Below are positions 1 to 64,000 of a stretch of DNA of 64,000 bases, piece by piece (within the stretch, counting starts at the first letter, position 1; every line of letters begins with the position of its first letter). The notes beneath the pieces were generated by a model. That model had not been told where the DNA came from. It did no database searches and saw only the letters and a program-made list of their open reading frames with translations. The stretch comes from Streptacidiphilus albus JL83. GTDB lineage: Bacteria > Actinomycetota > Actinomycetes > Streptomycetales > Streptomycetaceae. The position numbers and the translations under genes were made by a program. Where the stretch lies: contig NZ_JQML01000001.1 in the NCBI RefSeq assembly GCF_000744705.1, forward strand, positions 1,488,001 through 1,552,000. The letters are read 5' to 3'.

Positions 1-2
1 CG

Positions 3-848
3 CTCCGGCCCTGGAAGGCCGAGCAGTTGGGCGGCGGATACGCCCTCTCGTCGCTGCTGGAGCGCACCGCGGTCGAGTCCGCGGACGCGGTGGTCGCCGT
101 GTCCGCGGGGATGCGCCGGGACATCCTGGCGGTCTACCCGGAGGTGGCACCGGACCGGGTGCACGTGGTGCACAACGGGATCGACGCCACGGCGTACCGG
201 CCCGACCGGGGCACCGAGGCGCTCGAACGGTTCGGGATCGACCCGGCGCGGCCGATCGTCCTCTTCGTCGGACGGGTGACCCGGCAGAAGGGCCTGCCGC
301 AACTGCTGCGCGCCGCCTTCGAACTGGATCCCTCCGCGCAGCTCGTGCTCTGCTGCGGGCAGCCGGACACCCCGGAGGTGGCCGAGGAGACCGCCGAACT
401 GGTGGCCGCCCTGAGCCGGACCCGCAGCGGAGTCTTCCGGATCGACGGCATGCTCGAACCGGCCCACGTGCGCCAGCTGATGACCTGGTCCACGGTGTTC
501 GTCTGCCCCTCGCTCTACGAGCCGATGGGCATCGTCAACCTGGAGGCGATGGCCTGCGGGACGGCGGTGGTGGCCACCGCCACCGGCGGGATCCCGGAGG
601 TGGTGGCGGACGGGGCGACCGGGCTGCTGGTGCCGATCAAGCAGGAGCAGGACGGCAGCGGCACCCCGCTGGACCCCGAGCGCTTCGCCGCGGACCTCGC
701 GGCGGCGGTGAACGGACTGGTCCGTGACCCCGGGCTGGCCCGCACCATGGGCGCGGCGGGCCGGGTCCGGGCGACGGAGCAGTTCAGCTGGCAGCGGTGC
801 GCGGAGCGCACCCACGACATCTACCGTTCGGTGCTGGGCCGGGGCTGA
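3..848 (+). CDS. glgM: Glycogen synthase / maltose-1-phosphate synthase (GT4), 5' truncated by the window edge
   Basis: Only the last 281 codons are visible; the reading frame is open from base 3 and the true start lies outside the window. The first residues (LRPWKAEQLGGGY) match the actinobacterial GlgA/GlgM group. The C-terminal GT-B Rossmann half is intact, with FVGRVTRQKG and the nucleotide-sugar E-x7-E motif in YEPMGIVNLEAMACGT. In actinobacteria this family makes maltose-1-phosphate from ADP-glucose and glucose-1-phosphate, the substrate of GlgE. glgE and glgB lie 9-13 kb away on the other strand, which fits that role. A plain glycogen synthase activity cannot be excluded. Symbol glgA is the alternative. 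Confidence 0.85.
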   Translation, partial: LRPWKAEQLGGGYALSSLLERTAVESADAVVAVSAGMRRDILAVYPEVAPDRVHVVHNGIDATAYRPDRGTEALERFGIDPARPIVLFVGRVTRQKGLPQLLRAAFELDPSAQLVLCCGQPDTPEVAEETAELVAALSRTRSGVFRIDGMLEPAHVRQLMTWSTVFVCPSLYEPMGIVNLEAMACGTAVVATATGGIPEVVADGATGLLVPIKQEQDGSGTPLDPERFAADLAAAVNGLVRDPGLARTMGAAGRVRATEQFSWQRCAERTHDIYRSVLGRG

Positions 849-894
849 CCGGCGCCCCCGACCAGGACACGTCAACTCCCACTCCTCCGCACCC

Positions 895-932
895 TTGGCC
901 TGCGTCGGTAATGATGTAATCATGTAGACATG
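895..932 (+). promoter_or_regulatory. Putative promoter overlapping three tandem 8-bp operator-like units
   Basis: A TTGGCC (895-900) and TAATCA (917-922) pair with 16-bp spacing resembles a sigma-70 promoter just ahead of the 930 start codon. Bases 909-932 read as three 8-mers: TAATGATG, TAATCATG, TAGACATG. Two dyads are embedded: ATGAT-N3-ATCAT (911-923) and CATGT-N2-ACATG (921-932). The arrangement would let a repressor block the -10 region. The 9-mer GTAATCATG recurs at 35441. Confidence 0.45.
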
Positions 933-1457
933 AGTACGAGACGTGCGCCGGCCGAGACCCTGCGGGACTGGTTCGCCGAGCGCCTACCCGATGGACTGTT
1001 CGACGAACCCGTCAAGATCGTCTTTGATCGTGAAGAGATCACGGTGATCGGAAGCATCGCCGCCCCGACACCCGACCCCGGCGCCTCCGAGATCGAGCAG
1101 GCGGTCGCGACCGCCAACTGGATCAAGACCTTTCGTGAGCGCACACGTCAGACCCGCATCGAGATCGCCTCCGATGCGGAACACATATTCGGACGCAAGG
1201 TGTCCTGGGGTGTGACCTGTGGCGACATCACCCAGATGTTCTCCACCCTGTCCATTCCGGTGATGACCCGGCTCCGGCAGAGCGAACGCCGCCTGCTCGA
1301 CACCCTCGTGGACGCCGGAGTGGCCCGCAGTCGCAGCGACGCCCTCGGCTGGTGCGTCCGGCAGGTCGGCGAACACACGGAAACCTGGCTCTCCGATCTG
1401 CGGGAGGCGATGCGCCGGGTCGAGGAGGTGCGCGACGCGGGTCCGCACACACAGTAA
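930..1457 (+). CDS. Conserved actinobacterial hypothetical protein with a ribbon-helix-helix-like C-terminus
   Basis: 175 residues, soluble, no signal peptide. The N-terminal half is unrecognised. The C-terminal part (RLRQSERRLLDTLVDAG, followed by ARSRSDALGWCV) resembles ribbon-helix-helix segments in which a short strand is followed by an S/R-rich turn and a helix, so DNA binding is possible. The start codon overlaps the third unit of a repeated operator-like array and no good Shine-Dalgarno precedes it, so translation may be leaderless and autoregulated. Function is unknown; the RHH assignment is inference from pattern only. Confidence 0.7.
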   Translation: MSTRRAPAETLRDWFAERLPDGLFDEPVKIVFDREEITVIGSIAAPTPDPGASEIEQAVATANWIKTFRERTRQTRIEIASDAEHIFGRKVSWGVTCGDITQMFSTLSIPVMTRLRQSERRLLDTLVDAGVARSRSDALGWCVRQVGEHTETWLSDLREAMRRVEEVRDAGPHTQ

Positions 1458-1479
1458 AGTCGGCGGAAATTGGCAGCTC

Positions 1480-1494
1480 CGGCCGCTGCGGCCG
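1480..1494 (+). terminator. Short GC hairpin after the 930-1457 gene
   Basis: CGGCCGC and GCGGCCG form a compact inverted repeat 23 bp after the stop codon, followed by ATTTCT. It could be a weak terminator of the upstream gene. Confidence 0.35.
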
Positions 1495-1610
1495 ATTTCT
1501 GACGATTGTTCGGACCCCCGCGGTCCGGAGGAATGGGCCAATCCGCTCCGCGCCCTCCGGGAGCACGTCTGTCACGAGGATCACGTTTACCGCCGCCGGT
1601 GGCCGCTGAT

Positions 1611-1638
1611 CTGACGAATAGGTAGCTTGGGCTATATT
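1611..1638 (+). promoter_or_regulatory. Putative promoter of the CDGSH-globin fusion gene
   Basis: CTGACG (1611-1616) and TATATT (1633-1638) are spaced 16 bp apart in an AT-richer patch about 100 bp upstream of the chosen ATG at 1740. This is a sequence match only. Confidence 0.35.
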
Positions 1639-1739
1639 GGAGCGCTCCGGCCTCCGGTCTCCTGTCCCGCCAGGGCCGGCCTCCAACGGTTGGCCGGACT
1701 CGAAGATTGGCAGCATTCTCCGACGAACTGGAGCTCACG

Positions 1740-3578
1740 ATGTCAGCGAGTCAGTTACCGACCCCGACCGCAGTACGAGAGCGAACGGCGGAGCTGCTGC
1801 ACGGGTGCAGCGAGCTGGCTGAGTCCCTGGGACGGTCGGGCCCCGAGGCCGAGGTCGCCCGGCGGCTGCGCGACCGAGCGATCCGTCCGCTGACCGGCGT
1901 CCTCGCCGCCGGGCCCGCTCAGGACGGGGCCGCGCCCCACGGAACGGCGGCGTCCGCGACCTCGGCACTGCCCCTGAGCGATCGCCTCTGGGCGCTGGCG
2001 GAGAACGCGACCGAGCTCTCCGCCCTCCCCGGCACCCCCGGAGCGGTACTGGAGGCAGCGGCGGCGCTGCAGCACCTGGCGCTCCAGCCCCCGGAGGGCG
2101 TGGCGGCCCCGGATCCGGAGACCGGGGCGAGCCGCCGGGCCCGGCTCACGGCCCTGCTGGCCGACCTGCCCCCCGACATCAGGGTCACCACCGACGGCCC
2201 CTACCTGGCCGTCAACCCCGAGCGGATGTGCACCCACCTCGGCGAGGAGGTGTCCACCCGGCCGCTGACGGCGCTCTGCCGCTGCGGCGAGTCCGCGGAC
2301 CGGCCCTGGTGCGACGGCTCGCACGCGACCAGCGGCTTCAGCGGCGCCAAGGACCCCAGCCGGGTTCCCGACCACCGCGACAGCTACGAGGGCCAGACGG
2401 TCACCGTGCTCGACAACCGCGGCATCTGCGCCCACTCGGGCTTCTGCACCGATCGCCTCAACACCGTGTTCCACGCCGGCAGCGAGCCCTTCGTCACGCC
2501 CAGCGGCGGCCGCTCCGACGAGATCATCAGTGCCGTCCGCGACTGCCCCTCGGGCGCCCTGAGCTTCGCGGTCGACGGCCGCGAGGCCCGCGAGCAGGTC
2601 GACCAGTCCCTCCGCGCACCGGACATCACGGTCTCCAAGGACGGCCCCTACCGGATCACCGGCGGCATCCCGCTCCACGGCGACCTCGACGGCGACCGGG
2701 TGGAGCGGGTCGAGGGTTACTCGGCGGAGCACTACAGCCTGTGCCGCTGCGGGCACTCCAAGAACAAGCCGTTCTGCTCCGGCATGCACTACTACGTCAA
2801 CTTCGTGGATCCGCAGCCGGATCCCGACACCACGCCCACGCTGTTCGCCTGGGCCGGCGGCTACCCGGCGCTGCTGCGGATGACCCGGCTCTTCTACCAG
2901 AAGTACGTTCCCCAGGACGCGCTGCTGGCACCGCTGTTCTCGCGGATGGCGCCCGACCACCCCGAGCGGGTGGCCGCCTGGCTCAGCCAGGTCTTCGAGG
3001 GGCCCGAGTTCTACAGCCAGCGCTACGGCGACTACAACCGGATGATCTCGCAGCACCTGGCGAAGAACCTCACCGAGGAGCAGCGCTCGCACTGGGTCTC
3101 GCTGATGAGCCAGTCCGCCCAGGAGGCGGGCCTGCCCAACGACGCCGAGTTCCGGGCCGCGTTCGTCGCGTACCTGGAGTGGGGTTCGCACATCGCCGCG
3201 GAGAACTCCCAGTCCGTCGCCCACCCGGTGCCGAACATGCCGATCCCGCACTGGTGGTGGGTGTGCCAGGCCACTCCCTCGGCCCGGGTCTCCGCCCTGG
3301 CCGCCCCGGCCGAGGGCGAGGAGCAGCCGGCCGAGGTGGTGCTGCCCGGCGCCGACGAGGCGGTCGGCTACGCCGCCCACATCAAGGACCTGTTCCGGGC
3401 GAAGGACCGCAACTCGATGCGGTTCGCCTTCGACCTGTGGTCCTACGAGGACGCCTCCACCCACGCCCGGGCCATCCTGGAGCGGCTGAGCAACGGGTCG
3501 ATGCCGTGCGACGGCGCCTGGCCCGAGGAACAGGTCGCCGTGTTCCGCCGCTGGGTCGACGCCGGCACGCCCGAATAA
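1740..3578 (+). CDS. CDGSH - divergent 4Fe4S - CDGSH - truncated hemoglobin II multidomain protein
   Basis: 612 residues. An ATG at 1740 with GGAGC 8 bp upstream is preferred over an in-frame TTG at 1707. Order of parts: an unassigned helical N-terminus (1-150); a CDGSH iron-sulfur domain (about 160-205, CRCGESADRPWCDGSH); a divergent mono-cluster 4Fe-4S domain (about 215-280, CAHSGFC); a second CDGSH domain (about 295-355, CRCGHSKNKPFCSGMH); a group II truncated globin (about 367-505, proximal His near 439 in ISQHLAKNL); and a 70-residue tail with FAFDLWSY and GSMPCDGAWP. CDGSH domains bind redox-active 2Fe-2S clusters and trHbII domains bind heme and O2 or NO. An electron-transfer or gas-responsive redox role is likely; substrate unknown. 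A separate globin lies at 35856. Confidence 0.88.
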   Translation: MSASQLPTPTAVRERTAELLHGCSELAESLGRSGPEAEVARRLRDRAIRPLTGVLAAGPAQDGAAPHGTAASATSALPLSDRLWALAENATELSALPGTPGAVLEAAAALQHLALQPPEGVAAPDPETGASRRARLTALLADLPPDIRVTTDGPYLAVNPERMCTHLGEEVSTRPLTALCRCGESADRPWCDGSHATSGFSGAKDPSRVPDHRDSYEGQTVTVLDNRGICAHSGFCTDRLNTVFHAGSEPFVTPSGGRSDEIISAVRDCPSGALSFAVDGREAREQVDQSLRAPDITVSKDGPYRITGGIPLHGDLDGDRVERVEGYSAEHYSLCRCGHSKNKPFCSGMHYYVNFVDPQPDPDTTPTLFAWAGGYPALLRMTRLFYQKYVPQDALLAPLFSRMAPDHPERVAAWLSQVFEGPEFYSQRYGDYNRMISQHLAKNLTEEQRSHWVSLMSQSAQEAGLPNDAEFRAAFVAYLEWGSHIAAENSQSVAHPVPNMPIPHWWWVCQATPSARVSALAAPAEGEEQPAEVVLPGADEAVGYAAHIKDLFRAKDRNSMRFAFDLWSYEDASTHARAILERLSNGSMPCDGAWPEEQVAVFRRWVDAGTPE

Positions 3579-3606
3579 CCCTCACCGACGAAGGAAGCCC
3601 AGGCCC

Positions 3607-4347
3607 ATGGCCCCGCCGGATCCACAGCTCCCGCGCCAGCACCGGCCGATCAGCCGGTGGTGGGGCGGGACCGCCGACCGCGGCGACCCGGGGCGGCTGG
3701 AGGCCTTCAGCGACGGGGTGATGGCGATCGCCATCACCCTGTTGGTGCTGGACATCAACGTCACCACGCCCCAGGGCGGGAGCCTGGCCCACGCCCTGGG
3801 CAAGGCGCTGCCGGCGCTGCTGGCCTTCGGGGTCAGCTTCCTGCAGATCGGCATCATCTGGGCGAACCACCACGCGCTCTTCCGGCTCATCGAACGGGTC
3901 GACCAGGTGCTGCTGCTGACCAACCTGCTGCTGCTGGCCACCGTGTGCTTCCTGCCCTTTCCCACCCAGCTGATCGCGGAGTACACCACGGGCGCGAACG
4001 CCCGCACCGCGATGCTGCTGTACGGCGGGACCCTGGTCGGCTGCGCCCTGATGTTCAACGTGGTCTGGCACTACGCCGACCGCAGGAAGCTGCTGCACCC
4101 GGAGGTCAGCCCGCTGTTCCACCGCGATGTGACCATAAGGTTCCGCGCCGGACTGGCGAGTTACGTGCTCGCGGCGCTGGTGGCCCTGCTGCTGCCCAGG
4201 CTCACCCTGGTGCTCTCGGTCGTCCTGGCGCTGGTGTTCCTGCTCGGCCCCTCACCACGCGGGGCATTCACCGAACTTCCCACCGCCGAGGAGTCGACCG
4301 CTGAAGAGTCGACCGCCGTGGGCGCCGAGGTGAAAGGCGTGGTCTGA
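3607..4347 (+). CDS. TMEM175-family (DUF1211) integral membrane protein, putative K+ channel
   Basis: 246 residues with about six hydrophobic segments. The hallmark RLEAFSDGVMAIAITL of TMEM175/DUF1211 lies at the first membrane helix. Bacterial members are tetrameric potassium-permeable channels with six helices and no TVGYG filter. The gene begins 28 bp after the globin fusion stop, with GAAGGAAG-like ribosome binding sequence, so the two are probably cotranscribed. The last 25 residues are a hydrophilic repeat of TAEES. A second, diverged member lies at 7138 on the other strand. Confidence 0.85.
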   Translation: MAPPDPQLPRQHRPISRWWGGTADRGDPGRLEAFSDGVMAIAITLLVLDINVTTPQGGSLAHALGKALPALLAFGVSFLQIGIIWANHHALFRLIERVDQVLLLTNLLLLATVCFLPFPTQLIAEYTTGANARTAMLLYGGTLVGCALMFNVVWHYADRRKLLHPEVSPLFHRDVTIRFRAGLASYVLAALVALLLPRLTLVLSVVLALVFLLGPSPRGAFTELPTAEESTAEESTAVGAEVKGVV

Positions 4348-4366
4348 GCGGCGGCCCCAAGATCCC

Positions 4367-4470
4367 GGAATGCCGCCATTCCATTTCCGGTATCCCATAC
4401 CCCATCATCATGGACATGTCCATACTGACCAACCCCCAAAAAATGTGCGAAATTGGACAAATACTCCAAT
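4367..4470. promoter_or_regulatory. Cluster of four dyads upstream of the transposase-like gene
   Basis: In about 100 bp of unusually AT-rich DNA there are four inverted repeats: GGAATG-N4-CATTCC (4367-4382), GGTAT-N3-ATACC (4389-4401), the perfect TGGACATGTCCA (4411-4422) and ATTGGA-N7-TCCAAT (4452-4470). The first could act as a terminator for the preceding channel gene. The others look more like protein-binding sites. No -35/-10 pair stands out. Confidence 0.5.
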
Positions 4471-4562
4471 GCCGTGCACACCTCATTAAGTAGGGGGGGC
4501 TTCCTTTGATGTCCCACGGACGGCGGGTAGGGTCAGAGATCAGTCAACGGGGGAGGGTGATA

Positions 4563-5834
4563 GTGCCGGAGAATCGATCTGCTTCGAGAATGACACCGAA
4601 TGCCTCCGACTTCGTGGAAGTCTTATCCAACTCCATCTTCAAGTCCCTTCCCAGGAGCGAACAGAGAAGATGGGCACAAGTCTACCTGAAGGGACTGCTG
4701 GCCAGCCCCGGTAAGAAAACAATCAGAAACATAGCCGGCGAGTGGCAGGGGCCGGTCGAGCAGAGCCTGCAACAGTTCATCAGCAAGTCACCCTGGGAGT
4801 GGTCCCCCGTTCGCCAGGAGTTGGCCAGATTCCTGGAGAACAACGTGCAGCGCTCCCTGGCCTGGGTAATCCAGCCACTGGTGATCGAAAAGGCTGGAAG
4901 CCACTCGGTCGGCGTCGCCCGGCAATTCGTGGCGCAACTGGGGCGGGTCGCCAACTGTCAGCAGGCGGTAGGTATATGGCTGGCCGGCGACACTGCCAGT
5001 TTTCCGGTGGAGTGGAACCTCATTCTACCCCCTCCCTGGACGACCGAGAGCAGTCTTCGGCGAAGAGCACGGATACCCGAGGCGACCGAATCACCCACCC
5101 CGGTCAGGGCCGCCCTGCACGCCGTAAAGCAGATGGCCGAAAAATGGCCCCTGGAAATCCGTCCGGTGGTCATGGATCTCCAGGATATGGAGCCGGTGGA
5201 AGCCGTATCCGCCTTCGTCGGTATGCACATCCCGTTTATCCTCCGGGTCGACGGGTCGCTGCCGGTGGCGCTGCGGAGCGACGCCCGGCGCCGGGCCGAC
5301 CTGCGGAGCGTCACGGCGGTGGACCTGATCCGGCTGCTGCGGGCCCAGCGCCGCCCGGTCGAGTGGATCTGTCACCTCACCAGCGAGCGGAAGACGGCCC
5401 CGCTGGTGGCCCAGGACGTACTGATCCGGTCGGCGGGCCCGGCCGGCAGCGAACCGGTCGCGCTGCAGTTACTCGGGGCCTGGCACCCGGGCAGCGGCGA
5501 CCTCCCCACGGAGTTCTGGCTGACCAACATGGTCCGCACTCCCCCGGTCCAGACCTTCCGGCTGGCCAAGCTGGCGGACCGGGTCAGCCGCGACTTCGAC
5601 GACTTCTGCGACCCGATCGGCATCCGTGACTTCAGCGGCCGGTCGTTCCGCGGCTGGCACCACCACGCGACCCTCGTCGCCGCGGCCCACACGGTGGCCG
5701 TGCTGGTCGAGTGGTCCGGCCACAACCGGGAGAAGCAGACGGCCCGGCAGGCCGAGCTGCCCTTCGTCCCGGCCACCAACTTCCTGCACGCGCCCCCGCC
5801 CCGATCGCAGTGGATCACTTCCGGCCAGTTCTGA
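4563..5834 (+). CDS. IS701-family transposase-like protein with altered DDE residues (probably domesticated)
   Basis: 423 residues, near full length for IS701 transposases. GTG at 4563 is chosen because GGGAGGG ends 5 bp before it; an upstream ATG at 4506 has no such site. Family landmarks are present: HSVGVARQF, RVANCQQAVG, PVEWNLILP, EFWLTNM and SFRGWHHHATLVAAAH. The catalytic positions differ from my recollection of the family: the first D motif (VIDDTG) reads VIEKAG, the second (VVADAGYG) reads VVMDLQ, and the YREL glutamate segment reads FDDF. No terminal inverted repeats or target duplication were found. The 5' half is clearly lower in GC than its neighbours. It may act as a DNA-binding regulator rather than a transposase. 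Confidence 0.75.
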   Translation: MPENRSASRMTPNASDFVEVLSNSIFKSLPRSEQRRWAQVYLKGLLASPGKKTIRNIAGEWQGPVEQSLQQFISKSPWEWSPVRQELARFLENNVQRSLAWVIQPLVIEKAGSHSVGVARQFVAQLGRVANCQQAVGIWLAGDTASFPVEWNLILPPPWTTESSLRRRARIPEATESPTPVRAALHAVKQMAEKWPLEIRPVVMDLQDMEPVEAVSAFVGMHIPFILRVDGSLPVALRSDARRRADLRSVTAVDLIRLLRAQRRPVEWICHLTSERKTAPLVAQDVLIRSAGPAGSEPVALQLLGAWHPGSGDLPTEFWLTNMVRTPPVQTFRLAKLADRVSRDFDDFCDPIGIRDFSGRSFRGWHHHATLVAAAHTVAVLVEWSGHNREKQTARQAELPFVPATNFLHAPPPRSQWITSGQF

Positions 5835-5839
5835 AACGA

Positions 5840-5872
5840 GCTCCAGGAAAGCGCTCCAGAAACGTGCTCCAG
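5840..5872. repeat. Three direct repeats of GCTCCAG with exact 13-bp period
   Basis: GCTCCAG occurs at 5840, 5853 and 5866, immediately after the stop of the transposase-like gene and about 105 bp before xdhC. The exact 13-bp spacing suggests binding sites or a small tandem duplication. No function is known. Confidence 0.5.
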
Positions 5873-5976
5873 ACGCGGCAGCCATGGCGACACTTCGGAT
5901 CCGGCCATGCCGCCTGCGACGGCCGCCCGGCCCTGGACTCCGCACGTCCCATGTCTACTGATCCGGAGGCCATGCC

Positions 5977-7122
5977 ATGCTCGACATCTCTTCCGAACTC
6001 GACCAGTGGTGTGCGCAGGGACGCGACTTCGCGCTCGCGACCGTGGTCCGGGTCAGCGGAAGCGCCCCGCGTGAAGTGGGGGCCGCCCTCGCGGTCGACG
6101 CCTCCGGCACGGCGATCGGCAGCGTCTCGGGCGGCTGCGTGGAGGGCGCCGTGTACGAGCAGTGCCTGGAGAGCCTCAGGACCGGCAGGTCCAGCGTCGA
6201 GCACTTCGGCTACGACGAGAACGACGCCTTCGCGGTGGGACTGACCTGCGGAGGGGAGCTCGACGTCCTGGTGTCCCCGGTGACCGCCGACTCGTCGCTG
6301 CGCGGCCTGCTGAGCGAGGCCCTGCCGCTGCTCCGCGCCGGCCGGGCGACCGGGCTGGCCCGGGTGGTGGCCGGCCCGGCGCAGCTGCTGGGCCGGGGGC
6401 TGCTGGTCCGTCCCGACGGCTCCGTCCGCGGGACGCTGGGCGACCCGGAGCTCGACCGGTCGGCCGCCGCCCAGGCGCTGGCCCTGCTCCAGTTGGGGCG
6501 CACCGGCACGGTGGAGGTGGGGGCTCCGGGCAGCCGGTGCGGCGAGCCGGTCACCCTGCTGGTGGAGATCAACGCCCAGCCGCCGCGGATGATCATCTTC
6601 GGTGCGGTGGACTTCGCCGTGGCGCTCTCCCGGATGGGCTCCTACCTGGGCTTCGACGTGACCGTCTGCGACGCCCGCCCGGTCTTCGCCACCGAGGCGA
6701 GGTTCCCCGACGCGGACCGGGTGGTGGTGGACTGGCCGCACCGCTATCTGGCGGCGGAGGCCGACGCCGACCGGCTGGACGGGCGGACCGCGCTGTGCGT
6801 GCTGACCCACGACGTGAAGTTCGACATCCCGCTGCTGGAGCGGGCGCTGCGGCTGCCGGTGGCCTACATCGGCGCCATGGGCTCCTGGCGCACCCACGGC
6901 GACCGACTGCACCTGTTGCGCCGGGCCGGTCTCGACGAGTCGGAACTCGCCAGGCTGCGCTCGCCGATCGGGCTCGACCTCGGCTCCCGGACCCCGCAGG
7001 AGACCGCGCTGTCCATCGCCGCGGAGATCATCGCCGACCGGTACCGGGCGACCGGCAGCCGGATCGGCGTCTCCGGCCGGCCGATCCACCAGGAGCAGAC
7101 CATGGCCCTGCTCGGGCCGTGA
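5977..7122 (+). CDS. XdhC/CoxI-family molybdenum hydroxylase maturation factor
   Basis: 381 residues. The N-terminal XdhC/CoxI segment (TVVRVSGSAPREVGAA, GSVSGGCVEGAV) and the C-terminal XdhC Rossmann domain (from about residue 200, MIIFGAVDFA, ending in AYIGAMGS and SRTPQETALSIAAEI) are both present. The family binds molybdopterin and promotes sulfuration and insertion of the cofactor into xanthine-dehydrogenase-type enzymes. GGAGG lies ahead of the ATG. The likely client is the CoxS/L/M enzyme at 13732-17482, with MoaA and MoaE in the same window. The stop is only 15 bp from the convergent channel gene. Confidence 0.88.
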   Translation: MLDISSELDQWCAQGRDFALATVVRVSGSAPREVGAALAVDASGTAIGSVSGGCVEGAVYEQCLESLRTGRSSVEHFGYDENDAFAVGLTCGGELDVLVSPVTADSSLRGLLSEALPLLRAGRATGLARVVAGPAQLLGRGLLVRPDGSVRGTLGDPELDRSAAAQALALLQLGRTGTVEVGAPGSRCGEPVTLLVEINAQPPRMIIFGAVDFAVALSRMGSYLGFDVTVCDARPVFATEARFPDADRVVVDWPHRYLAAEADADRLDGRTALCVLTHDVKFDIPLLERALRLPVAYIGAMGSWRTHGDRLHLLRRAGLDESELARLRSPIGLDLGSRTPQETALSIAAEIIADRYRATGSRIGVSGRPIHQEQTMALLGP

Positions 7123-7137
7123 CCGGAGCGGTGCCGG

Positions 7138-7776
7138 TCACCCGAAGGGATCCTCCGACTCCTCGCACTGGTCGCGGAGCGGGATGGGCAGTTGGTTGGC
7201 CGCGTAGTAGGCGGCGATGACCCCGTGCGCGATGAGCGTCACCAGCGGTGAGACGAACGCGAGCCCGACCGTGGCGGGGTAGGCGATGCTGCCGAGGCCG
7301 AACCGCAGCCGGGTGGCCCGCGCCCCCTGCTGGTCGACCTGCGCGTGGAACAGGTGGCCGACGTGGGTGACGTACCACCAGAACGCGGTGAAGGACAGGG
7401 CGTAGGCCACCATCCAGCCGCTGTAGAGGATCGCCGCGGCCCGTGAGCCCTGCGGGTTGGTGAGGTTGGCGGCCATCACCGAGGTGGTCCACGGGATGGC
7501 CGAGACCATCATCAGGACCAGCAGGTTCAGGTACAGCAGCGGGCGGTTGACCCGGACCAGGTGGCAGAAGATGTAGTGGTGGTTGACCCACATCACCCCG
7601 ATCACCAGGAAGCTGACCACATAGGCGGCGTAGTGCGGCCACTCCTGTGCCAGCGACCACCAGTAGCTGTGGCCCGCCTTCACCTCCGGGGCGCCGATGC
7701 CCAGCGCCAGCAGGGTGATGACGATGGAGAAGACCCCGTCGCTGAAGGCCTCCGCTCTTCCGGTCACGAATTGCAT
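7138..7776 (-). CDS. TMEM175-family (DUF1211) membrane protein, second copy
   Basis: 212 residues, about six membrane segments. The family signature appears as RAEAFSDGVFSIVITL. It is clearly diverged from the copy at 3607. It lies downstream of the histidine-kinase/SnoaL gene but is separated from it by two strong hairpins, so it may have its own promoter or depend on read-through. Potassium conductance is the family inference; nothing in the sequence gives the ion directly. The acidic C-terminal tail ends in CEESEDPFG. Confidence 0.85.
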   Translation of the reverse strand: MQFVTGRAEAFSDGVFSIVITLLALGIGAPEVKAGHSYWWSLAQEWPHYAAYVVSFLVIGVMWVNHHYIFCHLVRVNRPLLYLNLLVLMMVSAIPWTTSVMAANLTNPQGSRAAAILYSGWMVAYALSFTAFWWYVTHVGHLFHAQVDQQGARATRLRFGLGSIAYPATVGLAFVSPLVTLIAHGVIAAYYAANQLPIPLRDQCEESEDPFG

Positions 7777-7792
7777 GCTCACCCCTGAGGTC

Positions 7793-7824
7793 GTGCGGAG
7801 GGGCGGTCTCCCGCCCCTCCGCAC
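7793..7824 (-). terminator. Strong perfect hairpin between the kinase gene and the TMEM175 gene
   Basis: 14-bp perfect arms (GTGCGGAGGGGCGG and its complement) flank a TCTC loop. It lies about 50 bp after the stop of the histidine-kinase/SnoaL gene on the - strand. Confidence 0.7.
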
Positions 7825-7838
7825 TCGGGTTCGAAGCA

Positions 7839-7867
7839 GGGCAACTGCCGAAGCAGCGCAGTTGCCC
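7839..7867 (-). terminator. Second hairpin directly after the kinase/SnoaL stop codon
   Basis: GGGCAACTGC and GCAGTTGCCC form a 10-bp stem with a 9-base loop beginning 8 bp after the stop at 7875. With the hairpin at 7793 it makes a tandem terminator. Confidence 0.55.
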
Positions 7868-7874
7868 GGGCAGC

Positions 7875-9653
7875 TCAGCTGCCGAAGCCGGCGGTCTGCC
7901 GCCAGATCTTGTTGTCGCGCACGACCAGGGTGCCGAAGGCGTGCTCGGGCTCGCCGTTGAGGTTCATGATGGCGCGGTAGAAGATCGTGTCCTCGGTCTC
8001 GACGTACTCCTGGAGCTCCACCAGCTTCGGCTTCACCGTGAGGTAGCCGGTGAAGGTCTCCCGGACCGCCTCGATGCCGGTGGACACGCCCTCGTACCGC
8101 AGCAGCACCGCGTCGTCGGTGTAGTTCTTCATCAGGGCCTCCAGGTCGAGCGCGTCGAGCGCCTCCATCTGGCGGCGGAAGACCGGGTGCAGTTTCGAGA
8201 TGTCGTAGGTGGCCATGGCCGGTTCCCTCGCTTCTGTCTGGCCCGGGTCCACCGGAAGGTGGATCTCTATCCGGGTCTCTCCTGGGACGGATCGAGCAGA
8301 GATCGTGCCGCGGTGGCGCCGGGTCACGATCTGATGGGCCAGGTGCAGTCCTAGACCGCTGCCCTTGCCCATGTCCTTGGTGGTGTAGAAGGGTTCGAAG
8401 ATGTGCGGCAGCACGTCGGAGGGGATCCCGGAGCCCGTGTCGGCGACCTCGACCAGCAGGCCGCCCCCCTCGTCGCGGACGCGGAGGGTCAGCGTGCCCC
8501 GGCCGCCCATGGCGTCCAGCGCGTTCTCCAGCAGGTTGACCCAGACCCGGTTCAGCTCCGAGGGGTGGCCGTGCACCAGCGGCAGGCCCCGCCCGTAGTC
8601 CCGGACGATCCGCACCGACCGCAGCCGGGCGCGCAGCAGGACCAGGGCGCTCTCCAGGCAGTCGACGACGGAGAAGGTCTGCCGGGTGCCGAGCTCCCAC
8701 TGGGAGTAGTCGCGGGTCGCGGTGACCAGCGCGGCCACCCGGGCTCCGGCGGCTGCCAGCTCCGCGGCCATGGACCGGGTCTCCAGCACGGCGGCCAGGT
8801 GGTCCAGGGCGGCCGGCAGCACCCGGGGGCTCAGTCCCTCGGTGTGCTGCCGCAGGTCGGCCAGCCGCAGCCCGCGTTCGGCCATCACCGTGGCCAGCAG
8901 GTCGGGACGGCCGGCGCCGGCGCCGGCGGCCCACTGGGCCAGCGCGTCCTCGGACTCGGCCATCATGATGGCGTCGACCGTCGGCGCCGCGTCCGATCCG
9001 GAGCCCGGCATGGCCCGGGCGGTGCCGCCGGCGCCGACGAAGGCCCTGATCATCGCGGTGATCGAGGCGTACTCCGCCGGTGAGGCCGCGGCGCCCCAAC
9101 CCATGCCCGACTCGACCAGCAGTTGGACGATGTCGGTCAGCCCCCGGGCCACGTGGTCCACCACCGCCACCGGGTTGTTCAGCTCGTGGGCCAGCGAGGC
9201 CGCGAGGGTGTCGTACGCGGCGGTGGCGGCCAGCCCCTCGGCCTTGGTGCGGATGGACTCCGCCCGCCAGGCGAGGATCGGCACCAGCGCGCGGGTGACG
9301 CCGGGGCAGCGGGTGAGGATCTCGAACAGGACGTCCTTCGGGTAGGCCAGCACGCTGACCGGGCTGTCCGCGACGGCGGCGGCGGTGTAGTCGGATCCGG
9401 TCAGCAGCGGCGTCTCGCCGACGACGCCGCGCGCCGCCGAGGGCATGCCGCGCTCGGTGTCGGCCTGCAGCAGGTCGCCCTCCAGCAGCACGTAGAAGTG
9501 CGTGGCCGGTTCACCGCTGCGGAACAGGGCCTCGCCCGGGGCGAGCGTCCGCTCCTCGGCGGCCTCGGCCAGCCAGCGCAGGTCCTCCTCGGTCTCGCCG
9601 GCGAAGAGCGGCACCTGCCGCAGTGCGTCGACCAGACCGGAACCGCCGCTCAC
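7875..9653 (-). CDS. Cyclic-nucleotide-binding-domain histidine kinase running in frame into a SnoaL-like domain
   Basis: 592 residues if read from the GTG at 9653. Parts: a CNB-type N-terminus (about 8-125, FYVLLEGD); a kinase with H-box AASLAHELNN (His156), N-box NRVWVNLLENALDAM, and G-boxes ADTGSGIP and GKGSGLGLH; then, with no stop, a SnoaL/NTF2-like domain (480-592). An internal ATG at 8216 with GAGGGA upstream could also yield the last 113 residues as a separate protein. The start overlaps the glgB stop as GTGA, so translation is coupled to glgB. A likely partner is the receiver/reductase fusion at 33783. The ligand of the CNB domain is unknown. Confidence 0.85.
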   Translation of the reverse strand: MSGGSGLVDALRQVPLFAGETEEDLRWLAEAAEERTLAPGEALFRSGEPATHFYVLLEGDLLQADTERGMPSAARGVVGETPLLTGSDYTAAAVADSPVSVLAYPKDVLFEILTRCPGVTRALVPILAWRAESIRTKAEGLAATAAYDTLAASLAHELNNPVAVVDHVARGLTDIVQLLVESGMGWGAAASPAEYASITAMIRAFVGAGGTARAMPGSGSDAAPTVDAIMMAESEDALAQWAAGAGAGRPDLLATVMAERGLRLADLRQHTEGLSPRVLPAALDHLAAVLETRSMAAELAAAGARVAALVTATRDYSQWELGTRQTFSVVDCLESALVLLRARLRSVRIVRDYGRGLPLVHGHPSELNRVWVNLLENALDAMGGRGTLTLRVRDEGGGLLVEVADTGSGIPSDVLPHIFEPFYTTKDMGKGSGLGLHLAHQIVTRRHRGTISARSVPGETRIEIHLPVDPGQTEAREPAMATYDISKLHPVFRRQMEALDALDLEALMKNYTDDAVLLRYEGVSTGIEAVRETFTGYLTVKPKLVELQEYVETEDTIFYRAIMNLNGEPEHAFGTLVVRDNKIWRQTAGFGS

Positions 9654-11569
9654 TGGACCTGCTCCGGCTCGGTCGGCCGGAGCCACAGTCCGGCCAGCGG
9701 GGGGAGGGTGAGCCGGGCCGTGGCCGGCAGGCCGCGCTGCGGCACCGGGGCCGCGCGGACCGTGCCGAGGTTGCCGACGCCGCTCCCGCCGTAGCAGTCC
9801 GCGTCGGTGTTGACCAGCTCCGACCAGGCCCCGGAGCGCGGCATGGCCAGGGTGAAGCCGTGGTGCACCACCGGACTGAAGTTGAACACGCCGACCAGCG
9901 GTGTGCCGTCGTGGTCGTAGCGGACGGCCGAGTAGACCTGGTGGTCGGCGTCGTCCGCGTCGATCCAGCGGAAGCCGCCGGGGTCCGAGTCGCGCCGCCA
10001 GAGCTCGGCGTGGGCCCGGTAGTGCCCGTTCAGGTCGCGGACCAGCTGCTGGACGCCGCGGTGCCGGTGCCCCTCGACCCCGGGCAGGTCCAGCAGCTGC
10101 CAGTCCAGGCCGCGGTCGTGGTCCCACTCGGTGGTCTGCGCGAACTCCTGTCCCATGAACAGCAGTTGCTTGCCCGGGTGGAACCACATGAAGGAGAGGT
10201 AGGCGCGCAGGTTGGCGAACCGCTGCCAGGGGTCCCCGAACATCTTGGCCAGCAGGCTGCCCTTGAGGTGGACCACCTCGTCGTGCCCGAGGGGCAGCAG
10301 GAAGTGCTCGGAGTGGGCGTACATCATGCCGAAGGTCATCCGGTGGTGGTGGTACCGCCGGTTGACCGGGTCCTCGGCCAGGAAGGCCAGGGTGTCGTGC
10401 ATCCAGCCCATGTTCCACTTCAGCCCGAAGCCGAGGCCGCCGTGGTCGGCGGAGCGGGTGACGCCCTCCCAGGCGGTGGACTCCTCGGCGATCACCACCA
10501 CGTCCGGGCAGCGGCGGGCCAGGGTGCCGTTCAGCTCGCGCAGGAACCGGACCGCGTCCAGGTTCTCCCGACCGCCCTCGGCATTGGGCAGCCACTCCCC
10601 CTCCTCGCGCGAGTAGTCCAGGTAGAGGATGGCCGCCACCGCGTCCACCCGCAGTCCGTCGACGTGGAACTCCTCGCACCAGTACACGGCGTTGGCCAGC
10701 AGGAAGGCCCGCACCTCGGCCCGGCCGTAGTCGAACTGCAGGGTGTTCCAGTCCCGTTGCTCGGCCCGGCGGGGGTCGGGGTGCTCGTAGAGCGCGGTGC
10801 CGTCGAAGCGGGCGAGGGCCCAGTCGTTCTTCGGGAAGTGGGCCGGCACCCAGTCCAGGATCACTCCGATGCCGGACCGGTGCAGCGTGTCCACCAGGTG
10901 GCGGAAGTCGTCCGGAGCGCCCCAGCGCGCGGAGGGCGCGAAGTAGGAGGTGACCTGGTAGCCCCAGGAGCCGCCGAACGGGTGCTCCATCACCGGCAGG
11001 AACTCGACATGGGTGAACCCCAGGTCGGCGACGTAGGCCGGAAGCTGCTCGGCCAGTTGACGGTAGCTCAGACCGCCTCTCCAGGAGCCGAGGTGGACCT
11101 CGTAGACGCTCATCGGCGACTCCTGGACGGCCGCCCCGGCACTCCGTGCGGCCAGCCACTCCCCGTCACCCCAGTCGTATCCCGAGCGGTGGATCACCGA
11201 GGCCGTGGCCGGTGGGCACTCGGCGGCCCGGGCGAAGGGGTCCGCCTTCAGCCGGACCGTCCCGTCCGCGCCCAGCACCTCGAACTTGTAGCGGGCCCCC
11301 TCCTGGGCCTCCGGCACGAATCCCGCCCAGACGCCGCTGGTGCCCACCCGGCGCAGCGGATGGCCGCCGCCGTTCCAGCCGTTGAAGTCCCCGACCACCC
11401 GGACGGCCTGGGCGGCCGGGGCGAGCACGGAGAAGGCCACGCCCGGCCGCACCCCGTCGACCAGGTGCGCGCCCAGGACCCGCCAGAGTTCCTCGTGCCG
11501 GCCCTCCGCGAGCAGGTACAGGTCCAGTTCGCCGAGAAGTCCCCAGTCGCGGCGCGTTCCGGTGCTCAC
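9650..11569 (-). CDS. glgB: 1,4-alpha-glucan branching enzyme GlgB
   Basis: 639 residues. It introduces alpha-1,6 branches into the linear glucan made by GlgE. A CBM48-type domain (VRVVGDFNGWNG) precedes the GH13 barrel, in which VYEVHLGSW, DGLRVDAVA (nucleophile Asp), IAEEST (acid/base Glu) and GHDEVVH are all intact. It is about 90 residues shorter than many streptomycete GlgB proteins, lacking the extra N-terminal domain. GTG at 11569 overlaps the glgE stop as GTGA, so the two are coupled, and its own stop overlaps the kinase start in the same way. Confidence 0.93.
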   Translation of the reverse strand: MSTGTRRDWGLLGELDLYLLAEGRHEELWRVLGAHLVDGVRPGVAFSVLAPAAQAVRVVGDFNGWNGGGHPLRRVGTSGVWAGFVPEAQEGARYKFEVLGADGTVRLKADPFARAAECPPATASVIHRSGYDWGDGEWLAARSAGAAVQESPMSVYEVHLGSWRGGLSYRQLAEQLPAYVADLGFTHVEFLPVMEHPFGGSWGYQVTSYFAPSARWGAPDDFRHLVDTLHRSGIGVILDWVPAHFPKNDWALARFDGTALYEHPDPRRAEQRDWNTLQFDYGRAEVRAFLLANAVYWCEEFHVDGLRVDAVAAILYLDYSREEGEWLPNAEGGRENLDAVRFLRELNGTLARRCPDVVVIAEESTAWEGVTRSADHGGLGFGLKWNMGWMHDTLAFLAEDPVNRRYHHHRMTFGMMYAHSEHFLLPLGHDEVVHLKGSLLAKMFGDPWQRFANLRAYLSFMWFHPGKQLLFMGQEFAQTTEWDHDRGLDWQLLDLPGVEGHRHRGVQQLVRDLNGHYRAHAELWRRDSDPGGFRWIDADDADHQVYSAVRYDHDGTPLVGVFNFSPVVHHGFTLAMPRSGAWSELVNTDADCYGGSGVGNLGTVRAAPVPQRGLPATARLTLPPLAGLWLRPTEPEQVQ

Positions 11570-13638
11570 AGCCGGCTCCGTCGGGCCGTCAGCACCTGGG
11601 CCACCCCGCCGCTGCGCGGGTCGAGCCGCACCATGTTGACCCGGCCCCAGCGGTAGCTGCCGCCGCCGAGTGCGTCGTCCACCATGAAGCTGTCCCCCGG
11701 GCGCATTCCCAGTTCCGCCATGTCGAGTTCGACCCGGCCCTGCTGCGGGCGGTACGGGTTGAGGTTGAGCACCACCAGGACCAGGTCCCCGGGGCCGGCG
11801 TCCGGCCTGGCCGGGGCGAGCCGCTTGGAGAAGCACAGCAGCTGGTCGTTGTCGGTCCGGTGGAAGCGCAGGTTGCGCAGCTGGTGCAGGGCCGGGTGAC
11901 GGCGGCGGATCCGGTTCAGCCGGGTGATCAGCGGGGCCAGGCTCTGGCCCCGGTCCTCCGCCCCGGCGTAGTCCCGGGGCCGGTACTCGTACTTCTCCGA
12001 GTGGCGGTAGTCCTCGCTGCCGGGCCAGGCGGCCACCGACTCGCACAGCTCGAAGCCGGAGTACATGCCCCAGGTGGGCCCGGCCATGGCCGCCAGCACC
12101 GCTCTGATCTCGAAGGCGGCCCGGCCGCCGGTCTGCAGGTGTCCCGGCAGGATGTCCGGGGTGTTGACGAACAGGTTGGGCCGCAGGTAGTCGGCCGAGG
12201 GGCTGCCGTCCAGACCGGCCAACTCGGAGAGATAGGACGTCAGTTCGACCTTGGTGGTGCGCCAGGTGAAGTAGCTGTAGGACTGGTGGAAGCCGACCCT
12301 GGCCAGGCTCTGCAGCATCGCCGGCCGGGTGAACGCCTCGGCCAGGAACAGCACCCCCGGGTCCTCGACCCGCACCTGCTCCAGCAGCCGCTCCCAGAAG
12401 CCCAGCGGCTTGGTGTGCGGGTTGTCCACCCGGAAGATCCGCACTCCCAGCGACCGCCAGTGCCGCAGCACCCGCAGGCACTCCTGGAGGATCCCCTCCG
12501 GGTCGGTGTCGAAGTCGATGGGGTAGATGTCCTGGTACTTCTTGGGCGGGTTCTCGGCGCAGGCGATGGTGCCGTCGAGCCGGTGCCGGAACCACTCCGG
12601 GTGCTCGGTGACCCAGGGGTGGTCCGGGGAGCACTGGAGCGCGAAGTCCATCGCGACCTCCAGGCCGACCGCCTCGGCCCTGGCCACGAACGCGCGGAAG
12701 TCCGCCGTCGTGCCCAGCTCCGGGTGGATCGCGTCATGGCCGCCGTCCGCCGAGCCGATGGCCCAGGGCGAGCCGGGGTCACCGGGCTCGGCGTGCAGCG
12801 CGTTGTCGGGGCCCTTGCGGTGGCTGGTGCCGATCGGATGGATCGGCGGCAGGTAGACCACGTCGAAGCCCATGGCCGCGATGGCGTCCAACCGGGCCGC
12901 CGCCTGCCGCAGGGTTCCCGACCTGACCGCCCCGGGCGAGACCACCGCGCCCTCCGAGCGGGGGAAGAACTCGTACCAGGAGCCGTAGAGGGCCCGGGTG
13001 CGGTCGACCCGCAGGGGCAGCCAGCGGCCGGTGGTCACGTGCTCCCGCAGCGGGTGCCGGGACAGGGCCGCGGCCACCGGCGCCGTGCGCAGCTCGGCGA
13101 GCCGCTCGCCGGCGCTGCGGGCGGCGTCCCGCAGCACGTCGGCCGCCTTGGTCAGGACCGCGCAGTCCTGGGTCTCCTCCCCCGCCGCCTTGGCGGAGCG
13201 CTCCAGCAGGTCCGCGCCCTCCCACAGGCTGAGTTCGGCGTCCACGCCGGCGCTGATCCTGGCGAACGCGGCGCGCATCCAGGTGGCGACCGAGTCGACC
13301 CAGGCCTCCACCCGGTACCGGCAGTCGCCCTCCCGCTCGACCCGGACCGGGCCGCGGAAGCGGTCGGTGCCGCGGACGCCCTCGGCCAGCGGGAAGCGCC
13401 GCTCGCGCTCGGCCTGCTGTCCCGGCTCCCTGGTGGCCAGCACCACCTCGGCGCCCAGGACGTCGTGGCCCTCCTTGAAGACGGTGGCGGAGACCTCGAC
13501 CTGCTCGCCCGGGACGGCTCTGGCGGGCCGCGCGCCTCCGTCGACCTCGGGTCTGCAGTCGGCGATCACGATCCGACCGAGTGGGGACCGGCTCTGCGAG
13601 CCGCTCCTGGCCGGCGCTGAGGTGCTGTTCGTCGTCAC
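11566..13638 (-). CDS. glgE: Alpha-1,4-glucan:maltose-1-phosphate maltosyltransferase GlgE
   Basis: 690 residues, the usual length. GlgE (GH13_3) transfers maltosyl units from maltose-1-phosphate to the non-reducing end of alpha-glucan. The N-terminal domain (VIADCRPEVDGG, VSATVFKEGHD) and catalytic motifs are intact: FALQCSPDHPWV, RVDNPHTKP with the nucleophile Asp near residue 403, and LAEAFTRP with the Glu near 432. It heads a three-gene unit with glgB and the histidine kinase. The substrate could come from the GlgM homologue at 3-848; no treS or maltokinase gene is in this window. Confidence 0.95.
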   Translation of the reverse strand: MTTNSTSAPARSGSQSRSPLGRIVIADCRPEVDGGARPARAVPGEQVEVSATVFKEGHDVLGAEVVLATREPGQQAERERRFPLAEGVRGTDRFRGPVRVEREGDCRYRVEAWVDSVATWMRAAFARISAGVDAELSLWEGADLLERSAKAAGEETQDCAVLTKAADVLRDAARSAGERLAELRTAPVAAALSRHPLREHVTTGRWLPLRVDRTRALYGSWYEFFPRSEGAVVSPGAVRSGTLRQAAARLDAIAAMGFDVVYLPPIHPIGTSHRKGPDNALHAEPGDPGSPWAIGSADGGHDAIHPELGTTADFRAFVARAEAVGLEVAMDFALQCSPDHPWVTEHPEWFRHRLDGTIACAENPPKKYQDIYPIDFDTDPEGILQECLRVLRHWRSLGVRIFRVDNPHTKPLGFWERLLEQVRVEDPGVLFLAEAFTRPAMLQSLARVGFHQSYSYFTWRTTKVELTSYLSELAGLDGSPSADYLRPNLFVNTPDILPGHLQTGGRAAFEIRAVLAAMAGPTWGMYSGFELCESVAAWPGSEDYRHSEKYEYRPRDYAGAEDRGQSLAPLITRLNRIRRRHPALHQLRNLRFHRTDNDQLLCFSKRLAPARPDAGPGDLVLVVLNLNPYRPQQGRVELDMAELGMRPGDSFMVDDALGGGSYRWGRVNMVRLDPRSGGVAQVLTARRSRL

Positions 13639-13684
13639 GATCCGTCCCCGTCTCCCGTGGTGTCGAGTCGTTCCGCCGCGTCCG

Positions 13685-13717
13685 GGCCGGCGACCGCAGC
13701 GGATGCGGTCGCCGGCC
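13685..13717 (-). terminator. Hairpin after the molybdenum hydroxylase operon
   Basis: GGCCGGCGACCGC and GCGGTCGCCGGCC form a perfect 13-bp stem with a 7-base loop, 15 bp after the coxM-like stop on the - strand and before glgE. It separates the hydroxylase operon from the glgE unit. Confidence 0.65.
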
Positions 13718-13731
13718 TCCGGACGGTCCGG

Positions 13732-14592
13732 CTAGGCGCCCGCGCGGGCCAGCGCGCGCGACGTCAGTACCCCGGCCAGGTGCCGCAGGTACTCGGCCGA
13801 GCCGCCGCGCCCGGGGACGAAGACCCCGGGCGGCACGGCGGCGAAGGCTTCCAGCACCGCGGCGGTCCCCGGCCGGGTGCCCGCCAGCCGGGCCTCCACC
13901 CCGGTCAGCCGGAGCGGCTTCCCGGTGGCCCCGGTGACCGCGATCCGGTAGCGCTCCTCGCTGCCGTCCTCGGCCGTGTTGAGCCGCACCGCCACCGCGC
14001 AGAGCGGGTAGAGGCTGGCCCGGTCCGCCGACTTCTCGAAGGCGCTGCGGGAGCTGCCGCCGCTGCCGGGGCCCGGCAGGTCCAGCGAGGTGATCACGGC
14101 CCCGGCCGGCAGCCCCTCGGCCAGCTCCGCGGCCGGCAGCGTCCAGCTGCGCTTGGCGTCCGCCAGGGTCAGCACCGCGTCGAGGGCGATCGCCGCCACC
14201 GGCAGGTCGGTGGCGCGCAGCCCCGGGCCGGAGCGGTCGGCGGCCAGATTGCCGCCGACGGTGCCCCGGTTGCGGACCTGCGGGTCGCCGTTGGCCCCGG
14301 CCGCCTCGGCCAGCGCCGGGGCGGCCGTGCGCACCTCGGGATGGGTCGCCAGCTCGGCCAGCGTGGTCATCGCGCCGATGCTCAGACCCCCGTCCCGGCG
14401 GCGCTGGATGCCGCGCAGCTCGTCCAGCAGGGCCAGGTCCACCAGCAGCGGCGCCTCCGCCTCGCCGGTGGTGAGGTCCACCAGCAGACTCTGCCCGCCG
14501 GCCAGCGGCCGGCTGCCGCCGGTGCCCGCGAGCAGCGTGGTGGCCTGCTTGAGCGTGCTGGGTCTGGCGAACTCGAAGGGGGTGAGGATCAC
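13732..14592 (-). CDS. FAD-binding subunit of a xanthine dehydrogenase/CO dehydrogenase-type enzyme (CoxM-like)
   Basis: 286 residues. FAD-binding motifs typical of the medium subunit are present: LAGGQSLL near residue 33, then IGAMTTLAEL and RNRGTVGGNLA. It carries electrons from the iron-sulfur subunit to the acceptor. The GTG start at 14592 overlaps the stop of the large subunit as GTGA, indicating coupling and a 1:1 complex. Last gene of the hydroxylase operon, followed by a strong hairpin. The acceptor and substrate cannot be told from sequence. Confidence 0.88.
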   Translation of the reverse strand: MILTPFEFARPSTLKQATTLLAGTGGSRPLAGGQSLLVDLTTGEAEAPLLVDLALLDELRGIQRRRDGGLSIGAMTTLAELATHPEVRTAAPALAEAAGANGDPQVRNRGTVGGNLAADRSGPGLRATDLPVAAIALDAVLTLADAKRSWTLPAAELAEGLPAGAVITSLDLPGPGSGGSSRSAFEKSADRASLYPLCAVAVRLNTAEDGSEERYRIAVTGATGKPLRLTGVEARLAGTRPGTAAVLEAFAAVPPGVFVPGRGGSAEYLRHLAGVLTSRALARAGA

Positions 14593-16982
14593 TGGGAGTC
14601 TCCCTGGGGGTAGAGCCGCTGCCAGACCTTCTCCGGGGTGATCGGCATGTCGATGTGCTCGACCCCGAGGTCGGAGAGGGCGTCGCAGACCGCGTTGACC
14701 ACGGCGGCCGCCGGCGGGACGGTGGCGATCTCACCGGCCCCCTTCGAGCCCAGGGCGTTGTGCGGAGTGGGCGTCATGGTCCGGCCGAGGACGAAGAAGG
14801 GCACGTCGGCGGCGCGCGGCAGGGCGTAGTTGCGGAGGTCGGCGGTGATCAGGCTGCCGTCCTCGCCGTACTCGGCGTGCTCCATCAGCGCCTGGCCGAG
14901 GCCGTGGACGATGCTGCCCTCGATCTGCCCGGTGACGATCTTGGGGTTGCCGATCACCCCGGCGTCGTCGACCGCCGTGTAGGAGACCACCTCGGTCACC
15001 CCGGTCAGCTCGTCGATCTCGACCACCGCGACATGGCTGCCGAAGGGGTAGTTGAAGTCCGGCGGGTCGAAGAAGGTGGTCTCGTCCAGCGTGGGCTCGA
15101 CCTCGGGCGGCAGGCCCCAGCCGTACCAGAGCGCCATCGCCAGCTCGGCGAAGGTCTTGGACTTCTCCTCCTCCTCGCCCACGACGAAGATCTTGCCGTC
15201 CTGGTAGACCACCTTGTCGATGTCCACGTTGAAGAGGGCGGCGGCGCCGCGGCGCATCTTCTCCTTGATCTTCCGCGCGGTCAGCGCCAACGCCGGGCCG
15301 GCCATGCTGAACGAGCGGCTGCCGTAGGTCCCCTGGCCGTAGGGGGCGCGCAGGGTGTCGCCCTCCATCACCTGGACCAGGTCCTGGTCGATCTGCAGCT
15401 CGTCGGCCACCACCTGGGAGTAGACGGTGTAGTGGCTCTGACCGGTGGAGGCCGAGCCGACGGTGGCGCTGACCTCGCCGGTCGGGTGGACCCGGATGTT
15501 GGCGCTCTCCCAGGTGCCGCCCAGCATGCCCTCCTGGGACATCCTGGTCGACGGACCCACCCCGCAGATGGCGACGTAGCAGGCCAGGCCCACGCCGAGG
15601 CGCTTGCCCCGGGTGCGGGCCTCGGCCTTGCGCGCGGCCATGTCGTCGTAGCCGGACAGCTCCAGGGCCAGGTCGAGGTTCTCCCGGTAGCTGCCGGAGT
15701 CGTAGGTCCAGCCGAGCCCGTTCTCGTACGGGAAGGCGTCGTCGGGCACCAGGTTCTTCCGGCGGACGTCCGCCGGGTCCATGCCGATCACGGCGGCGTA
15801 GCGGTCCACCAGGCGCTCCATCAGGAAGGCGGCCTCGGCCCGCCCGCTGCCGCGCTGGGCGCCCAGCGAGACGGTGTTGGTGAAGGCCGCGTAGACCTCG
15901 CAGAAGGCGGCGTCGATGGCGTACATCCCGCTGATGCTGCGTCCCATCAGCGCGGTGGCGACACCCGGGCCGATGGTGGAGGGGTAGGCCCCCAGGTTGG
16001 CGTAGCTGGTGCAGTGCAGCCCGGTGATCCGCCCGTCGCGGGTGCCGGCCAGCTTGACGTGCTGCCGGTGGTCGCGCCCCTGGACGGTGGAGCGCATCAG
16101 CCCGGTGCGGGTGTCCACCCACTTGACCGGGCGGCGGATCATCTTGGACAGCAGCAGCACCAGCGCCATGTCGGAGTAGAGGTAGCCCTTGGTGCCGAAG
16201 CTGCCGCCCACGGTCGGGGCGATGACCCGCAGCTTGTTGAAGGGGATGCCCAGCACCAGGGCGGCCAGCAGGAACCGGTGGTTGTGCGGGCCCTGGGTGG
16301 ACGCCCAGAGGGTGTACTCCCCGGTGGCGGGCACGTAGTGGCCGACCGCGCCCCGGGGCTCGATCGGGCTGTTGATGGTGCGCTGGTTCACCAGGTCCAT
16401 CTCGACCACCACCTCGGCCGCCTCGAAGGCCGACTCGGTCTTCTCCTTCTCGCCGCAGGTCCAGTAGGCGTTCAGGTTGTTCGGCACCGCGTCGTGCAGC
16501 TGCGGGGCGCCCTCCTTGACGGCCTCGTCGGCCCGGGTCACCACCGGCAGCAGCTCGTAGTCCACCCGGATCGCCCGCAGCGCGGCGTGCGCCTGCCGCG
16601 GGGTCTGGGCGACCACGGCGGCGATCGGGTCGCCCACGTGCCGGACCCGGTCGCCGGAGAGCACCGGACGCGCGCCGGGCAGGCCGTAGGGGTGCGGCGG
16701 GAAGTGGCTCTCGACCCCGCCGGGGATCCAGATGCAGGGCATCGGCATGACGTCGGCGAAGTCCGCCGCGGTCACCACCTTGATCACTCCGGGGAGTGCC
16801 TCGGCCGCGCTGGTGTCGATCCCCTTGATCAGCGCGTGCGCGTGCTCACTGCCGAGGATGGCCATGTGCGCCATCTTCGGCAGGGTGACGTCCCCGATGA
16901 ACGTCGCCTCCCCCCGCAGCAGCTGGGGGTCCTCCCGGCAGTCGACCGGCTCACCGACGAGCCGTCTTCCCTCCGTTGTCAT
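14589..16982 (-). CDS. Molybdopterin-binding large subunit of a CoxL/aldehyde-oxidase-type hydroxylase
   Basis: 797 residues, start at an ATG preceded by GAGGGAG. It binds the molybdenum-cytosine-dinucleotide type cofactor and hydroxylates aldehydes, N-heterocycles or CO. The conserved catalytic glutamate is present in NALGSKGAGEIAT near residue 747. The active-site loop near residue 370 reads GAQRGSGRAEA. It therefore lacks the AYXCSFR loop of true form I CO dehydrogenase and differs from the usual form II AYRGAGR. Aldehyde or related hydroxylase activity is more likely than CO oxidation. It is coupled to the CoxM-like gene downstream and lies 32 bp after the CoxS-like gene. Confidence 0.9.
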   Translation of the reverse strand: MTTEGRRLVGEPVDCREDPQLLRGEATFIGDVTLPKMAHMAILGSEHAHALIKGIDTSAAEALPGVIKVVTAADFADVMPMPCIWIPGGVESHFPPHPYGLPGARPVLSGDRVRHVGDPIAAVVAQTPRQAHAALRAIRVDYELLPVVTRADEAVKEGAPQLHDAVPNNLNAYWTCGEKEKTESAFEAAEVVVEMDLVNQRTINSPIEPRGAVGHYVPATGEYTLWASTQGPHNHRFLLAALVLGIPFNKLRVIAPTVGGSFGTKGYLYSDMALVLLLSKMIRRPVKWVDTRTGLMRSTVQGRDHRQHVKLAGTRDGRITGLHCTSYANLGAYPSTIGPGVATALMGRSISGMYAIDAAFCEVYAAFTNTVSLGAQRGSGRAEAAFLMERLVDRYAAVIGMDPADVRRKNLVPDDAFPYENGLGWTYDSGSYRENLDLALELSGYDDMAARKAEARTRGKRLGVGLACYVAICGVGPSTRMSQEGMLGGTWESANIRVHPTGEVSATVGSASTGQSHYTVYSQVVADELQIDQDLVQVMEGDTLRAPYGQGTYGSRSFSMAGPALALTARKIKEKMRRGAAALFNVDIDKVVYQDGKIFVVGEEEEKSKTFAELAMALWYGWGLPPEVEPTLDETTFFDPPDFNYPFGSHVAVVEIDELTGVTEVVSYTAVDDAGVIGNPKIVTGQIEGSIVHGLGQALMEHAEYGEDGSLITADLRNYALPRAADVPFFVLGRTMTPTPHNALGSKGAGEIATVPPAAAVVNAVCDALSDLGVEHIDMPITPEKVWQRLYPQGDSQ

Positions 16983-17014
16983 CTTCTTCTCCCTCTCCTC
17001 GCTCGGTTGCCGGC

Positions 17015-17482
17015 TCAGTTGCCGGGAGCGGCGGCGAGGCTTTGGACTCCCCGCACGATGCTCTGGTATCCGGTGCAGCGGCACAGGTTCCCGGTCAGCC
17101 ACTCCCGGATCCGCTCCTCCGACGGGTCCGTCTCCCGCGCCAGCAGGTCGCGCAGCGACATCACCACCCCGGGGCTGCAGAAGCCGCACTGGGTGCCGTG
17201 CGCCTTGCGCAGCCCCTCCTGCAGCTCGGTGAGGCTGCCGTCCAGGGGGTTGACGCCCTCGATGGTGGTCACCTCGGCGCCGTCCGCCTGCACCGTCAGC
17301 ACCAGGCAGCTCTTGACGGACAGGCCGTCGAGATCGACGACGCAGGTGCCGCACTGGCCGGTGTCGCAGCCGATCTTGGTCCCGGTGAGCTCCAGGTCGT
17401 CGCGAAGTCGCTCGACCAGGAGTTCCTGGGGTAGTGCGTCGGCCTCGACCGGCATTCCGTTGACGCTCATGGAGATCTTCAT
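17015..17482 (-). CDS. [2Fe-2S] small subunit of the molybdenum hydroxylase (CoxS-like)
   Basis: 155 residues. All eight cysteines of the two 2Fe-2S clusters are present: the plant-ferredoxin set in KIGCDTGQCGTC plus a later SCLV cysteine, and the C-terminal set in QCGFCSPG and GNLCRCTGYQ. It passes electrons from the molybdenum centre to the FAD subunit. It starts 50 bp after the DJ-1 gene, so the order DJ-1, CoxS, CoxL, CoxM is probably one operon. Confidence 0.92.
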   Translation of the reverse strand: MKISMSVNGMPVEADALPQELLVERLRDDLELTGTKIGCDTGQCGTCVVDLDGLSVKSCLVLTVQADGAEVTTIEGVNPLDGSLTELQEGLRKAHGTQCGFCSPGVVMSLRDLLARETDPSEERIREWLTGNLCRCTGYQSIVRGVQSLAAAPGN

Positions 17483-17532
17483 GGTTCAAGCCCCTACTTC
17501 CCCCGGCTGGTCAGCCCGGCGTTCGGATCCGG

Positions 17533-18273
17533 TCAGGACGCGGCGAGCTGCTTCACGAAGGTCTCGGCGAGGGCCTTCGACGAGTAGGGGTTCTGACCCG
17601 TGGTGAGGTTGCGGTCGATGACCACGTGCGAGCCCCAGATGAGCTCGGCCTTCTCGTACTGGGCGCCGAGGCGGACCAGTTCGACCTCCAGGATCAGCGG
17701 GAGCCGGCCGGCCATGTTGGTGACCAGTTCCTCGGCGTGCGAGAAGGCGGTCATCCGGTAGCCCTCGAACGGCCAGTGGCCCTCCCCGTCGCGCAGCGCC
17801 AGCAGCGAGGTGTGCCCGTGGCAGACGGTCGCCAGCGGCTTGTCCTGCTCCAGCACCCACCGGAGCAGCTGCGCCAGCTCGTCGGACTTGGGCAGGTCGC
17901 CGATGGCGCCGTGGCCGCCGCTCACGTAGACGCCGTCGTAGTCCGCCAGCGACTCCGCGGTCAGGTCCTCGATCCGCAGCGGCTGCTTGAGCTGCGGCGC
18001 GGCGTCGATGACGCGGACGTACTCGGCGGCGTTGGCCTCGTCGTTGTTCTCGCTGCCCTGCGGCCGGACCCACTGCAGGAACGCCGGGTCGATGCTGGTC
18101 AGGTCCACGGTCGGCACGGCGCCGTCGATGGTGGCCACGTCGACGTCGTAGCCGGCGTCGCGGAAGATCTGGTAGGGCACCGCGAACTCCTCCGCCCAGA
18201 AGCCGGACGGGTGCTGCTCTCCGTCCAGCAGGTGGAGTGTCGCCTTCGCGGTCATGATCACAAGAATCTTCAT
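17533..18273 (-). CDS. DJ-1/PfpI superfamily protein (class I glutamine amidotransferase-like), copy A
   Basis: 246 residues. An N-terminal KILVIMTAK strand and the nucleophile elbow VCHGHTSLL (conserved Cys) mark the family; the spacing and length resemble Hsp31/glyoxalase III-like and other PfpI proteins. Possible roles are glyoxalase or protein/nucleotide deglycase activity, or a redox chaperone. It leads the molybdenum hydroxylase operon, so protection against reactive aldehydes or dicarbonyls is a reasonable inference. Two other DJ-1 members are in the same block (27354 and 32643), each with a different Cys context. Confidence 0.85.
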   Translation of the reverse strand: MKILVIMTAKATLHLLDGEQHPSGFWAEEFAVPYQIFRDAGYDVDVATIDGAVPTVDLTSIDPAFLQWVRPQGSENNDEANAAEYVRVIDAAPQLKQPLRIEDLTAESLADYDGVYVSGGHGAIGDLPKSDELAQLLRWVLEQDKPLATVCHGHTSLLALRDGEGHWPFEGYRMTAFSHAEELVTNMAGRLPLILEVELVRLGAQYEKAELIWGSHVVIDRNLTTGQNPYSSKALAETFVKQLAAS

Positions 18274-18363
18274 GTCTGCTCTCCCCACGTGGAGTTGTCT
18301 GCGCGGCATTCGATCCGGTAGCCGCGAGTTCGATTTGAGCATGGCGCGGAGCGTCGATCGAGA

Positions 18364-18383
18364 GCGACGGGGAATTCCCCGTC
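18364..18383. promoter_or_regulatory. Perfect 20-bp palindrome between the nucleotidyltransferase and DJ-1 copy A
   Basis: CGACGGGGAATTCCCCGTCG is exactly self-complementary. It lies 104 bp after the nucleotidyltransferase stop and about 90 bp upstream of DJ-1 copy A. It could be an operator of the DJ-1/hydroxylase operon or a terminator hairpin (8-bp stem, AATT loop). Confidence 0.5.
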
Positions 18384-18487
18384 GAGTTAGTCACTTGCAT
18401 TGACCGGAAGACCTCCGACCGGCCCTTGACCAGCGTCCGAATAACACCGGCGAGAATGTCAAGAGCACCTACGGGGCCGTCCGGCGG

Positions 18488-19819
18488 TCACAGCCAGCGC
18501 ATCAGGTCGCCGACGCCCGCCAGGCTCGCGCCCACCGGGATCCGGGCGTTCTCGGCCAGTCGGAGCCCCGGGAACGCGTGGACCCCGCGCAGCCGGGTGC
18601 CGGCCGGCACCCGCACCTCGTCGCCCAGCGCGCAGTACTCGCTGAGCACCACCGGCCGTTCGAGCGTCGAGCGGACGTCCACCATGCAGCCCAGGAAGAC
18701 GTCGGTGAGCCGGGCCCCGGGGCCGATCACCCCGTGGTCGCCGCAGGAGACCCCGCGCAGGGTGCAGCCCTCGCCCAGGTCGACGCCGTCGCCGATGTCC
18801 GACTCGACCAGGGTCACCGCCGGACCGATCTCCACGTCCCGGCCGATCCGGACGCCGGGGCCGATCCGGACGCTGCCGTCGCTGATCTTGTCCGCCAGGG
18901 TCCGGCCGCTGATCGGGTCCTTCATCTCCAGGCTGCTCTCGTGGATCCGCAGCCCGGCCACCGACCCGACCGGCGGGTCGATCCCGGCGCTGAGCAGCGG
19001 GTAACGGTCCAGCAGCACGTCCTTGAGGGTGTCCAGATAACCGGCCGGATGGCCGAGGTCGCCGAATCTGGCGATGGGCTGGGCCAGCACCTGGTAGCCG
19101 TTGGCCACCAGGTACGGCAGCAGGTCGTTGCCCCAGTCGAGCCTGGTCCGCGCCAGCGCCGCCAGGGCCGGGTCGCCGGCGGCCATCCGCAGCCGCTGAC
19201 AGTCGATCAGATACATGCCGGTGCTGGTGTGCAGCAGGTCGGCCGAGCCGGGACCGGCCGCCGCCGCCAGCGCGAGCGCCGCCGCCGGGGCGGGCTTCTC
19301 CACGAAGCGGCGGACCATCCCGTCGCCCTCCACGTCCAGCACCCCGTAGGTGTCGGCCGCCTCCAGCGCCGGTCGCATCACCGTCGCCACGCTCACGTCG
19401 GCGCCGGCCGCCCGGTGCGCCCGGACCAGCTCCGACAGGTCGAAGTCGAAGACCGAGTCGGTGGGCACGACCAGCGCCAGCCCCTCCAGGTCCCAGTAGT
19501 CGAGGGCGCACAGGGTGGCCTGGCCGCTGCCGGTGTTGTCCTGGTCGAACCGCGAGCGGGAGTAACGGACCGTCACGCCCCAGCGTTCGCCGTGGCCCAG
19601 CACCTCCTTGATCTGGACCCGGTTCTCGCGCCCGTTGGCCACCACGTAGTAGTCCTGGACCCCCAGCCCGCGCAGCGCGGTCACCGCCCACTCGATCAGC
19701 GGTCGGCCGGCCAGCGACACCGTCGCCTTGCTCCTGAGATAGTCGCCGGAATTGAGCGTCAGCGGCCTGGCGCGAATTCCCCGGCCACCTGCCAGGGCAA
19801 TTGTCGAGACTTCTTCCAT
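18488..19819 (-). CDS. Sugar-1-phosphate nucleotidyltransferase with left-handed beta-helix tail
   Basis: 443 residues. The N-terminal nucleotidyltransferase fold is shown by IALAGGRGIRARPLTL, and the C-terminal third has hexapeptide repeats (IGPGVRIGRDVEIGPAV). This resembles GlgC, RmlA/GalU-like and mannose-1-phosphate transferases. The usual lysine after the signature (KPMVP or similar) reads SKATVSLAG. It would make an NDP-sugar; the base and sugar are unknown. Lying downstream of the ParA-like ATPase and partner-switch genes, it may supply nucleotide sugar to the neighbouring glucan enzymes. It is the last gene of the long run that starts at 33467. Confidence 0.8.
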   Translation of the reverse strand: MEEVSTIALAGGRGIRARPLTLNSGDYLRSKATVSLAGRPLIEWAVTALRGLGVQDYYVVANGRENRVQIKEVLGHGERWGVTVRYSRSRFDQDNTGSGQATLCALDYWDLEGLALVVPTDSVFDFDLSELVRAHRAAGADVSVATVMRPALEAADTYGVLDVEGDGMVRRFVEKPAPAAALALAAAAGPGSADLLHTSTGMYLIDCQRLRMAAGDPALAALARTRLDWGNDLLPYLVANGYQVLAQPIARFGDLGHPAGYLDTLKDVLLDRYPLLSAGIDPPVGSVAGLRIHESSLEMKDPISGRTLADKISDGSVRIGPGVRIGRDVEIGPAVTLVESDIGDGVDLGEGCTLRGVSCGDHGVIGPGARLTDVFLGCMVDVRSTLERPVVLSEYCALGDEVRVPAGTRLRGVHAFPGLRLAENARIPVGASLAGVGDLMRWL

Positions 19820-19843
19820 TTCATCCCCCGTCCAAGATCGGGA

Positions 19844-20566
19844 CTAGTCGAGGAGCACGTCGATCAACTGTCGGAAGTCCGCGACCATCGAATGCCGGGG
19901 GCGGGCTTCGAAAAGAATTTTCTCGCCGTCGAGCTGCGCTATTTCCGGGGCGTAGGGCAGCAGGACGGCCGGCGCTCCGTACAGCCGCTCGGCCCGGCGT
20001 CGGGCGAGCTCCGCGTCGACGTTCCCCGATGACATGTTGATCACCACGGAGCGGCGGCACTCCAGTCTCCGGGCCAGGGCGACGGTCTCCTCGGCCCCGG
20101 CCAGCTCGGCCAGCTCCGCCCGGACGACCGTGACCAGCACGTCGGCACAGGCGATGGCGGTCATCGTCTCGTTGTTGGGCCCGGTGTGGGTGTCGAGCAG
20201 CAGCGTGTCCAGACCGTAGGCGGAGACGAGCCGGTTGAAGCCCTCCGGGAGCAGGCCCACGTCGTACCCGGTGAACATGATCTCCCCCAGCGGACAGGAC
20301 TGGTTCAGGGCCGGGACCAGCCTCAGCCCGGTACTGCTCACCACGTGCGCGGCCGACTCGATGTCGCATCGCCCCAGCAGGTAGTCGCCCAGGCAGTCGG
20401 CACGCGGGCCGAGGCCGAACATGCCGTCCAGCGCCGGGGACTGGAGGTCGGTGTCGACCATGGCCACCCGGCCGCCGGCCTGGGACAGCAGCACGGCCAG
20501 ATTGGCCAGCACGGTCGACTTTCCGGTACCGCCGCGATGCGAGTGGAAGACGACGGTCTGCGCCAT
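19844..20566 (-). CDS. ParA/MinD-family deviant Walker ATPase
   Basis: 240 residues. The deviant Walker A motif (HRGGTGKSTVLANLAVLL) with its signature lysine and the VDTDLQSP switch define the SIMIBI ParA/MinD class. It has no long N-terminal receiver domain and no visible C-terminal amphipathic helix, so membrane binding is uncertain. There is no ParB or chromosome-type parS nearby. The ATG follows the phosphatase stop directly (20567), so they are one transcription unit. It could position or switch the partner proteins encoded upstream, as MinD/CpaE-like ATPases do. Confidence 0.85.
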   Translation of the reverse strand: MAQTVVFHSHRGGTGKSTVLANLAVLLSQAGGRVAMVDTDLQSPALDGMFGLGPRADCLGDYLLGRCDIESAAHVVSSTGLRLVPALNQSCPLGEIMFTGYDVGLLPEGFNRLVSAYGLDTLLLDTHTGPNNETMTAIACADVLVTVVRAELAELAGAEETVALARRLECRRSVVINMSSGNVDAELARRRAERLYGAPAVLLPYAPEIAQLDGEKILFEARPRHSMVADFRQLIDVLLD

Positions 20567-21787
20567 TCAGGCCACCGCCGCGTGCTTGCGGTGCAGGGCC
20601 ATCATGGTGACGTCGTCGTGCTGGTCGGCCGGACCGGTGTGCGCGAGCACCGCCCGGTCCACCCGGTCGATCAGTGCCCGGCCGTCCGCCGCGGGCTCGG
20701 ACAGCAGCGCCAGCATCCGCTCCTCGCCCAGGAACTCGCCGTCCGTGTTCCGGGCCTCGGACACGCCGTCGGTGTACATGAACAGGGTGTCACCCGGTTC
20801 CATCTGGGCGTACCCGAGCGTGAAGACCCCGTCGGCCAGCACCCCGACGGCGGGTCCGGTGACCTCCAGGGCGGACAGTTCCCCGGTCCGGCGGGTGATC
20901 AGTTGGGGCGGGTTGTGGCCGCCGTTGATGTAGACCAGGCTGCCGGTGGCAGGGTCGAGCACGCAGAAGAACAGGGTGGCGAAGTAGCCCTGGCGCAGGT
21001 GGTTCCGGGTCAGGTAGCCGTTGGTGCTCAGGACCGCGTTCATCATCGGCGTGGCCCCGACCACGGGCAGGGTGCCGATCGGATCCGGTCCCCCGGCGAC
21101 CAGGTGCTGCAAGCCGCTGTGCTCGGCCGCGTGCCGCAGCAGGCTCCGGATCAGCGCCATGAACAGCGCCGCGCCCACGCCCTTGTCGCAGACGTCGGCC
21201 ACCACCAGGGCGAGCCGGCGCCGGTGCGCCACCTCGAACACGTCGTAGAAGTCCCCGGCGACCTGCCGGGCCGGCCGGAAGCTGACGCCGATGTCCCAGC
21301 CCGCGGGCGTGGGCAGCTCCTCCGGCAGGAACCCCGCCTGGATCTGCCGGCCGATGGCCAGTTCCCGCTCGTTGCTGAGCCGGTCGGCCCGGGCATGGGC
21401 CTCGCTCAGGCTCTGGCTGAAGTCGGCCCGCTCCGAGCAGCTGTGCAGCCGCGAGTGCACCAGGGCCGGCAGGAACGGCGGCACCAGGAAGTCGTGGCCG
21501 ACCCGGACGTGCGCCTCCAGCTCTGCGAAGTCCTCCTCCGTGTAGACCACGACGATCGGGTTGCTGCCCGGACCTGCCAGACGCCGTGCGGCTGCCGCGA
21601 CCGAGGCCGGCTCGACCCTGGCGGAGGCGAGCAGCACGTCGGTCTGCGGCAGTGCCGAAGGCGGTCGCGAGAGCAGTTCGAGCAGGCCCAGTTCGGAGAT
21701 GGTCACCTCGTCCGACTCCAGCGCTCGTAACAGGTTGGCCGGTGGAGAAGAGGGCTCAATGAGAATCAGGATCGCGATTCCTGACAT
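20567..21787 (-). CDS. PP2C/SpoIIE-type serine phosphatase with a degenerate receiver-like N-terminus
   Basis: 406 residues. GGAGGAGG precedes the ATG. Residues 1-120 resemble a receiver fold without a clear acidic pocket. The PPM/SpoIIE catalytic domain follows, with metal-binding motifs VAGDFYDV, VADVCDKGVG, GGHNPP, YTDGVSEAR and DDVTM. Such phosphatases dephosphorylate STAS anti-anti-sigma factors. Two STAS genes (22240 and 24720) and an RsbW-like kinase (21813) are in the same operon, giving a complete partner-switching set without an adjacent sigma factor. Confidence 0.9.
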   Translation of the reverse strand: MSGIAILILIEPSSPPANLLRALESDEVTISELGLLELLSRPPSALPQTDVLLASARVEPASVAAAARRLAGPGSNPIVVVYTEEDFAELEAHVRVGHDFLVPPFLPALVHSRLHSCSERADFSQSLSEAHARADRLSNERELAIGRQIQAGFLPEELPTPAGWDIGVSFRPARQVAGDFYDVFEVAHRRRLALVVADVCDKGVGAALFMALIRSLLRHAAEHSGLQHLVAGGPDPIGTLPVVGATPMMNAVLSTNGYLTRNHLRQGYFATLFFCVLDPATGSLVYINGGHNPPQLITRRTGELSALEVTGPAVGVLADGVFTLGYAQMEPGDTLFMYTDGVSEARNTDGEFLGEERMLALLSEPAADGRALIDRVDRAVLAHTGPADQHDDVTMMALHRKHAAVA

Positions 21788-21812
21788 GTGGGATCCTCCT
21801 CCATATTGCCTA

Positions 21813-22229
21813 TCAGCGACGGACTGTCAGGATGCTGACGTTCCGTCCGGTGTCACAGGCGTAACTGAACTCGTCGAGACTGCTGAGGGCGAGGTAGATG
21901 CCGAGGCCGCCGATCGGGCGGGCCTCCGGCGGCACGGTCGGGTCGGGTGGCCGCATCCGGGTCCGCGGGTCGAAGAGCGGGGCCTGGTCCTCCAGTCGGA
22001 TCCAGACCCGGTCGTGCTCCACCCCGCCGGACACGGTGATCGTCCCGGCTTCCTCCCGGTATCCGTAGGTCACGGTGTTGGTGGCCAGTTCGTCCACCGC
22101 CAGGCGGAGACGGTAGCCGACCTGGTCCGGCAGTACTGCGAGCCGGGCCAGGTCGACCACGAAGCACTTGATCTCCTCCAGGCCCGTGAACGAAGCGGGC
22201 ACCCGCAGCACGGATGCCCCCTCGGTCAT
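21813..22229 (-). CDS. RsbW-like anti-sigma/serine kinase (GHKL ATPase)
   Basis: 138 residues. The GHKL fold is shown by the N-box VDELATNTVTYGY, DQAPLFDP and the G-rich IGGLGIYLALSSLDE. Single-domain proteins of this kind bind a target (often a sigma factor) and phosphorylate a STAS antagonist. The STAS gene lies 10 bp upstream and the phosphatase 25 bp downstream, the expected order of a partner-switch module. The target is not visible in this window. Confidence 0.88.
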   Translation of the reverse strand: MTEGASVLRVPASFTGLEEIKCFVVDLARLAVLPDQVGYRLRLAVDELATNTVTYGYREEAGTITVSGGVEHDRVWIRLEDQAPLFDPRTRMRPPDPTVPPEARPIGGLGIYLALSSLDEFSYACDTGRNVSILTVRR

Positions 22230-22239
22230 CGCGGCCGAC

Positions 22240-22551
22240 TCAGCAGTCGATGAGCGTGCAGCTGCGGTCCAGGCCGGCCGCGCGGATGATCCGGGCCACC
22301 GGAGCCGCCGCGCCGACCACCCGGATCTCCACCTCCTCGCCCATCTTCTGCCGGGCGAAGACCAGCGAGCGCAGCCCGGCGCTGGCCATGTAGGTGAGCC
22401 CGGTCATCCGGATCTCCACCGTGGCCAGGCCGCGCGAGGCGGCCTTCTCGATGGTCTCGTGGAAGTCACCGGCCGTGGTGGCGTCGAGCTCGCCCACCAG
22501 CTCGATGATGGAGGTGTCCGCGGTGTTGCTGAACGAGAGAGTGAGGGGCAT
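22240..22551 (-). CDS. STAS-domain anti-sigma factor antagonist, copy 1
   Basis: 103 residues, a single STAS domain. The phosphorylatable serine is Ser57 in TYMASAGLRSLV, at the position of the DSSG serine of SpoIIAA-type antagonists. It is the likely substrate of the RsbW-like kinase (21813) and PP2C phosphatase (20567). It begins 45 bp after glgX and is followed closely by the kinase gene. Confidence 0.88.
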   Translation of the reverse strand: MPLTLSFSNTADTSIIELVGELDATTAGDFHETIEKAASRGLATVEIRMTGLTYMASAGLRSLVFARQKMGEEVEIRVVGAAAPVARIIRAAGLDRSCTLIDC

Positions 22552-22596
22552 GGTCTTGTCCTTCCGAGTTGTCGCTTGCCTTGCGGGGCGTGCGGT

Positions 22597-24723
22597 TCAG
22601 GGCCGCACCGGGCGCCGGCCGACCAGGACCACCACCGAGCGCGGTCCGATCCGGTAGCTGGAGGGATCCTCCAACTCGGGTTCCCTGCCCACCTGGTGGA
22701 GGTCGTGCGGGGCCGGCGCGAAGGTGTCCACGGCGATGTGCCAGACCATGCCGCCCGGCAGCTGCGGCAGGTTCAGCGTCTGCGCCTCCCAGTGCGCGTT
22801 CATCGCCGTGTAGACGCAGTCGCTGTCGCCCAGGCCGCTGCGCAGCACGGCCAGCAGCCTGCTGTCCGCGGACCAGTCCGGGTTGCCGACCTCGGTGCCG
22901 TGCCAGCTGACGTCGGGCAGCTGGTCCCCCTCGGGGGTGCTGCCGTCGGGGTGGCCGGAGGACCGGAGGACCATGTGCGCGGACCTGAAGGCGATCAGCC
23001 CGCGGGTGAAGTCCAGCAGTTCGGCGTTGCTCTCGGCCAGGCCCCAGTCCACCCAGGACAGTTCGTTGTCCTGGCAGTAGGTGTTGTTGTTGCCCTGCTG
23101 GGTGCGGCCGAACTCGTCGCCCGACAGCATCATCGGCACGCCCTGGCTGGTGAACAGGATGGCCAGGGCGTTCTTCATCTGCCGCCGGCGCAGCGCGTTC
23201 ACCTCGGGGTCGTCGGTCGGCCCCTCGACGCCGCAGTTCCAGCTGTTGTTGTCGTTGGCGCCGTCGTTGTTGCCCTCGCCGTTGGCCTCGTTGTGCTTGT
23301 CGTTGTAGCTGACCATGTCGGCGAGGGTGAAGCCGTCGTGCGCGGTCAGGAAGTTGATCGAGGCGGTGGCGCCCCGGCCGGCGTAGAGGTCGGGCGAGCC
23401 GACCACCCGGGCGGCCAGCTCGGTCACCGTGCCGGAGTCCCCCTTGAGGAAGCGCCGCACCGTGTCCCGGTACTTGCCGTTCCACTCGGACCAGCGGCCG
23501 TAGGCCGGGAACCGGCCAACCTCGTACAGGCCCGCCGCGTCCCAGGCCTCCGCGATCAGCTTGCACTCGCGCAGCACCGGGTCGAAGGCCAGCAGCTCCA
23601 GCAGCGGCGGGTTGGGGATCGGGGTGCCGTCCTCGTCCCGGCTGAGGATGGCCGCCAGGTCGAAGCGGAAGCCGTCCACGTGGAAGTCGGCGACCCAGTG
23701 CCGCAGACAGGAGAGCACGAACTCGCGCACCACCGGGTGGTTGCAGTTGACCGTGTTCCCGGTCCCGCTGAAGTTGTAGTAGTAGCCCTCGGGCGTGAGC
23801 ATGTAGTAGGTGGCGTTGTCCAGCCCCCGGAAGGAGATGGTCGGGCCCAGCTCGTTGCCCTCGGCCGTGTGGTTGAAGACCACGTCCAGCACCACCTCGA
23901 TGCCGGCCGCGTGCAGGTCCTTCACCAGGGTGCGGAACTCGTCGGACTGCATCCCCCAGCGCCCGGTGGCCGCGTAGCCCGCCTTCGGCGCCATGAACGA
24001 CAGGGTGTTGTAGCCCCAGAAGTTGTACAGCTGCTCACCGGTGTCCGGGTTGGTGCGGGAGTTGTCGCACTCGTCGAACTCGAAGATCGGCATCAGCTCC
24101 ACGCAGTTGACGCCGAGCTGCCTGAGGTAGGGGATCTTCTCGCGCAGGCCGGCGAAGGTGCCGGGGGCGAGGGTGCCGGAGGACGGGCTCTGGGTGAAGC
24201 CGCGGACGTGGGCCTCGTACACCACCAGGTCCTCGGTGGGGATCCGGGGCGGGGTGTCGGTGCCCCAGTCGAAGTCGTCGAGGCCCACCCGGGACCGGTA
24301 CTGGTAGCCGTCGTTCCAGTCGGGGACCTTGCCCCAGACGTCCCGCCCGGAGACGATCCGGGCGTACGGGTCGCTCAGCACCCGGCGCGGGTCGAAGCGG
24401 TGCCCCCGGGTCGGCTCGAACGGGCCGTCGGCGCGGAAGCCGTACTCGATGTTGTCGTGGTCCAGGCCGAACACGGTCATCGAGAAGATCGCGCCGGTGC
24501 GGAACTCGTCCGGGTACTCCAACTCGGCGTAGGGCTCGGAGTCGCCGCGCTTGAAGAGCACCACGCTCATCGCGGTGGCCTGGTTCGAGTACACCGCGAA
24601 GTTCACCCCGCCGGGGACCAGGGTGGCCCCCAGCGGGAACGGACGGCCGACCCTGACGCCGAACCCGGAGATCTGGTGGGTCGGGTAGGAGTCGATCCGG
24701 TGGATGCTCCGGGCGCCGGTCAC
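22597..24723 (-). CDS. glgX: Glycogen debranching enzyme GlgX
   Basis: 708 residues, normal length. It hydrolyses alpha-1,6 branches of glycogen. A CBM48 domain (GATLVPGGVNFAVYS) precedes the GH13_11 barrel with VVYEAHVRGFT, DVVFNHTAEG, DGFRFDLAA (nucleophile near 352), LIAEAWD (Glu near 390) and LTAHDGFTLAD. The GTG start overlaps the stop of an upstream STAS gene as GTGA, an unusual coupling between a catabolic glucan enzyme and a signalling protein. A second STAS gene follows. It complements GlgE/GlgB encoded 9 kb downstream. Confidence 0.94.
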   Translation of the reverse strand: MTGARSIHRIDSYPTHQISGFGVRVGRPFPLGATLVPGGVNFAVYSNQATAMSVVLFKRGDSEPYAELEYPDEFRTGAIFSMTVFGLDHDNIEYGFRADGPFEPTRGHRFDPRRVLSDPYARIVSGRDVWGKVPDWNDGYQYRSRVGLDDFDWGTDTPPRIPTEDLVVYEAHVRGFTQSPSSGTLAPGTFAGLREKIPYLRQLGVNCVELMPIFEFDECDNSRTNPDTGEQLYNFWGYNTLSFMAPKAGYAATGRWGMQSDEFRTLVKDLHAAGIEVVLDVVFNHTAEGNELGPTISFRGLDNATYYMLTPEGYYYNFSGTGNTVNCNHPVVREFVLSCLRHWVADFHVDGFRFDLAAILSRDEDGTPIPNPPLLELLAFDPVLRECKLIAEAWDAAGLYEVGRFPAYGRWSEWNGKYRDTVRRFLKGDSGTVTELAARVVGSPDLYAGRGATASINFLTAHDGFTLADMVSYNDKHNEANGEGNNDGANDNNSWNCGVEGPTDDPEVNALRRRQMKNALAILFTSQGVPMMLSGDEFGRTQQGNNNTYCQDNELSWVDWGLAESNAELLDFTRGLIAFRSAHMVLRSSGHPDGSTPEGDQLPDVSWHGTEVGNPDWSADSRLLAVLRSGLGDSDCVYTAMNAHWEAQTLNLPQLPGGMVWHIAVDTFAPAPHDLHQVGREPELEDPSSYRIGPRSVVVLVGRRPVRP

Positions 24724-25055
24724 CGCAGCACCCGGGCGGGGTCGCTCGGCCCGTCGGACTCGAAGAAGTCCAGGAACCCGGTGACCGACATGACGAACCG
24801 GAGCTCGTCGCTCAGCCCGCTCAGCCGCACCGAGGTCCCGCCGTGCTGGGCCTCCCGGTAGAGCACCAGCAGGGTGCGCAGGCCGGCGCTGGAGACGTAG
24901 CCGACCGCGTACAGGTCCACGACCAGCGGGTTGCCCTCGGCGACCAGCGGCAGCAGCTGGTCCAGCAGCCCCTCCGAGGTCGAGCTGTTGATCTCGCCGC
25001 CCAGCTCCACGATGGTGCCGCTGGTGCCGCGGCGGACGGTGACTTCGAGGCTCAT
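24720..25055 (-). CDS. STAS-domain protein, copy 2
   Basis: 111 residues, single STAS domain with the serine motif GYVSSAGLRTLL. ATG at 25055 overlaps the preceding stop as ATGA, and the 3' end overlaps glgX as GTGA. It is more like the copy at 22240 than like canonical SpoIIAA. Two antagonists with one kinase could allow branching or competition in the partner switch. Confidence 0.88.
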   Translation of the reverse strand: MSLEVTVRRGTSGTIVELGGEINSSTSEGLLDQLLPLVAEGNPLVVDLYAVGYVSSAGLRTLLVLYREAQHGGTSVRLSGLSDELRFVMSVTGFLDFFESDGPSDPARVLR

Positions 25056-26890
25056 CGCTCCGCACCCGCCTTCGGCACCGGCCGCAGCCGCACCTTGACC
25101 GAGACCCGCTCGTCGCCCTCGGGCAGCCGGACCGTCAGCGCGGTGGCGTCGAAGTCCGTGTGGTCCTTGCCGTCGATCTCGACCGAGGCCAGCTCGACCG
25201 CGCCGGCCGGCAGCAGGTCGGGCGAGACCCGCAGGGTCCGCTCCGGCAGGGCGTTGGGCGTGGGCTTGAAGTAGAAGTCCATCTCCCGGCCGTTGAGCAG
25301 CAGGTTGTTGTAGACCGCGGCCAGGTAGCAGAGCTCGGCCGAGTGGTACATGCTCATCGAGTGGCTGCCCTTGAGCCGCTCCGTGCCCAGCAGGTACGGC
25401 ATGCCGTCCGCCAGCACGTTGAAGTAGACGGCGCCCTCGTCGTGGTCCAGGAAGAAGGTGTTGTAGAAGGACTCCGCCTGCCGGGCCTCGCGCTGGTACT
25501 CGGTACCGCCCACCACGCCGCCCAGGATCAGGTAGGCCAGGATCGCCTGCTCCTGCTGCCACCAGGCCTTGCGGTCGTGCCAGGCGAAGCGGTGGTAGTC
25601 CTCGCCGTCGCGCTTGATCCGCTCCACCACGTCGTACCAGCCGCCGCGCTGCCGGTCGCTGCCGGCCGCGGGCATCAGCGCGGCGATCTTGGTGGCCAGC
25701 TCCTGGTACTCGGCCTTGGGACGCAGCGAGTTCATCCGCATCAGGTTCCAGGCGATCTTCAGGTTGTGGCCGACCACCGCGCGGTTCTGCTGCCAGCCGT
25801 GGGTGGTGTCGTGGGACCAGTCGCGGTGGAAGCGCTCCTGGACGAAGGGGCTGGTCTTGTAGTCCGGGAACCGCTCGACGATGGTGTCGAAGGTGGTCTC
25901 CAGGAAGTCCGCGTACTTCTCGTCGCCGGTGGCCAGGTACAGGTTGACCAGGTAGGCGGGCGCGTGGTCGCCGACCGAGTTCCAGTTCTTCCGCTCGCGG
26001 TTCTCGCCCAGGGTGTCGTGGTCCGCCCGGAACAGGATCGGGTCGACGTGGGAGTAGTAGCCGCCCTGCTCGGCGTCGTGGAAGAACTTCTCGAACAGCC
26101 GGATGGTCGCGTCCGCGTCGCCCTTGATCGCCGGGTCGCCGGTGATCCGGTAGGTCTGGATCGGGCCGGCCAGGGCGTAGATCTGCTCGTACATCGGGAT
26201 GGCGTCGTAGTCGTCGGAGAACTCCGAGGTGAACAGCTTGCGCTCGCTGTCACCGTCGATCTTGATGCCGTGGTACCAGTAGACGACGTCGTCCTCGTTG
26301 TCGACCACCCGCATGTGCTTGCGCAGGTACTCGGTGCCGCGCTCGGCGACCTCCAGGTACTCGTCCTTCCCGGTCAGCAGGTAGGCCGAGGCCATCCCGT
26401 AGACCAGCCGGGAGATGGTGTCGGTCTCCTGGACGTGGCTGTCGGTCTTCTCGCCGCCCAGCCGGATCTCGGTCCGGTACTCGTCGAAGTCCACCACGCC
26501 CTCCGGGAACTGGGCCCGGCGGTAGAAGTCGGCCAGCGACTCGATCTGGTTGACCCACCAGCCCCCCTCCTCGAAGCGGTAGTCCTCGGCCTGCCGGCCG
26601 GTGAACACCAGCCGCTTGGCCTCGCAGTGCACCTGGTCGCCCTTGGGGTAGAAGACCCCGCCGACGAAGAGGAAGCGCCCCGGCGAGAGCATCTCGTCGA
26701 TGTGCGCGGAGGCGTCGGTGTACGGCTCGTCGAGGTTGCGCAGCAGTTCGGCGCTGGGGTCGCCGGCCAGCGACACCGTGAAGCGGCGGTCGTCGGCGGT
26801 GCGCACCCGCAGGATCCGGGCGTCCGAGTCGAAGTGCTCGACGTAGCCGGCGAGGGTGTCGGAGAACGTGAAGTTCGCTGAATCAGTCAT
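25052..26890 (-). CDS. (Alpha/alpha)6-barrel protein related to the N-acylglucosamine 2-epimerase family
   Basis: 612 residues. After a 100-residue beta-rich N-terminus there is a long helical barrel with AGE-like features (THGWQQNRAVVGHNLK, AWNLMRMNSL, WWQQEQAILAYLILGG, YHSAELCYL). AGE-family and related barrels isomerise or hydrolyse sugars. The extra N- and C-terminal regions are not typical of AGE epimerases. AAGGAG precedes the ATG, and both ends overlap neighbours by ATGA. A sugar or oligosaccharide substrate is inferred from fold and context; the reaction is unknown. Confidence 0.7.
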   Translation of the reverse strand: MTDSANFTFSDTLAGYVEHFDSDARILRVRTADDRRFTVSLAGDPSAELLRNLDEPYTDASAHIDEMLSPGRFLFVGGVFYPKGDQVHCEAKRLVFTGRQAEDYRFEEGGWWVNQIESLADFYRRAQFPEGVVDFDEYRTEIRLGGEKTDSHVQETDTISRLVYGMASAYLLTGKDEYLEVAERGTEYLRKHMRVVDNEDDVVYWYHGIKIDGDSERKLFTSEFSDDYDAIPMYEQIYALAGPIQTYRITGDPAIKGDADATIRLFEKFFHDAEQGGYYSHVDPILFRADHDTLGENRERKNWNSVGDHAPAYLVNLYLATGDEKYADFLETTFDTIVERFPDYKTSPFVQERFHRDWSHDTTHGWQQNRAVVGHNLKIAWNLMRMNSLRPKAEYQELATKIAALMPAAGSDRQRGGWYDVVERIKRDGEDYHRFAWHDRKAWWQQEQAILAYLILGGVVGGTEYQREARQAESFYNTFFLDHDEGAVYFNVLADGMPYLLGTERLKGSHSMSMYHSAELCYLAAVYNNLLLNGREMDFYFKPTPNALPERTLRVSPDLLPAGAVELASVEIDGKDHTDFDATALTVRLPEGDERVSVKVRLRPVPKAGAER

Positions 26891-27354
26891 GACCCACTCC
26901 TTCGGTCGCTGTCTCTGTGCTGCCCGCGGTTCTGCGTTGCTGTGGTTCCCTGCGGTTCGTCGTCCACGAAGCCCTGGCTCACCTCGACGATCACGCCGTC
27001 CGGGTCGCGCAACCAGACGGTGCGCCAGCCGCAGATGAAGTCGTCGAAGCCCAGCGGCCCCAGGGTCACCTCGGCCGCCCCGCCCATGGCGGCCAGGAAC
27101 CCGTCCACGTCGTCGGTCTGGAACGCCAGGTGGCGCATCCGGCCCGGCTCGGCCGGGCCGTCGTGGTCGGCGGTCTGCGACGCGGCCTGCTCGGCCGCGA
27201 AGAGCTCCAGGTAGGCCTCGCCCCGGCGCAGGAAGATGATCGAGGAGTCCCCGAGGTCGACCACCCGGGCCCGGCTGAAGCCGAACCAGCGGGTGTAGAA
27301 GTCCTCGGTCGCCTTCTGGTCGAGGCAGTTGAGGCCCACGTGCGACCAGCGCAT
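26887..27354 (-). CDS. VOC-superfamily (glyoxalase/bleomycin-resistance-like) protein
   Basis: 155 residues. WSHVGLNCLDQKATEDFY, the central MRHLAFQTDDVDGF and the final LRDPDGVIVEV mark paired beta-alpha-beta-beta-beta modules of the vicinal oxygen chelate fold. Candidate metal ligands His6, a central His and the Glu in VIVEVSQ are present. Members are glyoxalases, dioxygenases or epimerases. The start overlaps the DJ-1 stop (TGATG) and the end overlaps the barrel gene. With three DJ-1 proteins nearby, dicarbonyl handling is plausible. Confidence 0.82.
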   Translation of the reverse strand: MRWSHVGLNCLDQKATEDFYTRWFGFSRARVVDLGDSSIIFLRRGEAYLELFAAEQAASQTADHDGPAEPGRMRHLAFQTDDVDGFLAAMGGAAEVTLGPLGFDDFICGWRTVWLRDPDGVIVEVSQGFVDDEPQGTTATQNRGQHRDSDRRSGS

Positions 27355-27968
27355 CAGGACTCCCCCCGGGCCGCGCGCTCGGTCAGGACGGTGATCAGCC
27401 GGCGGGCGAACAGGTGGTGGTGCGCGCCGGTGCGCCCGGTGACCAGGTCGCCGCCGTCCACCACCACGTCCTCGTCGACGTACTCGGCGCCCATGTTCCT
27501 GATGTCGCCGATGAGGTTGTTGTGGCAGACCACCTTGCGGCCGCGCACCTCCTCCGGGATCGAGGCCGCCAGCCACATGCCGTGGCAGATGATGCCCTTG
27601 ACCACCGAGGGCTCGGCGAAGGCGCGCTGCAGCAGCGCGGTGGCCGGGGCCAGCCGGTCCACGTCCTCGGTGTAGCGCAGCCGGTCGGCCACCATGCCGG
27701 AGGGCACGATCAGCGCCGCGTAGCCGCGCAACTCGTCGTCGGACAGCCCCTCCAGGCCGCGGTCGACCTCGAACGGGGCCCGGTACTCGTGCCCGCTGAA
27801 GGTGATCCGCTCCTGGCCCCAGAGCCGGGTGAGGAACTCCACCCGGGCGCCCTCCTCGGCGAAGCGGTGCTGGTAGTAGAAGATCTCCGGCTCGTAGTAG
27901 TCGCTCTCCATCAGGACGGCGATCCGCTTGCCGGACAGCGGGCCCGGCTTCAGCACGGCCTCAGACAC
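27354..27968 (-). CDS. DJ-1/PfpI superfamily protein, copy B
   Basis: 204 residues. The nucleophile elbow is GIICHGMWLAAS, preceded by a conserved Glu in LMESDYYEPE. Its CHGMW context is typical of PfpI-type proteins. It starts 8 bp inside the GMC oxidoreductase 3' end and ends on the VOC start, so translation is tightly coupled. Likely activity is deglycase, glyoxalase III or amidase-like; substrate unknown. Confidence 0.85.
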   Translation of the reverse strand: MSEAVLKPGPLSGKRIAVLMESDYYEPEIFYYQHRFAEEGARVEFLTRLWGQERITFSGHEYRAPFEVDRGLEGLSDDELRGYAALIVPSGMVADRLRYTEDVDRLAPATALLQRAFAEPSVVKGIICHGMWLAASIPEEVRGRKVVCHNNLIGDIRNMGAEYVDEDVVVDGGDLVTGRTGAHHHLFARRLITVLTERAARGES

Positions 27969-29559
27969 GGGACTCCCCCTTGATCAGATCGGCTGCCCGC
28001 TCCGCGATCATCACGATGGCGGCGTGGCAGTTGCCGGAGGGCACGGCCGGCATCACGCTGGCGTCGACCACCCGCAGCCCGTTCACCTGGTGCACCCTCA
28101 GTTCCGGGTCCACCACGGACAGGTCGTCCACGCCCATCCGGCAGGAGCCGGCCTGGTGGTGGTAGCTCTCCGCGTGGTCGCGGACGAAGTCGCGCAGGGC
28201 GGCGTCGCCGACCACGTCGGGCCCCGGCTGCAGCTCCTGCTTGTACCAGGGCGAGAACGCCGAGGTGGCGAAGATCTCCCGGGCCAGCTTCACGCCCTGG
28301 ACCATCCGCTCCAGGTCCCAGCTGTCGCCGAGGTAGTTCGGGTTGATCAGCGGCGCCGACCTCGGGTTGCCGTCCGCCAGCCGGATCCAGCCCCGGGAGA
28401 CCGGGCGGACCACCCCGGGCAGAATGCTCACCGTGTTGGGGTGGTTCTGGCCCACGATCACGTCGAACGGCACGTGGACGAAGGCGATCTGCAGGTCGGG
28501 AGCGGGCAGTCCGGGCCGGGAGGCGAGGAACAGCGCGCTCTCCGAGAGGTTCTGGTGCGGCGGCGGGAGCTCCTGGCGGACCTCGGCCATCAGCCCGGTC
28601 AGCACGTGGTTGTGGAAGTTCTCGCCGACGCCGGGCACCGCCGCCCGCACCGGGATGTCGAACTTCCGCAGCTGGTCCGGGGCCCCGATGCCGGAGAGCA
28701 GCAGCAGCTTGGGCGACTCGATGGCGCCGGCCGCCAGGATCACCTCGCGCCTGGCCCGCACCTGGTAGGTGCCGGCCGGGTCGCTGCTGCCGAAGCTGTC
28801 GGCGACCACCCGACCGGGCACGCCGGTCGGCTGCGCCGACTGCTGGTACTCGACCCCGACACAGGTGTCGCCGTCGAACAGCAGCCTGGAGGCCTGGGCG
28901 GCGGTGCGCAGGGTGAGGTTGGCCCGGTCCAGGGCCGGCTCCAGGTAGGAGACCAGCGAGCCCCGGCGCTGTCCGTCGGCCACGTCGATGTGGTGCCAGC
29001 CGGCGCCGAACAGTCCGCGCCGGGGCCCGTAGGTGTTGAAGTCCGTGATCTCCTGGTGGCCGAGCTCGACCGCGGCGTCGATGAACGCCCGCGAGGTCGG
29101 GTTGGGCTGGTGCAGACCGGCGTTGGTGATCCGCTGGGGACCCGCGGTGCCGGTGGTGGCGGCGGTCGCGTCCTCCTGCGACTCCATCAGCGCGAAGTAG
29201 GGCAGCACGTCCGCGTAGGACCAGCCGGCCGCGCCCTGGTAGGCCCAGTTGTCGAAGTCGGAGGCGTGGCCGCGGATGTGCATCATGATGTAGAGGTTGC
29301 TGCTGCCGCCCGGGGCCTTGCCGCGCGGCTCGTAGGTGCTCCGGCCCCCCAGGCCGGGCTGCGGGACGCTGGTGTAGCCCCAGTCGATCGGGCCGCCCAG
29401 CAGCTTGTACCAGGACGACGGGTCGTCCACCTCCGGCGGGATCCGGTCGCCGCCGGCCTCCAGCACCAGCACGGTGGTCCGCGGGTCCTCGCTCAGCCGG
29501 TTGGCCAGCACGCTTCCGGCGGCTCCCGAACCGACGACGATGTAGTCGTACTCCTTCAC
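27961..29559 (-). CDS. GMC-family FAD-dependent oxidoreductase
   Basis: 532 residues; GTG start with a perfect AGGAGGT 5 bp upstream. The ADP-binding motif (VVGSGAAGSVLANRL), GMC signature 1 (GKAPGGSSNLYIMMH) and signature 2 (GAIESPKLLLLSGIG) are present. The catalytic base is His in SYHHQAGSCRMG. The second catalytic position, usually N or H, reads GNCHAAI, giving a His-His pair. GMC enzymes oxidise alcohols such as choline, sugars or aryl alcohols, forming aldehydes or lactones and often H2O2. It could feed aldehyde to the molybdenum hydroxylase encoded downstream. Confidence 0.9.
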   Translation of the reverse strand: MKEYDYIVVGSGAAGSVLANRLSEDPRTTVLVLEAGGDRIPPEVDDPSSWYKLLGGPIDWGYTSVPQPGLGGRSTYEPRGKAPGGSSNLYIMMHIRGHASDFDNWAYQGAAGWSYADVLPYFALMESQEDATAATTGTAGPQRITNAGLHQPNPTSRAFIDAAVELGHQEITDFNTYGPRRGLFGAGWHHIDVADGQRRGSLVSYLEPALDRANLTLRTAAQASRLLFDGDTCVGVEYQQSAQPTGVPGRVVADSFGSSDPAGTYQVRARREVILAAGAIESPKLLLLSGIGAPDQLRKFDIPVRAAVPGVGENFHNHVLTGLMAEVRQELPPPHQNLSESALFLASRPGLPAPDLQIAFVHVPFDVIVGQNHPNTVSILPGVVRPVSRGWIRLADGNPRSAPLINPNYLGDSWDLERMVQGVKLAREIFATSAFSPWYKQELQPGPDVVGDAALRDFVRDHAESYHHQAGSCRMGVDDLSVVDPELRVHQVNGLRVVDASVMPAVPSGNCHAAIVMIAERAADLIKGESRV

Positions 29560-29588
29560 CGATACCTCCTCGCTCGGACAGCGGCGGA

Positions 29589-29960
29589 TCAGACCTGGGA
29601 GAGCACCTGGAAGGGCATGGTGTCGTGGTAGTTGGCCATGTAGGCGATGCGCCCGTCGACGATCCGGAAGTAGTTCATGACCTCGGCCGTGACCGGCTTC
29701 CCGGTGACGCTCTCGGCGACCAGGTGGGAGACGGCCGCGGCGTGCTCGCCGTCCACCAGGAAGCGCACCGGCTGGTTCTGGAAGACCCGGTACATCTTGT
29801 CCATCCCGGCCATCATGGTGCGCAGCGTGGCCAGGCCCTCGATGTGGCCGGCCAGCTGCTCGTCCATCACCATGTCCTCGGTGAAGAGGTCGCACCAGCG
29901 GTCCCAGTCGCCCTCGTTCGCGTACTCGTAGTACTTGGTGAGCACCTCGTGTGCGTTCAT
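29589..29960 (-). CDS. SnoaL-like (NTF2-fold) protein 1
   Basis: 123 residues, one cone-shaped NTF2-fold domain: a helical start (MNAHEVLTKYYEYANEGDW) followed by a curved sheet ending FRIVDGRIAYMANYHD. AGGGAG precedes the ATG. SnoaL-like proteins include cyclases, isomerases, hydrolases and binding proteins. It is the third of three consecutive paralogues, lying 29 bp before the GMC gene. Confidence 0.8.
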   Translation of the reverse strand: MNAHEVLTKYYEYANEGDWDRWCDLFTEDMVMDEQLAGHIEGLATLRTMMAGMDKMYRVFQNQPVRFLVDGEHAAAVSHLVAESVTGKPVTAEVMNYFRIVDGRIAYMANYHDTMPFQVLSQV

Positions 29961-29993
29961 CGCTGTCTCCCTGCTCGTGACTGGATATCGGTG

Positions 29994-30449
29994 CTAGAGG
30001 CTGTCGCGGATGCCGCCGGGCCGGAACGGGGCCCAGAACTGGCTGAAGGCGGTCGCGTCGTCGCCGAAGAGGCCGTCGTGGCCTTCGACGATCCGGCCGT
30101 CGCGCCAGCGCATGAAGTGGAAGACGGTGGAGTCCAGGCGCTCGTACGGCGAGGTGCTGTCCTCCGGCGCACCGGCCCGCAGCCCGTAGTTGTGGCAGAC
30201 GTCGGCGGAGCAGTCGTCGCCGACCATGATCAGCTCGCGGTCCATCCGGAACGACCCGCCGCTCAGCTTGCCGGCCGTGGCCATCATCTCCAGGAAGGCG
30301 TCGAGGCTCTCGTACCAGCCCGCCAGCGGGTGGTTGCCGGGCACCAGCCAGCGCAGGTCCTCGGCGTAGTGCTCGATGATCTTGCTGCGGTCGCCGCTGC
30401 CCAGGGCCCGGTAGGCGGCCTCGACCTGGGATCGCGTCACTTCGGTCAT
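29994..30449 (-). CDS. SnoaL-like (NTF2-fold) protein 2
   Basis: 151 residues. VEAAYRALGSGDRSKIIEHY opens the NTF2 fold and HFMRWRDGRIVEGHD closes it. The family often uses an Asp/His pair in the cavity; Asp and His residues occur here but the catalytic set cannot be assigned by eye. Part of a row of three such genes between the ThDP decarboxylase and the GMC oxidoreductase. Confidence 0.8.
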   Translation of the reverse strand: MTEVTRSQVEAAYRALGSGDRSKIIEHYAEDLRWLVPGNHPLAGWYESLDAFLEMMATAGKLSGGSFRMDRELIMVGDDCSADVCHNYGLRAGAPEDSTSPYERLDSTVFHFMRWRDGRIVEGHDGLFGDDATAFSQFWAPFRPGGIRDSL

Positions 30450-30487
30450 GGTGTGGATTCCCTTCGGTGGCTACAGCACCTCGATGA

Positions 30488-30922
30488 CTACAGCGCGGCC
30501 GAACCGGGCATCGGGTCGAGGGCGTTGACGGCGTAGCGGCGGATCAGCGGGCCGTTCGGGCCGGCCACCACGGTCCAGGTCTGGTCGGCGTCGAAGCCCA
30601 GCCACTGGCTCTTCTCGGCCGGCGGGTTCCAGATCCGCGCCTGCCAGTTCACCACCACCCGGACGGTGGCCTCGCCGTCCGCCCAGACCGGCTCGACCTT
30701 GGTGACCGTGTGCACCTCGTCGAAGAAGCGGTTGGTCACCGCCTCGTACCAGCGGGCGAAGCCGGTGTGGCCGACGAAGGTGTCCTCGGGCACCTTGAAC
30801 TCGATCTCCTCATGCAGGAGTTCGAGCACCTGGGGCAGCGGGACGTGGCGGTCCAGAGCCACGTACCAGTTGACGGCGAACTCGTGGATCGACGCATCGG
30901 TCAGCGGCGGCGTTTCGGTCAT
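30488..30922 (-). CDS. SnoaL-like (NTF2-fold) protein 3
   Basis: 144 residues, start with GGGAGG upstream. NWYVALDRHVPLPQVLELL, FKVPEDTFVGHTGFARWYEA and a C-terminal sheet fit the NTF2 fold. First of the three SnoaL-like genes, 75 bp after the ThDP enzyme. Three dissimilar copies side by side suggest a hetero-oligomer or successive steps on related intermediates rather than recent duplication. Confidence 0.8.
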   Translation of the reverse strand: MTETPPLTDASIHEFAVNWYVALDRHVPLPQVLELLHEEIEFKVPEDTFVGHTGFARWYEAVTNRFFDEVHTVTKVEPVWADGEATVRVVVNWQARIWNPPAEKSQWLGFDADQTWTVVAGPNGPLIRRYAVNALDPMPGSAAL

Positions 30923-30997
30923 GGGGACCTCCCTCGGACGGGGTCGGCCGCACGGGTGAGCGGCGGCCGACCGATTCGGCGAAAGCGACTGGTCTGT

Positions 30998-32638
30998 TCA
31001 GATCTGGACGTCGACCAGGAACGGGCCCCGGTGGTCGAGCAGCTGGTCCGCGGCGGCGGCGGCCTCGCCCGGCTTCTCCACCCGTACTCCCTGCGCCCCC
31101 AGCGCCCGGGCCAGGCCCGCGAAGTCGATCTCCGGGGTGGACAGGTCGAAGGAGTTGGGGAAGTTGTGGGCGGGAATGCCGCGCTCGCGCCAGTACTGGT
31201 CGATGTTGTCGTCCAGCAGGCGGTACTTCCGGTTGTTGCAGACCACGAACTTGGCGTCCACGCCGTGGCGCACCGCGGTCCACAGCGCCTGGTACGTGTA
31301 CATCGAGCCGCCGTCCCCGGCGAAGCCGACGACCTCCCGGTCCGGCCGGGCCAGCTTGGCGCCGACGGCGCCGGGCAGGCCCACACCCAGCGAACCGCCC
31401 CGAGTGAGGTGGTAGTCGCCCGGCCGCTCCGGCGGGAGGTACCGGGTCACCAGCGGGGAGCTGGTCAGCGCCTCGTCGAAGACCACCAGGTCGCCACCGG
31501 TGCGGGTGGCCAGCCGGTGCAGGAACAGCTCCAGGTTCCCGGCGTCGGGCCCGGGGACGGCCGCCGCCTCGGCGTTCCGCTGCTCGGTCCGCTCGGCCAG
31601 CCGGTACTCCGCCGCCCGGCGCTGCTTCGGGTCCATCCGCTGGAGCAGCCCGCCGGCCAGGGCGGCCAGGGTCGCCCTGGGGTCGGCCGCGATGCCCAGG
31701 TCCACCGGGTGGTTCTTGGCGATCTCATAGGTGTTGAGGTCGATGTGGACGATCTTGGCGCCGACCCGGAACGGCGAGGCCAGATTGGGGAAGACCTCGG
31801 GAAAGACGTAGGTGCCGACGATCAGCACCGCGTCGGCGCCGGCGACCAGCTCCGTGCTGTGCTCGCCGAACATGTGCCCGGTCATGCCGCGCCGCAGCGG
31901 GTGCGAGGCGGGCAGGTTGACCTCGGAGGCGTCCACCTCCCACACGTCGGCGCCCAGCAGCTCGGCCACCCGCGCCAGTTCGCGCTGGGCACCGGCCAGG
32001 CTGACCCCGTCGCCCACCAGGATGACCGGGTTGGCCGCCCCGGCCAGCAGCTCGACGGCCGCCCCCACCGCCGAGGGCGCGGGCAGGCTGTCGGTCCTGG
32101 GCACGACCGTGGGCAGCACCGACTCGTGGTTGACCGCGTCCAGGACGTCCATCGGCAGCGCCACGAACACCGGGCCGCGCGGGGGCGTCAGGGCGATCTT
32201 GACCGCCCGGCGCACGGTGCGGAGCAGCGACTGCGGGTCGGTGACCCGGGTCGCGTACTTGGTCACCGGGCGGGCCATGGCCACCAGGTCGGCGGCCATC
32301 TGGGCGTCCATCGCGTCGTAGCGCACCCCGGCGTCGCCGGCGACCACGACCAGCGGGGTGTGGCCGCGCATCGACTGGTAGAGCATGCCGATGCCATTGC
32401 CGAGACCGACCCCGGAGTGCAATTGCAGCAGCGCCGCTCCGCCGGAGGCGCGGGCGTAGCCGTCCGCGATCCCGGCGGCCACCGTCTCCTGCAGCGAGAG
32501 GATGTAGTGGAACTCCGGGTCCTGGTCCGCCGCATCCAGGAACCCCTGTTCGACCGTGCCCGGATTTCCGAACATCCGATCGAGCCCATCGGCCCTGAAT
32601 TGTTCGATCAGCTTGAATTTTCCGGCAGCTGAGGTCAC
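30998..32638 (-). CDS. ThDP-dependent decarboxylase/carboligase, benzoylformate decarboxylase-like
   Basis: 546 residues, three-domain ThDP enzyme. The N-terminal FGNPGTVEQGF, the cofactor-activating Glu51 in LSLQETVAAG and His74 in LLQLHSGVG follow the benzoylformate decarboxylase pattern (its Ser26 position is Thr28 here). The C-terminal ThDP motif is GFAGDGGSMYTYQAL ending in CNN. It should decarboxylate a 2-oxoacid to an aldehyde or ligate two carbonyls. Start GTG at 32638 is 4 bp after DJ-1 copy C. The product aldehyde could pass to the molybdenum hydroxylase. Confidence 0.88.
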   Translation of the reverse strand: MTSAAGKFKLIEQFRADGLDRMFGNPGTVEQGFLDAADQDPEFHYILSLQETVAAGIADGYARASGGAALLQLHSGVGLGNGIGMLYQSMRGHTPLVVVAGDAGVRYDAMDAQMAADLVAMARPVTKYATRVTDPQSLLRTVRRAVKIALTPPRGPVFVALPMDVLDAVNHESVLPTVVPRTDSLPAPSAVGAAVELLAGAANPVILVGDGVSLAGAQRELARVAELLGADVWEVDASEVNLPASHPLRRGMTGHMFGEHSTELVAGADAVLIVGTYVFPEVFPNLASPFRVGAKIVHIDLNTYEIAKNHPVDLGIAADPRATLAALAGGLLQRMDPKQRRAAEYRLAERTEQRNAEAAAVPGPDAGNLELFLHRLATRTGGDLVVFDEALTSSPLVTRYLPPERPGDYHLTRGGSLGVGLPGAVGAKLARPDREVVGFAGDGGSMYTYQALWTAVRHGVDAKFVVCNNRKYRLLDDNIDQYWRERGIPAHNFPNSFDLSTPEIDFAGLARALGAQGVRVEKPGEAAAAADQLLDHRGPFLVDVQI

Positions 32639-32642
32639 GGAT

Positions 32643-33467
32643 TCACCAGCCGTACCGGATAAGACCGTCTTCCAGGACCGCGACTACCTTCTCGCCCGTA
32701 CGATAGGAGTCGGGCGTCGAACGGCCCGTGACGAACGGATAGTCCACGATCACCGAGACCGGCTTGCCGAAATTCCCGTGGTACGCGCCGTCGGGGCCGG
32801 TGGCATCGCGCAGGATGTACTCCAGCGGGTACGGCGGCGGGCCCATGACGAAGTCCGTGCCGAGGAATCCGGTGCCGTCCTTGTAGTCGTACTCCTTGCA
32901 GTGCCCGGTCACGTGCTTGCCCCAGATGATGCTCCTGCGGTCGCTCCAGTCCCGCGCGAAGGCCAGGCAGGCGACCCCGTAGCACTCGGCCGCCACCACC
33001 TTGTCGGCCCGCAGGAAGGAGAGGATCAGCCCGTGCACCCGCTCGTTGTTGGCGAGGTCGACGATCGGACCGCTGCCGCCCACGATCAGCAGCGCGTCGT
33101 AGTCCGCGATCTCGGCGTCGATCTGCTCCAGGTCCCGGTGGTACTGCTCCAGGGCCGGCAGGTAGCCGGCGTCGCTGGTGTACGGGCGCTCCGGCAGCCA
33201 GGAGCTCAGGTCCAGCGGTGCGTCGAGCCGGCCGGAGGCGTCGAACTCGCGTCCCAGGCGGGCGTTCTCCGCGCTGGTGACCGAGCGGCCCAGCGGCGGG
33301 TCGATGTAGTCGGGGTCCAAGCTGGGCGGCAGCGCGTGCGCCCGCTTTCCGGTGGGCGTGGCGAAGGTGACCTCGTAGCCACGTGCGTCGAACTGGGAGA
33401 CCGGGCCGATCATTTCCTCGGCCCAGTAGCCGTGCTCCGAAACCAAGACCAGAATCTTCTTGCTCAT
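32643..33467 (-). CDS. DJ-1/PfpI superfamily protein, copy C
   Basis: 274 residues from the ATG at 33467, chosen for GGGAGG 8 bp upstream and the typical MSKKILVLVSEHGYWAEE start; longer in-frame starts run into the leader. The Cys lies in AAECYGVACLAF, a different elbow from copies A and B. The length and inserted middle resemble the larger PfpI/ThiJ proteins. It opens the long - strand operon and is divergent from the receiver/reductase fusion across a 315-bp region. Confidence 0.83.
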   Translation of the reverse strand: MSKKILVLVSEHGYWAEEMIGPVSQFDARGYEVTFATPTGKRAHALPPSLDPDYIDPPLGRSVTSAENARLGREFDASGRLDAPLDLSSWLPERPYTSDAGYLPALEQYHRDLEQIDAEIADYDALLIVGGSGPIVDLANNERVHGLILSFLRADKVVAAECYGVACLAFARDWSDRRSIIWGKHVTGHCKEYDYKDGTGFLGTDFVMGPPPYPLEYILRDATGPDGAYHGNFGKPVSVIVDYPFVTGRSTPDSYRTGEKVVAVLEDGLIRYGW

Positions 33468-33498
33468 CGATACCCTCCCACGGTTCCTGGCGACAGGA

Positions 33499-33523
33499 CG
33501 GTCGGGCCCCTTGCTCCCGACCG
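33499..33523. promoter_or_regulatory. Hairpin in the leader of the DJ-1 copy C operon
   Basis: CGGTCGGG and CCCGACCG form a perfect 8-bp stem around a 9-base loop, 32-56 bp upstream of the DJ-1 start. It may stabilise or regulate the 5' leader of the long operon. Confidence 0.35.
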
Positions 33524-33611
33524 AGACCCACGGTGCGCCGTCGCCCGGCGGCAGGGAAAGCAACTGGACCGGAGTTGGTGACGTAGCCCCATGTCGGCCT
33601 GTTTTCCTGGA

Positions 33612-33623
33612 ACTTCATGAAGT
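33612..33623. promoter_or_regulatory. Perfect palindrome ACTTCATGAAGT in the divergent region
   Basis: A 12-bp exact dyad placed 145 bp before the DJ-1 operon and 160 bp before the receiver/reductase gene; a candidate operator that could serve both promoters. Confidence 0.45.
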
Positions 33624-33646
33624 ATCGGTGAATCCGCGCGAAACCC

Positions 33647-33675
33647 TTGATTGTCTGGCCCCACCGCCATGTACA
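33647..33675 (+). promoter_or_regulatory. Putative promoter of the receiver/reductase fusion
   Basis: TTGATT (33647-33652) and TGTACA (33670-33675) are spaced 17 bp apart, about 108 bp before the start codon. Confidence 0.35.
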
Positions 33676-33723
33676 CGTCTACCCTGTACGGGATCCAACT
33701 GTCCGATCACAGAGGACCTCTCG

Positions 33724-33801
33724 ATGAATACGCTGAACTCAGCGTTGCCGCGCCGGGACTCGGGGCCCAACGAGGAGGCTGCATGCGCCGGGGAGCGGTA
33801 G
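33724..33801 (+). CDS. Possible 25-residue leader peptide overlapping the reductase start
   Basis: An ATG with GAGGA about 8 bp upstream opens a 25-codon frame that ends 18 bp inside the receiver/reductase gene in another frame. Its small size and overlap would fit translational coupling, but chance is equally likely. No homology is recognisable. Confidence 0.2.
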   Translation: MNTLNSALPRRDSGPNEEAACAGER

Positions 33802-35366
33802 GACCGGACGAATGGAACGGCGGGCGCAAGCCCGTGATCCTTGCCCTGGACGACGATCCCCAGGTCCTCCGAGCCCTACGCCGCGACCTGCGCAGCGCCT
33901 ATGCCGACAGGTACTTGATCATCACGGTCCACTCCGGCAAGGAGGCGATGCGGATCCTCGACACGCTGACCGAGCGGCGCCAGGATCTCGCCCTGCTGCT
34001 GGTGGACCAGCGCATGCCGGACGTCCCGGGCGTACAGTTCCTCACGGAGGCGGTCGGACGCTTCCCGGAGGCGCGCCGTGTCCTCCTGAGCGCCTACCCC
34101 GAGCGGGAACTCGTCGGCCCCGGCGCCGACCTGGCCTTTCTGGACCAGTACCTGCCCAAGCCCTGGGGGCCCCCGGAGGAGCGGCTCTATCCCGTGATCG
34201 ACAATCTGCTGGAACAGTGGTGGACCGCCACGGTCGGCCGATTACTGGCCGAACCGACGGCCGGCGCCGCCGCACTGCCGACGATGGTGCTGGTGCCGGA
34301 CGCCGACGTGCTGCTCGCCCCCGGCGAGCCCGACCTGATCGAGCACCTGGGCCGGGCGCCCAGGGCCGCGATGCCGCACTACGAGTGCGTCATCGTCGGC
34401 GGCGGGCCGGCCGGCCTCTCGGCGGCGGTCCAGGCAGCCGCCCAGGGGCTGCGGACCCTGCTGGTCGACGCCCAGCAGTACCTCGGCGGCCAGGCGGTGA
34501 GCGCCCCCCTGATCGAGAACTACCTGGGCCTCCCCTCCGGTCTGTCCGGCGCCGAACTGACCCGGCGCGCCACCCTGCAGGCCGTCCGGCTGGGCGCCGA
34601 ACTCATCTGCCCGGCAAGGGTCATCGGCCTGCGCCGGGAGGACCCGGTGAAGATCCTGGTCCTGGCCGACGGCTCCGAGACCACCGCCGAGAGCGTGCTG
34701 CTCTCCCCCGGCGTCGTCTACAACCGGCTGGAGGCGCGCCGGTCGGCCCGGTTCGAGGGAGCCGGCCTCTACTACGGGCTGGCCGGCACGGAGACCCAGT
34801 CCTGCATCGCCCAGCGGGTGGTGGTCATCGGCGCGGCCGACACCGCCGGCCAGGCGGCGGTCCACCTGGCCAAGTTCGCGTCCGAGGTCACCCTGCTGGT
34901 ACGGGCCGCCTCGCTCTCCGCCAGGATGTCCCGCTACCTGGCGGACGAGCTCACCCGCACCCCCAACATCTCGGTGCGCACCCGCACCACCGTGCGGGAG
35001 TTCCAGGGCGGCGAGCGGCTGGAACAGGTCGTGCTGCACAGCGCCGTGGACGACACCCTGAGCGTGCTGCAGACGCACTTCGTCTTCACCTTCATCGGGG
35101 CGCGCCCGCGCACCGACTGGCTCGGCGACGTGGTGGAACTGGACGACCACGGATTCGTGCTCACCGGTTCGGATCTGGTTGCCAATGGCGGTGAAGTACC
35201 GATGGAGTGGAGTCTGGAACGTGCTCCCTATCCGCTGGAGACCAGCGTCCCCGGAGTGTTCGCCGCGGGTGATGCACGGGCCCGCTCGGTCAAGCGGGTG
35301 GCCGCCGGAGTGGCGGAGGGAGCCATGGCCGTGGACGTGATCCAACGCTATCGAATGTCGGGTTAG
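33783..35366 (+). CDS. Fused response regulator / thioredoxin reductase-like FAD oxidoreductase
   Basis: 527 residues; ATG at 33783 with GAGGAGG 4 bp upstream. The N-terminal receiver (about 15-140) has the acidic pocket LALDDDPQ, the phosphoacceptor in LLVDQRMPDVPG and the KP pair in LPKPWG. A linker leads to a two-Rossmann FAD/NADPH oxidoreductase (CVIVGGGPAGLSAAVQA, then VVVIGAADTAGQAA). The CxxC redox pair of thioredoxin reductases is not seen at its usual place. Phosphorylation may control the reductase. The CNB histidine kinase at 7875 is a candidate partner, since such kinases and reductase fusions are often encoded together. Confidence 0.87.
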   Translation: MRRGAVGPDEWNGGRKPVILALDDDPQVLRALRRDLRSAYADRYLIITVHSGKEAMRILDTLTERRQDLALLLVDQRMPDVPGVQFLTEAVGRFPEARRVLLSAYPERELVGPGADLAFLDQYLPKPWGPPEERLYPVIDNLLEQWWTATVGRLLAEPTAGAAALPTMVLVPDADVLLAPGEPDLIEHLGRAPRAAMPHYECVIVGGGPAGLSAAVQAAAQGLRTLLVDAQQYLGGQAVSAPLIENYLGLPSGLSGAELTRRATLQAVRLGAELICPARVIGLRREDPVKILVLADGSETTAESVLLSPGVVYNRLEARRSARFEGAGLYYGLAGTETQSCIAQRVVVIGAADTAGQAAVHLAKFASEVTLLVRAASLSARMSRYLADELTRTPNISVRTRTTVREFQGGERLEQVVLHSAVDDTLSVLQTHFVFTFIGARPRTDWLGDVVELDDHGFVLTGSDLVANGGEVPMEWSLERAPYPLETSVPGVFAAGDARARSVKRVAAGVAEGAMAVDVIQRYRMSG

Positions 35367-35418
35367 CACATTCGGTATGAATCACCCGAGCGCATGATCG
35401 CGTACAACCGGTCGGGCC

Positions 35419-35459
35419 TTGCGTGGCGCATTCCCGAGATGTAATCATGATTACGTCTC
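35419..35459 (+). promoter_or_regulatory. Promoter with overlapping 24-bp palindromic operator, upstream of the ABM/globin pair
   Basis: TTGCGT (35419-35424) and TAATCA (35442-35447), spaced 17 bp, form a promoter candidate. The -10 lies inside a dyad at 35436-35459 that is self-complementary except for one base pair; its 14-bp core GTAATCATGATTAC is perfect. A repressor here would occlude RNA polymerase. The half-site GTAATCATG is shared with the operator at 909-932. Confidence 0.6.
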
Positions 35460-35523
35460 ATTCTCGTATCCGGTCCTCGTCCGCTCCACCTGACCGAGCA
35501 ACTGACGAAGGGAGGTCGTCTCC

Positions 35524-35853
35524 ATGACGACCACTGTCGAGTACATCCGCTACCGCATCGCCCCGGAGCAGCACCAGGCCTTCGAGCAGGCCTACACCAC
35601 GGCCGCCGAGTCGCTGGCCGCCGCACCGCAGTGCATCGACTACGAGCTCAGCCAGTGCCACGAGGAGCCGGACCGCTTCATCCTGCGGATCCGCTGGACC
35701 TCGCTGGAGGACCACCTGGAGGGCTTCCGCAAGGGCGAGCACTTCCCCGCCTTCTTCGCCGCGGTGCGGCCCTTCTTCAACTCCATCGAGGAAATGCAGC
35801 ACTACACCGTCGGCAGCGTGGTCGGCTCCGGCAAGGGCGCAGGACGGGAGTAG
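35524..35853 (+). CDS. Antibiotic-biosynthesis-monooxygenase (ABM) fold protein
   Basis: 109 residues, a single dimeric alpha/beta-barrel ABM domain (VEYIRYRIAPEQHQAF, RFILRIRWTSLEDHLEGF). GGGAGG lies ahead of the ATG. The family covers quinone-forming monooxygenases, heme-degrading enzymes and proteins of unknown role. The globin starts 2 bp after its stop, so the two form an operon; oxygen-, NO- or heme-linked chemistry is suggested. No heme ligand can be assigned by eye. Confidence 0.82.
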   Translation: MTTTVEYIRYRIAPEQHQAFEQAYTTAAESLAAAPQCIDYELSQCHEEPDRFILRIRWTSLEDHLEGFRKGEHFPAFFAAVRPFFNSIEEMQHYTVGSVVGSGKGAGRE

Positions 35854-35855
35854 CC

Positions 35856-36320
35856 GTGACACCGAGCATCTACGACTGGGCCGGCGGGTCCGAGGCGCTG
35901 GGGCGCCTGACCGAGGTGTTCTACGGGCACGTCCTGGAAGACCCGGTCCTGGCACCGGTGTTCGCGGACATGGACAAGAACCATCCGCAGCACGTCGCGC
36001 TCTGGCTGAGCGAGGTCTTCGGCGGGCCGCGCAACTACACGGCCGAGCGCGGCGGGCACCCGCACATGGCCGGCCGGCACCTGGGCCGGGGCATCACCGA
36101 GGTCCAGCGCCGCCGCTGGGTCAGCCTGCTGATGGACGCGGCCGACGAGGTGGGCCTGCCCACCGACCCGGAGTTCCGGGCGGTCTTCACGTACTACATC
36201 GAGTGGGGCACCAGGATGGCCATGATCTACTCCGGCGAGCACCCGCCGCCGGTGGACGCGGCGGAGGTCCCGGTCTGGGAATGGGGACAGACGCCGCCCT
36301 GGCAGCCCGCGTCGCCGTGA
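35856..36320 (+). CDS. Group II truncated hemoglobin
   Basis: 154 residues from a GTG two bases after the ABM stop. The 2-on-2 globin fold is shown by ALGRLTEVFYGHVLEDPVL and HVALWLSEVFGGP, with the proximal His in MAGRHLGRGIT and the trHbII RRRWVSLLMDAADEVGLP. It aligns throughout with the globin module of the 1740 fusion protein, including the EW near the end, so the two are paralogues. Function: O2 or NO binding, dioxygenase or peroxidase activity. Confidence 0.9.
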   Translation: MTPSIYDWAGGSEALGRLTEVFYGHVLEDPVLAPVFADMDKNHPQHVALWLSEVFGGPRNYTAERGGHPHMAGRHLGRGITEVQRRRWVSLLMDAADEVGLPTDPEFRAVFTYYIEWGTRMAMIYSGEHPPPVDAAEVPVWEWGQTPPWQPASP

Positions 36321-36374
36321 AGCCACGCACACCTCATCTTCCCCATCACGCCCTGCCAACTCTGGGAGTCAGTC

Positions 36375-37484
36375 ATGTCAGCAGTGAGCAGCCCCTTAAC
36401 GGCCGTGATCGACACCTTCTCCGGCGCCTGGGACTTCCTGGCGAACTCCTTCCCCGTCACCATCCGCCTCGACGGACGCGCGTATCCGTCCGTTGAGCAT
36501 GCCTACCAGGCATCCCGGGTGCGAGGTCCGGCACTGCGGGCGCTGATCGCCGCGACCCCGGATCCGAGGCGGGCCTGCCAGCTGGCCGCCAGCCATCCCG
36601 AGCGCGCGGACTGGCAGGAGGCCAGAGTCGTCGTGATGCGGCAACTGGTGGAGCAGAAGTTCCGCGAACCGACCCTGCGCGAGCGGCTGTTGGCCACCGG
36701 TTCGTGCGAGCTGGTCGCCGGTCACGACGACGACGACTTCTGGGGCGGCGCCGCCCAGGGGCAGAACAGCCTGGGCCTGATCCTGATGGCGGTCCGCGCC
36801 GAGGCCTGCCGGCAGGCCGGCGCCGGCGGCTACGAGCGCCGCTCGGCCGAGGCGCTGGGCGGCTCCGCGGGCGCGCTCGGCCTCGCCGCGCAGGCGCTGA
36901 TACCCACCAGCCACGGGGTGTTCACCGCGCGCGGCTACCGGGGCGTGCTCCAGGGCCAGGAGCAGGTGGCGCTCACCCTCGGCTCCTTCCGCGGCGCCGC
37001 CCGGGTGCTGGTGCGGGTCCACTCCGAGTGCCTGACCGGCGAGTCCTGGGGTTCGCTCCGCTGCGACTGCGGCCCCCAGCTGGACGCCGCGATGGCCGCC
37101 ATCGCGGCGGAGGGCTGCGGGATCATCCTGTACCTGCGCGGCCACGAGGGCCGCGGCATCGGCCTGCTGGCCAAGCTCCGGGCCTACGCCCTCCAGGACG
37201 CCGGCTTCGACACCGTGGACGCCAACTCCGCCCTGGGGCTGCCGGAGGACGCGCGCGACTACCGGCTGGCCGCACAGATCCTCGACGACCTGGACGTCCG
37301 GTCGATCCGGCTGCTCTCCAACAACCCGGACAAGTCCGACTCGCTGGCCCGGCTCGGGATCGACGTGGTGGAGCGGGTGCCGCTCTTCGTGGCCCCGAAC
37401 CCGCACAGCCTGGCCTACCTGGTCGCCAAGCGCGACCGGATGGGCCATGACCTGCCGGACCGGATGGACACCAGATTCGCCTGA
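36375..37484 (+). CDS. NADAR (YbiA-like) - GTP cyclohydrolase II fusion
   Basis: 369 residues. Residues 1-150 form a NADAR domain ([28 protein letters not shown]), an N-glycosidase fold known to hydrolyse reactive riboflavin intermediates or ADP-ribose conjugates. Residues about 175-360 are a RibA-type cyclohydrolase with zinc cysteines in [15 protein letters not shown] and catalytic [12 protein letters not shown]. RibA opens GTP to the pyrimidine that YbiA can cleave, so the fusion links making and destroying the same intermediate. It may make ribose-free pyrimidine or limit overflow. No other riboflavin genes are adjacent; MoaA follows. Confidence 0.88.
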
Positions 37485-37493
37485 CCGGAGCAG

Positions 37494-37522
37494 TTGACAC
37501 CGCTCACGTCCATGGCTGTTCA
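37494..37522 (+). promoter_or_regulatory. Putative promoter of moaA
   Basis: A consensus TTGACA (37494-37499) lies 10 bp after the NADAR-RibA stop; the best -10 at 17 bp is TGTTCA (37517-37522), which is weak. Confidence 0.35.
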
Positions 37523-37563
37523 TCGATGGGTACGACCATAGGCACGACCTGGGGGGTACCACG

Positions 37564-38553
37564 GTGCTGTTGGACACGTTCGGCCGTCGGGCCGTCGATC
37601 TGCGGGTGTCGCTGACCGACCGCTGCAATCTGCGTTGCGGCTACTGCATGCCGGAGGAGGGCCTGCCGTGGCTGCCCAAGGCGGAGCTGCTCACCGACGC
37701 GGAGGTGGTCCGTCTGGTCACCCTCGCCGTCGGTGAGCTGGGCGTCCGCGAGGTGCGCTTCACCGGTGGGGAACCGCTGTTGCGGCCCGGGCTCCCGGGG
37801 ATCCTCGCCGCCTGCGCGGCGCTCGAACCCCGGCCCGACCTGTCGCTCACCACCAACGGCATCGGCCTGGCCCGGACCGCCCCGGCGCTGAAGGCGGCGG
37901 GCCTCGACCGGATCAACGTCTCCCTGGACACCCTCGATCCGGTCACCTTCCGCGACCTCACCCGCCGCGACCGGCACGCCGACGTCCTGGCCGGACTCGC
38001 GGCGGCGGACGCGGCGGGCCTCCGTCCGGTGAAGCTCAACACGGTGCTGCTGCGCGGCCGCAACGACCATGAGGCGGCGGACCTGCTGTCCTGGTCGATC
38101 GACCGCGGCTACCAGCTCCGCTTCATCGAGCAGATGCCGCTCGATGCCCAACACGGTTGGGACCGGGCCCAGATGGTCGGCGCCGAGGAGATTCTGGCCC
38201 GCCTCGGCGAGCGCTTCGGGCTGACTCCGGAGCCGGACGGGCAGCGGGGCGCGGCGCCCGCCGAACGCTGGCTGGTCGACGGCGGTCCCGCCACTGTCGG
38301 GGTCATCGCCAGCGTCACCCGGCCGTTCTGCCGGGCCTGCGACCGGACCCGGCTGACCGCGGACGGCCAGGTCCGCAACTGCCTGTTCGCCACGGGCGAG
38401 ACCGACCTCCGGGCCGCGCTGCGCGGCGGCGCCGACGACCGGGAACTGGCTGAGCTGTGGCGCAAGGCCATGTGGGGCAAGTCGGCAGGCGCGGGCATCG
38501 ACGACCCGTCGTTTCTTCAGCCAGACCGTCCGATGTCCGCCATCGGCGGATGA
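37564..38553 (+). CDS. moaA: GTP 3',8-cyclase MoaA (molybdenum cofactor biosynthesis)
   Basis: 329 residues, GTG start after GGGGGG. A radical-SAM enzyme that makes the first committed molybdopterin precursor from GTP. The N-terminal cluster motif [22 protein letters not shown], the C-terminal cluster cysteines in CRACDRTRL and QVRNC, and the essential C-terminal GG are all present. It supplies cofactor to the molybdenum hydroxylase of the same region, with MoaE at 39410 and XdhC at 5977. Like the preceding gene it uses GTP. Confidence 0.95.
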
Positions 38554-38611
38554 CCGCACAGCCGCCACCGGCGGACGACCGCCGGGCACGAGCAGTACGA
38601 GGAGGAGTCCG

Positions 38612-39403
38612 ATGACCCCGCGCTTCCAGAGCCGTCCGGTACCGCCCCCCGACCACACCGCCCGCTACGGCCCGCACCCCGAACAGACGGTGGACCTGCG
38701 GGTGTCCGAGAACGCGGGCAACACGCTGGTCGTGCTGATCCACGGCGGCTTCTGGAAGCACGAGGAGGACCGCGCGGCCGTGGGCCCGCTCGCGGACGCG
38801 CTCTCCCAGGCCGGCTTCATCGTCGCGGTGCCGGAGTACCGTCGCGTCGGCCACCCGGACGGGGGCTGGCCGGGGACCTTCGACGACATCGCACTGTTCT
38901 TCGAGGCCCTGCAGCTGATCTGCCGGGCCCACGGGCTCCGGCCCGAGCGCATCGTCCTGGTCGGGCATGCCGCCGGCGCGCACCTCGCGCTCTGGGTGGC
39001 CGGTCGGCGCAGGCTGCCGATCGACGAGGACAACGGCTGGCGCTCGGACTGGCACCCCGACGCCGTGGTGGCCCTGGCCGGCTGCTCCTCGCTCGACCTG
39101 GTCGACGCCTTCGGGCTGGGCGACGACGCGGCGGCCGGCCTGCTCGGCGGCAGCGTGGCCAACGTCCCGGCCCGCTACGCCATCGCCGACCCGGTGGCGC
39201 TGCTGCCGCTGGGCGTCCCGGTCACCCTGCTGCACGGAGCCCGCGACGAGCACGTCCCGGTGGTGGTCAGCCGGCTGTTCGCGACCTGGGCCGGACGGGC
39301 CGGGGACCGGGTGCGGCTGGTGGAGTTCCCCGACCTCGAACACACCGCCCTGCTCGACCCGCGGGCGGCGTCCTGGCCGGAGCTGCTGTCCGCGCTCAAG
39401 TAG
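38612..39403 (+). CDS. Alpha/beta-hydrolase-fold protein lacking the nucleophile serine
   Basis: 263 residues. The oxyanion motif VLIHGGFWKHEEDR and the late LLHGARDEHVPV and EHTALLDP segments are typical of kynurenine-formamidase-like or dienelactone-hydrolase-like proteins. The nucleophile elbow, expected GHSAGG, reads VGHAAGAHLALW, so the catalytic serine is replaced by alanine. It may be a binding protein or use another mechanism; a sequencing error at one base is possible. It is convergent with moaE, 6 bp apart. Confidence 0.8.
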   Translation: MTPRFQSRPVPPPDHTARYGPHPEQTVDLRVSENAGNTLVVLIHGGFWKHEEDRAAVGPLADALSQAGFIVAVPEYRRVGHPDGGWPGTFDDIALFFEALQLICRAHGLRPERIVLVGHAAGAHLALWVAGRRRLPIDEDNGWRSDWHPDAVVALAGCSSLDLVDAFGLGDDAAAGLLGGSVANVPARYAIADPVALLPLGVPVTLLHGARDEHVPVVVSRLFATWAGRAGDRVRLVEFPDLEHTALLDPRAASWPELLSALK

Positions 39404-39409
39404 GTTGCC

Positions 39410-39868
39410 TCATCCGGCCGTTCCGGCGGCCACCCAGTCCTGGGTGCCGTCGGCGAAGTGTTCGTGCTTCCAGATGGGGACCTCGTGCTTGAGGGTGTCG
39501 ATCAGCCGTCGGCACGCCTCGAACGCGTCCCCGCGATGGGCGGCGGAGACGGCGACGATGACGGCCGTGTCACCGATGGCCAGCAGACCGGTCCGGTGCA
39601 CGGCCGCCAGGGCGAGCACCGGGTGGTCGACGCAGATCTTCTCGGCCACCCGGCGCAGCTCGGCCTCCGCCGTGGGGTGGGCGCTGTACTCGAGCGCGCT
39701 GACGGCCCTGCCCCCGTTGTGGTCCCGGACAGTGCCGACGAACAGGTCGGTGGCCCCGGCCGCATCGTGCCGAACGGCGCGGTGGACCTCGTCCAGGGAG
39801 AGAGCGGTGTCGCGCAGACCGAGCAGACGGATCGGGTCACTGGTGGTCATGGTGTCCATCATGGCCAT
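39410..39868 (-). CDS. moaE: Molybdopterin synthase catalytic subunit MoaE
   Basis: 152 residues from the ATG at 39868; nearby ATGs at 39862, 39859 and 39850 are alternatives. MoaE features include FVGTVRDHNGG, LEYSAHPTAEAELR, AVSAAHRGDAFEACR and the catalytic Lys in VPIWKHEHFADG. It transfers sulfur from MoaD thiocarboxylate to the precursor to form molybdopterin. No moaD is in the window. Its location opposite moaA supports a local cofactor supply. Confidence 0.92.
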   Translation of the reverse strand: MAMMDTMTTSDPIRLLGLRDTALSLDEVHRAVRHDAAGATDLFVGTVRDHNGGRAVSALEYSAHPTAEAELRRVAEKICVDHPVLALAAVHRTGLLAIGDTAVIVAVSAAHRGDAFEACRRLIDTLKHEVPIWKHEHFADGTQDWVAAGTAG

Positions 39869-39972
39869 GGCTCGCCCGTTCGAAACTGGCGTGTGCGTTT
39901 CGTCCCGGATCGCTCCCGGGTCGCGCGCGGACCGCTCCCGGGCCATGAACCGGTGCGGCCGCACCGTCCGGC

Positions 39973-40914
39973 TCAGACCGGCGAGGTGCCGCGCGGCAGC
40001 TGTCCGGTCCGGGCCGCCTCCGCGAGGTACGCCAGCAGCACGCGCCGCAGCTCGCGTGCGGCCCGGGGCGGCTCGACGTCCCGGCGGTGCGCCAGGCCGA
40101 TCGTGCGGTGCAGGCCCGGTGGGACGAACGGGGTGACCCGCAGCGGGCGCTGGTCGGCGACCATGCTGGGCAGCACGGCGAGGCCGAGCCCCGCCTCGAC
40201 CATGGCCAGCACCGCGTCCATCTCACCGCCCTCCACCGCGAAGTCCGGCTCGAAGCCCTCGGCCCGGCAGGCCGCCATGGTGGCCTCGCGCAGGTCGTAG
40301 CCGTGGCGGAACATCACCAGCGGGTGGCCCCGCAGCTCTCCCACCGCTATCCGCCCCTCGGTGGCCGGTGGGGCGGCGGTCGGCGGGACGACGTCCGGCG
40401 CGGAGACCACCACCAGTTCCTCGCGCAGCAGCTCGGTGGTGGCCAGGGCCGGGTCGTGGCTCTGCAGCGGCAGGATCAGCAGGGCCAGGTCGAGGCTGCC
40501 GGTGGCCAGCCCGCCCACCAGGTCCCGGGAGCCGCCCTCCTCGACCAGCAGCCTGATGGCCGGATGCTCGCGGTGGAAGACCCGCAGCACCTGCGGCAGC
40601 AGGCTGGTGCACAGGCTCGGGGTCGCCCCGAGCCGTACCCGGCCGCTGCGCAGGCCCGCCACCTCCTGCACCTCGATCCGCGCGGACTCCGCGTCGGCAA
40701 GGATCCGCCTGGCCAGCGGCAGCAGGGCCTGGCCGGCGTCGGTGAGGGTGATGTTGCCCCGGGCACGGTGGAAGAGGTCGGCGCCCAACTCGGACTCCAA
40801 CGCGCGGATCTGCTGGGAGAGGGAGGGCTGGGCGACGTGCACCCGCTGGGCGGCGCGGGTGAAGTGCCGGGTCTCGGCGACCGCCAGGAAGTAGCCGAGC
40901 TGCTGGAGCTGCAT
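39973..40914 (-). CDS. LysR-family transcriptional regulator
   Basis: 313 residues from ATG 40914 (MQLQQLGYFLAVAETRHF). The winged helix-turn-helix (HFTRAAQRVHVAQPSLSQQI) is followed by a substrate-binding domain. It is divergent from sdhC, with an ATAG-N7-CTAT dyad (40935-40949) 20 bp upstream of its start, the standard LysR arrangement for autoregulation and control of the divergent operon. An effector related to the C4-dicarboxylate or respiratory state is inferred from context. Confidence 0.9.
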   Translation of the reverse strand: MQLQQLGYFLAVAETRHFTRAAQRVHVAQPSLSQQIRALESELGADLFHRARGNITLTDAGQALLPLARRILADAESARIEVQEVAGLRSGRVRLGATPSLCTSLLPQVLRVFHREHPAIRLLVEEGGSRDLVGGLATGSLDLALLILPLQSHDPALATTELLREELVVVSAPDVVPPTAAPPATEGRIAVGELRGHPLVMFRHGYDLREATMAACRAEGFEPDFAVEGGEMDAVLAMVEAGLGLAVLPSMVADQRPLRVTPFVPPGLHRTIGLAHRRDVEPPRAARELRRVLLAYLAEAARTGQLPRGTSPV

Positions 40915-40934
40915 ACCGTCGACCGTAGCAGTCA

Positions 40935-40949
40935 ATAGGCATCAGCTAT
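40935..40949. promoter_or_regulatory. LysR-type operator between lysR and sdhC
   Basis: ATAG-N7-CTAT dyad containing a T-N11-A core, in the 94-bp divergent region and 23 bp before the sdhC -35 box. Confidence 0.6.
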
Positions 40950-40971
40950 CGAAACGAGCAGAATCATGTCT

Positions 40972-41001
40972 TTGACCTGTCATGGCCCGGGTACCTACCG
41001 T
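40972..41001 (+). promoter_or_regulatory. sdhC promoter, probably giving a leaderless mRNA
   Basis: TTGACC (40972-40977) and TACCGT (40996-41001) with 18-bp spacing match the main streptomycete sigma consensus. The start codon GTG at 41009 lies 7 bp beyond the -10, where transcription should begin. Confidence 0.65.
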
Positions 41002-41008
41002 CGTGGAC

Positions 41009-41712
41009 GTGGCAGTAGCGACTCGGACGGCTCGACCGTCCACAACCCGGACGCTCTGGTCCTCCACCATCGGCAAGAAGGCCGTGATGGCGGTGACCGG
41101 CGTGATCATGCTCCTCTTCCTCATCGTCCACATGCTGGGCAATCTGAAGATCTTCTTCGGCGCCCCGGACTTCAACGCCTACGCGGCCTGGCTGCGCACC
41201 ATCGGCGAGCCGGTGCTGCACCGGAGCTGGTACCTCTGGGTCCAGCGGGTGGGTCTCGTCATCTGCGTCGTGCTGCACGCGGTCTGCGCCTACCAGCTGG
41301 CCCGCCGCGACCTCAGGGCCCGCGGTCGGCGCTACGCGCACGGCGGGCCGGCCGGCAGCTCCTTCGCCACCCGGACCATGCGCTGGGGCGGCGTGATCAT
41401 CCTGCTGTTCCTGGTCTGGCACATCCTGGACCTGACCACCGGGACGCTGAACCCGCTGGGCGAGGCCGGCCACCCCTACCAGAACATCGTCGCCGACTTC
41501 CAGAACTGGTGGGCGAACGTCATCTACATCGTGGCCATGGCGGCGCTCGGACTGCACATCCGCCACGGGGTGTGGAGCGCCGCCCAGACGCTCGGCGCCA
41601 ACGGCCCCCGCAGCGGTCCGATCCTCCGGACCGCCAGCTGGGTGCTGGGCCTCGTCCTCTTCGCGGGCTTCGTCACCGTGCCCGTCGCCGTCATGACCGG
41701 AGCCGTGCACTG

Positions 41713-41713
<1 letters not shown>
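41009..41713 (+). CDS. sdhC: Succinate dehydrogenase/fumarate reductase cytochrome b subunit
   Basis: 234 residues. GTG at 41009 is chosen because [11 protein letters not shown] matches the usual N-terminus of actinobacterial homologues and sits at a leaderless position; an ATG at 40982 is the alternative. Five membrane helices carry the b-type heme histidines (for example [49 protein letters not shown]). It anchors the SdhAB dimer and passes electrons between succinate and quinone. It overlaps the flavoprotein start by TGATG. Confidence 0.9.
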
Positions 41714-43676
<1,963 letters not shown>

Positions 43677-43680
<4 letters not shown>

Positions 43681-44441
43681 ACCTCACCCTGCGGATCTGG
43701 CGCCAGCGCAACGCCGACACCCCGGGCGCCATGGTCGCCTACCGGGTCGAGGACGTCTCGCCCGACATGTCCTTCCTGGAGATGCTGGACGTCCTCAACG
43801 AGGACCTGATCCACCGCGGCGAGGAGCCGGTGGCCTTCGACCACGACTGCCGCGAGGGCATCTGCGGCATGTGCTCCCTGTTCATCAACGGCGAGGCGCA
43901 CGGTCCCGAGCGCGCCACCACCACCTGTCAGCTCCACATGCGGCACTTCGCCGACGGGCAGACCGTGGACATCGAGCCCTGGCGGGCCACGGCGTTCCCG
44001 GTGGTGAAGGACCTGGTGGTGGACCGCTCCGCGTTCGACCGGATCATCCAGGCCGGCGGCTGGATCACCGCGCCGACCGGCTCCGCCCCCGAGGCCCACT
44101 CGACGCCGGTCCCGAAGCCGGACGCCGACCTGGCCTTCGAGAACGCCGAGTGCATCGGCTGCGGCGCGTGCGTGGCCGCCTGCCCCAACGGCTCGGCGAT
44201 GCTCTTCACCAGCGCCAAGGTCACCCACCTGAACACCCTCCCCCAGGGCGCGCCGGAGCGCGAGAGCCGGGTCCTGGACATGGTCGCCGCCATGGACGAC
44301 GAGGGCTTCGGCGGCTGCACCAACACCGGCGCCTGCACCGCGGCCTGCCCCAAGGGCATCCCGCTGACCAGCATCGCCACCATGAACCGCGAGTTCCTCC
44401 GCGCCGCCCGCCGACAGCCGTCGGCTTCCCGCCGCGGCTGA
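43677..44441 (+). CDS. sdhB: Fumarate reductase/succinate dehydrogenase iron-sulfur subunit
   Basis: 254 residues from the GTG that overlaps the flavoprotein stop. Three cluster sites are visible: 2Fe-2S in [14 protein letters not shown] plus a later TTCQ cysteine, 4Fe-4S in [15 protein letters not shown], and 3Fe-4S in [14 protein letters not shown]. It carries electrons from FAD to the membrane heme subunit. A hairpin follows the stop. Confidence 0.94.
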
Positions 44442-44452
44442 CGCCGGTCGGT

Positions 44453-44476
44453 CCGGCCGCCCCGCCGGGCGGCCGG
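44453..44476. terminator. Bidirectional terminator between sdhB and the MFS gene
   Basis: CCGGCCGCCC and GGGCGGCCGG form a perfect 10-bp stem with a CGCC loop, exactly between two convergent stop codons. Confidence 0.65.
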
Positions 44477-44477
44477 G

Positions 44478-45956
44478 TCAGGGCTGCGGTGAACTCCCCC
44501 GGCGGGAGCGGGCGATGCCCCAGCCGACCAGCGCCGCGGCCAGGACGGTCAGCACCAGGGCGGCCGCCGTGGCCGCCTCGTGGAACTGGGCCCGCTGGTG
44601 CGGGCTCCAGCTCGACCTGGCGAGGCCCCCGGTGAACAGCGCCGCGAGGATGGTGCCGCTGACCGCGATCCCGATTCCGGTGGTGACCTCGCTGGCGGTG
44701 TCGACCAGCGCCGCGCCGATGGTGGTGCGGTTCTTCGGGAGGCCGCGCATCACGTTGGTCCCGGCGACGACGCCGACCACCCGCAGTCCGGCCGCGACCA
44801 GCACCAGCGCCAGCGCCACCCACACGTACCCGAACCGGCCCAGCACTCCGTAGACGGCGAGTCCGGACACCACCGCTCCGGCGCCGAGCCAGCCGGCCTG
44901 GTCCAGGCCGACGCGCCTGACCAGCGGGCCGATGACCGCACCGCCGGCGATGAGCACCACCACCTGCGGCAGCATGCCGATGGCAGCCCGGGCCGGCGTC
45001 CAGCCCCAGTCGAGCTGGAACTGCAGCGTCACCAGGTAGCCGAGGCCGGCCGTCGCCAGCCCGGACGCGGCCTTGAACGCCAGACCGCTCGACACGAGCG
45101 GACGGGCCACGAGCCCCAGGTCGAGCAGCGGATGGCGGGCAGTCCGCTCGCGGAGGACGAAGAGGACCCCCATGGCGACGGCTGCCGCCGCGGTCGTCCA
45201 GGGGAGCCACGACGGGCCGCTGCCGTCGACGAACAGCGTCGGCGCCACCAGTGTGAGCAGGATGGTCGCCGTGCCCAGCAGCGCGCCGACGACGTCGATC
45301 GGGTCGCGGTGCAGGTCCTCCGCCCGGTCGGCGGGGATGCCGCCGCGGATGCCGATGAACGCCAGTGCGGCGACGGGCACGTTCGGCAGCAGCAGGACCT
45401 GCCACGGGGCGAAGGCGAGCACGAAGCCGCCCGCCGTGGGCCCGATCCCGAGTCCGACCAGGCCCACCGTCGAGATCAGCGCCGTCGCGCGGACGCGCAG
45501 CCCGTCCGCGTCGAACAGGCGGAAGGCCAGGGCCAGCGAGCCCGGTGTGGTCATCGCGGCCGCGACGCCCATCGCCGCACGGACCAGGATGAGCTGTTCC
45601 ACGGTGGTGACGAACACCGTCAGCAGACTGGTCACGCCCAGCAGCACCAGCCCGACCAGCATGATCCGGCGGCGGCCGACCCGGTCGGCCAGCGCCCCGA
45701 GCGCCAGCATCAGGCCGCCGAACACGACCGCGTAGGCGCCGGTCACCCACTGCAGCCCGGCCGCCGACGCGGACAGGTCGCGCCCGATGGTCGGCAGCGC
45801 GACATTGAGGATCGAGTTGTCCAGCATCTCGAAGAGGAACACGGCTGAGAGCCCGGCCAGGGCCACCCATGCCTCTCGGAGGGATCGGGGCGAGCGAGGA
45901 GCCTCGGTGACGGCTCCGACCGGTTCGACGGCCCGGCGTTGGCGACGGGTAAGCAC
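44478..45956 (-). CDS. MFS drug/H+ antiporter, 14-TM DHA2 (EmrB/QacA) family
   Basis: 492 residues, about 14 membrane helices. The motif FLFEMLDNSILNVALPTIGR in helix 1 and GALADRVGRRRIMLVG after helix 2 are diagnostic. GTG at 45956 has AAGGAG 8 bp upstream. It should export hydrophobic drugs or metabolites. A 16-bp dyad at 46030 lies upstream, but no TetR or MarR gene is adjacent. Confidence 0.9.
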   Translation of the reverse strand: MLTRRQRRAVEPVGAVTEAPRSPRSLREAWVALAGLSAVFLFEMLDNSILNVALPTIGRDLSASAAGLQWVTGAYAVVFGGLMLALGALADRVGRRRIMLVGLVLLGVTSLLTVFVTTVEQLILVRAAMGVAAAMTTPGSLALAFRLFDADGLRVRATALISTVGLVGLGIGPTAGGFVLAFAPWQVLLLPNVPVAALAFIGIRGGIPADRAEDLHRDPIDVVGALLGTATILLTLVAPTLFVDGSGPSWLPWTTAAAAVAMGVLFVLRERTARHPLLDLGLVARPLVSSGLAFKAASGLATAGLGYLVTLQFQLDWGWTPARAAIGMLPQVVVLIAGGAVIGPLVRRVGLDQAGWLGAGAVVSGLAVYGVLGRFGYVWVALALVLVAAGLRVVGVVAGTNVMRGLPKNRTTIGAALVDTASEVTTGIGIAVSGTILAALFTGGLARSSWSPHQRAQFHEAATAAALVLTVLAAALVGWGIARSRRGSSPQP

Positions 45957-46029
45957 TGCGCACTCCTTCGATGTGAAGAAGTGGCGGCTCGTTCGATACC
46001 GCGTGCGCGCGTGTGCCCCGGCCCGCCCT

Positions 46030-46045
46030 GCCGACAGATGTCGGC
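46030..46045. promoter_or_regulatory. Inverted repeat upstream of the MFS exporter
   Basis: GCCGACA-N2-TGTCGGC, perfect 7-bp arms, 74 bp before the MFS start. Suitable for a TetR-type repressor; none is encoded adjacent. Confidence 0.4.
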
Positions 46046-46175
46046 CACCCGGCGGTGAGCTCACGTTTTTACTTCCGGTCCGCCCAGCCTACATGCGTCC
46101 GGGCCGACCGCGCCGGCAACGAGGGGAGGTTGCCGGGCGGAGCCCGGTCGGTGGGTGTGCGGTAGGTTGCCCGCC

Positions 46176-46724
46176 ATGACTGAAACAGGGTCCGTCACCT
46201 GGCCGCCCGCCCCGATCAGGACCGAGCGGCTGGTGCTCCGCGAGCCCGAGGCGCGGGACCGTGCGGCGATCATCGAACTGCTCGCCTCGCCGGAGGTGGG
46301 CGCCTACCTGGGCGGCCCGCGAGCGCGCGACGAGCTGGAGCGCGCCCTGCCCCAGACGCCCGAGCGGCGCCTCGGCCGCTTCGCGGTCGAGCTCGACGGA
46401 GCGATGATCGGCACCGTCGAGCTCAACCGGCGCAATGCGGAGCACCTGAGCCAGGTCCGCCCGGACGCCGGGGAGGCCGAGCTCGGCTACCTGTTCCTGC
46501 CGCAGGCCTGGGGACACGGGTACGCCGCCGAGGCGTGCGCGGCGGTACTCGGCTGGTTCGCCGACGCACGTCCCGACCGGTCGGTGGTGCTCTGCACCCA
46601 GACCGCCAACGACCGCTCGATGCGCCTGGCGGCGAGGCTGGGGTTCACCGAGGTGCAACTGTACGAGGCCTGGGGCGCCGAACAGTGGATGGGCATCCGG
46701 TCCCCGGCCGCGCCGCCCGTCTGA
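46176..46724 (+). CDS. GNAT-family N-acetyltransferase (RimJ/RimL-like)
   Basis: 182 residues. RTERLVLREPEARDRAAIIE opens the fold, and the acetyl-CoA loop is LFLPQAWGHGYAAEA followed by TANDRSMRLAARLGF. ATG at 46176 is preferred to an upstream in-frame GTG because TAGGTT lies just 7 bp before it, suggesting a leaderless mRNA. It probably acetylates an amine or protein N-terminus; substrate unknown. Divergent from the MFS gene. Confidence 0.85.
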   Translation: MTETGSVTWPPAPIRTERLVLREPEARDRAAIIELLASPEVGAYLGGPRARDELERALPQTPERRLGRFAVELDGAMIGTVELNRRNAEHLSQVRPDAGEAELGYLFLPQAWGHGYAAEACAAVLGWFADARPDRSVVLCTQTANDRSMRLAARLGFTEVQLYEAWGAEQWMGIRSPAAPPV

Positions 46725-46758
46725 GCGCGCGCCTGCCGCAGCGCCCCGGCCCGGCGGC

Positions 46759-48210
46759 CTACCGGCGGCTGCCGCGCAGCAGTCGGGTCAGCCGGTGCCA
46801 GCGTTCGGTCCAGCTGGACGCCCGGTGGCGACCGGCGGGCAGCGGAGCGGGGGCGGCGAGCGCCGGTCCCGGGTGGTCCTGGGCCGTGGACGGCTCGGGC
46901 TCGGCCGGCTCGACCGGGGTGAACACGACCGGCAGGGCCACCAGGTGACGGGTGATCAGCGAGGCGACCCAGCGCAGCTCGGTCTCCGGCACGGCCAGCC
47001 GGATCTCCGGCAGCCGGGTCAGCAGGACGTCGATCCCGGTGTCGGCGACGGCCCGGCCGATGTCCTGCCCGGGGCACTCGTGCGGACCGCCGCCGAAGGA
47101 GAAGTGGGAGCGGTTGCCGTGCACCGGGGCGCTCAGGTCGGGCCGGATCGACGGATCGACGTTGGCGGGCGCCGGACCGAGCAGCAGCATGTCCCCGGTC
47201 CTGATCTGCTGACCGCCGAGCTCGGTGTCGCCGGTGGCCCAGCGGCCGAGGATGGTCGACATCGGCGGGTCGTCCCAGAGCACCTGCTCCAGCGCGTCCG
47301 GCAGGGTCATCCGGCCGCCGGCCAGCGAGGCTCGGAAGCGCTGGTCGGTGAGGACCACCCGGAGGGTGTTGGCGATCAGGTTGGCGGTGGACTCGTAGGC
47401 GGTCATCAGCACCAGCCGCAGGTGCTCCACCATCTCGTCGTCGGAGAGCCCGGCCGGGTGCGCGATCAGCGAGGAGGTGAAGTCCGCGCCGGGCGCCGCC
47501 CGCTTCCGCGCCACGACCTGACGCAGCGTCATCACGATGTAGTCGTTGCTGGCCAGGGCGGTGCTGGTGCCCTTGACCAGGTCCCGGGCGGCGTCGACCA
47601 GGCGCGGGCCGTACTCCTCCGGCATGCCCAGCAGCTGGGTGAGCACCAGCATCGGCAGGTGCTCGGCGAACTGGCTCACCAGCTCGGCCCGGCCGTAGCC
47701 GGCGAAGCCGTCGATCAACTGGTCGGCAGCGCGGGTGACATGGCGGCGCACACCGCGGCGGTCGAACCGGGCCAGGCCGTCGGTGACGGCCGCGCGCAGC
47801 CGCTGGTGCTCCTCGCCGTCCATGAAGGTGCACATCGGCTGCCAGGTGGCGATGGGCGCGAGCGGGTTGGTCGGGGCGACCCGGCCCTCCAGCAGGTCGC
47901 GCCACTTGCGGGAGTCCCGGGAGAAGCGGGTGGGGGTGCGGGCGACATCCAGGTTCTCCTGGTAGCCCAGCACCAGCCAGGCCGGCAGGTCGCCCTCGAC
48001 CAGGACCGGGGCCACCGCGCCGTGCTCGGCGCGCAGCTTCTCGTACAGGCCCCGGGGGTCGGCCTCGGCCTCGGGCCCGTACAGCCGGCGGACGGCGTCG
48101 GCGCCCCCGGCGTGCGCCGGGCAGCCGGGGGGCGGCACGGCTCCAGGGACCGGTCCGGAGGCGGGGGCTGCTCCGGGGGCCTGGGGCTGCTCCGGTGGGG
48201 AGAGGGTCAC
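46759..48210 (-). CDS. Cytochrome P450 of the conservon (CvnE-type)
   Basis: 483 residues. The heme loop FSFGGGPHECPGQDIGRA supplies the Cys ligand, and MTAYESTANLIAN is the I helix. Arg-rich and Pro/Ala-rich extensions at both ends lie outside the P450 core. GTG at 48210 overlaps the CvnD stop as GTGA. Conservons often end with one or two P450 genes whose natural substrate is unknown; the coupling suggests function or regulation through the CvnA-D complex. Confidence 0.9.
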   Translation of the reverse strand: MTLSPPEQPQAPGAAPASGPVPGAVPPPGCPAHAGGADAVRRLYGPEAEADPRGLYEKLRAEHGAVAPVLVEGDLPAWLVLGYQENLDVARTPTRFSRDSRKWRDLLEGRVAPTNPLAPIATWQPMCTFMDGEEHQRLRAAVTDGLARFDRRGVRRHVTRAADQLIDGFAGYGRAELVSQFAEHLPMLVLTQLLGMPEEYGPRLVDAARDLVKGTSTALASNDYIVMTLRQVVARKRAAPGADFTSSLIAHPAGLSDDEMVEHLRLVLMTAYESTANLIANTLRVVLTDQRFRASLAGGRMTLPDALEQVLWDDPPMSTILGRWATGDTELGGQQIRTGDMLLLGPAPANVDPSIRPDLSAPVHGNRSHFSFGGGPHECPGQDIGRAVADTGIDVLLTRLPEIRLAVPETELRWVASLITRHLVALPVVFTPVEPAEPEPSTAQDHPGPALAAPAPLPAGRHRASSWTERWHRLTRLLRGSRR

Positions 48211-48899
48211 GGTCGCTCCGGTCTGTTCGCATCGGGTATGGCGGAGGCGGTTCGCCCGCGCGCGGGCGGCTCGGGGGCCGCCGCCAGCGCGTGCAGGTGG
48301 CGCATCAGGGTCATCAGCACGTCGCGGCTGGACTCGCGCAGGCGCGCGTCGCAGGCGACGATCGGCACGTGGGCGGGCAGGTCCAGCGCGGCCCGTATCT
48401 CCTCCAGCGGGTAACGGGGCGCGTTGGGGAAGGTGTTGACGGCGACCACGAAGGCCACGCCCCGGTCCTCCAGCCGCTCGATCACGTCGAAGCTCACTTC
48501 GAGCCGACGCGTGTCGACCAGCACCACCGCACCGAGGGCCCCGTCGAACAGACCGTTCCAGAGGAACCAGAAGCGCTGCTGGCCCGGCGTCCCGAAGAGG
48601 TAGAGCACCAGTTCGTCGTTGATGCTGATCCGGCCGAAGTCCATGGCCACGGTGGTCGAGGTCTTGCGCTCCACCCCCGCCGTGTCGTCCACGCCGACCC
48701 CGGCCTGGGTCATCGTCTCCTCGGTGGTCAGCGGGCGGATCTCGCTCACCGCGCCGACCAGGGTGGTCTTGCCGACGCCGAAGCCGCCGACGATCACGAT
48801 CTTCACGGCCGCGGTGGCCGTGTCCGGCAGGACGTCCTCGCTGCGCGGCCCGGCGACAGTGTCCGGCCGGGTGGCCGTGTCAGAGCCGTTGGAGTCCAT
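48207..48899 (-). CDS. Conservon GTP/ATP-binding protein CvnD
   Basis: 230 residues. Ras-like GTPase with P-loop GGFGVGKTTLVGAVS, a switch region with VAMDFGRIS, FGTPGQQRFWF in place of DxxG, and AVNTFPNAP near the base-specificity position. The MglA-like protein forms a membrane-associated complex with CvnA-C. It starts 20 bp before the end of CvnC. Confidence 0.92.
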   Translation of the reverse strand: MDSNGSDTATRPDTVAGPRSEDVLPDTATAAVKIVIVGGFGVGKTTLVGAVSEIRPLTTEETMTQAGVGVDDTAGVERKTSTTVAMDFGRISINDELVLYLFGTPGQQRFWFLWNGLFDGALGAVVLVDTRRLEVSFDVIERLEDRGVAFVVAVNTFPNAPRYPLEEIRAALDLPAHVPIVACDARLRESSRDVLMTLMRHLHALAAAPEPPARGRTASAIPDANRPERP

Positions 48900-49239
48900 T
48901 GATCACCGCCTCGATCAGCTCGACGTCCGGGAAACGGGCCATGGTGACGGGCGCCCGGGCCTGTACCCGCTCCTCCGCCAGCAGATCGCCCACCAGCACC
49001 GTGACCACGCTGAACGGCAGCGCCAGGTAGGCGGAGAGCTCCGCCACCGAGAGCGGGTACCGGCACAGCCGGAGGATCGCCGCCTGCTCCGGCGGCATCT
49101 CCGGGCTCGGCTCGGCCCGGGAGACGATCAGCGTCACCAGGTCCAGCGACGTCCCGCCGGAGGCCCCGCTCCGCCCCTTGGTGATCACGTAGAGGCGTTC
49201 CGGGCTGCCCTCCGCCCAGTCCGCCGCCGGGCCGGTCAC
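48880..49239 (-). CDS. Conservon protein CvnC (DUF742)
   Basis: 119 residues. RLYVITKGRS, LVTLIVSRAE and the winged-helix-like LRLCRYPLSVAELSAYL with FPDVELIEAVINGL mark DUF742. GTG at 49239 overlaps the CvnB stop as GTGA. It is part of the heterotrimeric-G-protein-like conservon complex; the exact job of CvnC is not known. Confidence 0.92.
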   Translation of the reverse strand: MTGPAADWAEGSPERLYVITKGRSGASGGTSLDLVTLIVSRAEPSPEMPPEQAAILRLCRYPLSVAELSAYLALPFSVVTVLVGDLLAEERVQARAPVTMARFPDVELIEAVINGLQRL

Positions 49240-49643
49240 GCGGGCTGCTCGTCGACGCGCGGACCGGTGCTCAGGTGCTCGCCGATCCGGGCCACCAGGT
49301 CCCGCATCCGCGCGCCCATCAGTCCGGCGTCCACCCCCTCGTCGGCCAGGACCGCGAGGTAGGCCCGGGCCCCGGCCGCCATCAGGTAGAAGAAGCCGCC
49401 GGTCATCTCGATCACGACCAGCCGCATCTGCCCGTCGCTGTGCGGCAGTTCGGTGGCCACGGCCGCCGCCAGGCTCTGCAGTCCGGCACAGGCGGCGGCC
49501 AGCCGGTCGGCGGTGTCCAGGTCCGTGCCGTACTGGGCCATCCGCAGGCCGTCGGCGGACAGCACCACGATGTTGCGGGTCTGCGGGACGCTGACCGCCA
49601 GGTCCTTGAGCATCCAGCCCATGTCGGCCTGTTGCTGAAGCAC
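49236..49643 (-). CDS. Conservon roadblock/LC7 protein CvnB
   Basis: 135 residues with a roadblock/LC7 fold (VPQTRNIVVLSADGLRMA, LRLVVIEMTGGFFYLM-like strand as MRLVVIEMTGGFFYL). It is thought to act as a platform or GTPase partner, like MglB. The GTG start lies 2 bp after the CvnA stop. Confidence 0.92.
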   Translation of the reverse strand: MLQQQADMGWMLKDLAVSVPQTRNIVVLSADGLRMAQYGTDLDTADRLAAACAGLQSLAAAVATELPHSDGQMRLVVIEMTGGFFYLMAAGARAYLAVLADEGVDAGLMGARMRDLVARIGEHLSTGPRVDEQPA

Positions 49644-49645
49644 GA

Positions 49646-51247
49646 CTACTCCACTTCGTCCGACGAGTCGTCACTGATGTACGTGGCCCTGCCCCCGGTC
49701 GGCGTCGGCTCCGGGTCGTTCACCGCGCCGTGGAAGGCCGACAGCCACATGCCCGGCGGCTCCGGGGCGGCGGACGGCGCCCCGCCCGGGCCCGGGCCGC
49801 CGCGCGGGCCCGGCCCGGGGCCCATCGCGCCGGCCGGCGCCGCCGAACCGCGGCGGCGGCGCTGCGGCAGCCCGCCCGGGGTCCTTCCGGCGATCACCGG
49901 GGCCTCGTCGTCCTCCTCCGTCCAGAGCCGGCGCACCGGCGGCTCCGGGACCGGCCGCGAGCGGCCGGGGTCGGCGGCGCCGTCCCGTTCGGCGAGGGGG
50001 CGGGGCTCCGGGACCGGCACCCTGGCGCCGTAGGAGGCGCCGAGGCCCGGGAACCGGCCGGCGGTGGCCGTGGTGATCAGATTCGGCGGCACGATCAGCA
50101 CCGCGCGCACCCCCCGGTACGCCGAAGGCCGCAGCGAGACCTGGAAGTTGTGGGCCCGTGCGAGTCGGCCGACCACGGCCAGGCCCAGCCTCGGCGTCTC
50201 GCCGAGGTCGTTCAGGTCGATCCCGGCCTGGGCCTCCTCCAGCATCCGCTCGGCCCGGATCCGCCCCTCCTCGCTCAGGCCCAGGCCACCGTCCTCGATC
50301 TCGACGGCGATGCCGGCCTGGACGTCGACGGCGGTCAGGTGCACCCGGGTCTGCGGCGGGGAGTACAGGGTGGCGTTGTCGAGCAGCTCGGCGAGCGCGT
50401 GGATCAGCGGCTCCACGGCGGGGCCGACGATGGCCACCTCGGACACCGAGTGCAGTTCCACCCGCTGGTAGTCGAGGATCCGCGACATGGCCCCGCGCAG
50501 CACGTTGTACAGCGGCACCGCATTGCCCCACTGACGTCCCGGGCGGGTGCCGCCGAGGACCGCCATGCTGTCGGCGAGCCGACCGACCCGGGCGAAGCCG
50601 TGGTCGAGCTGCAGCAGGTCGTTGAAGACCTCCGGGTTCCGGCCGTGCCGGTGCTCCATCTCCTGCAGGTCCTGGGCCTGCTGGTGGACGATGGCCTGCA
50701 CCCGGCGGGCGATGTTCACGAAGGCGCGCTGTGCGGACTCGCGCAGGTTCTCCTCGGCCGCCACGGCGCCGAGCACCGAGCGCAGCACCGCCGCCTGCGA
50801 GTCCTGGAACCGGGGCAACCCCTCGACGTCGACGTCGTCCGGCTCTCCGTCCGGCGCTCCTCCCAGCGCGCCCTCGGGTCCGTCGGCGACGGCGTCCCGG
50901 AGCACGTCCTCGACGAAGTCGCCCCGCTGGATCCGGGCGACGGCCTGCGGCAGCAGGACCTCGCCGAGCCGCGCGGTCTGCACCTCCTGCCGGGCCAGCC
51001 GACGTTCCAGCGCGGCGCTCCGGTCGCGCAGCCGGGTGAGCTCCTGCCCCCTGCGTAACGCCTCGGTGGCCAGCAGGGCCACCGCGACCAGCGCCGCCGC
51101 GCCGCAGAGGTACGCCGCCGTCCGCGATCCGGCCGGCACCACCGCCGCGGCCACCGCGACGGCGGCCACCACCACGGCCGCCGGCAGCAGCCAGGGGAGC
51201 ACAGGGGCGGCTCGCCGCCCTGCGGGTGACGCTCCAGCACCAACCAT
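49646..51247 (-). CDS. Conservon sensor histidine-kinase-like protein CvnA
   Basis: 533 residues, ATG with GGAGGAAA upstream. Two membrane helices (residues about 18-60) precede a coiled-coil-like region, a DHp-like segment (FVNIARRVQAIVHQQ) and a GHKL ATPase domain (ELLDNATLYSPPQT, IEDGGLGLSE). The last 150 residues are Pro/Gly/Arg-rich and disordered. It senses an unknown signal at the membrane and works with CvnB-D. It begins a five-gene overlapping operon. Confidence 0.92.
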   Translation of the reverse strand: MVGAGASPAGRRAAPVLPWLLPAAVVVAAVAVAAAVVPAGSRTAAYLCGAAALVAVALLATEALRRGQELTRLRDRSAALERRLARQEVQTARLGEVLLPQAVARIQRGDFVEDVLRDAVADGPEGALGGAPDGEPDDVDVEGLPRFQDSQAAVLRSVLGAVAAEENLRESAQRAFVNIARRVQAIVHQQAQDLQEMEHRHGRNPEVFNDLLQLDHGFARVGRLADSMAVLGGTRPGRQWGNAVPLYNVLRGAMSRILDYQRVELHSVSEVAIVGPAVEPLIHALAELLDNATLYSPPQTRVHLTAVDVQAGIAVEIEDGGLGLSEEGRIRAERMLEEAQAGIDLNDLGETPRLGLAVVGRLARAHNFQVSLRPSAYRGVRAVLIVPPNLITTATAGRFPGLGASYGARVPVPEPRPLAERDGAADPGRSRPVPEPPVRRLWTEEDDEAPVIAGRTPGGLPQRRRRGSAAPAGAMGPGPGPRGGPGPGGAPSAAPEPPGMWLSAFHGAVNDPEPTPTGGRATYISDDSSDEVE

Positions 51248-51479
51248 TCGGTTTCCTCCGTCGAATTCCGTGCGGCAGCGGCAAGGTCCCGGGCAGCCCG
51301 GACAAAGGGGGCGCACCGTACCCAAGCGCCACCAGCTCCCCACCGGAGGCAGCCTATGCAGATCCATGGGGCGTACGGGCGAGCAACGGCGAGATCCCGC
51401 AAGCTGGTTGATCCAAGTTGACACGCGCCTGCCGATAGCGCTATACGCACGGACGGACACCGTCGGTCACCGGAACGGG

Positions 51480-52877
51480 CTAACTCTCGGCCCCGTACCA
51501 GAGGGTGGTGATGTTGCAGAACTCCCGGATCCCCTCGGCGGAGAGCTCCCGGCCGTAGCCGGAGCGCTTGACGCCGCCGAACGGCAGCGCGGGGTGCGAG
51601 GCCGTCATCCCGTTGAAGAAGACGCCGCCCGCCTGCAGGTCACGGGCGATCAGGCGCTGCTCCTCGGGGTCCCGGGTCCAGGCGTTCGAACTGAGGCCGA
51701 AGGGCGTGTCATTGGCCAGCGCCAGGGCCCCGGCCAGGTCCTCGACCCGGTAGAGGGTGGCCACCGGGCCGAAGCACTCCTCCCGGTGGATCCGCATCTC
51801 CGGGGTGATCCCGGTCAACACGGTCGGCTCGTAGAACCACCCGTCCGGGCGATCCACCGGTCGGCGGCCCCCGCACTCCACCGTGGCGCCCCGGCGCACG
51901 GCGTCGTCCACCAGCTCCTCCAGGTCGGCCCGGCCGCCCTCGGTGGCCAGCGGCCCGACCTCCACGCCCTCCTCGGCCGGGTCGCCGACCCGCAGCGCGG
52001 CCATCCGGGCGACGAAGGCCGCGGCGAAGGCGTCGTGGACGTCCCGGTGCACGATGAAGCGCTTGGCCGCGATGCAGGACTGGCCGTTGTTCTGCACCCT
52101 GGCGGTGACCGCGACCTGGGCCGCGCGGGCGACGTCCGCCGAGGGCAGCACCAGGAACGGGTCGCTGCCGCCGAGTTCCAGCACCGTCTTCTTCACCTCG
52201 TCCCCGGCGATCGCGGCGACCGAGCGGCCGGCCGCCTCGCTGCCGGTGAGCGTCACCGCCGCGACACGGGGGTCCCGGATCACGCCCTCGACGGCGCCGG
52301 AGCCGATCAGCAGGGTCTGGAAGCAGCCCCTCGGGTAGCCCGCCCGGGTGAAGACGTCCTCCAGCAGCAGGGCGGTCTGCGGCACGTTCGAGGCGTGCTT
52401 GAGCAGGGCGACGTTCCCGGCCATCAGGGCGGGCGCGGCGAAGCGGATCACCTGCCAGAGCGGGAAGTTCCAGGGCATGACCGCCAGCACCGGCCCGAGC
52501 GGCCGGTACCGGACCACGGCCCGGACCGCGCCCGCGTCGGCGACGTCGGCCGGCTCCGGGGTCTCGTCGGCGAGCAGCCCGGCCGCCCGGCCGGCGTACC
52601 AGTTCATCGCCTTGACGCACTTGTCGACCTCGGCCAGGGCCTGCCGCAGCGGCTTGCCCATCTCGGTGGTGACGGTCCTGGCCACGGCCTCGCGCTGGAG
52701 CGACAGGTGTCCGGCCGCGGCCCGGAGCAGCGCCGCCCGCTCCTCGAAGGTCGAGGTCCGGTGGGCTTCGAAGGCGGTCGCGGCACGGGTGAGGCAGCCC
52801 TCGACCCCGGCGGCGTCCAGCGGCTCGAAGGTCTCCAGGGTCTTCCCGGTGGTCGGGTCGATCGTCGCGATGGGCAC
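51480..52877 (-). CDS. NAD(P)-dependent succinate-semialdehyde dehydrogenase (GabD1-like)
   Basis: 465 residues. GTG at 52877 with AGGAG upstream gives MPIATIDPTTGKTLETFEPL-like N-terminus. ALDH motifs are complete: PWNFPLWQVIRF, TGSEAAGRSV, the catalytic Glu in VLELGGSDPFLV and Cys in NNGQSCIAAKRF, and ECFGPVATLYRV. It resembles mycobacterial GabD1. It oxidises succinate semialdehyde or a similar aldehyde to the acid. The 231 bp to cvnA hold only a 10-bp palindrome ATAGCGCTAT (51435-51444). Confidence 0.88.
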   Translation of the reverse strand: MPIATIDPTTGKTLETFEPLDAAGVEGCLTRAATAFEAHRTSTFEERAALLRAAAGHLSLQREAVARTVTTEMGKPLRQALAEVDKCVKAMNWYAGRAAGLLADETPEPADVADAGAVRAVVRYRPLGPVLAVMPWNFPLWQVIRFAAPALMAGNVALLKHASNVPQTALLLEDVFTRAGYPRGCFQTLLIGSGAVEGVIRDPRVAAVTLTGSEAAGRSVAAIAGDEVKKTVLELGGSDPFLVLPSADVARAAQVAVTARVQNNGQSCIAAKRFIVHRDVHDAFAAAFVARMAALRVGDPAEEGVEVGPLATEGGRADLEELVDDAVRRGATVECGGRRPVDRPDGWFYEPTVLTGITPEMRIHREECFGPVATLYRVEDLAGALALANDTPFGLSSNAWTRDPEEQRLIARDLQAGGVFFNGMTASHPALPFGGVKRSGYGRELSAEGIREFCNITTLWYGAES

Positions 52878-53029
52878 GGGACATCCACTCCTACAGGTGA
52901 CGGTGTTCAGGAAGGACCGGCGGGCGGGCTCGGCACGGGCCGCGCGGCGCACCCGGCACCGGTTTCACCCTCCCCCATCAACGCCGGAACGTCGCCCCGA
53001 CGGCGGGGACGGCCCGGGCCGGGCAGCCC

Positions 53030-53350
53030 TCAGGACGGCTCGGGGCCGATGCCGAGCAGCGGCTCCCCCTCGGGGCCGCGGAGCTCCAGCCGCGCGGGCG
53101 GGGTCCGCCCCCGATCGGTGTAGTGCCGACGGATCTCGGTGAGCACGGTCGGCAGTACCGCCTCGGTGTCGGCGGAGACCGGCCCCTGCTGGAGCCAGCG
53201 GAGGGACAGGGTCCACTCCGCGCCGCCCTCGGCCCGCTCCGGCGCCGTCGGCTCGGCGGCGACGGCGACCTTCTCCAGTGCGGCCACGATCGCCGCCATG
53301 TCCTCGGGGTCGATGCGCCGGGGGTCGCCCTCCACCAATGCCTCAGTCAT
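53030..53350 (-). CDS. Hypothetical protein, 106 residues
   Basis: Acidic, soluble, no signal or membrane segment. The WTLSLRWLQQG and VLTEIRRHYTDRG stretches suggest a small alpha/beta domain. No family is recognised. The GC codon-position pattern looks coding and the ATG follows a plausible start context. It lies between SSADH and a small membrane protein on the same strand. Confidence 0.55.
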   Translation of the reverse strand: MTEALVEGDPRRIDPEDMAAIVAALEKVAVAAEPTAPERAEGGAEWTLSLRWLQQGPVSADTEAVLPTVLTEIRRHYTDRGRTPPARLELRGPEGEPLLGIGPEPS

Positions 53351-53425
53351 GGCTGTCGGATACCCGGTCCCACGGTTCACACACGTTCCGGTCGCCCCAG
53401 TACTTCCCCGTCGCGACCGAACGGC

Positions 53426-53608
53426 TCAGCGCCGTCCGCGACGGCGCGGCAGCGAGGCCTCGGTGCCGACGCCGGACAGGTGCAGCGCGAGCAGCGCCAG
53501 TCCGAGCAGCAGCAGACTGATGGGTGAGAAGATCGCGTCGACGCTGATGTCGGCGGCGTTGATCACGAAGGCCGCGGCGAACGCGACGACGGCTGCGAAT
53601 CCCAACAC
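53426..53608 (-). CDS. Small hydrophobic membrane protein, 60 residues
   Basis: GTG start after GAAGAGG. Two hydrophobic stretches (residues about 2-20 and 25-45: LGFAAVVAFAAAFVINAA, FSPISLLLLGLALLALHL) and a basic tail PRRRGRR. Such proteins are common in streptomycetes; function unknown. Confidence 0.6.
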   Translation of the reverse strand: MLGFAAVVAFAAAFVINAADISVDAIFSPISLLLLGLALLALHLSGVGTEASLPRRRGRR

Positions 53609-53815
53609 GGGAACCTCTTCCTCTGGTTCGGACCTACGGGGGCGTTCAGCGCCCGCCGTGCGCCGCAGCGCTCGGGGTGCCGACGAGCGCCTACCCCGTC
53701 CCCCCGGATGCACCACCGGCCGGGCCGGATCCGGGCCCAGGTTCTAGCCTGTTGCTCCTGGTGTGCTGGCCGGTCCCGGTGGGGTCGGTCGTCGGACGAA
53801 GGACGCGAGGGAGCC

Positions 53816-54499
53816 ATGACGGGGGCCACGGGCGCAGCGCCGGGAGAGCCGGGGGGCGACCGCCGCAGGCGGACAGGGCGGCGGTTCCGGGGCCGGTCCG
53901 GTTCGGGGGCGGCGCGGCGGCTGCGCGAACTGACGCCCGGTGAGCGGCGGCGGGCGACGGCCGTCAGCGCCGGGCGCAGCGTCCTCGCCACCGCGACCGT
54001 CGTCGCCCTCTACTACGTGCTGCCGCTGAACGGCGGCCCCGCCGACCTCTGGGCGGTGCTGCGGCTCGTCCTCGGCGCGCTGCTCTTCATCGTGGTGATG
54101 GTCTTCGAGCTGCGCCGCATCCTCCGGGCCGGCCTGCCGCAGCTGCGCGCGGTCGAGGGCCTGGCGCTGGCGCTGCCGCTGTTCGTGACCCTGTTCGCCG
54201 GCGCCTACGTGTCCCTCGCGCACCTGGCCCCCGGCAGTTTCACCCAGCCCCTGAACCGGACGGCCGGCCTGTACTTCGCCGTCGTGACCCTGGGTACCGT
54301 CGGCTACGGCGACATCGCCCCGAAGACCGATGCCGCCCGCATCCTGGTGAGTGTCCAGATCCTGGTGGACCTGGCCTTCCTCGCGCTGCTGCTGCGGCTC
54401 TTCGTCGGCGCCGCCCGCCTGGGCCTGAGCCGCGAGGAGCCCACCGATCCTGGCGGGGCCGCCGATCCCGGGGGGAGCGCCGCACCGCGTCGGCGGTGA
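53816..54499 (+). CDS. Two-pore-loop-type potassium channel protein with TVGYGD filter
   Basis: 227 residues, start ATG after GAGGGAG. About four membrane helices; the pore helix and filter read YFAVVTLGTVGYGDIAP, followed by the inner helix. The first 50 residues are Arg-rich and cytosolic. It is a single-pore KcsA-like module with two additional N-terminal helices. No RCK or cyclic-nucleotide domain is attached, so gating is unknown. Confidence 0.88.
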   Translation: MTGATGAAPGEPGGDRRRRTGRRFRGRSGSGAARRLRELTPGERRRATAVSAGRSVLATATVVALYYVLPLNGGPADLWAVLRLVLGALLFIVVMVFELRRILRAGLPQLRAVEGLALALPLFVTLFAGAYVSLAHLAPGSFTQPLNRTAGLYFAVVTLGTVGYGDIAPKTDAARILVSVQILVDLAFLALLLRLFVGAARLGLSREEPTDPGGAADPGGSAAPRRR

Positions 54500-55165
54500 C
54501 GTTCGGCGTGGGCCGCTGCGGCTGCTTCGATCCTCATCCAGCTCTCCCTCGGTGTGCCTGGATGCGTACCTCCGGCCCCGCTGCGCCAGAGCGTAGCTTC
54601 GCGCCTATTCCCTCGCAATACTTCGATGTATTTGCGCAAAATAGAGCAAGTGCATTGCAAGAAATGTAGATTCGGCGACGGAACGGCCGCCGCACCCCTC
54701 CTCGCCCCCGGCACGGCAACGGCCGCGAGCCGTGGATCGCCGAGGCCGGGCCGGCTCCGCGCGGCCCGCTCGGCCGGATGCGGCACCCCGCCGGAGCCGT
54801 CGATCCGCCCCCGACCAGCGATTCCACGGCCGCCCGGGCCCGCACCCTCCTGCGGACTGACCCCGCCCCCGGAGCCCCGAGCCCTACTTTCGATCTTGCA
54901 GATAAAAGTCGTGATTCCACAAAGATGTGTCGAGATATTGCGTGCAGATGGCCAGCACGTTACGGTCCCCCTTGCATAGGCCCCTTCCCCCACTATCCGC
55001 ACCGGTCAGCCGACCTCCTCGCCGCCCAGCGTGCCCGACCGCGGCGAGGCGTCCCGCTGTGCTCCGACGCAGCACCGGCCCCGGTGTGCCGTCCTGCTCC
55101 CCCACCCCCTTGACCACGGCGCGTCCGGCCACGGATCCGGCGTTCCGTGTCGAAAGGAGCACCAG
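54500..55165. other. 666-bp intergenic region upstream of the secreted glycosidase
   Basis: No convincing gene. It has two AT-rich islands (about 54595-54675 and 54890-54965) in otherwise very GC-rich DNA. The first holds a hairpin and the perfect palindrome TTTGCGCAAA (54631-54640). The second, with TTGCAG at 54896, may contain a promoter for the glycosidase, giving a leader of about 200 bases. Confidence 0.55.
54614..54640. promoter_or_regulatory. Hairpin plus TTTGCGCAAA palindrome
   Basis: CGCAATAC (54614-54621) pairs with GTATTTGCG (54628-54636), one bulged T, around a 6-base loop. The right arm overlaps the perfect 10-bp palindrome TTTGCGCAAA. Candidate operator for the downstream glycosidase gene or a terminator of the channel gene. 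Confidence 0.4.
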
Positions 55166-58100
55166 GTGTACCAGTCCCTCCTAGGCCTGAGACGAGCTCT
55201 CGTCCTGGCCGTCGTCACCGCCCTGGTGGCCGCCTTCGGCGTGCTCACCCTGGCGATCCAACCCGCAGCGGCGGCCACCCCCGCAGACGCTTCCGGCACT
55301 GCCGCCGCCACCGGCGGCAACGGCGCGAACCAGCCGTACGCCGAGGTACTGGCACAGAACTCGGCCACCAACGGGACGGTCATCGGCCCGAGTTACACCC
55401 AGGGCCAACTGGCCGACGAGGCCGTGGGCCGCAAGGCGGTGACCCTCCAGGGCACCGGCAAGTACGTCACCTTCACCACACCGGTGGCGACCGACTCGAT
55501 CGACTTCCGCTACAGCATCCCGGACAGCTCGGACGGGTCGGTCTACACCGCACCGCTGTCGATGTACATCAACGGGGTGGCCCAGCCCGACTTCACCCTG
55601 ACCAACGCCTACAGCTGGTACTACGGCAGCTACCCGTTCGTGAACACGCCCAGCTCCGGCACCCCGATGCACTTCTACGACGAGGTGCACCGGCTCTTCA
55701 ACACCACCTACCCGGCCGGTACGACCTTCACCCTGCAGGTCAACTCCGAGGACACCGCCTCCTCCTACACCATCAACCTGGCCGACTTCGAGAACGTCGC
55801 CGCGCCACTGGCCCAGCCCTCGGGCTCGGTCTCGGTGGTGAGCGAGGGCGCCGACCCGACCGGTGCGGCCGACTCGACCGCCGCCTTCAACGCCGCGATC
55901 GCCGCGGCCGGCGCCGGCGGCACCGTCTGGATCCCCAGCGGCACCTACGACATCCCCGGCCACATCATCGTCAACGACGTGACCGTCGAGGGCGCCGGCA
56001 TGTGGTACTCGACCATCACCGGTGCTGCGCCCGGCTTCTACGGCAACGGGGCGCCGAGCAACTCGCTCCCGGCGAGCACCAACGTCCACCTGGCCAACTT
56101 CGCGATCTCCGGCAACGTCCAGGTGCGTGACGACGCCGACCAGGTCAACGGCATCGGCGGCGCGATGAGCAACTCCACCGTGTCGGACATCTGGATCGAG
56201 CACATGAAGGTCGGGGCCTGGATGGACGGCCCGATGACCAACCTGACCTTCACCGGGATGCGCATCCGGGACACCACCGCGGACGGCATCAACCTGCACG
56301 GCGGCGTCACCGACTCGACCGTCACCGACAGCAGCATCCGCAACACCGGTGACGACGGCATCGCACTGTGGGCCGACTCCAGCCTCGGCGCCGACGCCTA
56401 CGACACCATCTCCGACAACACGGTGATGCAGAACCAGCTCGCCAACGGCATCGCGGTCTACGGCGGCAACAACAACACCGTGACCGGCAACCTGGTCGAG
56501 GACACCGGCATCAACCAGGGCGGCGGCATCACCGCCGCGCAGCGGTTCACCTCCACCCCGCTCGGCCTGACCACGATCTCCAACAACACCATGATCCGCG
56601 ACGGCCAGCTCGACCCGAACTGGCAGTTCGGCGTCGGCGCGCTCTGGTTCGACGGTGAGCAGGGCGCCGTCGCCGGACCGATCAACGTCACCAACGCGCT
56701 GATCGAGCAGAGTCCGTTCGAGGCGGTGCAGTGGGTCGAGGGCACCGTCAACAACGTCAACCTCAACAACGTGACCATCGCCGGCACCGGTACCTTCGCG
56801 ATGCAGGAGCAGGATCCCGGCACGGCGACGTTCACCAATGTCACCGCGACCGGCGTGAACGGACCGACCCCGGGCATCTACAACTGCGAGGGCGGCGGCT
56901 TCACGGTCACCGACGGCGGCGGCAACTCCGGCGTCATCTCCAGCTCGCCGTACTGCGGCCCCTGGCCCACCGCGGTCTACCCGCCGTACCCGGCCTCCGG
57001 GGTCACCACCGCCCCCAGCGCGCTCAACTTCGGCTCGCTGGCCACCGGTTCGACCAGCACCGCGCAGACGGTGACGGTCTCCAACCCGACCGGCTCGGCC
57101 GCGGCCGTCTCGTCCATCGCCGCCACCGGTGACTTCGCGCAGACCAACAACTGCGGCTCTTCCATCGCGGCCGGCGGCTCCTGCACGGTCAGCGTGACCT
57201 TCACGCCGACCGCCTCCGGCAGCCGCACCGGCACCCTGACGGTCAACGCCGGCGGGGTCACCAACACCACCACCCTCTCCGGCACCGGCATCGCGCCGGG
57301 ACCGGTGCTCAACGCCGCCCCGGCGAGCCTGTCCTTCGCCGGGACTGTGGTCGGCAAGTCGGCCACCGCCCAGACGGTGACCGTGACCAACTCGGGCACC
57401 AGCTCGGCCAGCGTCTCCGGCGTCTCGGTCACCGGCGACTTCAGCCAGACAAACAACTGCTCCTCGATCGCGGTCGGCGCGAGCTGCGCCGTGACCGTCA
57501 CCTTCACCCCGACCACCAACGGCACCCGCACCGGCACGCTGACCGTGGCCGGCAACGCCAACAACAGCCCGACCACGGTCGCGCTGACCGGGACCGGCAT
57601 CAACAGCTCCACCAACATCGCGCTCAACCAGCCGGCCTCGGCCAGCTCGGCCAACGGCTCCTACGTCGCCGCCGACCTGACCGACGGCAACACCTCCAGC
57701 TACTGGGAGAGCACCAACGGCGTGTTCCCGCAGTGGGCCCAGGTCGACCTCGGCCAGAACTACAGCATCGGCCAGATCGTCCTCACCCTGCCGCCGTCGA
57801 CGGCCTGGGCCGCCCGCACCGAGACGCTGTCGGTGCTGGGGTCCACGGACGGGACCAACTTCTCCACCATCGTCGGCTCGGCCAACTACACCTTCGACCC
57901 GAACGCCAACAACAACACGGTCACCATCCCCTTCGCCGCCACCACGGCGCGGTACGTGCGGGTGAACATCACCGCCAACACGGGCTGGGCGGCCGGCCAG
58001 CTCTCCGAGTTCGAGGTCTTCCCCAGCGGCAGCGGCGGCAGCTCGTCGTCCACGCTGTCGGTCGCCCCGACCTCGCTGAGCTTCGCCGGTCAGGCGCTGA

Positions 58101-58783
58101 ACACCACCAGCGCCGCCCAGTCGGTCACCGTGACCAACACCGGCACCGCGGCGGCGAGCGTCTCCTCCATCGCCACCAGCGGCGCCTTCGCGCAGACCGA
58201 CACCTGTGGCTCGGCCATCGCGGCCGGCGCCTCCTGCGCGGTCGCGGTCACCTTCACCCCGACCGCGGCCGGTACTGCCACCGGCACCCTCACCATCGCC
58301 GGCAACGCGTCGAACAGCCCGGTCACGGTCGCGCTGACCGGCACCGGGACCGGCACGGCTAGCACCAACCTGGCGGCCGGAGCGGCCACCAGCGCCTCCG
58401 GCTACACCCAGAACTACGTCCCGGCGAACATGACGGACGGCAACCAGAGCACCTACTGGGAGAGCACGGACAACGCCCTGCCGCAGTGGGCGCAGGTCGA
58501 CCTCGGCTCGGCGCACAGCGTCAGCCGGATCGTCCTGGAGCTCCCGGCCGGCACCGCCTGGGCGGCCCGCAACCAGACCCTGTCCGTCCTGGGCAGCACC
58601 GACGGCAGCACCTTCACCACCGTGGTGCCGTCCGCCACCTACACCTTCGACCCCAACGTCAACAACAACACGGTCACCATCACCTTCCCGGCGACCACCC
58701 AGCGCTACCTCCGGCTGAACATCACCGCCAACACCGGCTGGCCGGCCGGCCAGATCTCCGAGTTCCAGGTCTGGAACGTCTGA
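55166..58783 (+). CDS. Secreted multidomain beta-helix glycosidase, GH87 (alpha-1,3-glucanase/mycodextranase)-like
   Basis: 1205 residues; GTG after AAAGGAGC. A signal peptide (basic start, hydrophobic core, cleavage near AAAATPADA, about residue 37). Then a lectin-like domain (50-215), a right-handed parallel beta-helix (220-600) with GADPTGAADSTAAFNAAI and the Asp-rich DTTADGINLHGG and NTGDDGIALW, typical of GH87 and pectate-lyase-like folds. The C-terminal half has three immunoglobulin-like choice-of-anchor D repeats and two discoidin (F5/8C) domains, in the order D-D-F-D-F. It probably degrades an alpha-glucan outside the cell, such as fungal cell wall or dextran-like polymer. Substrate is not proven. 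Confidence 0.82.
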   Translation: MYQSLLGLRRALVLAVVTALVAAFGVLTLAIQPAAAATPADASGTAAATGGNGANQPYAEVLAQNSATNGTVIGPSYTQGQLADEAVGRKAVTLQGTGKYVTFTTPVATDSIDFRYSIPDSSDGSVYTAPLSMYINGVAQPDFTLTNAYSWYYGSYPFVNTPSSGTPMHFYDEVHRLFNTTYPAGTTFTLQVNSEDTASSYTINLADFENVAAPLAQPSGSVSVVSEGADPTGAADSTAAFNAAIAAAGAGGTVWIPSGTYDIPGHIIVNDVTVEGAGMWYSTITGAAPGFYGNGAPSNSLPASTNVHLANFAISGNVQVRDDADQVNGIGGAMSNSTVSDIWIEHMKVGAWMDGPMTNLTFTGMRIRDTTADGINLHGGVTDSTVTDSSIRNTGDDGIALWADSSLGADAYDTISDNTVMQNQLANGIAVYGGNNNTVTGNLVEDTGINQGGGITAAQRFTSTPLGLTTISNNTMIRDGQLDPNWQFGVGALWFDGEQGAVAGPINVTNALIEQSPFEAVQWVEGTVNNVNLNNVTIAGTGTFAMQEQDPGTATFTNVTATGVNGPTPGIYNCEGGGFTVTDGGGNSGVISSSPYCGPWPTAVYPPYPASGVTTAPSALNFGSLATGSTSTAQTVTVSNPTGSAAAVSSIAATGDFAQTNNCGSSIAAGGSCTVSVTFTPTASGSRTGTLTVNAGGVTNTTTLSGTGIAPGPVLNAAPASLSFAGTVVGKSATAQTVTVTNSGTSSASVSGVSVTGDFSQTNNCSSIAVGASCAVTVTFTPTTNGTRTGTLTVAGNANNSPTTVALTGTGINSSTNIALNQPASASSANGSYVAADLTDGNTSSYWESTNGVFPQWAQVDLGQNYSIGQIVLTLPPSTAWAARTETLSVLGSTDGTNFSTIVGSANYTFDPNANNNTVTIPFAATTARYVRVNITANTGWAAGQLSEFEVFPSGSGGSSSSTLSVAPTSLSFAGQALNTTSAAQSVTVTNTGTAAASVSSIATSGAFAQTDTCGSAIAAGASCAVAVTFTPTAAGTATGTLTIAGNASNSPVTVALTGTGTGTASTNLAAGAATSASGYTQNYVPANMTDGNQSTYWESTDNALPQWAQVDLGSAHSVSRIVLELPAGTAWAARNQTLSVLGSTDGSTFTTVVPSATYTFDPNVNNNTVTITFPATTQRYLRLNITANTGWPAGQISEFQVWNV

Positions 58784-58806
58784 CCGGCAACCGGTTCTGA
58801 CGGTTT

Positions 58807-58846
58807 CGGAGGGTCCGCCCCGGAGTACTCCGGGGCGGACCCTCCG
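58807..58846. terminator. 40-bp perfect palindrome after the glycosidase gene
   Basis: Each 20-base half is the exact complement of the other, starting CGGAGGGTCC and ending GGACCCTCCG, 24 bp after the stop. A very strong, tail-less hairpin typical of streptomycete terminators. Confidence 0.8.
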
Positions 58847-58901
58847 CCGTCGCCCACCCCGCTGCACCGGCACTGCCGGCCGGGCGGGATGATGATCCGT
58901 C

Positions 58902-59492
58902 ATGACGCCGATCATCAACTTGGATCTCACCGGCTGCACCGAGCGCGAGCCCGGGGTGTGGACCGACGAGCGCGGGCTCGTGCTGTCGGTCCACTTCTTC
59001 TCGCTCGTGCCCGACCTGCCGGCCCCGCTGGACGAACCGGACCGGCTCCGCCACGCCATGACCCACTCCGTCGCCGCGGCCGGGGCCGGGCTGATCGAGG
59101 CCGAGGTCGGCGCCGTGGACGCGGTGCCCGCCTTCCGGCAGTTGCTCAAGGTGCCGCGCCCGCAGGGGCACGGCCAGATCTTCATCGGCTCCTGGACCAT
59201 CCCGAGGGCCACCTGCAGCACCGTCTTCAAGGTGCAGGCGGCGGAGGGGCAGCCGACCGGGCTCCGCGAGAGCGTGGTCTTCAGCCGCACCGGCCTGGAC
59301 GGCTACTACAAGCCGCACCCGTACGCCACCGACGTCCAGGGCGGAATCCCGTACCACATAGCCGACTTCGAGGAGTGGGACGGCCTGTTCCCGGACCACG
59401 CGCTCAGCCTGGTCCGGTCGGCGCTCCGCCGCATCACCCCGACCCTGCAACTGGACCAGCGCTTCAAGGACCTCCCACCCTTCGCCGGCTGA
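58902..59492 (+). CDS. Conserved hypothetical protein, 196 residues
   Basis: Soluble, no signal peptide. Mixed alpha/beta pattern with GQIFIGSWTIPRATCSTVF and YKPHPYATDVQGGIPY. Looks like a complete single-domain protein with strong coding bias, followed by a strong terminator. I do not recognise the family and propose no function. Confidence 0.7.
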   Translation: MTPIINLDLTGCTEREPGVWTDERGLVLSVHFFSLVPDLPAPLDEPDRLRHAMTHSVAAAGAGLIEAEVGAVDAVPAFRQLLKVPRPQGHGQIFIGSWTIPRATCSTVFKVQAAEGQPTGLRESVVFSRTGLDGYYKPHPYATDVQGGIPYHIADFEEWDGLFPDHALSLVRSALRRITPTLQLDQRFKDLPPFAG

Positions 59493-59586
59493 CAGGGCGC
59501 GGCAGTACGGGTGCGGGTCAAGCCGGTGCGGTAGGCGGCGGGCAGCTCCCCGTAGCCCTGGGCGGCCGGCCCGGCGACCGGCCGCT

Positions 59587-59622
59587 GCCCGGCCCGGCTC
59601 CGTTTGCGGAGCCGGGCCGGGC
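59587..59622 (+). terminator. Terminator after the 58902-59492 gene
   Basis: Perfect 16-bp arms (GCCCGGCCCGGCTCCG and its complement) around a TTTG loop, 95 bp after the stop. Confidence 0.75.
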
Positions 59623-59745
59623 CCGTTCTCAGCGCGGCATCGACACGAACGCCAGCAGGGCCAGGGCCGACCCGGACAACTTCACCCCTCCGTCCCGGAC
59701 CGCCGCCACGGCCTTGTCCATCGGCCACCACTCCAGGGCCATGCC

Positions 59746-60090
59746 CTACGCGGCCTCGCCAGGCGTCAGGCTCGGGGAGCCGACCACCAGATCGACAGCC
59801 TCGAAGAGGTGCAGCAGCTGGGTCGAGCGTGGCATCGGTGCGAAGGTGCCCATGGACCGCCAGGTCCCGGCGGTCAGCCCGGCCTCCTCCTCCAACTCCC
59901 GTCGTGCGGCCTCCAACGGGTCCTCGCCGTCCTCGACCAGGCCGCCCGGCACGGACAGTACCTCGCCGTGGAGCGGCAGCGTGTGCCGCACCAAGGCCAC
60001 GTTCCGCCGGTCGTCCACCGCGACGACCACGACCCCGTCCCGCATGGCGATGTGCTCGAACGGCTCGGTCAGGTAGGTGATCCTCGACAT
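59746..60090 (-). CDS. Short Nudix hydrolase (ADP-ribose pyrophosphatase-like)
   Basis: 114 residues. The Nudix box is complete: GGLVEDGEDPLEAARRELEE with the EEAGL end. The N-terminal strand (RDGVVVVAVDDRRNVALVRH) matches ADP-ribose/NDP-sugar hydrolases, but the protein stops about 60 residues earlier than usual, ending SLTPGEAA. The truncation may be real or reflect a lost 3' end. ATG follows a weak ribosome-binding sequence. Confidence 0.7.
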   Translation of the reverse strand: MSRITYLTEPFEHIAMRDGVVVVAVDDRRNVALVRHTLPLHGEVLSVPGGLVEDGEDPLEAARRELEEEAGLTAGTWRSMGTFAPMPRSTQLLHLFEAVDLVVGSPSLTPGEAA

Positions 60091-60245
60091 CCCGTCAGGT
60101 TGACAGGGCCACCGAGCCCTGCACCAATCAGCAGCTCGGACGACCCCCGGGGGGCGTATCCAGCACCCTGGGCGAGTCCGGCCGCCCAAGGCACGGGGCG
60201 AAGACGGTGTCCGGGATGCGCCACCAGCACTGGAACCGGTCGGGG

Positions 60246-61400
60246 CTACTCGATCTCGATCGGTCCCTCGCGGTGCTCGTCCCGCTCGGGGCGTCGGCCC
60301 TCCGGCTCGGTACGGCCCTGGGCGGGGCCGAGGTTCTGCCGGACCGAGTCCAGGATGGTCAGCCCCTGGCCGACCAGCCCGGCGGCGATCTCCCCCAGTC
60401 CGTCGGCGCCGTTGAGGACGTTGACATTGGCGCCGGCCAGTCCGGCCGCCGCCTCCTTGACGATCTGCGGCAACTGGTCGATCAGCATCCGGTCCAGCGC
60501 CACCCGGTCGTAGGAGGACGCGGCCTCGGCCTGGATCTTCATCCGGTTGGCCTCGGCCGTGGCCAGCACCCGGATCCGCTCGGCCTCCGCCTCGGCCGGC
60601 TTGACCACCTCCGCCACCAGCTGCTGCTGGCGCAGCTCGGCGGCCCGCTGGGCCAGCTCGGTCTGGGCGATCAGCACCTCGTGGGTGGCGTGGGCCTGGG
60701 CCAGCGGACCGGCCTGGGCGGCCTGCGCCTGGGCCCGGTCGACCTCCGCCGAGTACTGCGCCCGGACCACCGCGGTCTGCCGGGCGTACTCGGCCTGGTT
60801 CCGGTCCGCCTCCTGCTGCGCCTGTGCCGAGGCCTGGGTGGCCTGGGCCTGGGCGATGGCCGCCTGCCGCTGGATCGCGGCCTGGTGCGGCGCGGCCATG
60901 GCGGCGATGTAGCCGGTCTGGCCGTCGTCGATGGACTGGATCTGCAGCGAGTCGACCGTCAGCCCGATCGTCCCCATCTCGGCCTTCGAGGTCTCCAGGA
61001 CCTCGGTGGCCAGCTTCTGCCGCTCGGTGACGATCTCCTCGACCGTCATCGAGCCGATGATGGAGCGCAGATGGCCGGCGAAGATCCGGCCGGTCAGCAC
61101 CGACATCTGGTCCTGGTCGGAGAGGAACCGCTGACCGGCGTTGACGATGCTCTCCTTGTCGTTGCCGACCTTGAAGGCGATCACCGCGCGCACCGTCAGC
61201 GCGATGCCCTGGTGGGTGACGCAGGTCTCGTCGACCTCGGCCTCGCACATGGCCAGCGTCAGGAACCGGGTCTTGCGGAAAACCGGCAGCACAAAGGCCC
61301 CGTGCCCGGTGACCACGCGGAACGGTGCGGCTCCCATGCCGCGGGTGCCTCCCGAGATGAGCATTGCCTCATCCGGAGCGGGAACTCGATAGCCGAACAT
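60246..61400 (-). CDS. SPFH/band-7 flotillin-like protein
   Basis: 384 residues. An N-terminal SPFH domain (FRVVTGHGAFVLPV, IIGSMTVEEIVTERQKL) is followed by an Ala/Gln-rich coiled coil (about 165-300) and a C-terminal VNVLNGADGLGEIAAGL segment typical of flotillins. It would form membrane-associated scaffolds; a cleaved signal or classical transmembrane helix is not obvious. It is followed 30 bp after its upstream small membrane gene at 61430 in a two-gene arrangement. Confidence 0.88.
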   Translation of the reverse strand: MFGYRVPAPDEAMLISGGTRGMGAAPFRVVTGHGAFVLPVFRKTRFLTLAMCEAEVDETCVTHQGIALTVRAVIAFKVGNDKESIVNAGQRFLSDQDQMSVLTGRIFAGHLRSIIGSMTVEEIVTERQKLATEVLETSKAEMGTIGLTVDSLQIQSIDDGQTGYIAAMAAPHQAAIQRQAAIAQAQATQASAQAQQEADRNQAEYARQTAVVRAQYSAEVDRAQAQAAQAGPLAQAHATHEVLIAQTELAQRAAELRQQQLVAEVVKPAEAEAERIRVLATAEANRMKIQAEAASSYDRVALDRMLIDQLPQIVKEAAAGLAGANVNVLNGADGLGEIAAGLVGQGLTILDSVRQNLGPAQGRTEPEGRRPERDEHREGPIEIE

Positions 61401-61429
61401 CCTAGAAGACTCCTCGGTCGGCGCCGCGG

Positions 61430-61618
61430 TCAGCCGCGACGGTGGGCGAACCAACCCCTGACCAGCAGCGCGAGTCCCAGCACCACGGCCACCGCGCCGA
61501 TGACGGCGTACTGGACGTGCCCCGACATCGCCGAGCCGTGCACAGCCCCCGCGCCCTGCGCTATCCACACCGCACCAATGGCCACCAGGACGACCCCGAC
61601 CACCCCGCGGATCCACAT
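61430..61618 (-). CDS. Small membrane protein, 62 residues
   Basis: Two hydrophobic helices (VVGVVLVAIGAVWIAQGAG and VIGAVAVVLGLALLVRGW) with a positively charged C-terminus (HRRG). It lies just upstream of the SPFH gene on the same strand, 29 bp apart, and could be an accessory membrane partner such as an NfeD-like or scaffold helper. No family recognised. Confidence 0.65.
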   Translation of the reverse strand: MWIRGVVGVVLVAIGAVWIAQGAGAVHGSAMSGHVQYAVIGAVAVVLGLALLVRGWFAHRRG

Positions 61619-61724
61619 GCCGCACCTCGGTTCCAGCGTCCAGCGGTGGGCGCCGTCCAGCCTGTCCGACGCTCCTACCACCACCGTACGCGCCCGGGGC
61701 CCGGAGGGTTCACCGGTTGCGGTC

Positions 61725-61755
61725 CACCTGCGGTGACCATCCACATGCGGTGACC
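61725..61755. repeat. Two 14-bp direct repeats upstream of the PLDc_N gene
   Basis: CACCTGCGGTGACC (61725-61738) and CACATGCGGTGACC (61742-61755), 17 bp apart, differ at one base. A weaker related copy (GGTTGCGGTCCACC) precedes them. Possible activator sites about 70 bp before the start at 61824. Confidence 0.45.
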
Positions 61756-61823
61756 GGTTACCGGTGATATGTCTGGCATCTGCACCTTTTCTCGCCCAGG
61801 CGAGCCGACCAGTGGGAGCGGGA

Positions 61824-62240
61824 ATGACGAACTACCCCTTGCTCAACCTGTTCTGGACCATGCTGGAGTTCTTCATCTGGATCCTCTGGTTCTTCCTGCT
61901 CTTCAAGATCCTCGCGGACATCTTCCGCAGCCACGACATGAGCGGATGGGCCAAGGCCGGCTGGATCGTCCTGGTGATCATCCTGCCCTTCATCGGGGTA
62001 CTGGCCTATGTGATCATCCGTGGCCGCTCCATGGGCCTGCGCGACCAGGAGCAGGCCCAGAAGGCCGACGCGGCGTTCAAGCAGTACATCCGGGACGCCG
62101 CCGCGCCACCCACCGAAGGCGTCACGGCGAGCACCGGCACCCGCCATGTGGAGGAGCTCTCCAAGCTGGCCGATCTCAAGGCCAACGGGGCGCTGACCGA
62201 GGACGAGTTCCAGAAGGCCAAGGACAAGCTGCTCGGCTGA
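61824..62240 (+). CDS. PLDc_N membrane protein with SHOCT domain
   Basis: 138 residues from ATG 61824 with GGGAGCGGGA upstream. Two membrane helices (LLNLFWTMLEFFIWILWFFL and WIVLVIILPFIGVLAYVI) form the phospholipase D-nuclease N-terminal type domain; the C-terminus is a SHOCT module (LSKLADLKANGALTEDEF). Family function is unclear, possibly membrane stress or oligomerisation. Convergent with the acyl-CoA ligase. Confidence 0.85.
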   Translation: MTNYPLLNLFWTMLEFFIWILWFFLLFKILADIFRSHDMSGWAKAGWIVLVIILPFIGVLAYVIIRGRSMGLRDQEQAQKADAAFKQYIRDAAAPPTEGVTASTGTRHVEELSKLADLKANGALTEDEFQKAKDKLLG

Positions 62241-62264
62241 GAGCGGGAGCGGGAGCGGGACGGC

Positions 62265-63979
62265 TCAGACCCACTCCTCGCGCAGCCGGTTCTTGAGCAC
62301 CTTGCCCGCCGCCGAGACCGGCAGCGCGTCCACCAACCGCAGGCCGCGCAACCGCGCGTAGGGGACGACCCGTTCGGCGACGTACGCGGTCAGCTGCTCC
62401 TCGGAGACCGGGCGGCTGGGACGCGGCACCACATAGGCGACCGGGATCTCGCCGACCCCCTCGACCGGGATCCCCACCACCGAGGCCTGCGCCACGTCCG
62501 GATGCCCGCAGAGCAGTTCCTCCAACTGCTGCGGGTAGACGTTGTATCCCTTGTAGATGAGCATGTCCTTGATCCGGCCCTCCAGGAAGAGGTAGCCGTC
62601 GTCGTCGAGGCGGCCGAGGTCCCCGGTTCGCAGCCAGCCCTCGGTGAACTGGCCGGAGCTGAGCTCGGAGTCGCCCTGGTAGCCGTCGGCGACCTGCGGT
62701 CCGCGCGCCCAGACCTCGCCGATCTCCCCGGGCGGCAGCGCCCGCCCGGGCTCGTCCAGGGCGCGGATCTGCACCTCGGTGTCGAAGACCGGCAGACCGA
62801 CCGAGCCGAAGGGCGGCTGCGGGGTGGTCGGCCGGACCGGGCCGAGGGTGAGCGCCATGGTCGCCTCGCTCAGCCCGTAGCCCTCGGCCACCAGCGCGTC
62901 CGGGAACAGCCCCCGCAGCCGGTCCAGGGTGACCCGGTCGATCGGCGCCGCGCCGGAGCTGACCACCCGGACGAAGGAGAGGTCGCGCCCGGCCGAGGCG
63001 GCGTCCGCCAGCAGCGCCCGGAACATCGGCGGCGAGCCGACGACGGCGTTGGCCCGGTGCCGCTCGACCAGGTCCAGGTAGCGGCCGGGCTCGAACCGTC
63101 CGCACAGCACCATCGTCGTGCCCTGGACGACGGAGACGTTCATCGAGGTCAGGCCCATGGCGTGGAACAGCGGGGCAACCGCCACCACCACGCCCCGGCC
63201 GACCGGGATGTCGTAGCGGCCGGGCTCGGTGCCGAGCGGAGCCAGCCGGAGCCCGCCGGCCTCGTCCAGCTCCGGCAGCACGGCGCAGCGCCAGCAGGCG
63301 GCCTGCAGCGCGTTGGCCAGCGCGTTGCGGTGCAGCACCCGGACCGCCTTGGACCGGCCGGTGGTGCCGCCGGTGAAGCTGAGGTGCGCCAGGTCGGAGC
63401 CGTGGCGGGACGCGGCCGGTGCCGGGTCCGCCCGCAACAGCTCGTCCAGCGGCACCACGCCCGGCTCGGCCCCGGCCCGGCCCCGGCCCCGGCCCCGGCC
63501 CCGGCCCCGGCCCCGGCCCCGGCCCGGACCTCGGCCTCGGCCGCTGCCGTGGTCAGTACGGTCAGCCGGACACGAGGAGCGGCGGCCCGGCGCAGTACCA
63601 GCAGGCTGTCCGGCTGGGTGAGCACGGCGACGACGGCCGCCTCGTCCAACTGCTCGCGCAGCACGCCGGCCGGCTGCGCCGGATTGAGCGGGCTGACCAC
63701 CGCGCCCGCGAGCAGCGCGCCGTAGTAGCCGACGGCGAAGCCGAGGCTGTTGGGCAGCAGCAGGCCGACGGTCTCGCCGGGCCGCAGTCCGCGCTCGCGC
63801 AGGCCCTGGGCCAGCCGGAGCGCCCGGTCGTGCAGACCGGCGAAGCTCAGCGCGGTCTCCCCGTCCAGCAGGGCGGTGCGTTCGCCGTAGGCCCGGGCAG
63901 CGCCCGCGAGCAGCGCGCCGACGCCCACGTCGGGGTAGTCGAGGGAACGGGGAAGGTCCTGCGGCCAGGCTCCGGACAT
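62265..63979 (-). pseudogene. Acyl-CoA synthetase (4-coumarate:CoA-ligase-like), frameshifted in a GC hexanucleotide repeat
   Basis: Two frames give one ANL enzyme. The N-terminal half (63979 to about 63480; MSGAWPQDLP, DGETALSFAGLHDRALRLAQ) continues at 63458 in another frame with LSFTGGTTGRSKAV (P-loop), GYGLSEATMAL, GWLRTGDLGRLDDDGYLF and the catalytic Lys in VSAAGKVLKNRL. The break lies in a run of GGGGCC units: one unit near 63474-63478 has five bases instead of six, and one added G restores a 571-codon frame. It may be a sequencing error, a phase-variable switch or a real pseudogene. Ligand acid unknown. Confidence 0.85.
63468..63525. repeat. (GGCCCC)n hexanucleotide tandem repeat
   Basis: Reading the + strand: one GGCCCC, a five-base GGCCC, seven GGCCCC units and another GGCCC. 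In the ligase it encodes an Ala-Gly linker. Such perfect GC repeats are prone to slippage and to base-calling errors. Confidence 0.85.
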
Positions 63980-64000
63980 GTGGGCGCTCCCAGCATCATC

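Follow-up and report, generated by a model that had tools for sequence, protein, structure and literature searches.

A predicted icfG-type partner-switch cluster linked to glucan and carbonyl-oxidation genes in Streptacidiphilus albus JL83

Gene content and layout of the locus

The locus lies in a 64,000-nucleotide stretch of the Streptacidiphilus albus JL83 genome (contig NZ_JQML01000001.1, positions 1,488,001 to 1,552,000), hereafter the window, by whose numbering features are located. Gene calls place 16 consecutive genes on the minus strand from 33467 to 18488, separated by gaps of at most 75 bp and with several overlaps of 1 to 8 bp. Gene order and spacing are those given in a sequence-only reading of the same DNA, and the Pfam and NCBIfam profiles used for family assignment back every family that it named, including two DJ-1, three SnoaL and two STAS genes. 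The boundary at 18488 was drawn too short, however, as the minus-strand run continues down to 7875, making a 23-gene cluster overall to which GlgE, GlgB and a three-subunit Mo-hydroxylase also belong, together with a third DJ-1 gene and a cNMP-HATPase-SnoaL fusion. Gaps in this extension are wider ahead of the third DJ-1 gene (214 bp) and GlgE (162 bp). A scan of positions 7000-26000 returned no promoter-like sites and six terminator-like sites against 3.5 expected. On the plus strand, the divergent neighbor is a receiver domain fused to a thioredoxin-reductase-like flavoprotein (REC-TrxR; 33783..35366, by profile), whose adjacency to the cluster is conserved. All genes described below are on the minus strand.

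The run begins with genes of a carbonyl/alcohol-oxidation type. DJ1a (32643..33467) is a ThiJ/PfpI-like protein (PF17124/PF01965) with an invariant Cys162 in conserved alignment columns, and it adjoins the ThDP gene in almost all loci compared. The ThDP-dependent enzyme (30998..32638) is benzoylformate-decarboxylase-like by profile, although it falls under every NCBIfam equivalog cut-off; its orthologs are 52-86% identical. Three SnoaL-like proteins follow (30488..30922, 29994..30449 and 29589..29960), each assigned by profile and conserved in position, and then a GMC flavoprotein oxidoreductase with choline/alcohol oxidase-like profiles (27961..29559). DJ1b (27354..27968), a DJ-1/PfpI protein by profile with an invariant Cys128-His129, occupies the icfG-cluster position of slr1854 and is followed by a VOC/glyoxalase-fold protein (26887..27354, by Pfam). 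Outside the 18488-33467 span are DJ1c, a third DJ-1 family member (17533..18273), and the Mo-hydroxylase, with a [2Fe-2S] subunit (17015..17482), a molybdopterin subunit of the xanthine/aldehyde/CO dehydrogenase family (14589..16982) and a FAD subunit (13732..14592), all assigned by profile and conserved in relatives.

The glucan and sugar genes include a GlgX/isoamylase (22597..24723) that scores 698 bits with TIGR02100, over the cut-off, and holds the position of Slr1857. It belongs to the icfG lineage, with 60-62% identity to cyanobacterial icfG GlgX versus 41-43% to its paralogs in the same genome. At the position of Slr1855 lies an AGE-fold sugar epimerase/isomerase-like protein with an extra N-terminal beta domain (25052..26890), assigned by profile and by a structure model (pLDDT 90.5) whose fold matches are glucose/cellobiose 2-epimerases and mannose isomerase. 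A sugar-1-phosphate nucleotidyltransferase with hexapeptide repeats (18488..19819; NTP_transferase and hexapeptide profiles) recurs close to the cluster in relatives. GlgE, of the maltose-1-phosphate maltosyltransferase family (11566..13569; PF11896, PF21702), and GlgB, of the 1,4-alpha-glucan branching enzyme family (9650..11569, by profile), are likewise conserved in relatives. Maltokinase and TreS gave no match in the window but are found in the clusters of some relatives (L030, L036 and L058).

The predicted partner switch consists of two anti-sigma-antagonist-like STAS proteins, a kinase and a phosphatase. STAS1 (24720..25055, by profile) holds the position of Slr1856, and its putative phosphorylated serine, Ser56, is kept in all 96 alignment rows. 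STAS2 (22240..22551, by profile) holds that of Slr1859; its Ser57 is mostly conserved (81 of 92 rows, with Thr in 10). The RsbW/SpoIIAB-like serine kinase (21813..22229; PF13581, HATPase_c_2), at the position of Slr1861, has an invariant catalytic Glu and GGxG motif in the alignment, and its predicted ATP-binding motifs are intact. The PP2C (SpoIIE-type) phosphatase (20567..21787), at the position of Slr1860/IcfG, has by profile a receiver-like N-terminal domain and a coiled coil, and its catalytic residues, including the Asp residues, are invariant in the alignment. The next gene, here as in Trueperaceae and the majority of actinobacterial loci, encodes a MinD/ParA-like P-loop ATPase (19844..20566, by profiles). 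The last gene of the run encodes the cNMP-binding, HATPase and SnoaL fusion (7875..9653), sensor kinase-like in a profile search, a relative of which adjoins REC-TrxR in Nostoc-type clusters.

Relation to the icfG cluster

The icfG cluster of Synechocystis PCC 6803 spans slr1852-slr1862 (PMC12329169 and PMC8670252, citing Beuf 1994 and Shi, Bischoff and Kennelly 1999). According to PMC12329169, Slr1856 and Slr1859 are phosphorylated by Slr1861, Slr1856 is dephosphorylated by IcfG, icfG mutants do not grow on glucose at low carbon, and Slr1861 is an anti-SigC factor that acts with Ssr1600. GlgX between two STAS genes, with AGE-fold and DJ-1 genes upstream, are icfG-cluster features that are all present in the window, and the order AGE-STAS-GlgX-STAS-RsbW-PP2C with an upstream DJ-1 gene is collinear in the window, cyanobacteria, Chloroflexota, Trueperaceae and Acetivibrio. 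At one locus, L151, gene order and families reproduce the published Synechocystis slr1853-slr1861 arrangement, and 17 of the 19 published Slr1861 residues recur at the same number in its RsbW. Apparent order breaks in L025, L124, L151 and L152 stem from overlapping start choices and reflect no true rearrangement. Judged by its predicted genes, the window locus is an expanded icfG-type cluster.

The coupling of a glucan enzyme to anti-sigma antagonists had been called unusual in the sequence-only reading, which put the locus forward as an undescribed system. A real, co-inherited cluster does combine glucan and carbonyl-oxidation genes with a STAS/RsbW/PP2C partner switch, but the coupling of GlgX to such a switch is not new because the icfG cluster of Synechocystis (PMC12329169, PMC8670252) already has it. 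A scytonemin-type ThDP cluster and a Nostoc desiccation cluster were also considered and rejected, with neither literature nor gene content in their support.

Conservation and linkage of the two modules

Unrelated arrangements in close relatives had been named as evidence against a single system; the order is instead conserved. About 25 Streptomyces genomes keep the first 14 genes in the same order, and a congener and Sphaerisporangium do so for the extension past 18488. Of 297 actinobacterial genomes, 6 (about 2%) carry AGE and exactly those 6 carry ThDP, and all five ThDP-bearing genomes among 244 cyanobacteria also have AGE. In 25 of 26 genomes the two genes map to a single contig, about 30 kb apart or closer. 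Pairwise distances for AGE track those for ThDP (Spearman 0.78), a correlation to which shared species history contributes. The arrangement is far outside chance expectation, and a chance origin was rejected on conserved order and AGE/ThDP co-occurrence. The glucan/switch and oxidation modules are co-inherited. The tie between oxidation and glucan is one of linkage only.

Proposed mechanism and alternatives

The preferred reading, to which a probability of roughly 0.78 is assigned, is that a partner-switch phosphorelay is built into an alpha-glucan cluster expanded with a carbonyl/alcohol-oxidation module, and that the switch gates both. Gene content, gene order, icfG orthology, intact predicted catalytic and phosphorylation sites and module co-inheritance carry this reading, and from them we infer the fluxes, signal, output partner and substrates. 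The glucan part would comprise GlgX, the AGE-fold sugar isomerase, GlgE, GlgB and the sugar nucleotidyltransferase; the oxidation part would comprise the DJ-1 proteins, the benzoylformate-decarboxylase-like ThDP enzyme, the GMC oxidase and the SnoaL, VOC and Mo-hydroxylase proteins. When carbon is ample, the kinase would phosphorylate STAS1 and STAS2. A signal at the receiver-like N-terminal domain of the PP2C phosphatase would lead to dephosphorylated STAS, which would bind up the kinase and release its partner; the most likely candidate for that partner is a SigB/F-type sigma factor whose gene lies elsewhere. Glucan-mobilising and oxidising enzymes would then be altered in expression or activity, so that stored glucan and its carbonyl by-products may be burned or detoxified. 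The gating route may be the remote sigma factor; direct binding is a less certain option.

Against the preferred reading, the output described in the literature, SigC, belongs to the cyanobacterial group 2 sigma factors, and no sigma factor gene was found within the cluster. The nearest SigB/F/G-family match (G000:C1:1486465-1487136) lies shortly beyond the window edge, about 8.7 kb past the cluster, with no counterpart near the cluster in a congener or Streptomyces. STAS partner switches without sigma factors exist in other bacteria. In an unlikely rival scheme, STAS in one phosphorylation state would attach to GlgX or to the AGE-fold enzyme and shift that enzyme's activity, with no sigma factor involved. 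Actinobacteria, cyanobacteria, Chloroflexota, Deinococcota and Bacillota all retain the STAS1-GlgX-STAS2 interdigitation, and a Nostoc-type variant keeps GlgX-AGE-STAS with no adjoining RsbW/PP2C match; like the lack of a sigma gene in the cluster, both speak for direct control. However, co-expression alone could explain the gene order, and Slr1861 acts on SigC in Synechocystis (PMC12329169).

The linked modules could also be functionally separate, with an icfG glucan switch and a pathway for carbonyl/aromatic oxidation merely co-travelling on a mobile or horizontally moved island. This is rather improbable. The patchy actinobacterial spread, the nesting of the Sphaerisporangium copy within Streptomyces copies and the 12 of 17 AGE-bearing cyanobacterial genomes with an icfG core lacking the ThDP module are in its favor. 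However, the ThDP module almost always has AGE nearby, the modules are interleaved, with DJ1b and VOC directly against AGE, and ThDP-less cyanobacterial icfG clusters still have upstream DJ-1, CMD, EthD, VOC or SnoaL domains. A bolder form of direct control is doubtful: a cross-phylum switch in which STAS phosphorylation state controls the debranching enzyme and AGE-fold isomerase with no sigma factor, coupling glucan release to a new ThDP/GMC/DJ-1 carbonyl pathway. If it were true, the icfG cluster of Synechocystis would represent a pared-down version of that switch. An ordinary stress-response SigB-type operon, with the glucan and oxidation genes as mere regulon members, is very improbable despite the RsbV/RsbW/RsbU-like trio, since GlgX is flanked by two STAS genes and orthology is to the icfG lineage and not to sigB operons; a canonical SigB operon was rejected because the cluster has no sigma gene.

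Significance and comparison with known systems

Work on what the icfG cluster does in cyanobacterial carbon balance goes back to 1994 but, to our knowledge, has yielded no clear target. That non-photosynthetic actinobacteria, Chloroflexota, Deinococcota and Bacillota carry the orthologous core shows that the cluster is specific neither to photosynthesis nor to inorganic carbon, and points to glucan turnover as the theme that icfG-type clusters share. The literature yielded no description of icfG-type clusters in these four groups, linked to a DJ-1/ThDP/SnoaL/GMC/VOC module or joined to GlgE, and no study of any actinobacterial member. The icfG core itself is already known; its occurrence outside cyanobacteria, the tie to this module and the GlgE junction appear to be new. 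The constant partner module would represent an undescribed pathway, a strong guilt-by-association lead, and the actinobacterial host offers a genetically workable heterotroph for finding the icfG output.

The ThDP enzyme resembles the benzoylformate decarboxylase family over its full length, with the catalytic Glu and active-site His-Ser stretch conserved, but its score of 307 bits falls short of the 493 set as the equivalog cut-off, and it forms a distinct lineage. As in the GlgE pathway of actinobacterial alpha-glucan synthesis, GlgE and GlgB are adjacent, here directly downstream in the cluster, although a partner switch is not part of that pathway in its usual form. RsbU-RsbV-RsbW and SpoIIAA-SpoIIAB switches share with the window a kinase, STAS with a phospho-Ser site and a PP2C phosphatase; the window differs in having two STAS genes, a metabolic gene setting and no cognate sigma gene in the cluster. 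The Synechocystis icfG cluster is closest, with orthologous DJ-1, AGE-fold, STAS, GlgX/isoamylase, STAS, PP2C and RsbW-like kinase genes in nearly identical order. In the window, whose host is non-photosynthetic, the kinase precedes the phosphatase, the PP2C protein has a receiver-like N-terminus, the CMD gene (slr1853) is absent from the cluster, and the DJ1a-ThDP-SnoaL-GMC-VOC module, MinD-like ATPase, nucleotidyltransferase, Mo-hydroxylase, GlgE and GlgB are added.

Extent and setting of the gene cluster

The source genome is actinobacterial, a single contig of 9.9 Mb (window, G000:C1:1488001-1552000). All 16 minus-strand genes that the sequence-only reading placed between 33467 and 18488 are there with coding-type codon composition, and their family assignments were borne out. 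The end at 18488 had been set too short, as the run carries on past the NTP-transferase gene to 7875. The genes beyond encode, in order, a third DJ-1 protein, the [2Fe-2S], Mo-cofactor and FAD subunits of one Mo-hydroxylase, GlgE, GlgB and, as the last cluster gene (7875-9653, minus strand), a single protein joining a cNMP-binding domain, a HATPase and a SnoaL domain. Proteins related to this last product adjoin a receiver-thioredoxin-reductase (REC-TrxR) fusion in Nostoc-type clusters, which suggests an unusual two-component pair.

The closest named orthologs are from Streptomyces, so the family is probably Streptomycetaceae. Left of the cluster, the gene for an XdhC-type Mo-enzyme maturation factor (5977-7122) is flanked by two TMEM175-type potassium channel genes (3607-4347, plus strand; 7138-7776, minus strand). 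Elsewhere in the window, 1740-3578 (plus strand) encodes a fusion protein in which a divergent 4Fe-4S domain and two CDGSH iron-binding zinc-finger domains are joined to a bacterial globin, and 36405-37484 (plus strand) a NADAR domain-GTP cyclohydrolase II fusion.

Conservation and co-occurrence

The ThDP enzyme, used as query against 84,980 species genomes, gave 80 loci. Some 25 loci of Streptomyces and Sphaerisporangium carry the full order DJ1a-ThDP-Sno1-Sno2-Sno3-GMC-DJ1b-VOC-AGE-STAS1-GlgX-STAS2-RsbW-PP2C, with 53-85% identity per protein. A congener (G012) has 23 of 23 genes in identical order, and Sphaerisporangium keeps the order through GlgB, the extent of the stretch read. In the AGE tree, the Sphaerisporangium melleum copy (L023) falls inside the Streptomyces copies, a placement that suggests either lateral transfer or mislabelling of the assembly. 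Actinoplanes, Nonomuraea, Saccharothrix, Kutzneria and Microbispora have reduced versions; outside the actinobacteria, there are versions in a Trueperaceae MAG (L070), in Acetivibrio (L072), in an Anaerolineae MAG (L068 and L135, on the same contig) and in the cyanobacterium G584, whose order is DJ1a-ThDP-SnoaL-Sno1-SnoaL-[2Fe-2S]-MoCo ... FAD-DJ1b-VOC-AGE-STAS1-GlgX-STAS2-RsbW-PP2C. Further glucan enzymes (GlgE, maltokinase, TreS, MalQ, GDE, MGH1-like) repeatedly adjoin the cluster across loci. In many loci (family f14, 30 loci), the cluster is separated from the REC-TrxR gene by a gene for a zf-UBP (ubiquitin-hydrolase type) zinc finger, as at L001:8628-8855 (minus strand).

In the actinobacterial sample, where same-family members belong mostly to one large genus (g9; genomes of 6-11 Mb), AGE (E up to 1e-100) and the ThDP ortholog (E up to 1e-140) are each present in 6 of 297 genomes, the identical six (naive probability 1e-12, kinship ignored; four genera). 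Among 244 cyanobacterial genomes, 5 have ThDP and 17 have AGE, with AGE in all five ThDP genomes (naive probability 9e-7). AGE lies within about 30 kb of ThDP on a common contig in 25 of the 26 ThDP genomes inspected, and pairwise distances of AGE correlate with those of ThDP, GlgX and PP2C (Spearman 0.78, 0.83 and 0.80).

Relationship to the icfG cluster

In cyanobacterial genomes that have AGE and lack ThDP, the order is DJ1b-AGE-STAS1-GlgX-STAS2, and most of them also have RsbW and PP2C there; this is the arrangement of the icfG operon of Synechocystis. That cluster, slr1852-1862, includes GlgX, IcfG, an N-acetylglucosamine 2-epimerase (Slr1855) and the anti-sigma antagonist Slr1856 (PMC8670252); slr1853 encodes a carboxymuconolactone decarboxylase (CMD; PMC3564720), slr1857 an isoamylase, slr1856 and slr1859 antagonists, slr1860 the phosphatase and slr1861 the kinase (PMC12329169). 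Locus L151 reads CMD gene, DJ-1, AGE, STAS, GlgX, STAS, PP2C, RsbW, and its RsbW has 17 of 19 published Slr1861 residues at identical residue numbers. The window GlgX is 60-62% identical to cyanobacterial icfG-type GlgX, versus 41-43% to its two paralogs in the source genome. Judged from gene order, these residues and the GlgX identities, the window core is orthologous to the icfG cluster, beyond mere likeness in kind.

Upstream of one cyanobacterial icfG core, a 1052-aa protein (L149:2438-5596, plus strand) combines CMD and VOC domains with two EthD and two SnoaL domains, a parallel to the small separate genes of the actinobacterial cluster.

Working parts

STAS1 Ser56 is invariant across 96 aligned rows; of 92 STAS2 rows, 81 have Ser and 10 have Thr at the site. 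The catalytic positions of the kinase and PP2C are invariant. In the structure model, PP2C begins with a receiver-like alpha/beta domain, and a coiled coil comes next. The receiver-like domain probably does not accept phosphate, because the residue ending its third strand is not Asp (DVLLASA in the window). The N-terminal part of PP2C in Chloroflexota and cyanobacterial rows is not alignable to that of the window, so the input signal probably differs between lineages. The AGE model is confident (pLDDT 90.5) and has an additional N-terminal beta domain; its matches, at E 1e-18 to 1e-15 and roughly 15-20% identity, are glucose 2-epimerase, cellobiose 2-epimerase and mannose isomerase. The ThDP enzyme is benzoylformate-decarboxylase-like, yet its score of 307 bits falls short of the cut-off, 493.

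Output of the switch

The Synechocystis kinase is an anti-SigC factor and phosphorylates the two STAS proteins; IcfG removes phosphate from Slr1856 and not from Slr1859, and glucose does not support growth of icfG mutants when inorganic carbon is low (PMC12329169). Since it is orthologous, the window switch would be expected to sense carbon or energy state and to control glucan turnover. The default reading is that its output is a remote sigma factor; the window cluster contains no sigma gene. A SigB/F/G-family gene lies at G000:C1:1486465-1487136, on the cluster's strand, 865 bases outside the left edge of the window and about 8.7 kb past the cluster end; no counterpart lies beside the clusters of the congener and two Streptomyces. 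A more novel alternative is direct control of GlgX or AGE by the STAS proteins. Two observations favour it: the order STAS-GlgX-STAS is conserved, and clusters of the Nostoc type have GlgX-AGE-STAS with no adjoining RsbW/PP2C match.

Comparison with known systems

In the open-licence literature, where absence is weak evidence, we found no description of icfG-type members in actinobacteria, Chloroflexota, Deinococcota or Bacillota, of an icfG-type cluster fused with a DJ-1/ThDP/SnoaL/GMC/VOC module, or of one joined to GlgE. The coupling of a glucan enzyme to anti-sigma antagonists, at first considered unusual, is already known from Synechocystis.

Follow-up and report, generated by a model that had tools for sequence, protein, structure and literature searches.

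A streptomycete gene run resembling the cyanobacterial icfG cluster, with glgX between two STAS genes of a partner-switching module

The icfG cluster of Synechocystis is the closest described system and comprises slr1856 (STAS), slr1857 (isoamylase), slr1859 (STAS), slr1860 (phosphatase), and slr1861 (kinase). According to papers citing Shi 1999 and Gonzalez 2001, Slr1861 phosphorylates both Slr1856 and Slr1859, and IcfG dephosphorylates Slr1856 but not Slr1859. The slr1852-1862 region has been reported to be a salt-repressed operon, and mutants of the icfG cluster are described as having glucose and inorganic-carbon phenotypes. Slr1861 has also been reported to hold SigC as an anti-SigC factor; control of SigC was shown for the pair of Slr1861 and Ssr1600, the latter encoded outside the icfG cluster. 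The RsbV/RsbW/RsbU and SpoIIAA/SpoIIAB/SpoIIE systems have the same kinds of switch proteins as the locus described here, namely a STAS antagonist, a HATPase kinase, and a SpoIIE-type phosphatase with the expected motifs. Partner switches with targets other than sigma factors also exist.

We analyzed a stretch of 64,000 nucleotides from Streptacidiphilus albus JL83 (contig NZ_JQML01000001.1, positions 1,488,001 to 1,552,000), hereafter called the window. On its minus strand, genes for AGE, STAS1, GlgX, STAS2, a HATPase kinase, and a PP2C phosphatase lie head to tail. AGE (25052..26890, 612 aa), an enzyme of the N-acylglucosamine-2-epimerase superfamily (PF07221, 66.5 bits), is the counterpart by position of Slr1855. 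STAS1 (24720..25055, 111 aa), the second antagonist, corresponds by position to Slr1856; the isoamylase-type debranching enzyme GlgX (22597..24723, 708 aa, GTG start) to Slr1857; and the anti-sigma-factor-antagonist-type STAS2 (22240..22551, 103 aa) to Slr1859. The RsbW/SpoIIAB-type serine kinase and anti-sigma candidate (HATPase; 21813..22229, 138 aa) and the PP2C/SpoIIE phosphatase with a divergent receiver-like N-terminus (20567..21787, 406 aa) are counterparts by family of Slr1861 and IcfG, respectively. The first-pass annotation had placed glgX between two STAS genes with the kinase and then the phosphatase downstream, and the open frames bore out this arrangement. A promoter and terminator scan of 18000-33800 gave matches no more numerous than in shuffles.

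The flanks of this run, also on the minus strand, carry further genes. A DJ-1/PfpI family gene (27354..27968; PF01965, 56.5 bits) heads the conserved block and is followed by a glyoxalase-fold gene (26887..27354; PF00903, 44.7 bits), which overlaps AGE by ATGA. Directly after the phosphatase is an orphan MinD/ParA-like ATPase (19844..20566; PF01656, 50 bits), then a sugar nucleotidyltransferase with NTP_transferase and hexapeptide-repeat domains (18488..19819; PF00483, 94 bits) that reached no listed NCBIfam cut-off. Farther along are GlgE, the maltose-1-phosphate maltosyltransferase (11566..13638; PF11896, 168 bits; PF21702, 88 bits; no match in an NCBIfam search at 1e-30), and the branching enzyme GlgB (9650..11569; NF003811, 925 bits against a cut-off of 741), which overlap by 4 bases. 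Because GlgE, GlgB, and the nucleotidyltransferase accompany GlgX and AGE, the run has the appearance of a unit dedicated to alpha-glucan, which would be expressed with its own carbon-state switch if the genes are co-transcribed in this organism. The same kinds of enzyme occur elsewhere in the genome, with a GlgX at 3.197 Mb and GlgE and GlgB approximately 12-21 kb away from it.

Both antagonists matched the STAS family (PF01740) well above its cut-off of 22.6 bits (STAS1, 61 bits; STAS2, 55 bits), and STAS2 also matched TIGR00377 at 65 bits. Their candidate phosphorylation sites, Ser56 in STAS1 and Ser57 in STAS2, lie in an (S/A)SAGLR motif, and this serine was retained in 72 of 73 STAS1 rows and 68 of 68 STAS2 rows, the window included. 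The kinase matched HATPase_c_2 (PF13581) at 64 bits, and its N-box Glu and Asn plus one further Asp were found in all 68 rows. The phosphatase matched SpoIIE (PF07228) at 150 bits, and 66 of the 67 rows have its candidate metal-site Asp residues, the remaining row being gapped; at its N-terminus, only PF21695 was matched, at 21.2 bits and under its cut-off of 27. GlgX exceeded the cut-off of the GlgX equivalog TIGR02100 (698.5 against 640.9 bits) and has the candidate catalytic residues. These residues, chosen from what we take to be the GH13 catalytic positions, were present in 79 of 79 rows, or in 78 of 79 with one gap. AGE fell far short of the N-acylglucosamine 2-epimerase equivalog (NF052547, 26.5 bits against a cut-off of 600). 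A structural model of AGE built from 12 rows (mean pLDDT 74.7) had cellobiose and glucose 2-epimerases as its nearest structures, and an epimerase function is suggested only at the level of the superfamily.

We compared the window with 80 related loci, which were fetched for carrying AGE. STAS1-GlgX-STAS2 was retained in 64 of them, spanning 21 genus-level groups and four phyla. Contig ends truncate five loci, and a further 11 were off pattern: in eight, AGE carries a fused STAS domain and no kinase gene was detected; L116 showed neither STAS2 nor kinase; L120 had STAS2-HATPase-PP2C apart on the opposite strand; and L119 was without STAS1. In contrast, none of 28 ordinary GlgX loci checked at the domain level had a STAS neighbor, which indicates that the arrangement is more than chance. 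MinD directly followed PP2C in 50 of 81 sequences (the 80 loci and the window). In a separate cyanobacterial set, 12 of 13 loci had DJ-1-AGE-STAS1-GlgX-STAS2, and the DJ-1 gene preceded AGE in all 12 loci with the STAS pair; in L214, L215, and L216, PP2C and then HATPase followed, as in the slr order. We take slr1854 of Synechocystis to be the corresponding DJ-1 gene.

The window has GlgX between STAS genes, a HATPase and a SpoIIE-type PP2C in the run, and AGE just upstream, as in the icfG cluster. Its order and content match slr1855-1861 as the genes are named in PMC12329169 and PMC8670252; the likeness to PCC 6803 is one of gene order, published gene names, and relatives, as no PCC 6803 sequence was identified among the loci. 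A published slr1857 forward primer (PMC4911114) had no exact match in the related loci but differed by one or two bases from the start of GlgX in L107, L110, and two further genomes, each represented by two loci. One kinase with two antagonists, as the first-pass annotation proposed, is common to both clusters and is borne out in the Synechocystis counterpart by the reported action of Slr1861 on Slr1856 and Slr1859. The icfG cluster itself went unrecognized in that annotation. Unlike Synechocystis, the window has HATPase before PP2C, a 4-base overlap of STAS1 and GlgX, and the additional MinD, GlgE, and GlgB genes. The phosphatase N-termini also differ: that of the window is receiver-like and divergent, whereas those compared from cyanobacteria have HAMP with a sub-threshold Cache (L215) or GAF (four further proteins). 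Compared with Rsb and SpoIIA partner switching, the window has two antagonists per kinase, metabolic genes inside the module, and no linked group-3-type sigma gene found; by the criterion of a cognate sigma gene in the operon, it is not a Sigma-B-type (Rsb) operon. The cluster is already known from Synechocystis, and the streptomycete cluster is its soil-bacterium version. The open-licence literature, as far as its text was available, yielded no icfG-type combination outside cyanobacteria and no epimerase with a STAS domain, and the available portions of PMC6213207 and PMC4694148 did not show either.

The GlgX and STAS trees show that parts of the window share ancestry with cyanobacterial icfG-type clusters, beyond gene order. 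All 27 sampled STAS-flanked GlgX proteins fell in one clade with a support of 100, together with those of L119 and L054, and form a lineage of their own. GlgX of the window was 62% identical to the cluster GlgX of four cyanobacterial genomes compared to 47-50% for the other two GlgX proteins of its own genome. These other two belong to a different lineage, and a profile search found no STAS neighbor for them. In the STAS tree, STAS1 (40 rows, support 98/99) and STAS2 (35 rows, support 98/83) formed separate clades and are two old lineages.

The first-pass annotation had also read the overlap of the STAS1 stop and glgX start as translational coupling. The overlap is real, with GTGA common to both genes at 24723-24720, and the STAS1 start likewise lies within the stop of the preceding AGE gene (ATGA), a junction absent from that annotation. 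However, 4-base overlaps occur at 6 of 22 junctions in the run. A start codon was possible at the overlap position in 56 of 57 STAS1-GlgX pairs from Actinomycetota and Deinococcota (a set dominated by Streptomyces; a start codon at that place need not be in use), but in 0 of 13 pairs from Cyanobacteriota and Chloroflexota. Since the overlap is missing from the cyanobacterial and Chloroflexota pairs although the cluster exists there, and since 4-base overlaps are common within the run, we rejected the argument from coupling to joint control. Of the broader proposal, that glycogen mobilization and signaling output are set together, one part is supported, namely that GlgX belongs to a conserved partner-switch gene set.

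An icfG-type carbon-status operon, in which a switch of kinase, two antagonists, and phosphatase is combined with GlgX and AGE, is probably the best explanation for these data. By analogy with the Synechocystis work, we infer that the HATPase would phosphorylate STAS1 on Ser56 and STAS2 on Ser57, and that PP2C would dephosphorylate at least one STAS when its N-terminal sensor is triggered. The unphosphorylated STAS would bind the kinase and so set its target free, the target most likely being an RNA polymerase sigma factor whose gene lies elsewhere. GlgX and AGE would make up the metabolic side of the operon and would debranch and process alpha-glucan. Counting against an icfG operon with a sigma target, one group-3 sigma query, which would miss ECF types, found no group-3-type sigma gene in the window or 93 related loci, and the SigC partner Ssr1600 lies outside the Synechocystis cluster. 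The 11 off-pattern loci also count against the icfG reading. A group-3 sigma output may reach GlgX in actinomycetes, for which the listing of a GlgX gene as down in a sigF mutant of Mycobacterium smegmatis, in exponential phase only (PMC4694148), is a hint and no more.

Approximately 1 kb to the left of the window, and about 21 kb from the phosphatase, is a full-length sigma gene that we read as group 3 (G000:C1:1486453-1487613). In nine other cluster-bearing genomes, the nearest sigma match seen, in G361, lay about 30 kb away from AGE, and we treated the gene left of the window as a coincidence rather than a linked target. For the window's own genome, seven group-3 sigma matches were listed.

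More than one alternative scenario was weighed against the carbon-status operon. A glucan gene and a switch could have met in one operon and then spread by horizontal transfer with no functional link. The distribution of AGE is indeed patchy (54 of 394 Streptomycetaceae genomes, one a weak fragment; 19 of 244 cyanobacterial genomes, the chosen center included; and, among 296 Actinomycetota genomes, a strong match only in the window's own), and L120 keeps its switch genes apart. Nevertheless, the order held in 64 loci of 21 genus-level groups, the AGE-STAS fusions, and the reported phenotypes of icfG-cluster mutants make a mere neighborhood very unlikely. A reading of STAS1 and STAS2 as recent, redundant duplicates can practically be dismissed: both match the same families, yet they share only 23% identity, form distinct clades spanning four phyla, and have Synechocystis counterparts that reportedly do not behave alike as substrates of the kinase and the phosphatase.

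The switch could instead act on enzymes, and not or not only on a sigma factor, with STAS2 or STAS1 binding AGE, GlgX, or the MinD-like ATPase in a contact governed by kinase phosphorylation. A domain-level recheck, rather than the best-family label of each frame, revealed a STAS2-like domain inside the AGE open frame in 12 sister loci: the eight among the 80, and L052, L053, L055, and L226. The match was weak (23-32 bits) in L052, L053, and L055; Pfam STAS on the fused AGE was above its cut-off in 5 of 9 checked, below it in L226, and absent in L052, L053, and L055. The switch serine was replaced in 11 of the 12 fused domains, and no kinase gene was found near the fusions, both of which are expected if a fused domain needs no switching. 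Of all the observations, these fusions hint most strongly at a direct contact of the switch with the enzymes, and they fit such action no less well than they fit a sigma switch; the retention of STAS1-GlgX-STAS2 in four phyla, while none of 93 loci was found to have a linked group-3-type sigma gene, points the same way. On the other hand, Slr1861 is reported to be anti-SigC, a fused STAS lacking its serine may be purely structural, no STAS-GlgX fusion was seen in the loci checked at the domain level, and proximity of genes is not contact; the accessible icfG-related literature contained no report of GlgX contacting a switch protein. We regard action on enzymes as possible but doubtful. A specific version, in which a STAS2-type domain contributes to the working of AGE and, in the window, STAS2 docks on AGE or GlgX only while unphosphorylated, with STAS1 competing for the kinase, would make the glucan machinery itself the output of the switch, and we hold it to be unlikely. 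If it is true, phosphorylation would gate glucan processing in place of, or ahead of, transcription.

The icfG cluster has so far been discussed, in the sources available, as a cyanobacterial device balancing inorganic carbon and glucose. Streptomycetes and other actinomycetes, as well as Chloroflexota and Deinococcota, carry this core too, which shows that the switch-GlgX-AGE unit does not depend on photosynthesis. The non-cyanobacterial clusters offer tractable hosts for finding the signal and the target, and the AGE-STAS fusions give concrete, testable ground for asking whether the switch acts on enzymes directly.

In the S. albus JL83 window, the gene block lies on the minus strand in the order DJ-1 (27968-27354), a glyoxalase-fold protein (GLO, 27354-26887), an N-acylglucosamine-2-epimerase-superfamily enzyme (AGE, 26890-25052), the anti-sigma-factor-antagonist-type protein STAS1 (25055-24720), GlgX (24723-22597), STAS2 (22551-22240), an RsbW/SpoIIAB-type kinase candidate (HATPase, 22229-21813), a SpoIIE-type phosphatase (PP2C, 21787-20567), a MinD/ParA-like orphan ATPase directly 3' of PP2C (20566-19844), and a sugar nucleotidyltransferase (19819-18488). 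Four-base overlaps join GLO to AGE, AGE to STAS1, and STAS1 to GlgX. Downstream on the same strand are a DJ-1 gene, three hydroxylase-like genes, GlgE, GlgB, and a cNMP-binding histidine kinase. We read the three-gene set as a molybdenum hydroxylase of the CO-dehydrogenase/xanthine-dehydrogenase type; its putative large subunit scored below every NCBIfam cut-off listed. Upstream of DJ-1 are a thiamine-diphosphate enzyme, three SnoaL-like proteins, and a GMC oxidoreductase. The co-directional run comprises 23 genes with a maximum intergenic gap of 211 bases, as calculated from gene coordinates, and a promoter and terminator scan of 18000-33800 gave signals not above background. The histidine-kinase frame (7875-9653, minus strand) continues into a SnoaL-like domain and encodes 592 aa. 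On the plus strand, 33669-35366 holds a receiver domain and a thioredoxin-reductase-like flavoprotein in one frame; many of the best 80 of 541 loci carry a relative near the cluster.

The first-pass annotation had placed glgX between two STAS genes, and this was borne out by the open frames and by related loci alike. Loci were collected by an AGE-alignment scan and the best 80 of 541 were examined, so that counts are a share of AGE loci and not of GlgX genes in general. STAS1-GlgX-STAS2 was present in 64 of these 80 (52 Actinomycetota, 9 Cyanobacteriota, 2 Chloroflexota, and 1 Deinococcota), spread over 21 genus-level groups with Streptomyces accounting for 38 of the 64. Among the other 16, the block is interrupted by a contig end in five (L095, L103, L109, L112, and L126) and eight have GlgX beside a STAS-fused AGE (L113, L115, L121, L130, L131, L133, L134, and L135). 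In L116 and L120, STAS1 precedes GlgX but the next gene is not STAS2; L120 carries STAS2, HATPase, and PP2C elsewhere, on the opposite strand. L119 has STAS2, HATPase, and PP2C, and STAS1 was not found in a domain-level recheck of the locus. As a control, 30 GlgX loci from 118 genomes of the class were examined, the window being one of them. One other, in genome G753, has a cluster-type GlgX (66% identity) with STAS on both sides. Around each of the remaining 28 GlgX genes (47-51% identity), no STAS domain scoring at least 15 bits was found within about 1.5 kb on either side.

AGE matches were found in 54 of 394 Streptomycetaceae genomes (JL83 itself counted, and one match being a weak fragment) and in 19 of 244 cyanobacterial genomes (the chosen centre counted). 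Across 296 genomes of Actinomycetota, the only strong match was in JL83, and 5 others were weak and partial. The full AGE-STAS1-GlgX-STAS2-HATPase-PP2C-MinD order was present in 15 of the 20 Streptomycetaceae loci read completely. The other 5, with AGE at 57-60%, had no switch gene by tblastn; a domain recheck found a weak AGE-fused STAS domain in L052, L053, and L055, a separate STAS-like domain after GlgX in L054, and neither STAS nor GlgX in L051.

Of the three GlgX copies in the 9.9-Mb, single-contig genome of JL83, the one at 3.197 Mb scores 1005 bits, that at 1.98 Mb 969 bits, and the window copy 697 bits. This last copy shares 62% identity with cyanobacterial cluster GlgX and 47-50% with the other two. 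In a quick tree of 52 GlgX rows, all 27 STAS-flanked GlgX fell in one clade (support 100), which also took in L119 and the long-branched L054; 13 ordinary GlgX formed a second group (support 100), and 10 GlgX beside an AGE-STAS fusion formed a third (support 99).

STAS1 and STAS2 of the window are 23% identical. In a 90-row tree, 40 STAS1 rows lay on one side of a branch (support 98/99), 35 STAS2 rows formed another branch (98/83), and 15 rows of other STAS genes of JL83 were separate from both; this tree has few columns and some long branches flagged by the tool, and its STAS labels were assigned by two profiles. The candidate switch serine was kept in 72 of 73 STAS1 and 68 of 68 STAS2 rows, window rows counted. 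The sole exception, with Gln, is the GlgX-linked STAS1 of Actinoplanes sp. RD1 (L100, 11875); a second STAS1-STAS2-HATPase-PP2C set is nearby on the opposite strand (about 18972-21270). Also conserved were the N-box Glu and Asn and one further Asp of HATPase (68/68 rows), its second-box glycines (66 or 67 of 68), the candidate Asp residues of PP2C (66/67, the remaining row being gapped), and the candidate GlgX residues (79/79, or 78/79 with one gap), positions we take from family knowledge to be the catalytic ones.

This conserved arrangement is of a known kind. Its Synechocystis counterpart comprises the putative antagonist genes slr1856 and slr1859, the isoamylase gene slr1857, icfG (slr1860), and slr1861, whose product is reported as a kinase for Slr1856, Slr1859, and Ssr1600 and as anti-SigC; IcfG dephosphorylates Slr1856 and not Slr1859 (PMC12329169). 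Slr1856 is described as the better kinase substrate, and deletion of slr1859, not slr1856, as slowing growth in carbon-limited medium with glucose (PMC11619594). Other papers report slr1852-1862 as a salt-repressed operon with slr1855 named an epimerase (PMC8670252), two glgX genes including slr1857 (PMC3859321), and production of slr1857 as a recombinant debranching enzyme (PMC4911114). In effect, the phosphorylation test proposed in the first-pass annotation has already been carried out on the cyanobacterial counterpart. Two cyanobacterial loci (L215 and L216, genomes of 3.8 and 4.0 Mb) have the slr order and a 639-aa phosphatase frame. Unlike the Synechocystis icfG cluster, the window has the kinase gene before the phosphatase gene.

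Phosphatase N-termini were scanned for domains in ten proteins, six of them cyanobacterial. GAF was found in 4 of those 6, HAMP with a sub-threshold Cache match in L215, and no further domain in L225. Both Chloroflexota phosphatases had a receiver, one additionally with GAF, and those of L106 and L111 had no named N-terminal domain. The window PP2C had only a sub-threshold receiver-type match and aligns with the Chloroflexota receivers; in our reading of the alignment, it shows no clear sign of the usual phospho-acceptor Asp or of the Lys, and the acidic pocket is variable among relatives. The core is thus retained across clusters while the input differs. The MinD-like ATPase directly follows PP2C in 50 of 81 sequences (the window plus the best 80 of 541 loci). 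By manual count in the same 80 loci, with flanks reaching about 10 kb past AGE, GlgE then GlgB lies 3' of the switch in 17 and GlgB without GlgE in 3. The window pair (9650-13638, minus strand), in the same run and 3' of the switch, is an extra alpha-glucan set beside the genome's glycogen genes near 3.2 Mb. No group-3-type sigma gene was found in the window or 93 related loci by a search blind to ECF sigma factors, the only other match among the 93 being a 32-residue stretch in L083. A full-length sigma gene, which we read as group 3, lies about 1 kb outside the window (G000:C1:1486453-1487613; L227 8451-9614); in nine further genomes that carry the cluster, no such gene lies near it.

Twelve loci encode AGE and a C-terminal STAS2-like domain in one open frame (L113, L115, L131, L133, L135, L121, L130, L134, and L226, and weakly L052, L053, and L055). 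The fused domains scored 87-95 bits in five Nostocales loci, 78 in L130 (Planctomycetota), 63 in L226 (a cyanobacterium), 47 in L134 (Chloroflexota), 42 in L121 (Actinoplanes), and a weak 23-32 in the three Streptomycetaceae (L052, L053, and L055). Pfam STAS was over cut-off in 5 of 9 fused proteins tested (L113, L115, L121, L130, and L134), slightly below it in L226, and absent from L052, L053, and L055. Only L226 keeps the switch serine, the other 11 having Thr (5), Arg (4), Glu (1), or Lys (1) in its place, and no HATPase of at least 15 bits was found within the examined flanks of any of the 12 loci. A quick tree that took in 9 of the 12 placed the fused domains among STAS2 rows, apart from STAS1 (one side of a branch, 97). 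In a quick AGE tree the fusions formed two groups, compatible with one fusion event or two. No STAS in the same frame as GlgX was found in the domain-level recheck of the loci. Partners fused in one lineage and neighbors in another are a classical pointer, short of proof, that hints at a working AGE-STAS contact. For a possible direct contact of the switch with AGE or GlgX, the best lead is the AGE-STAS fusions.
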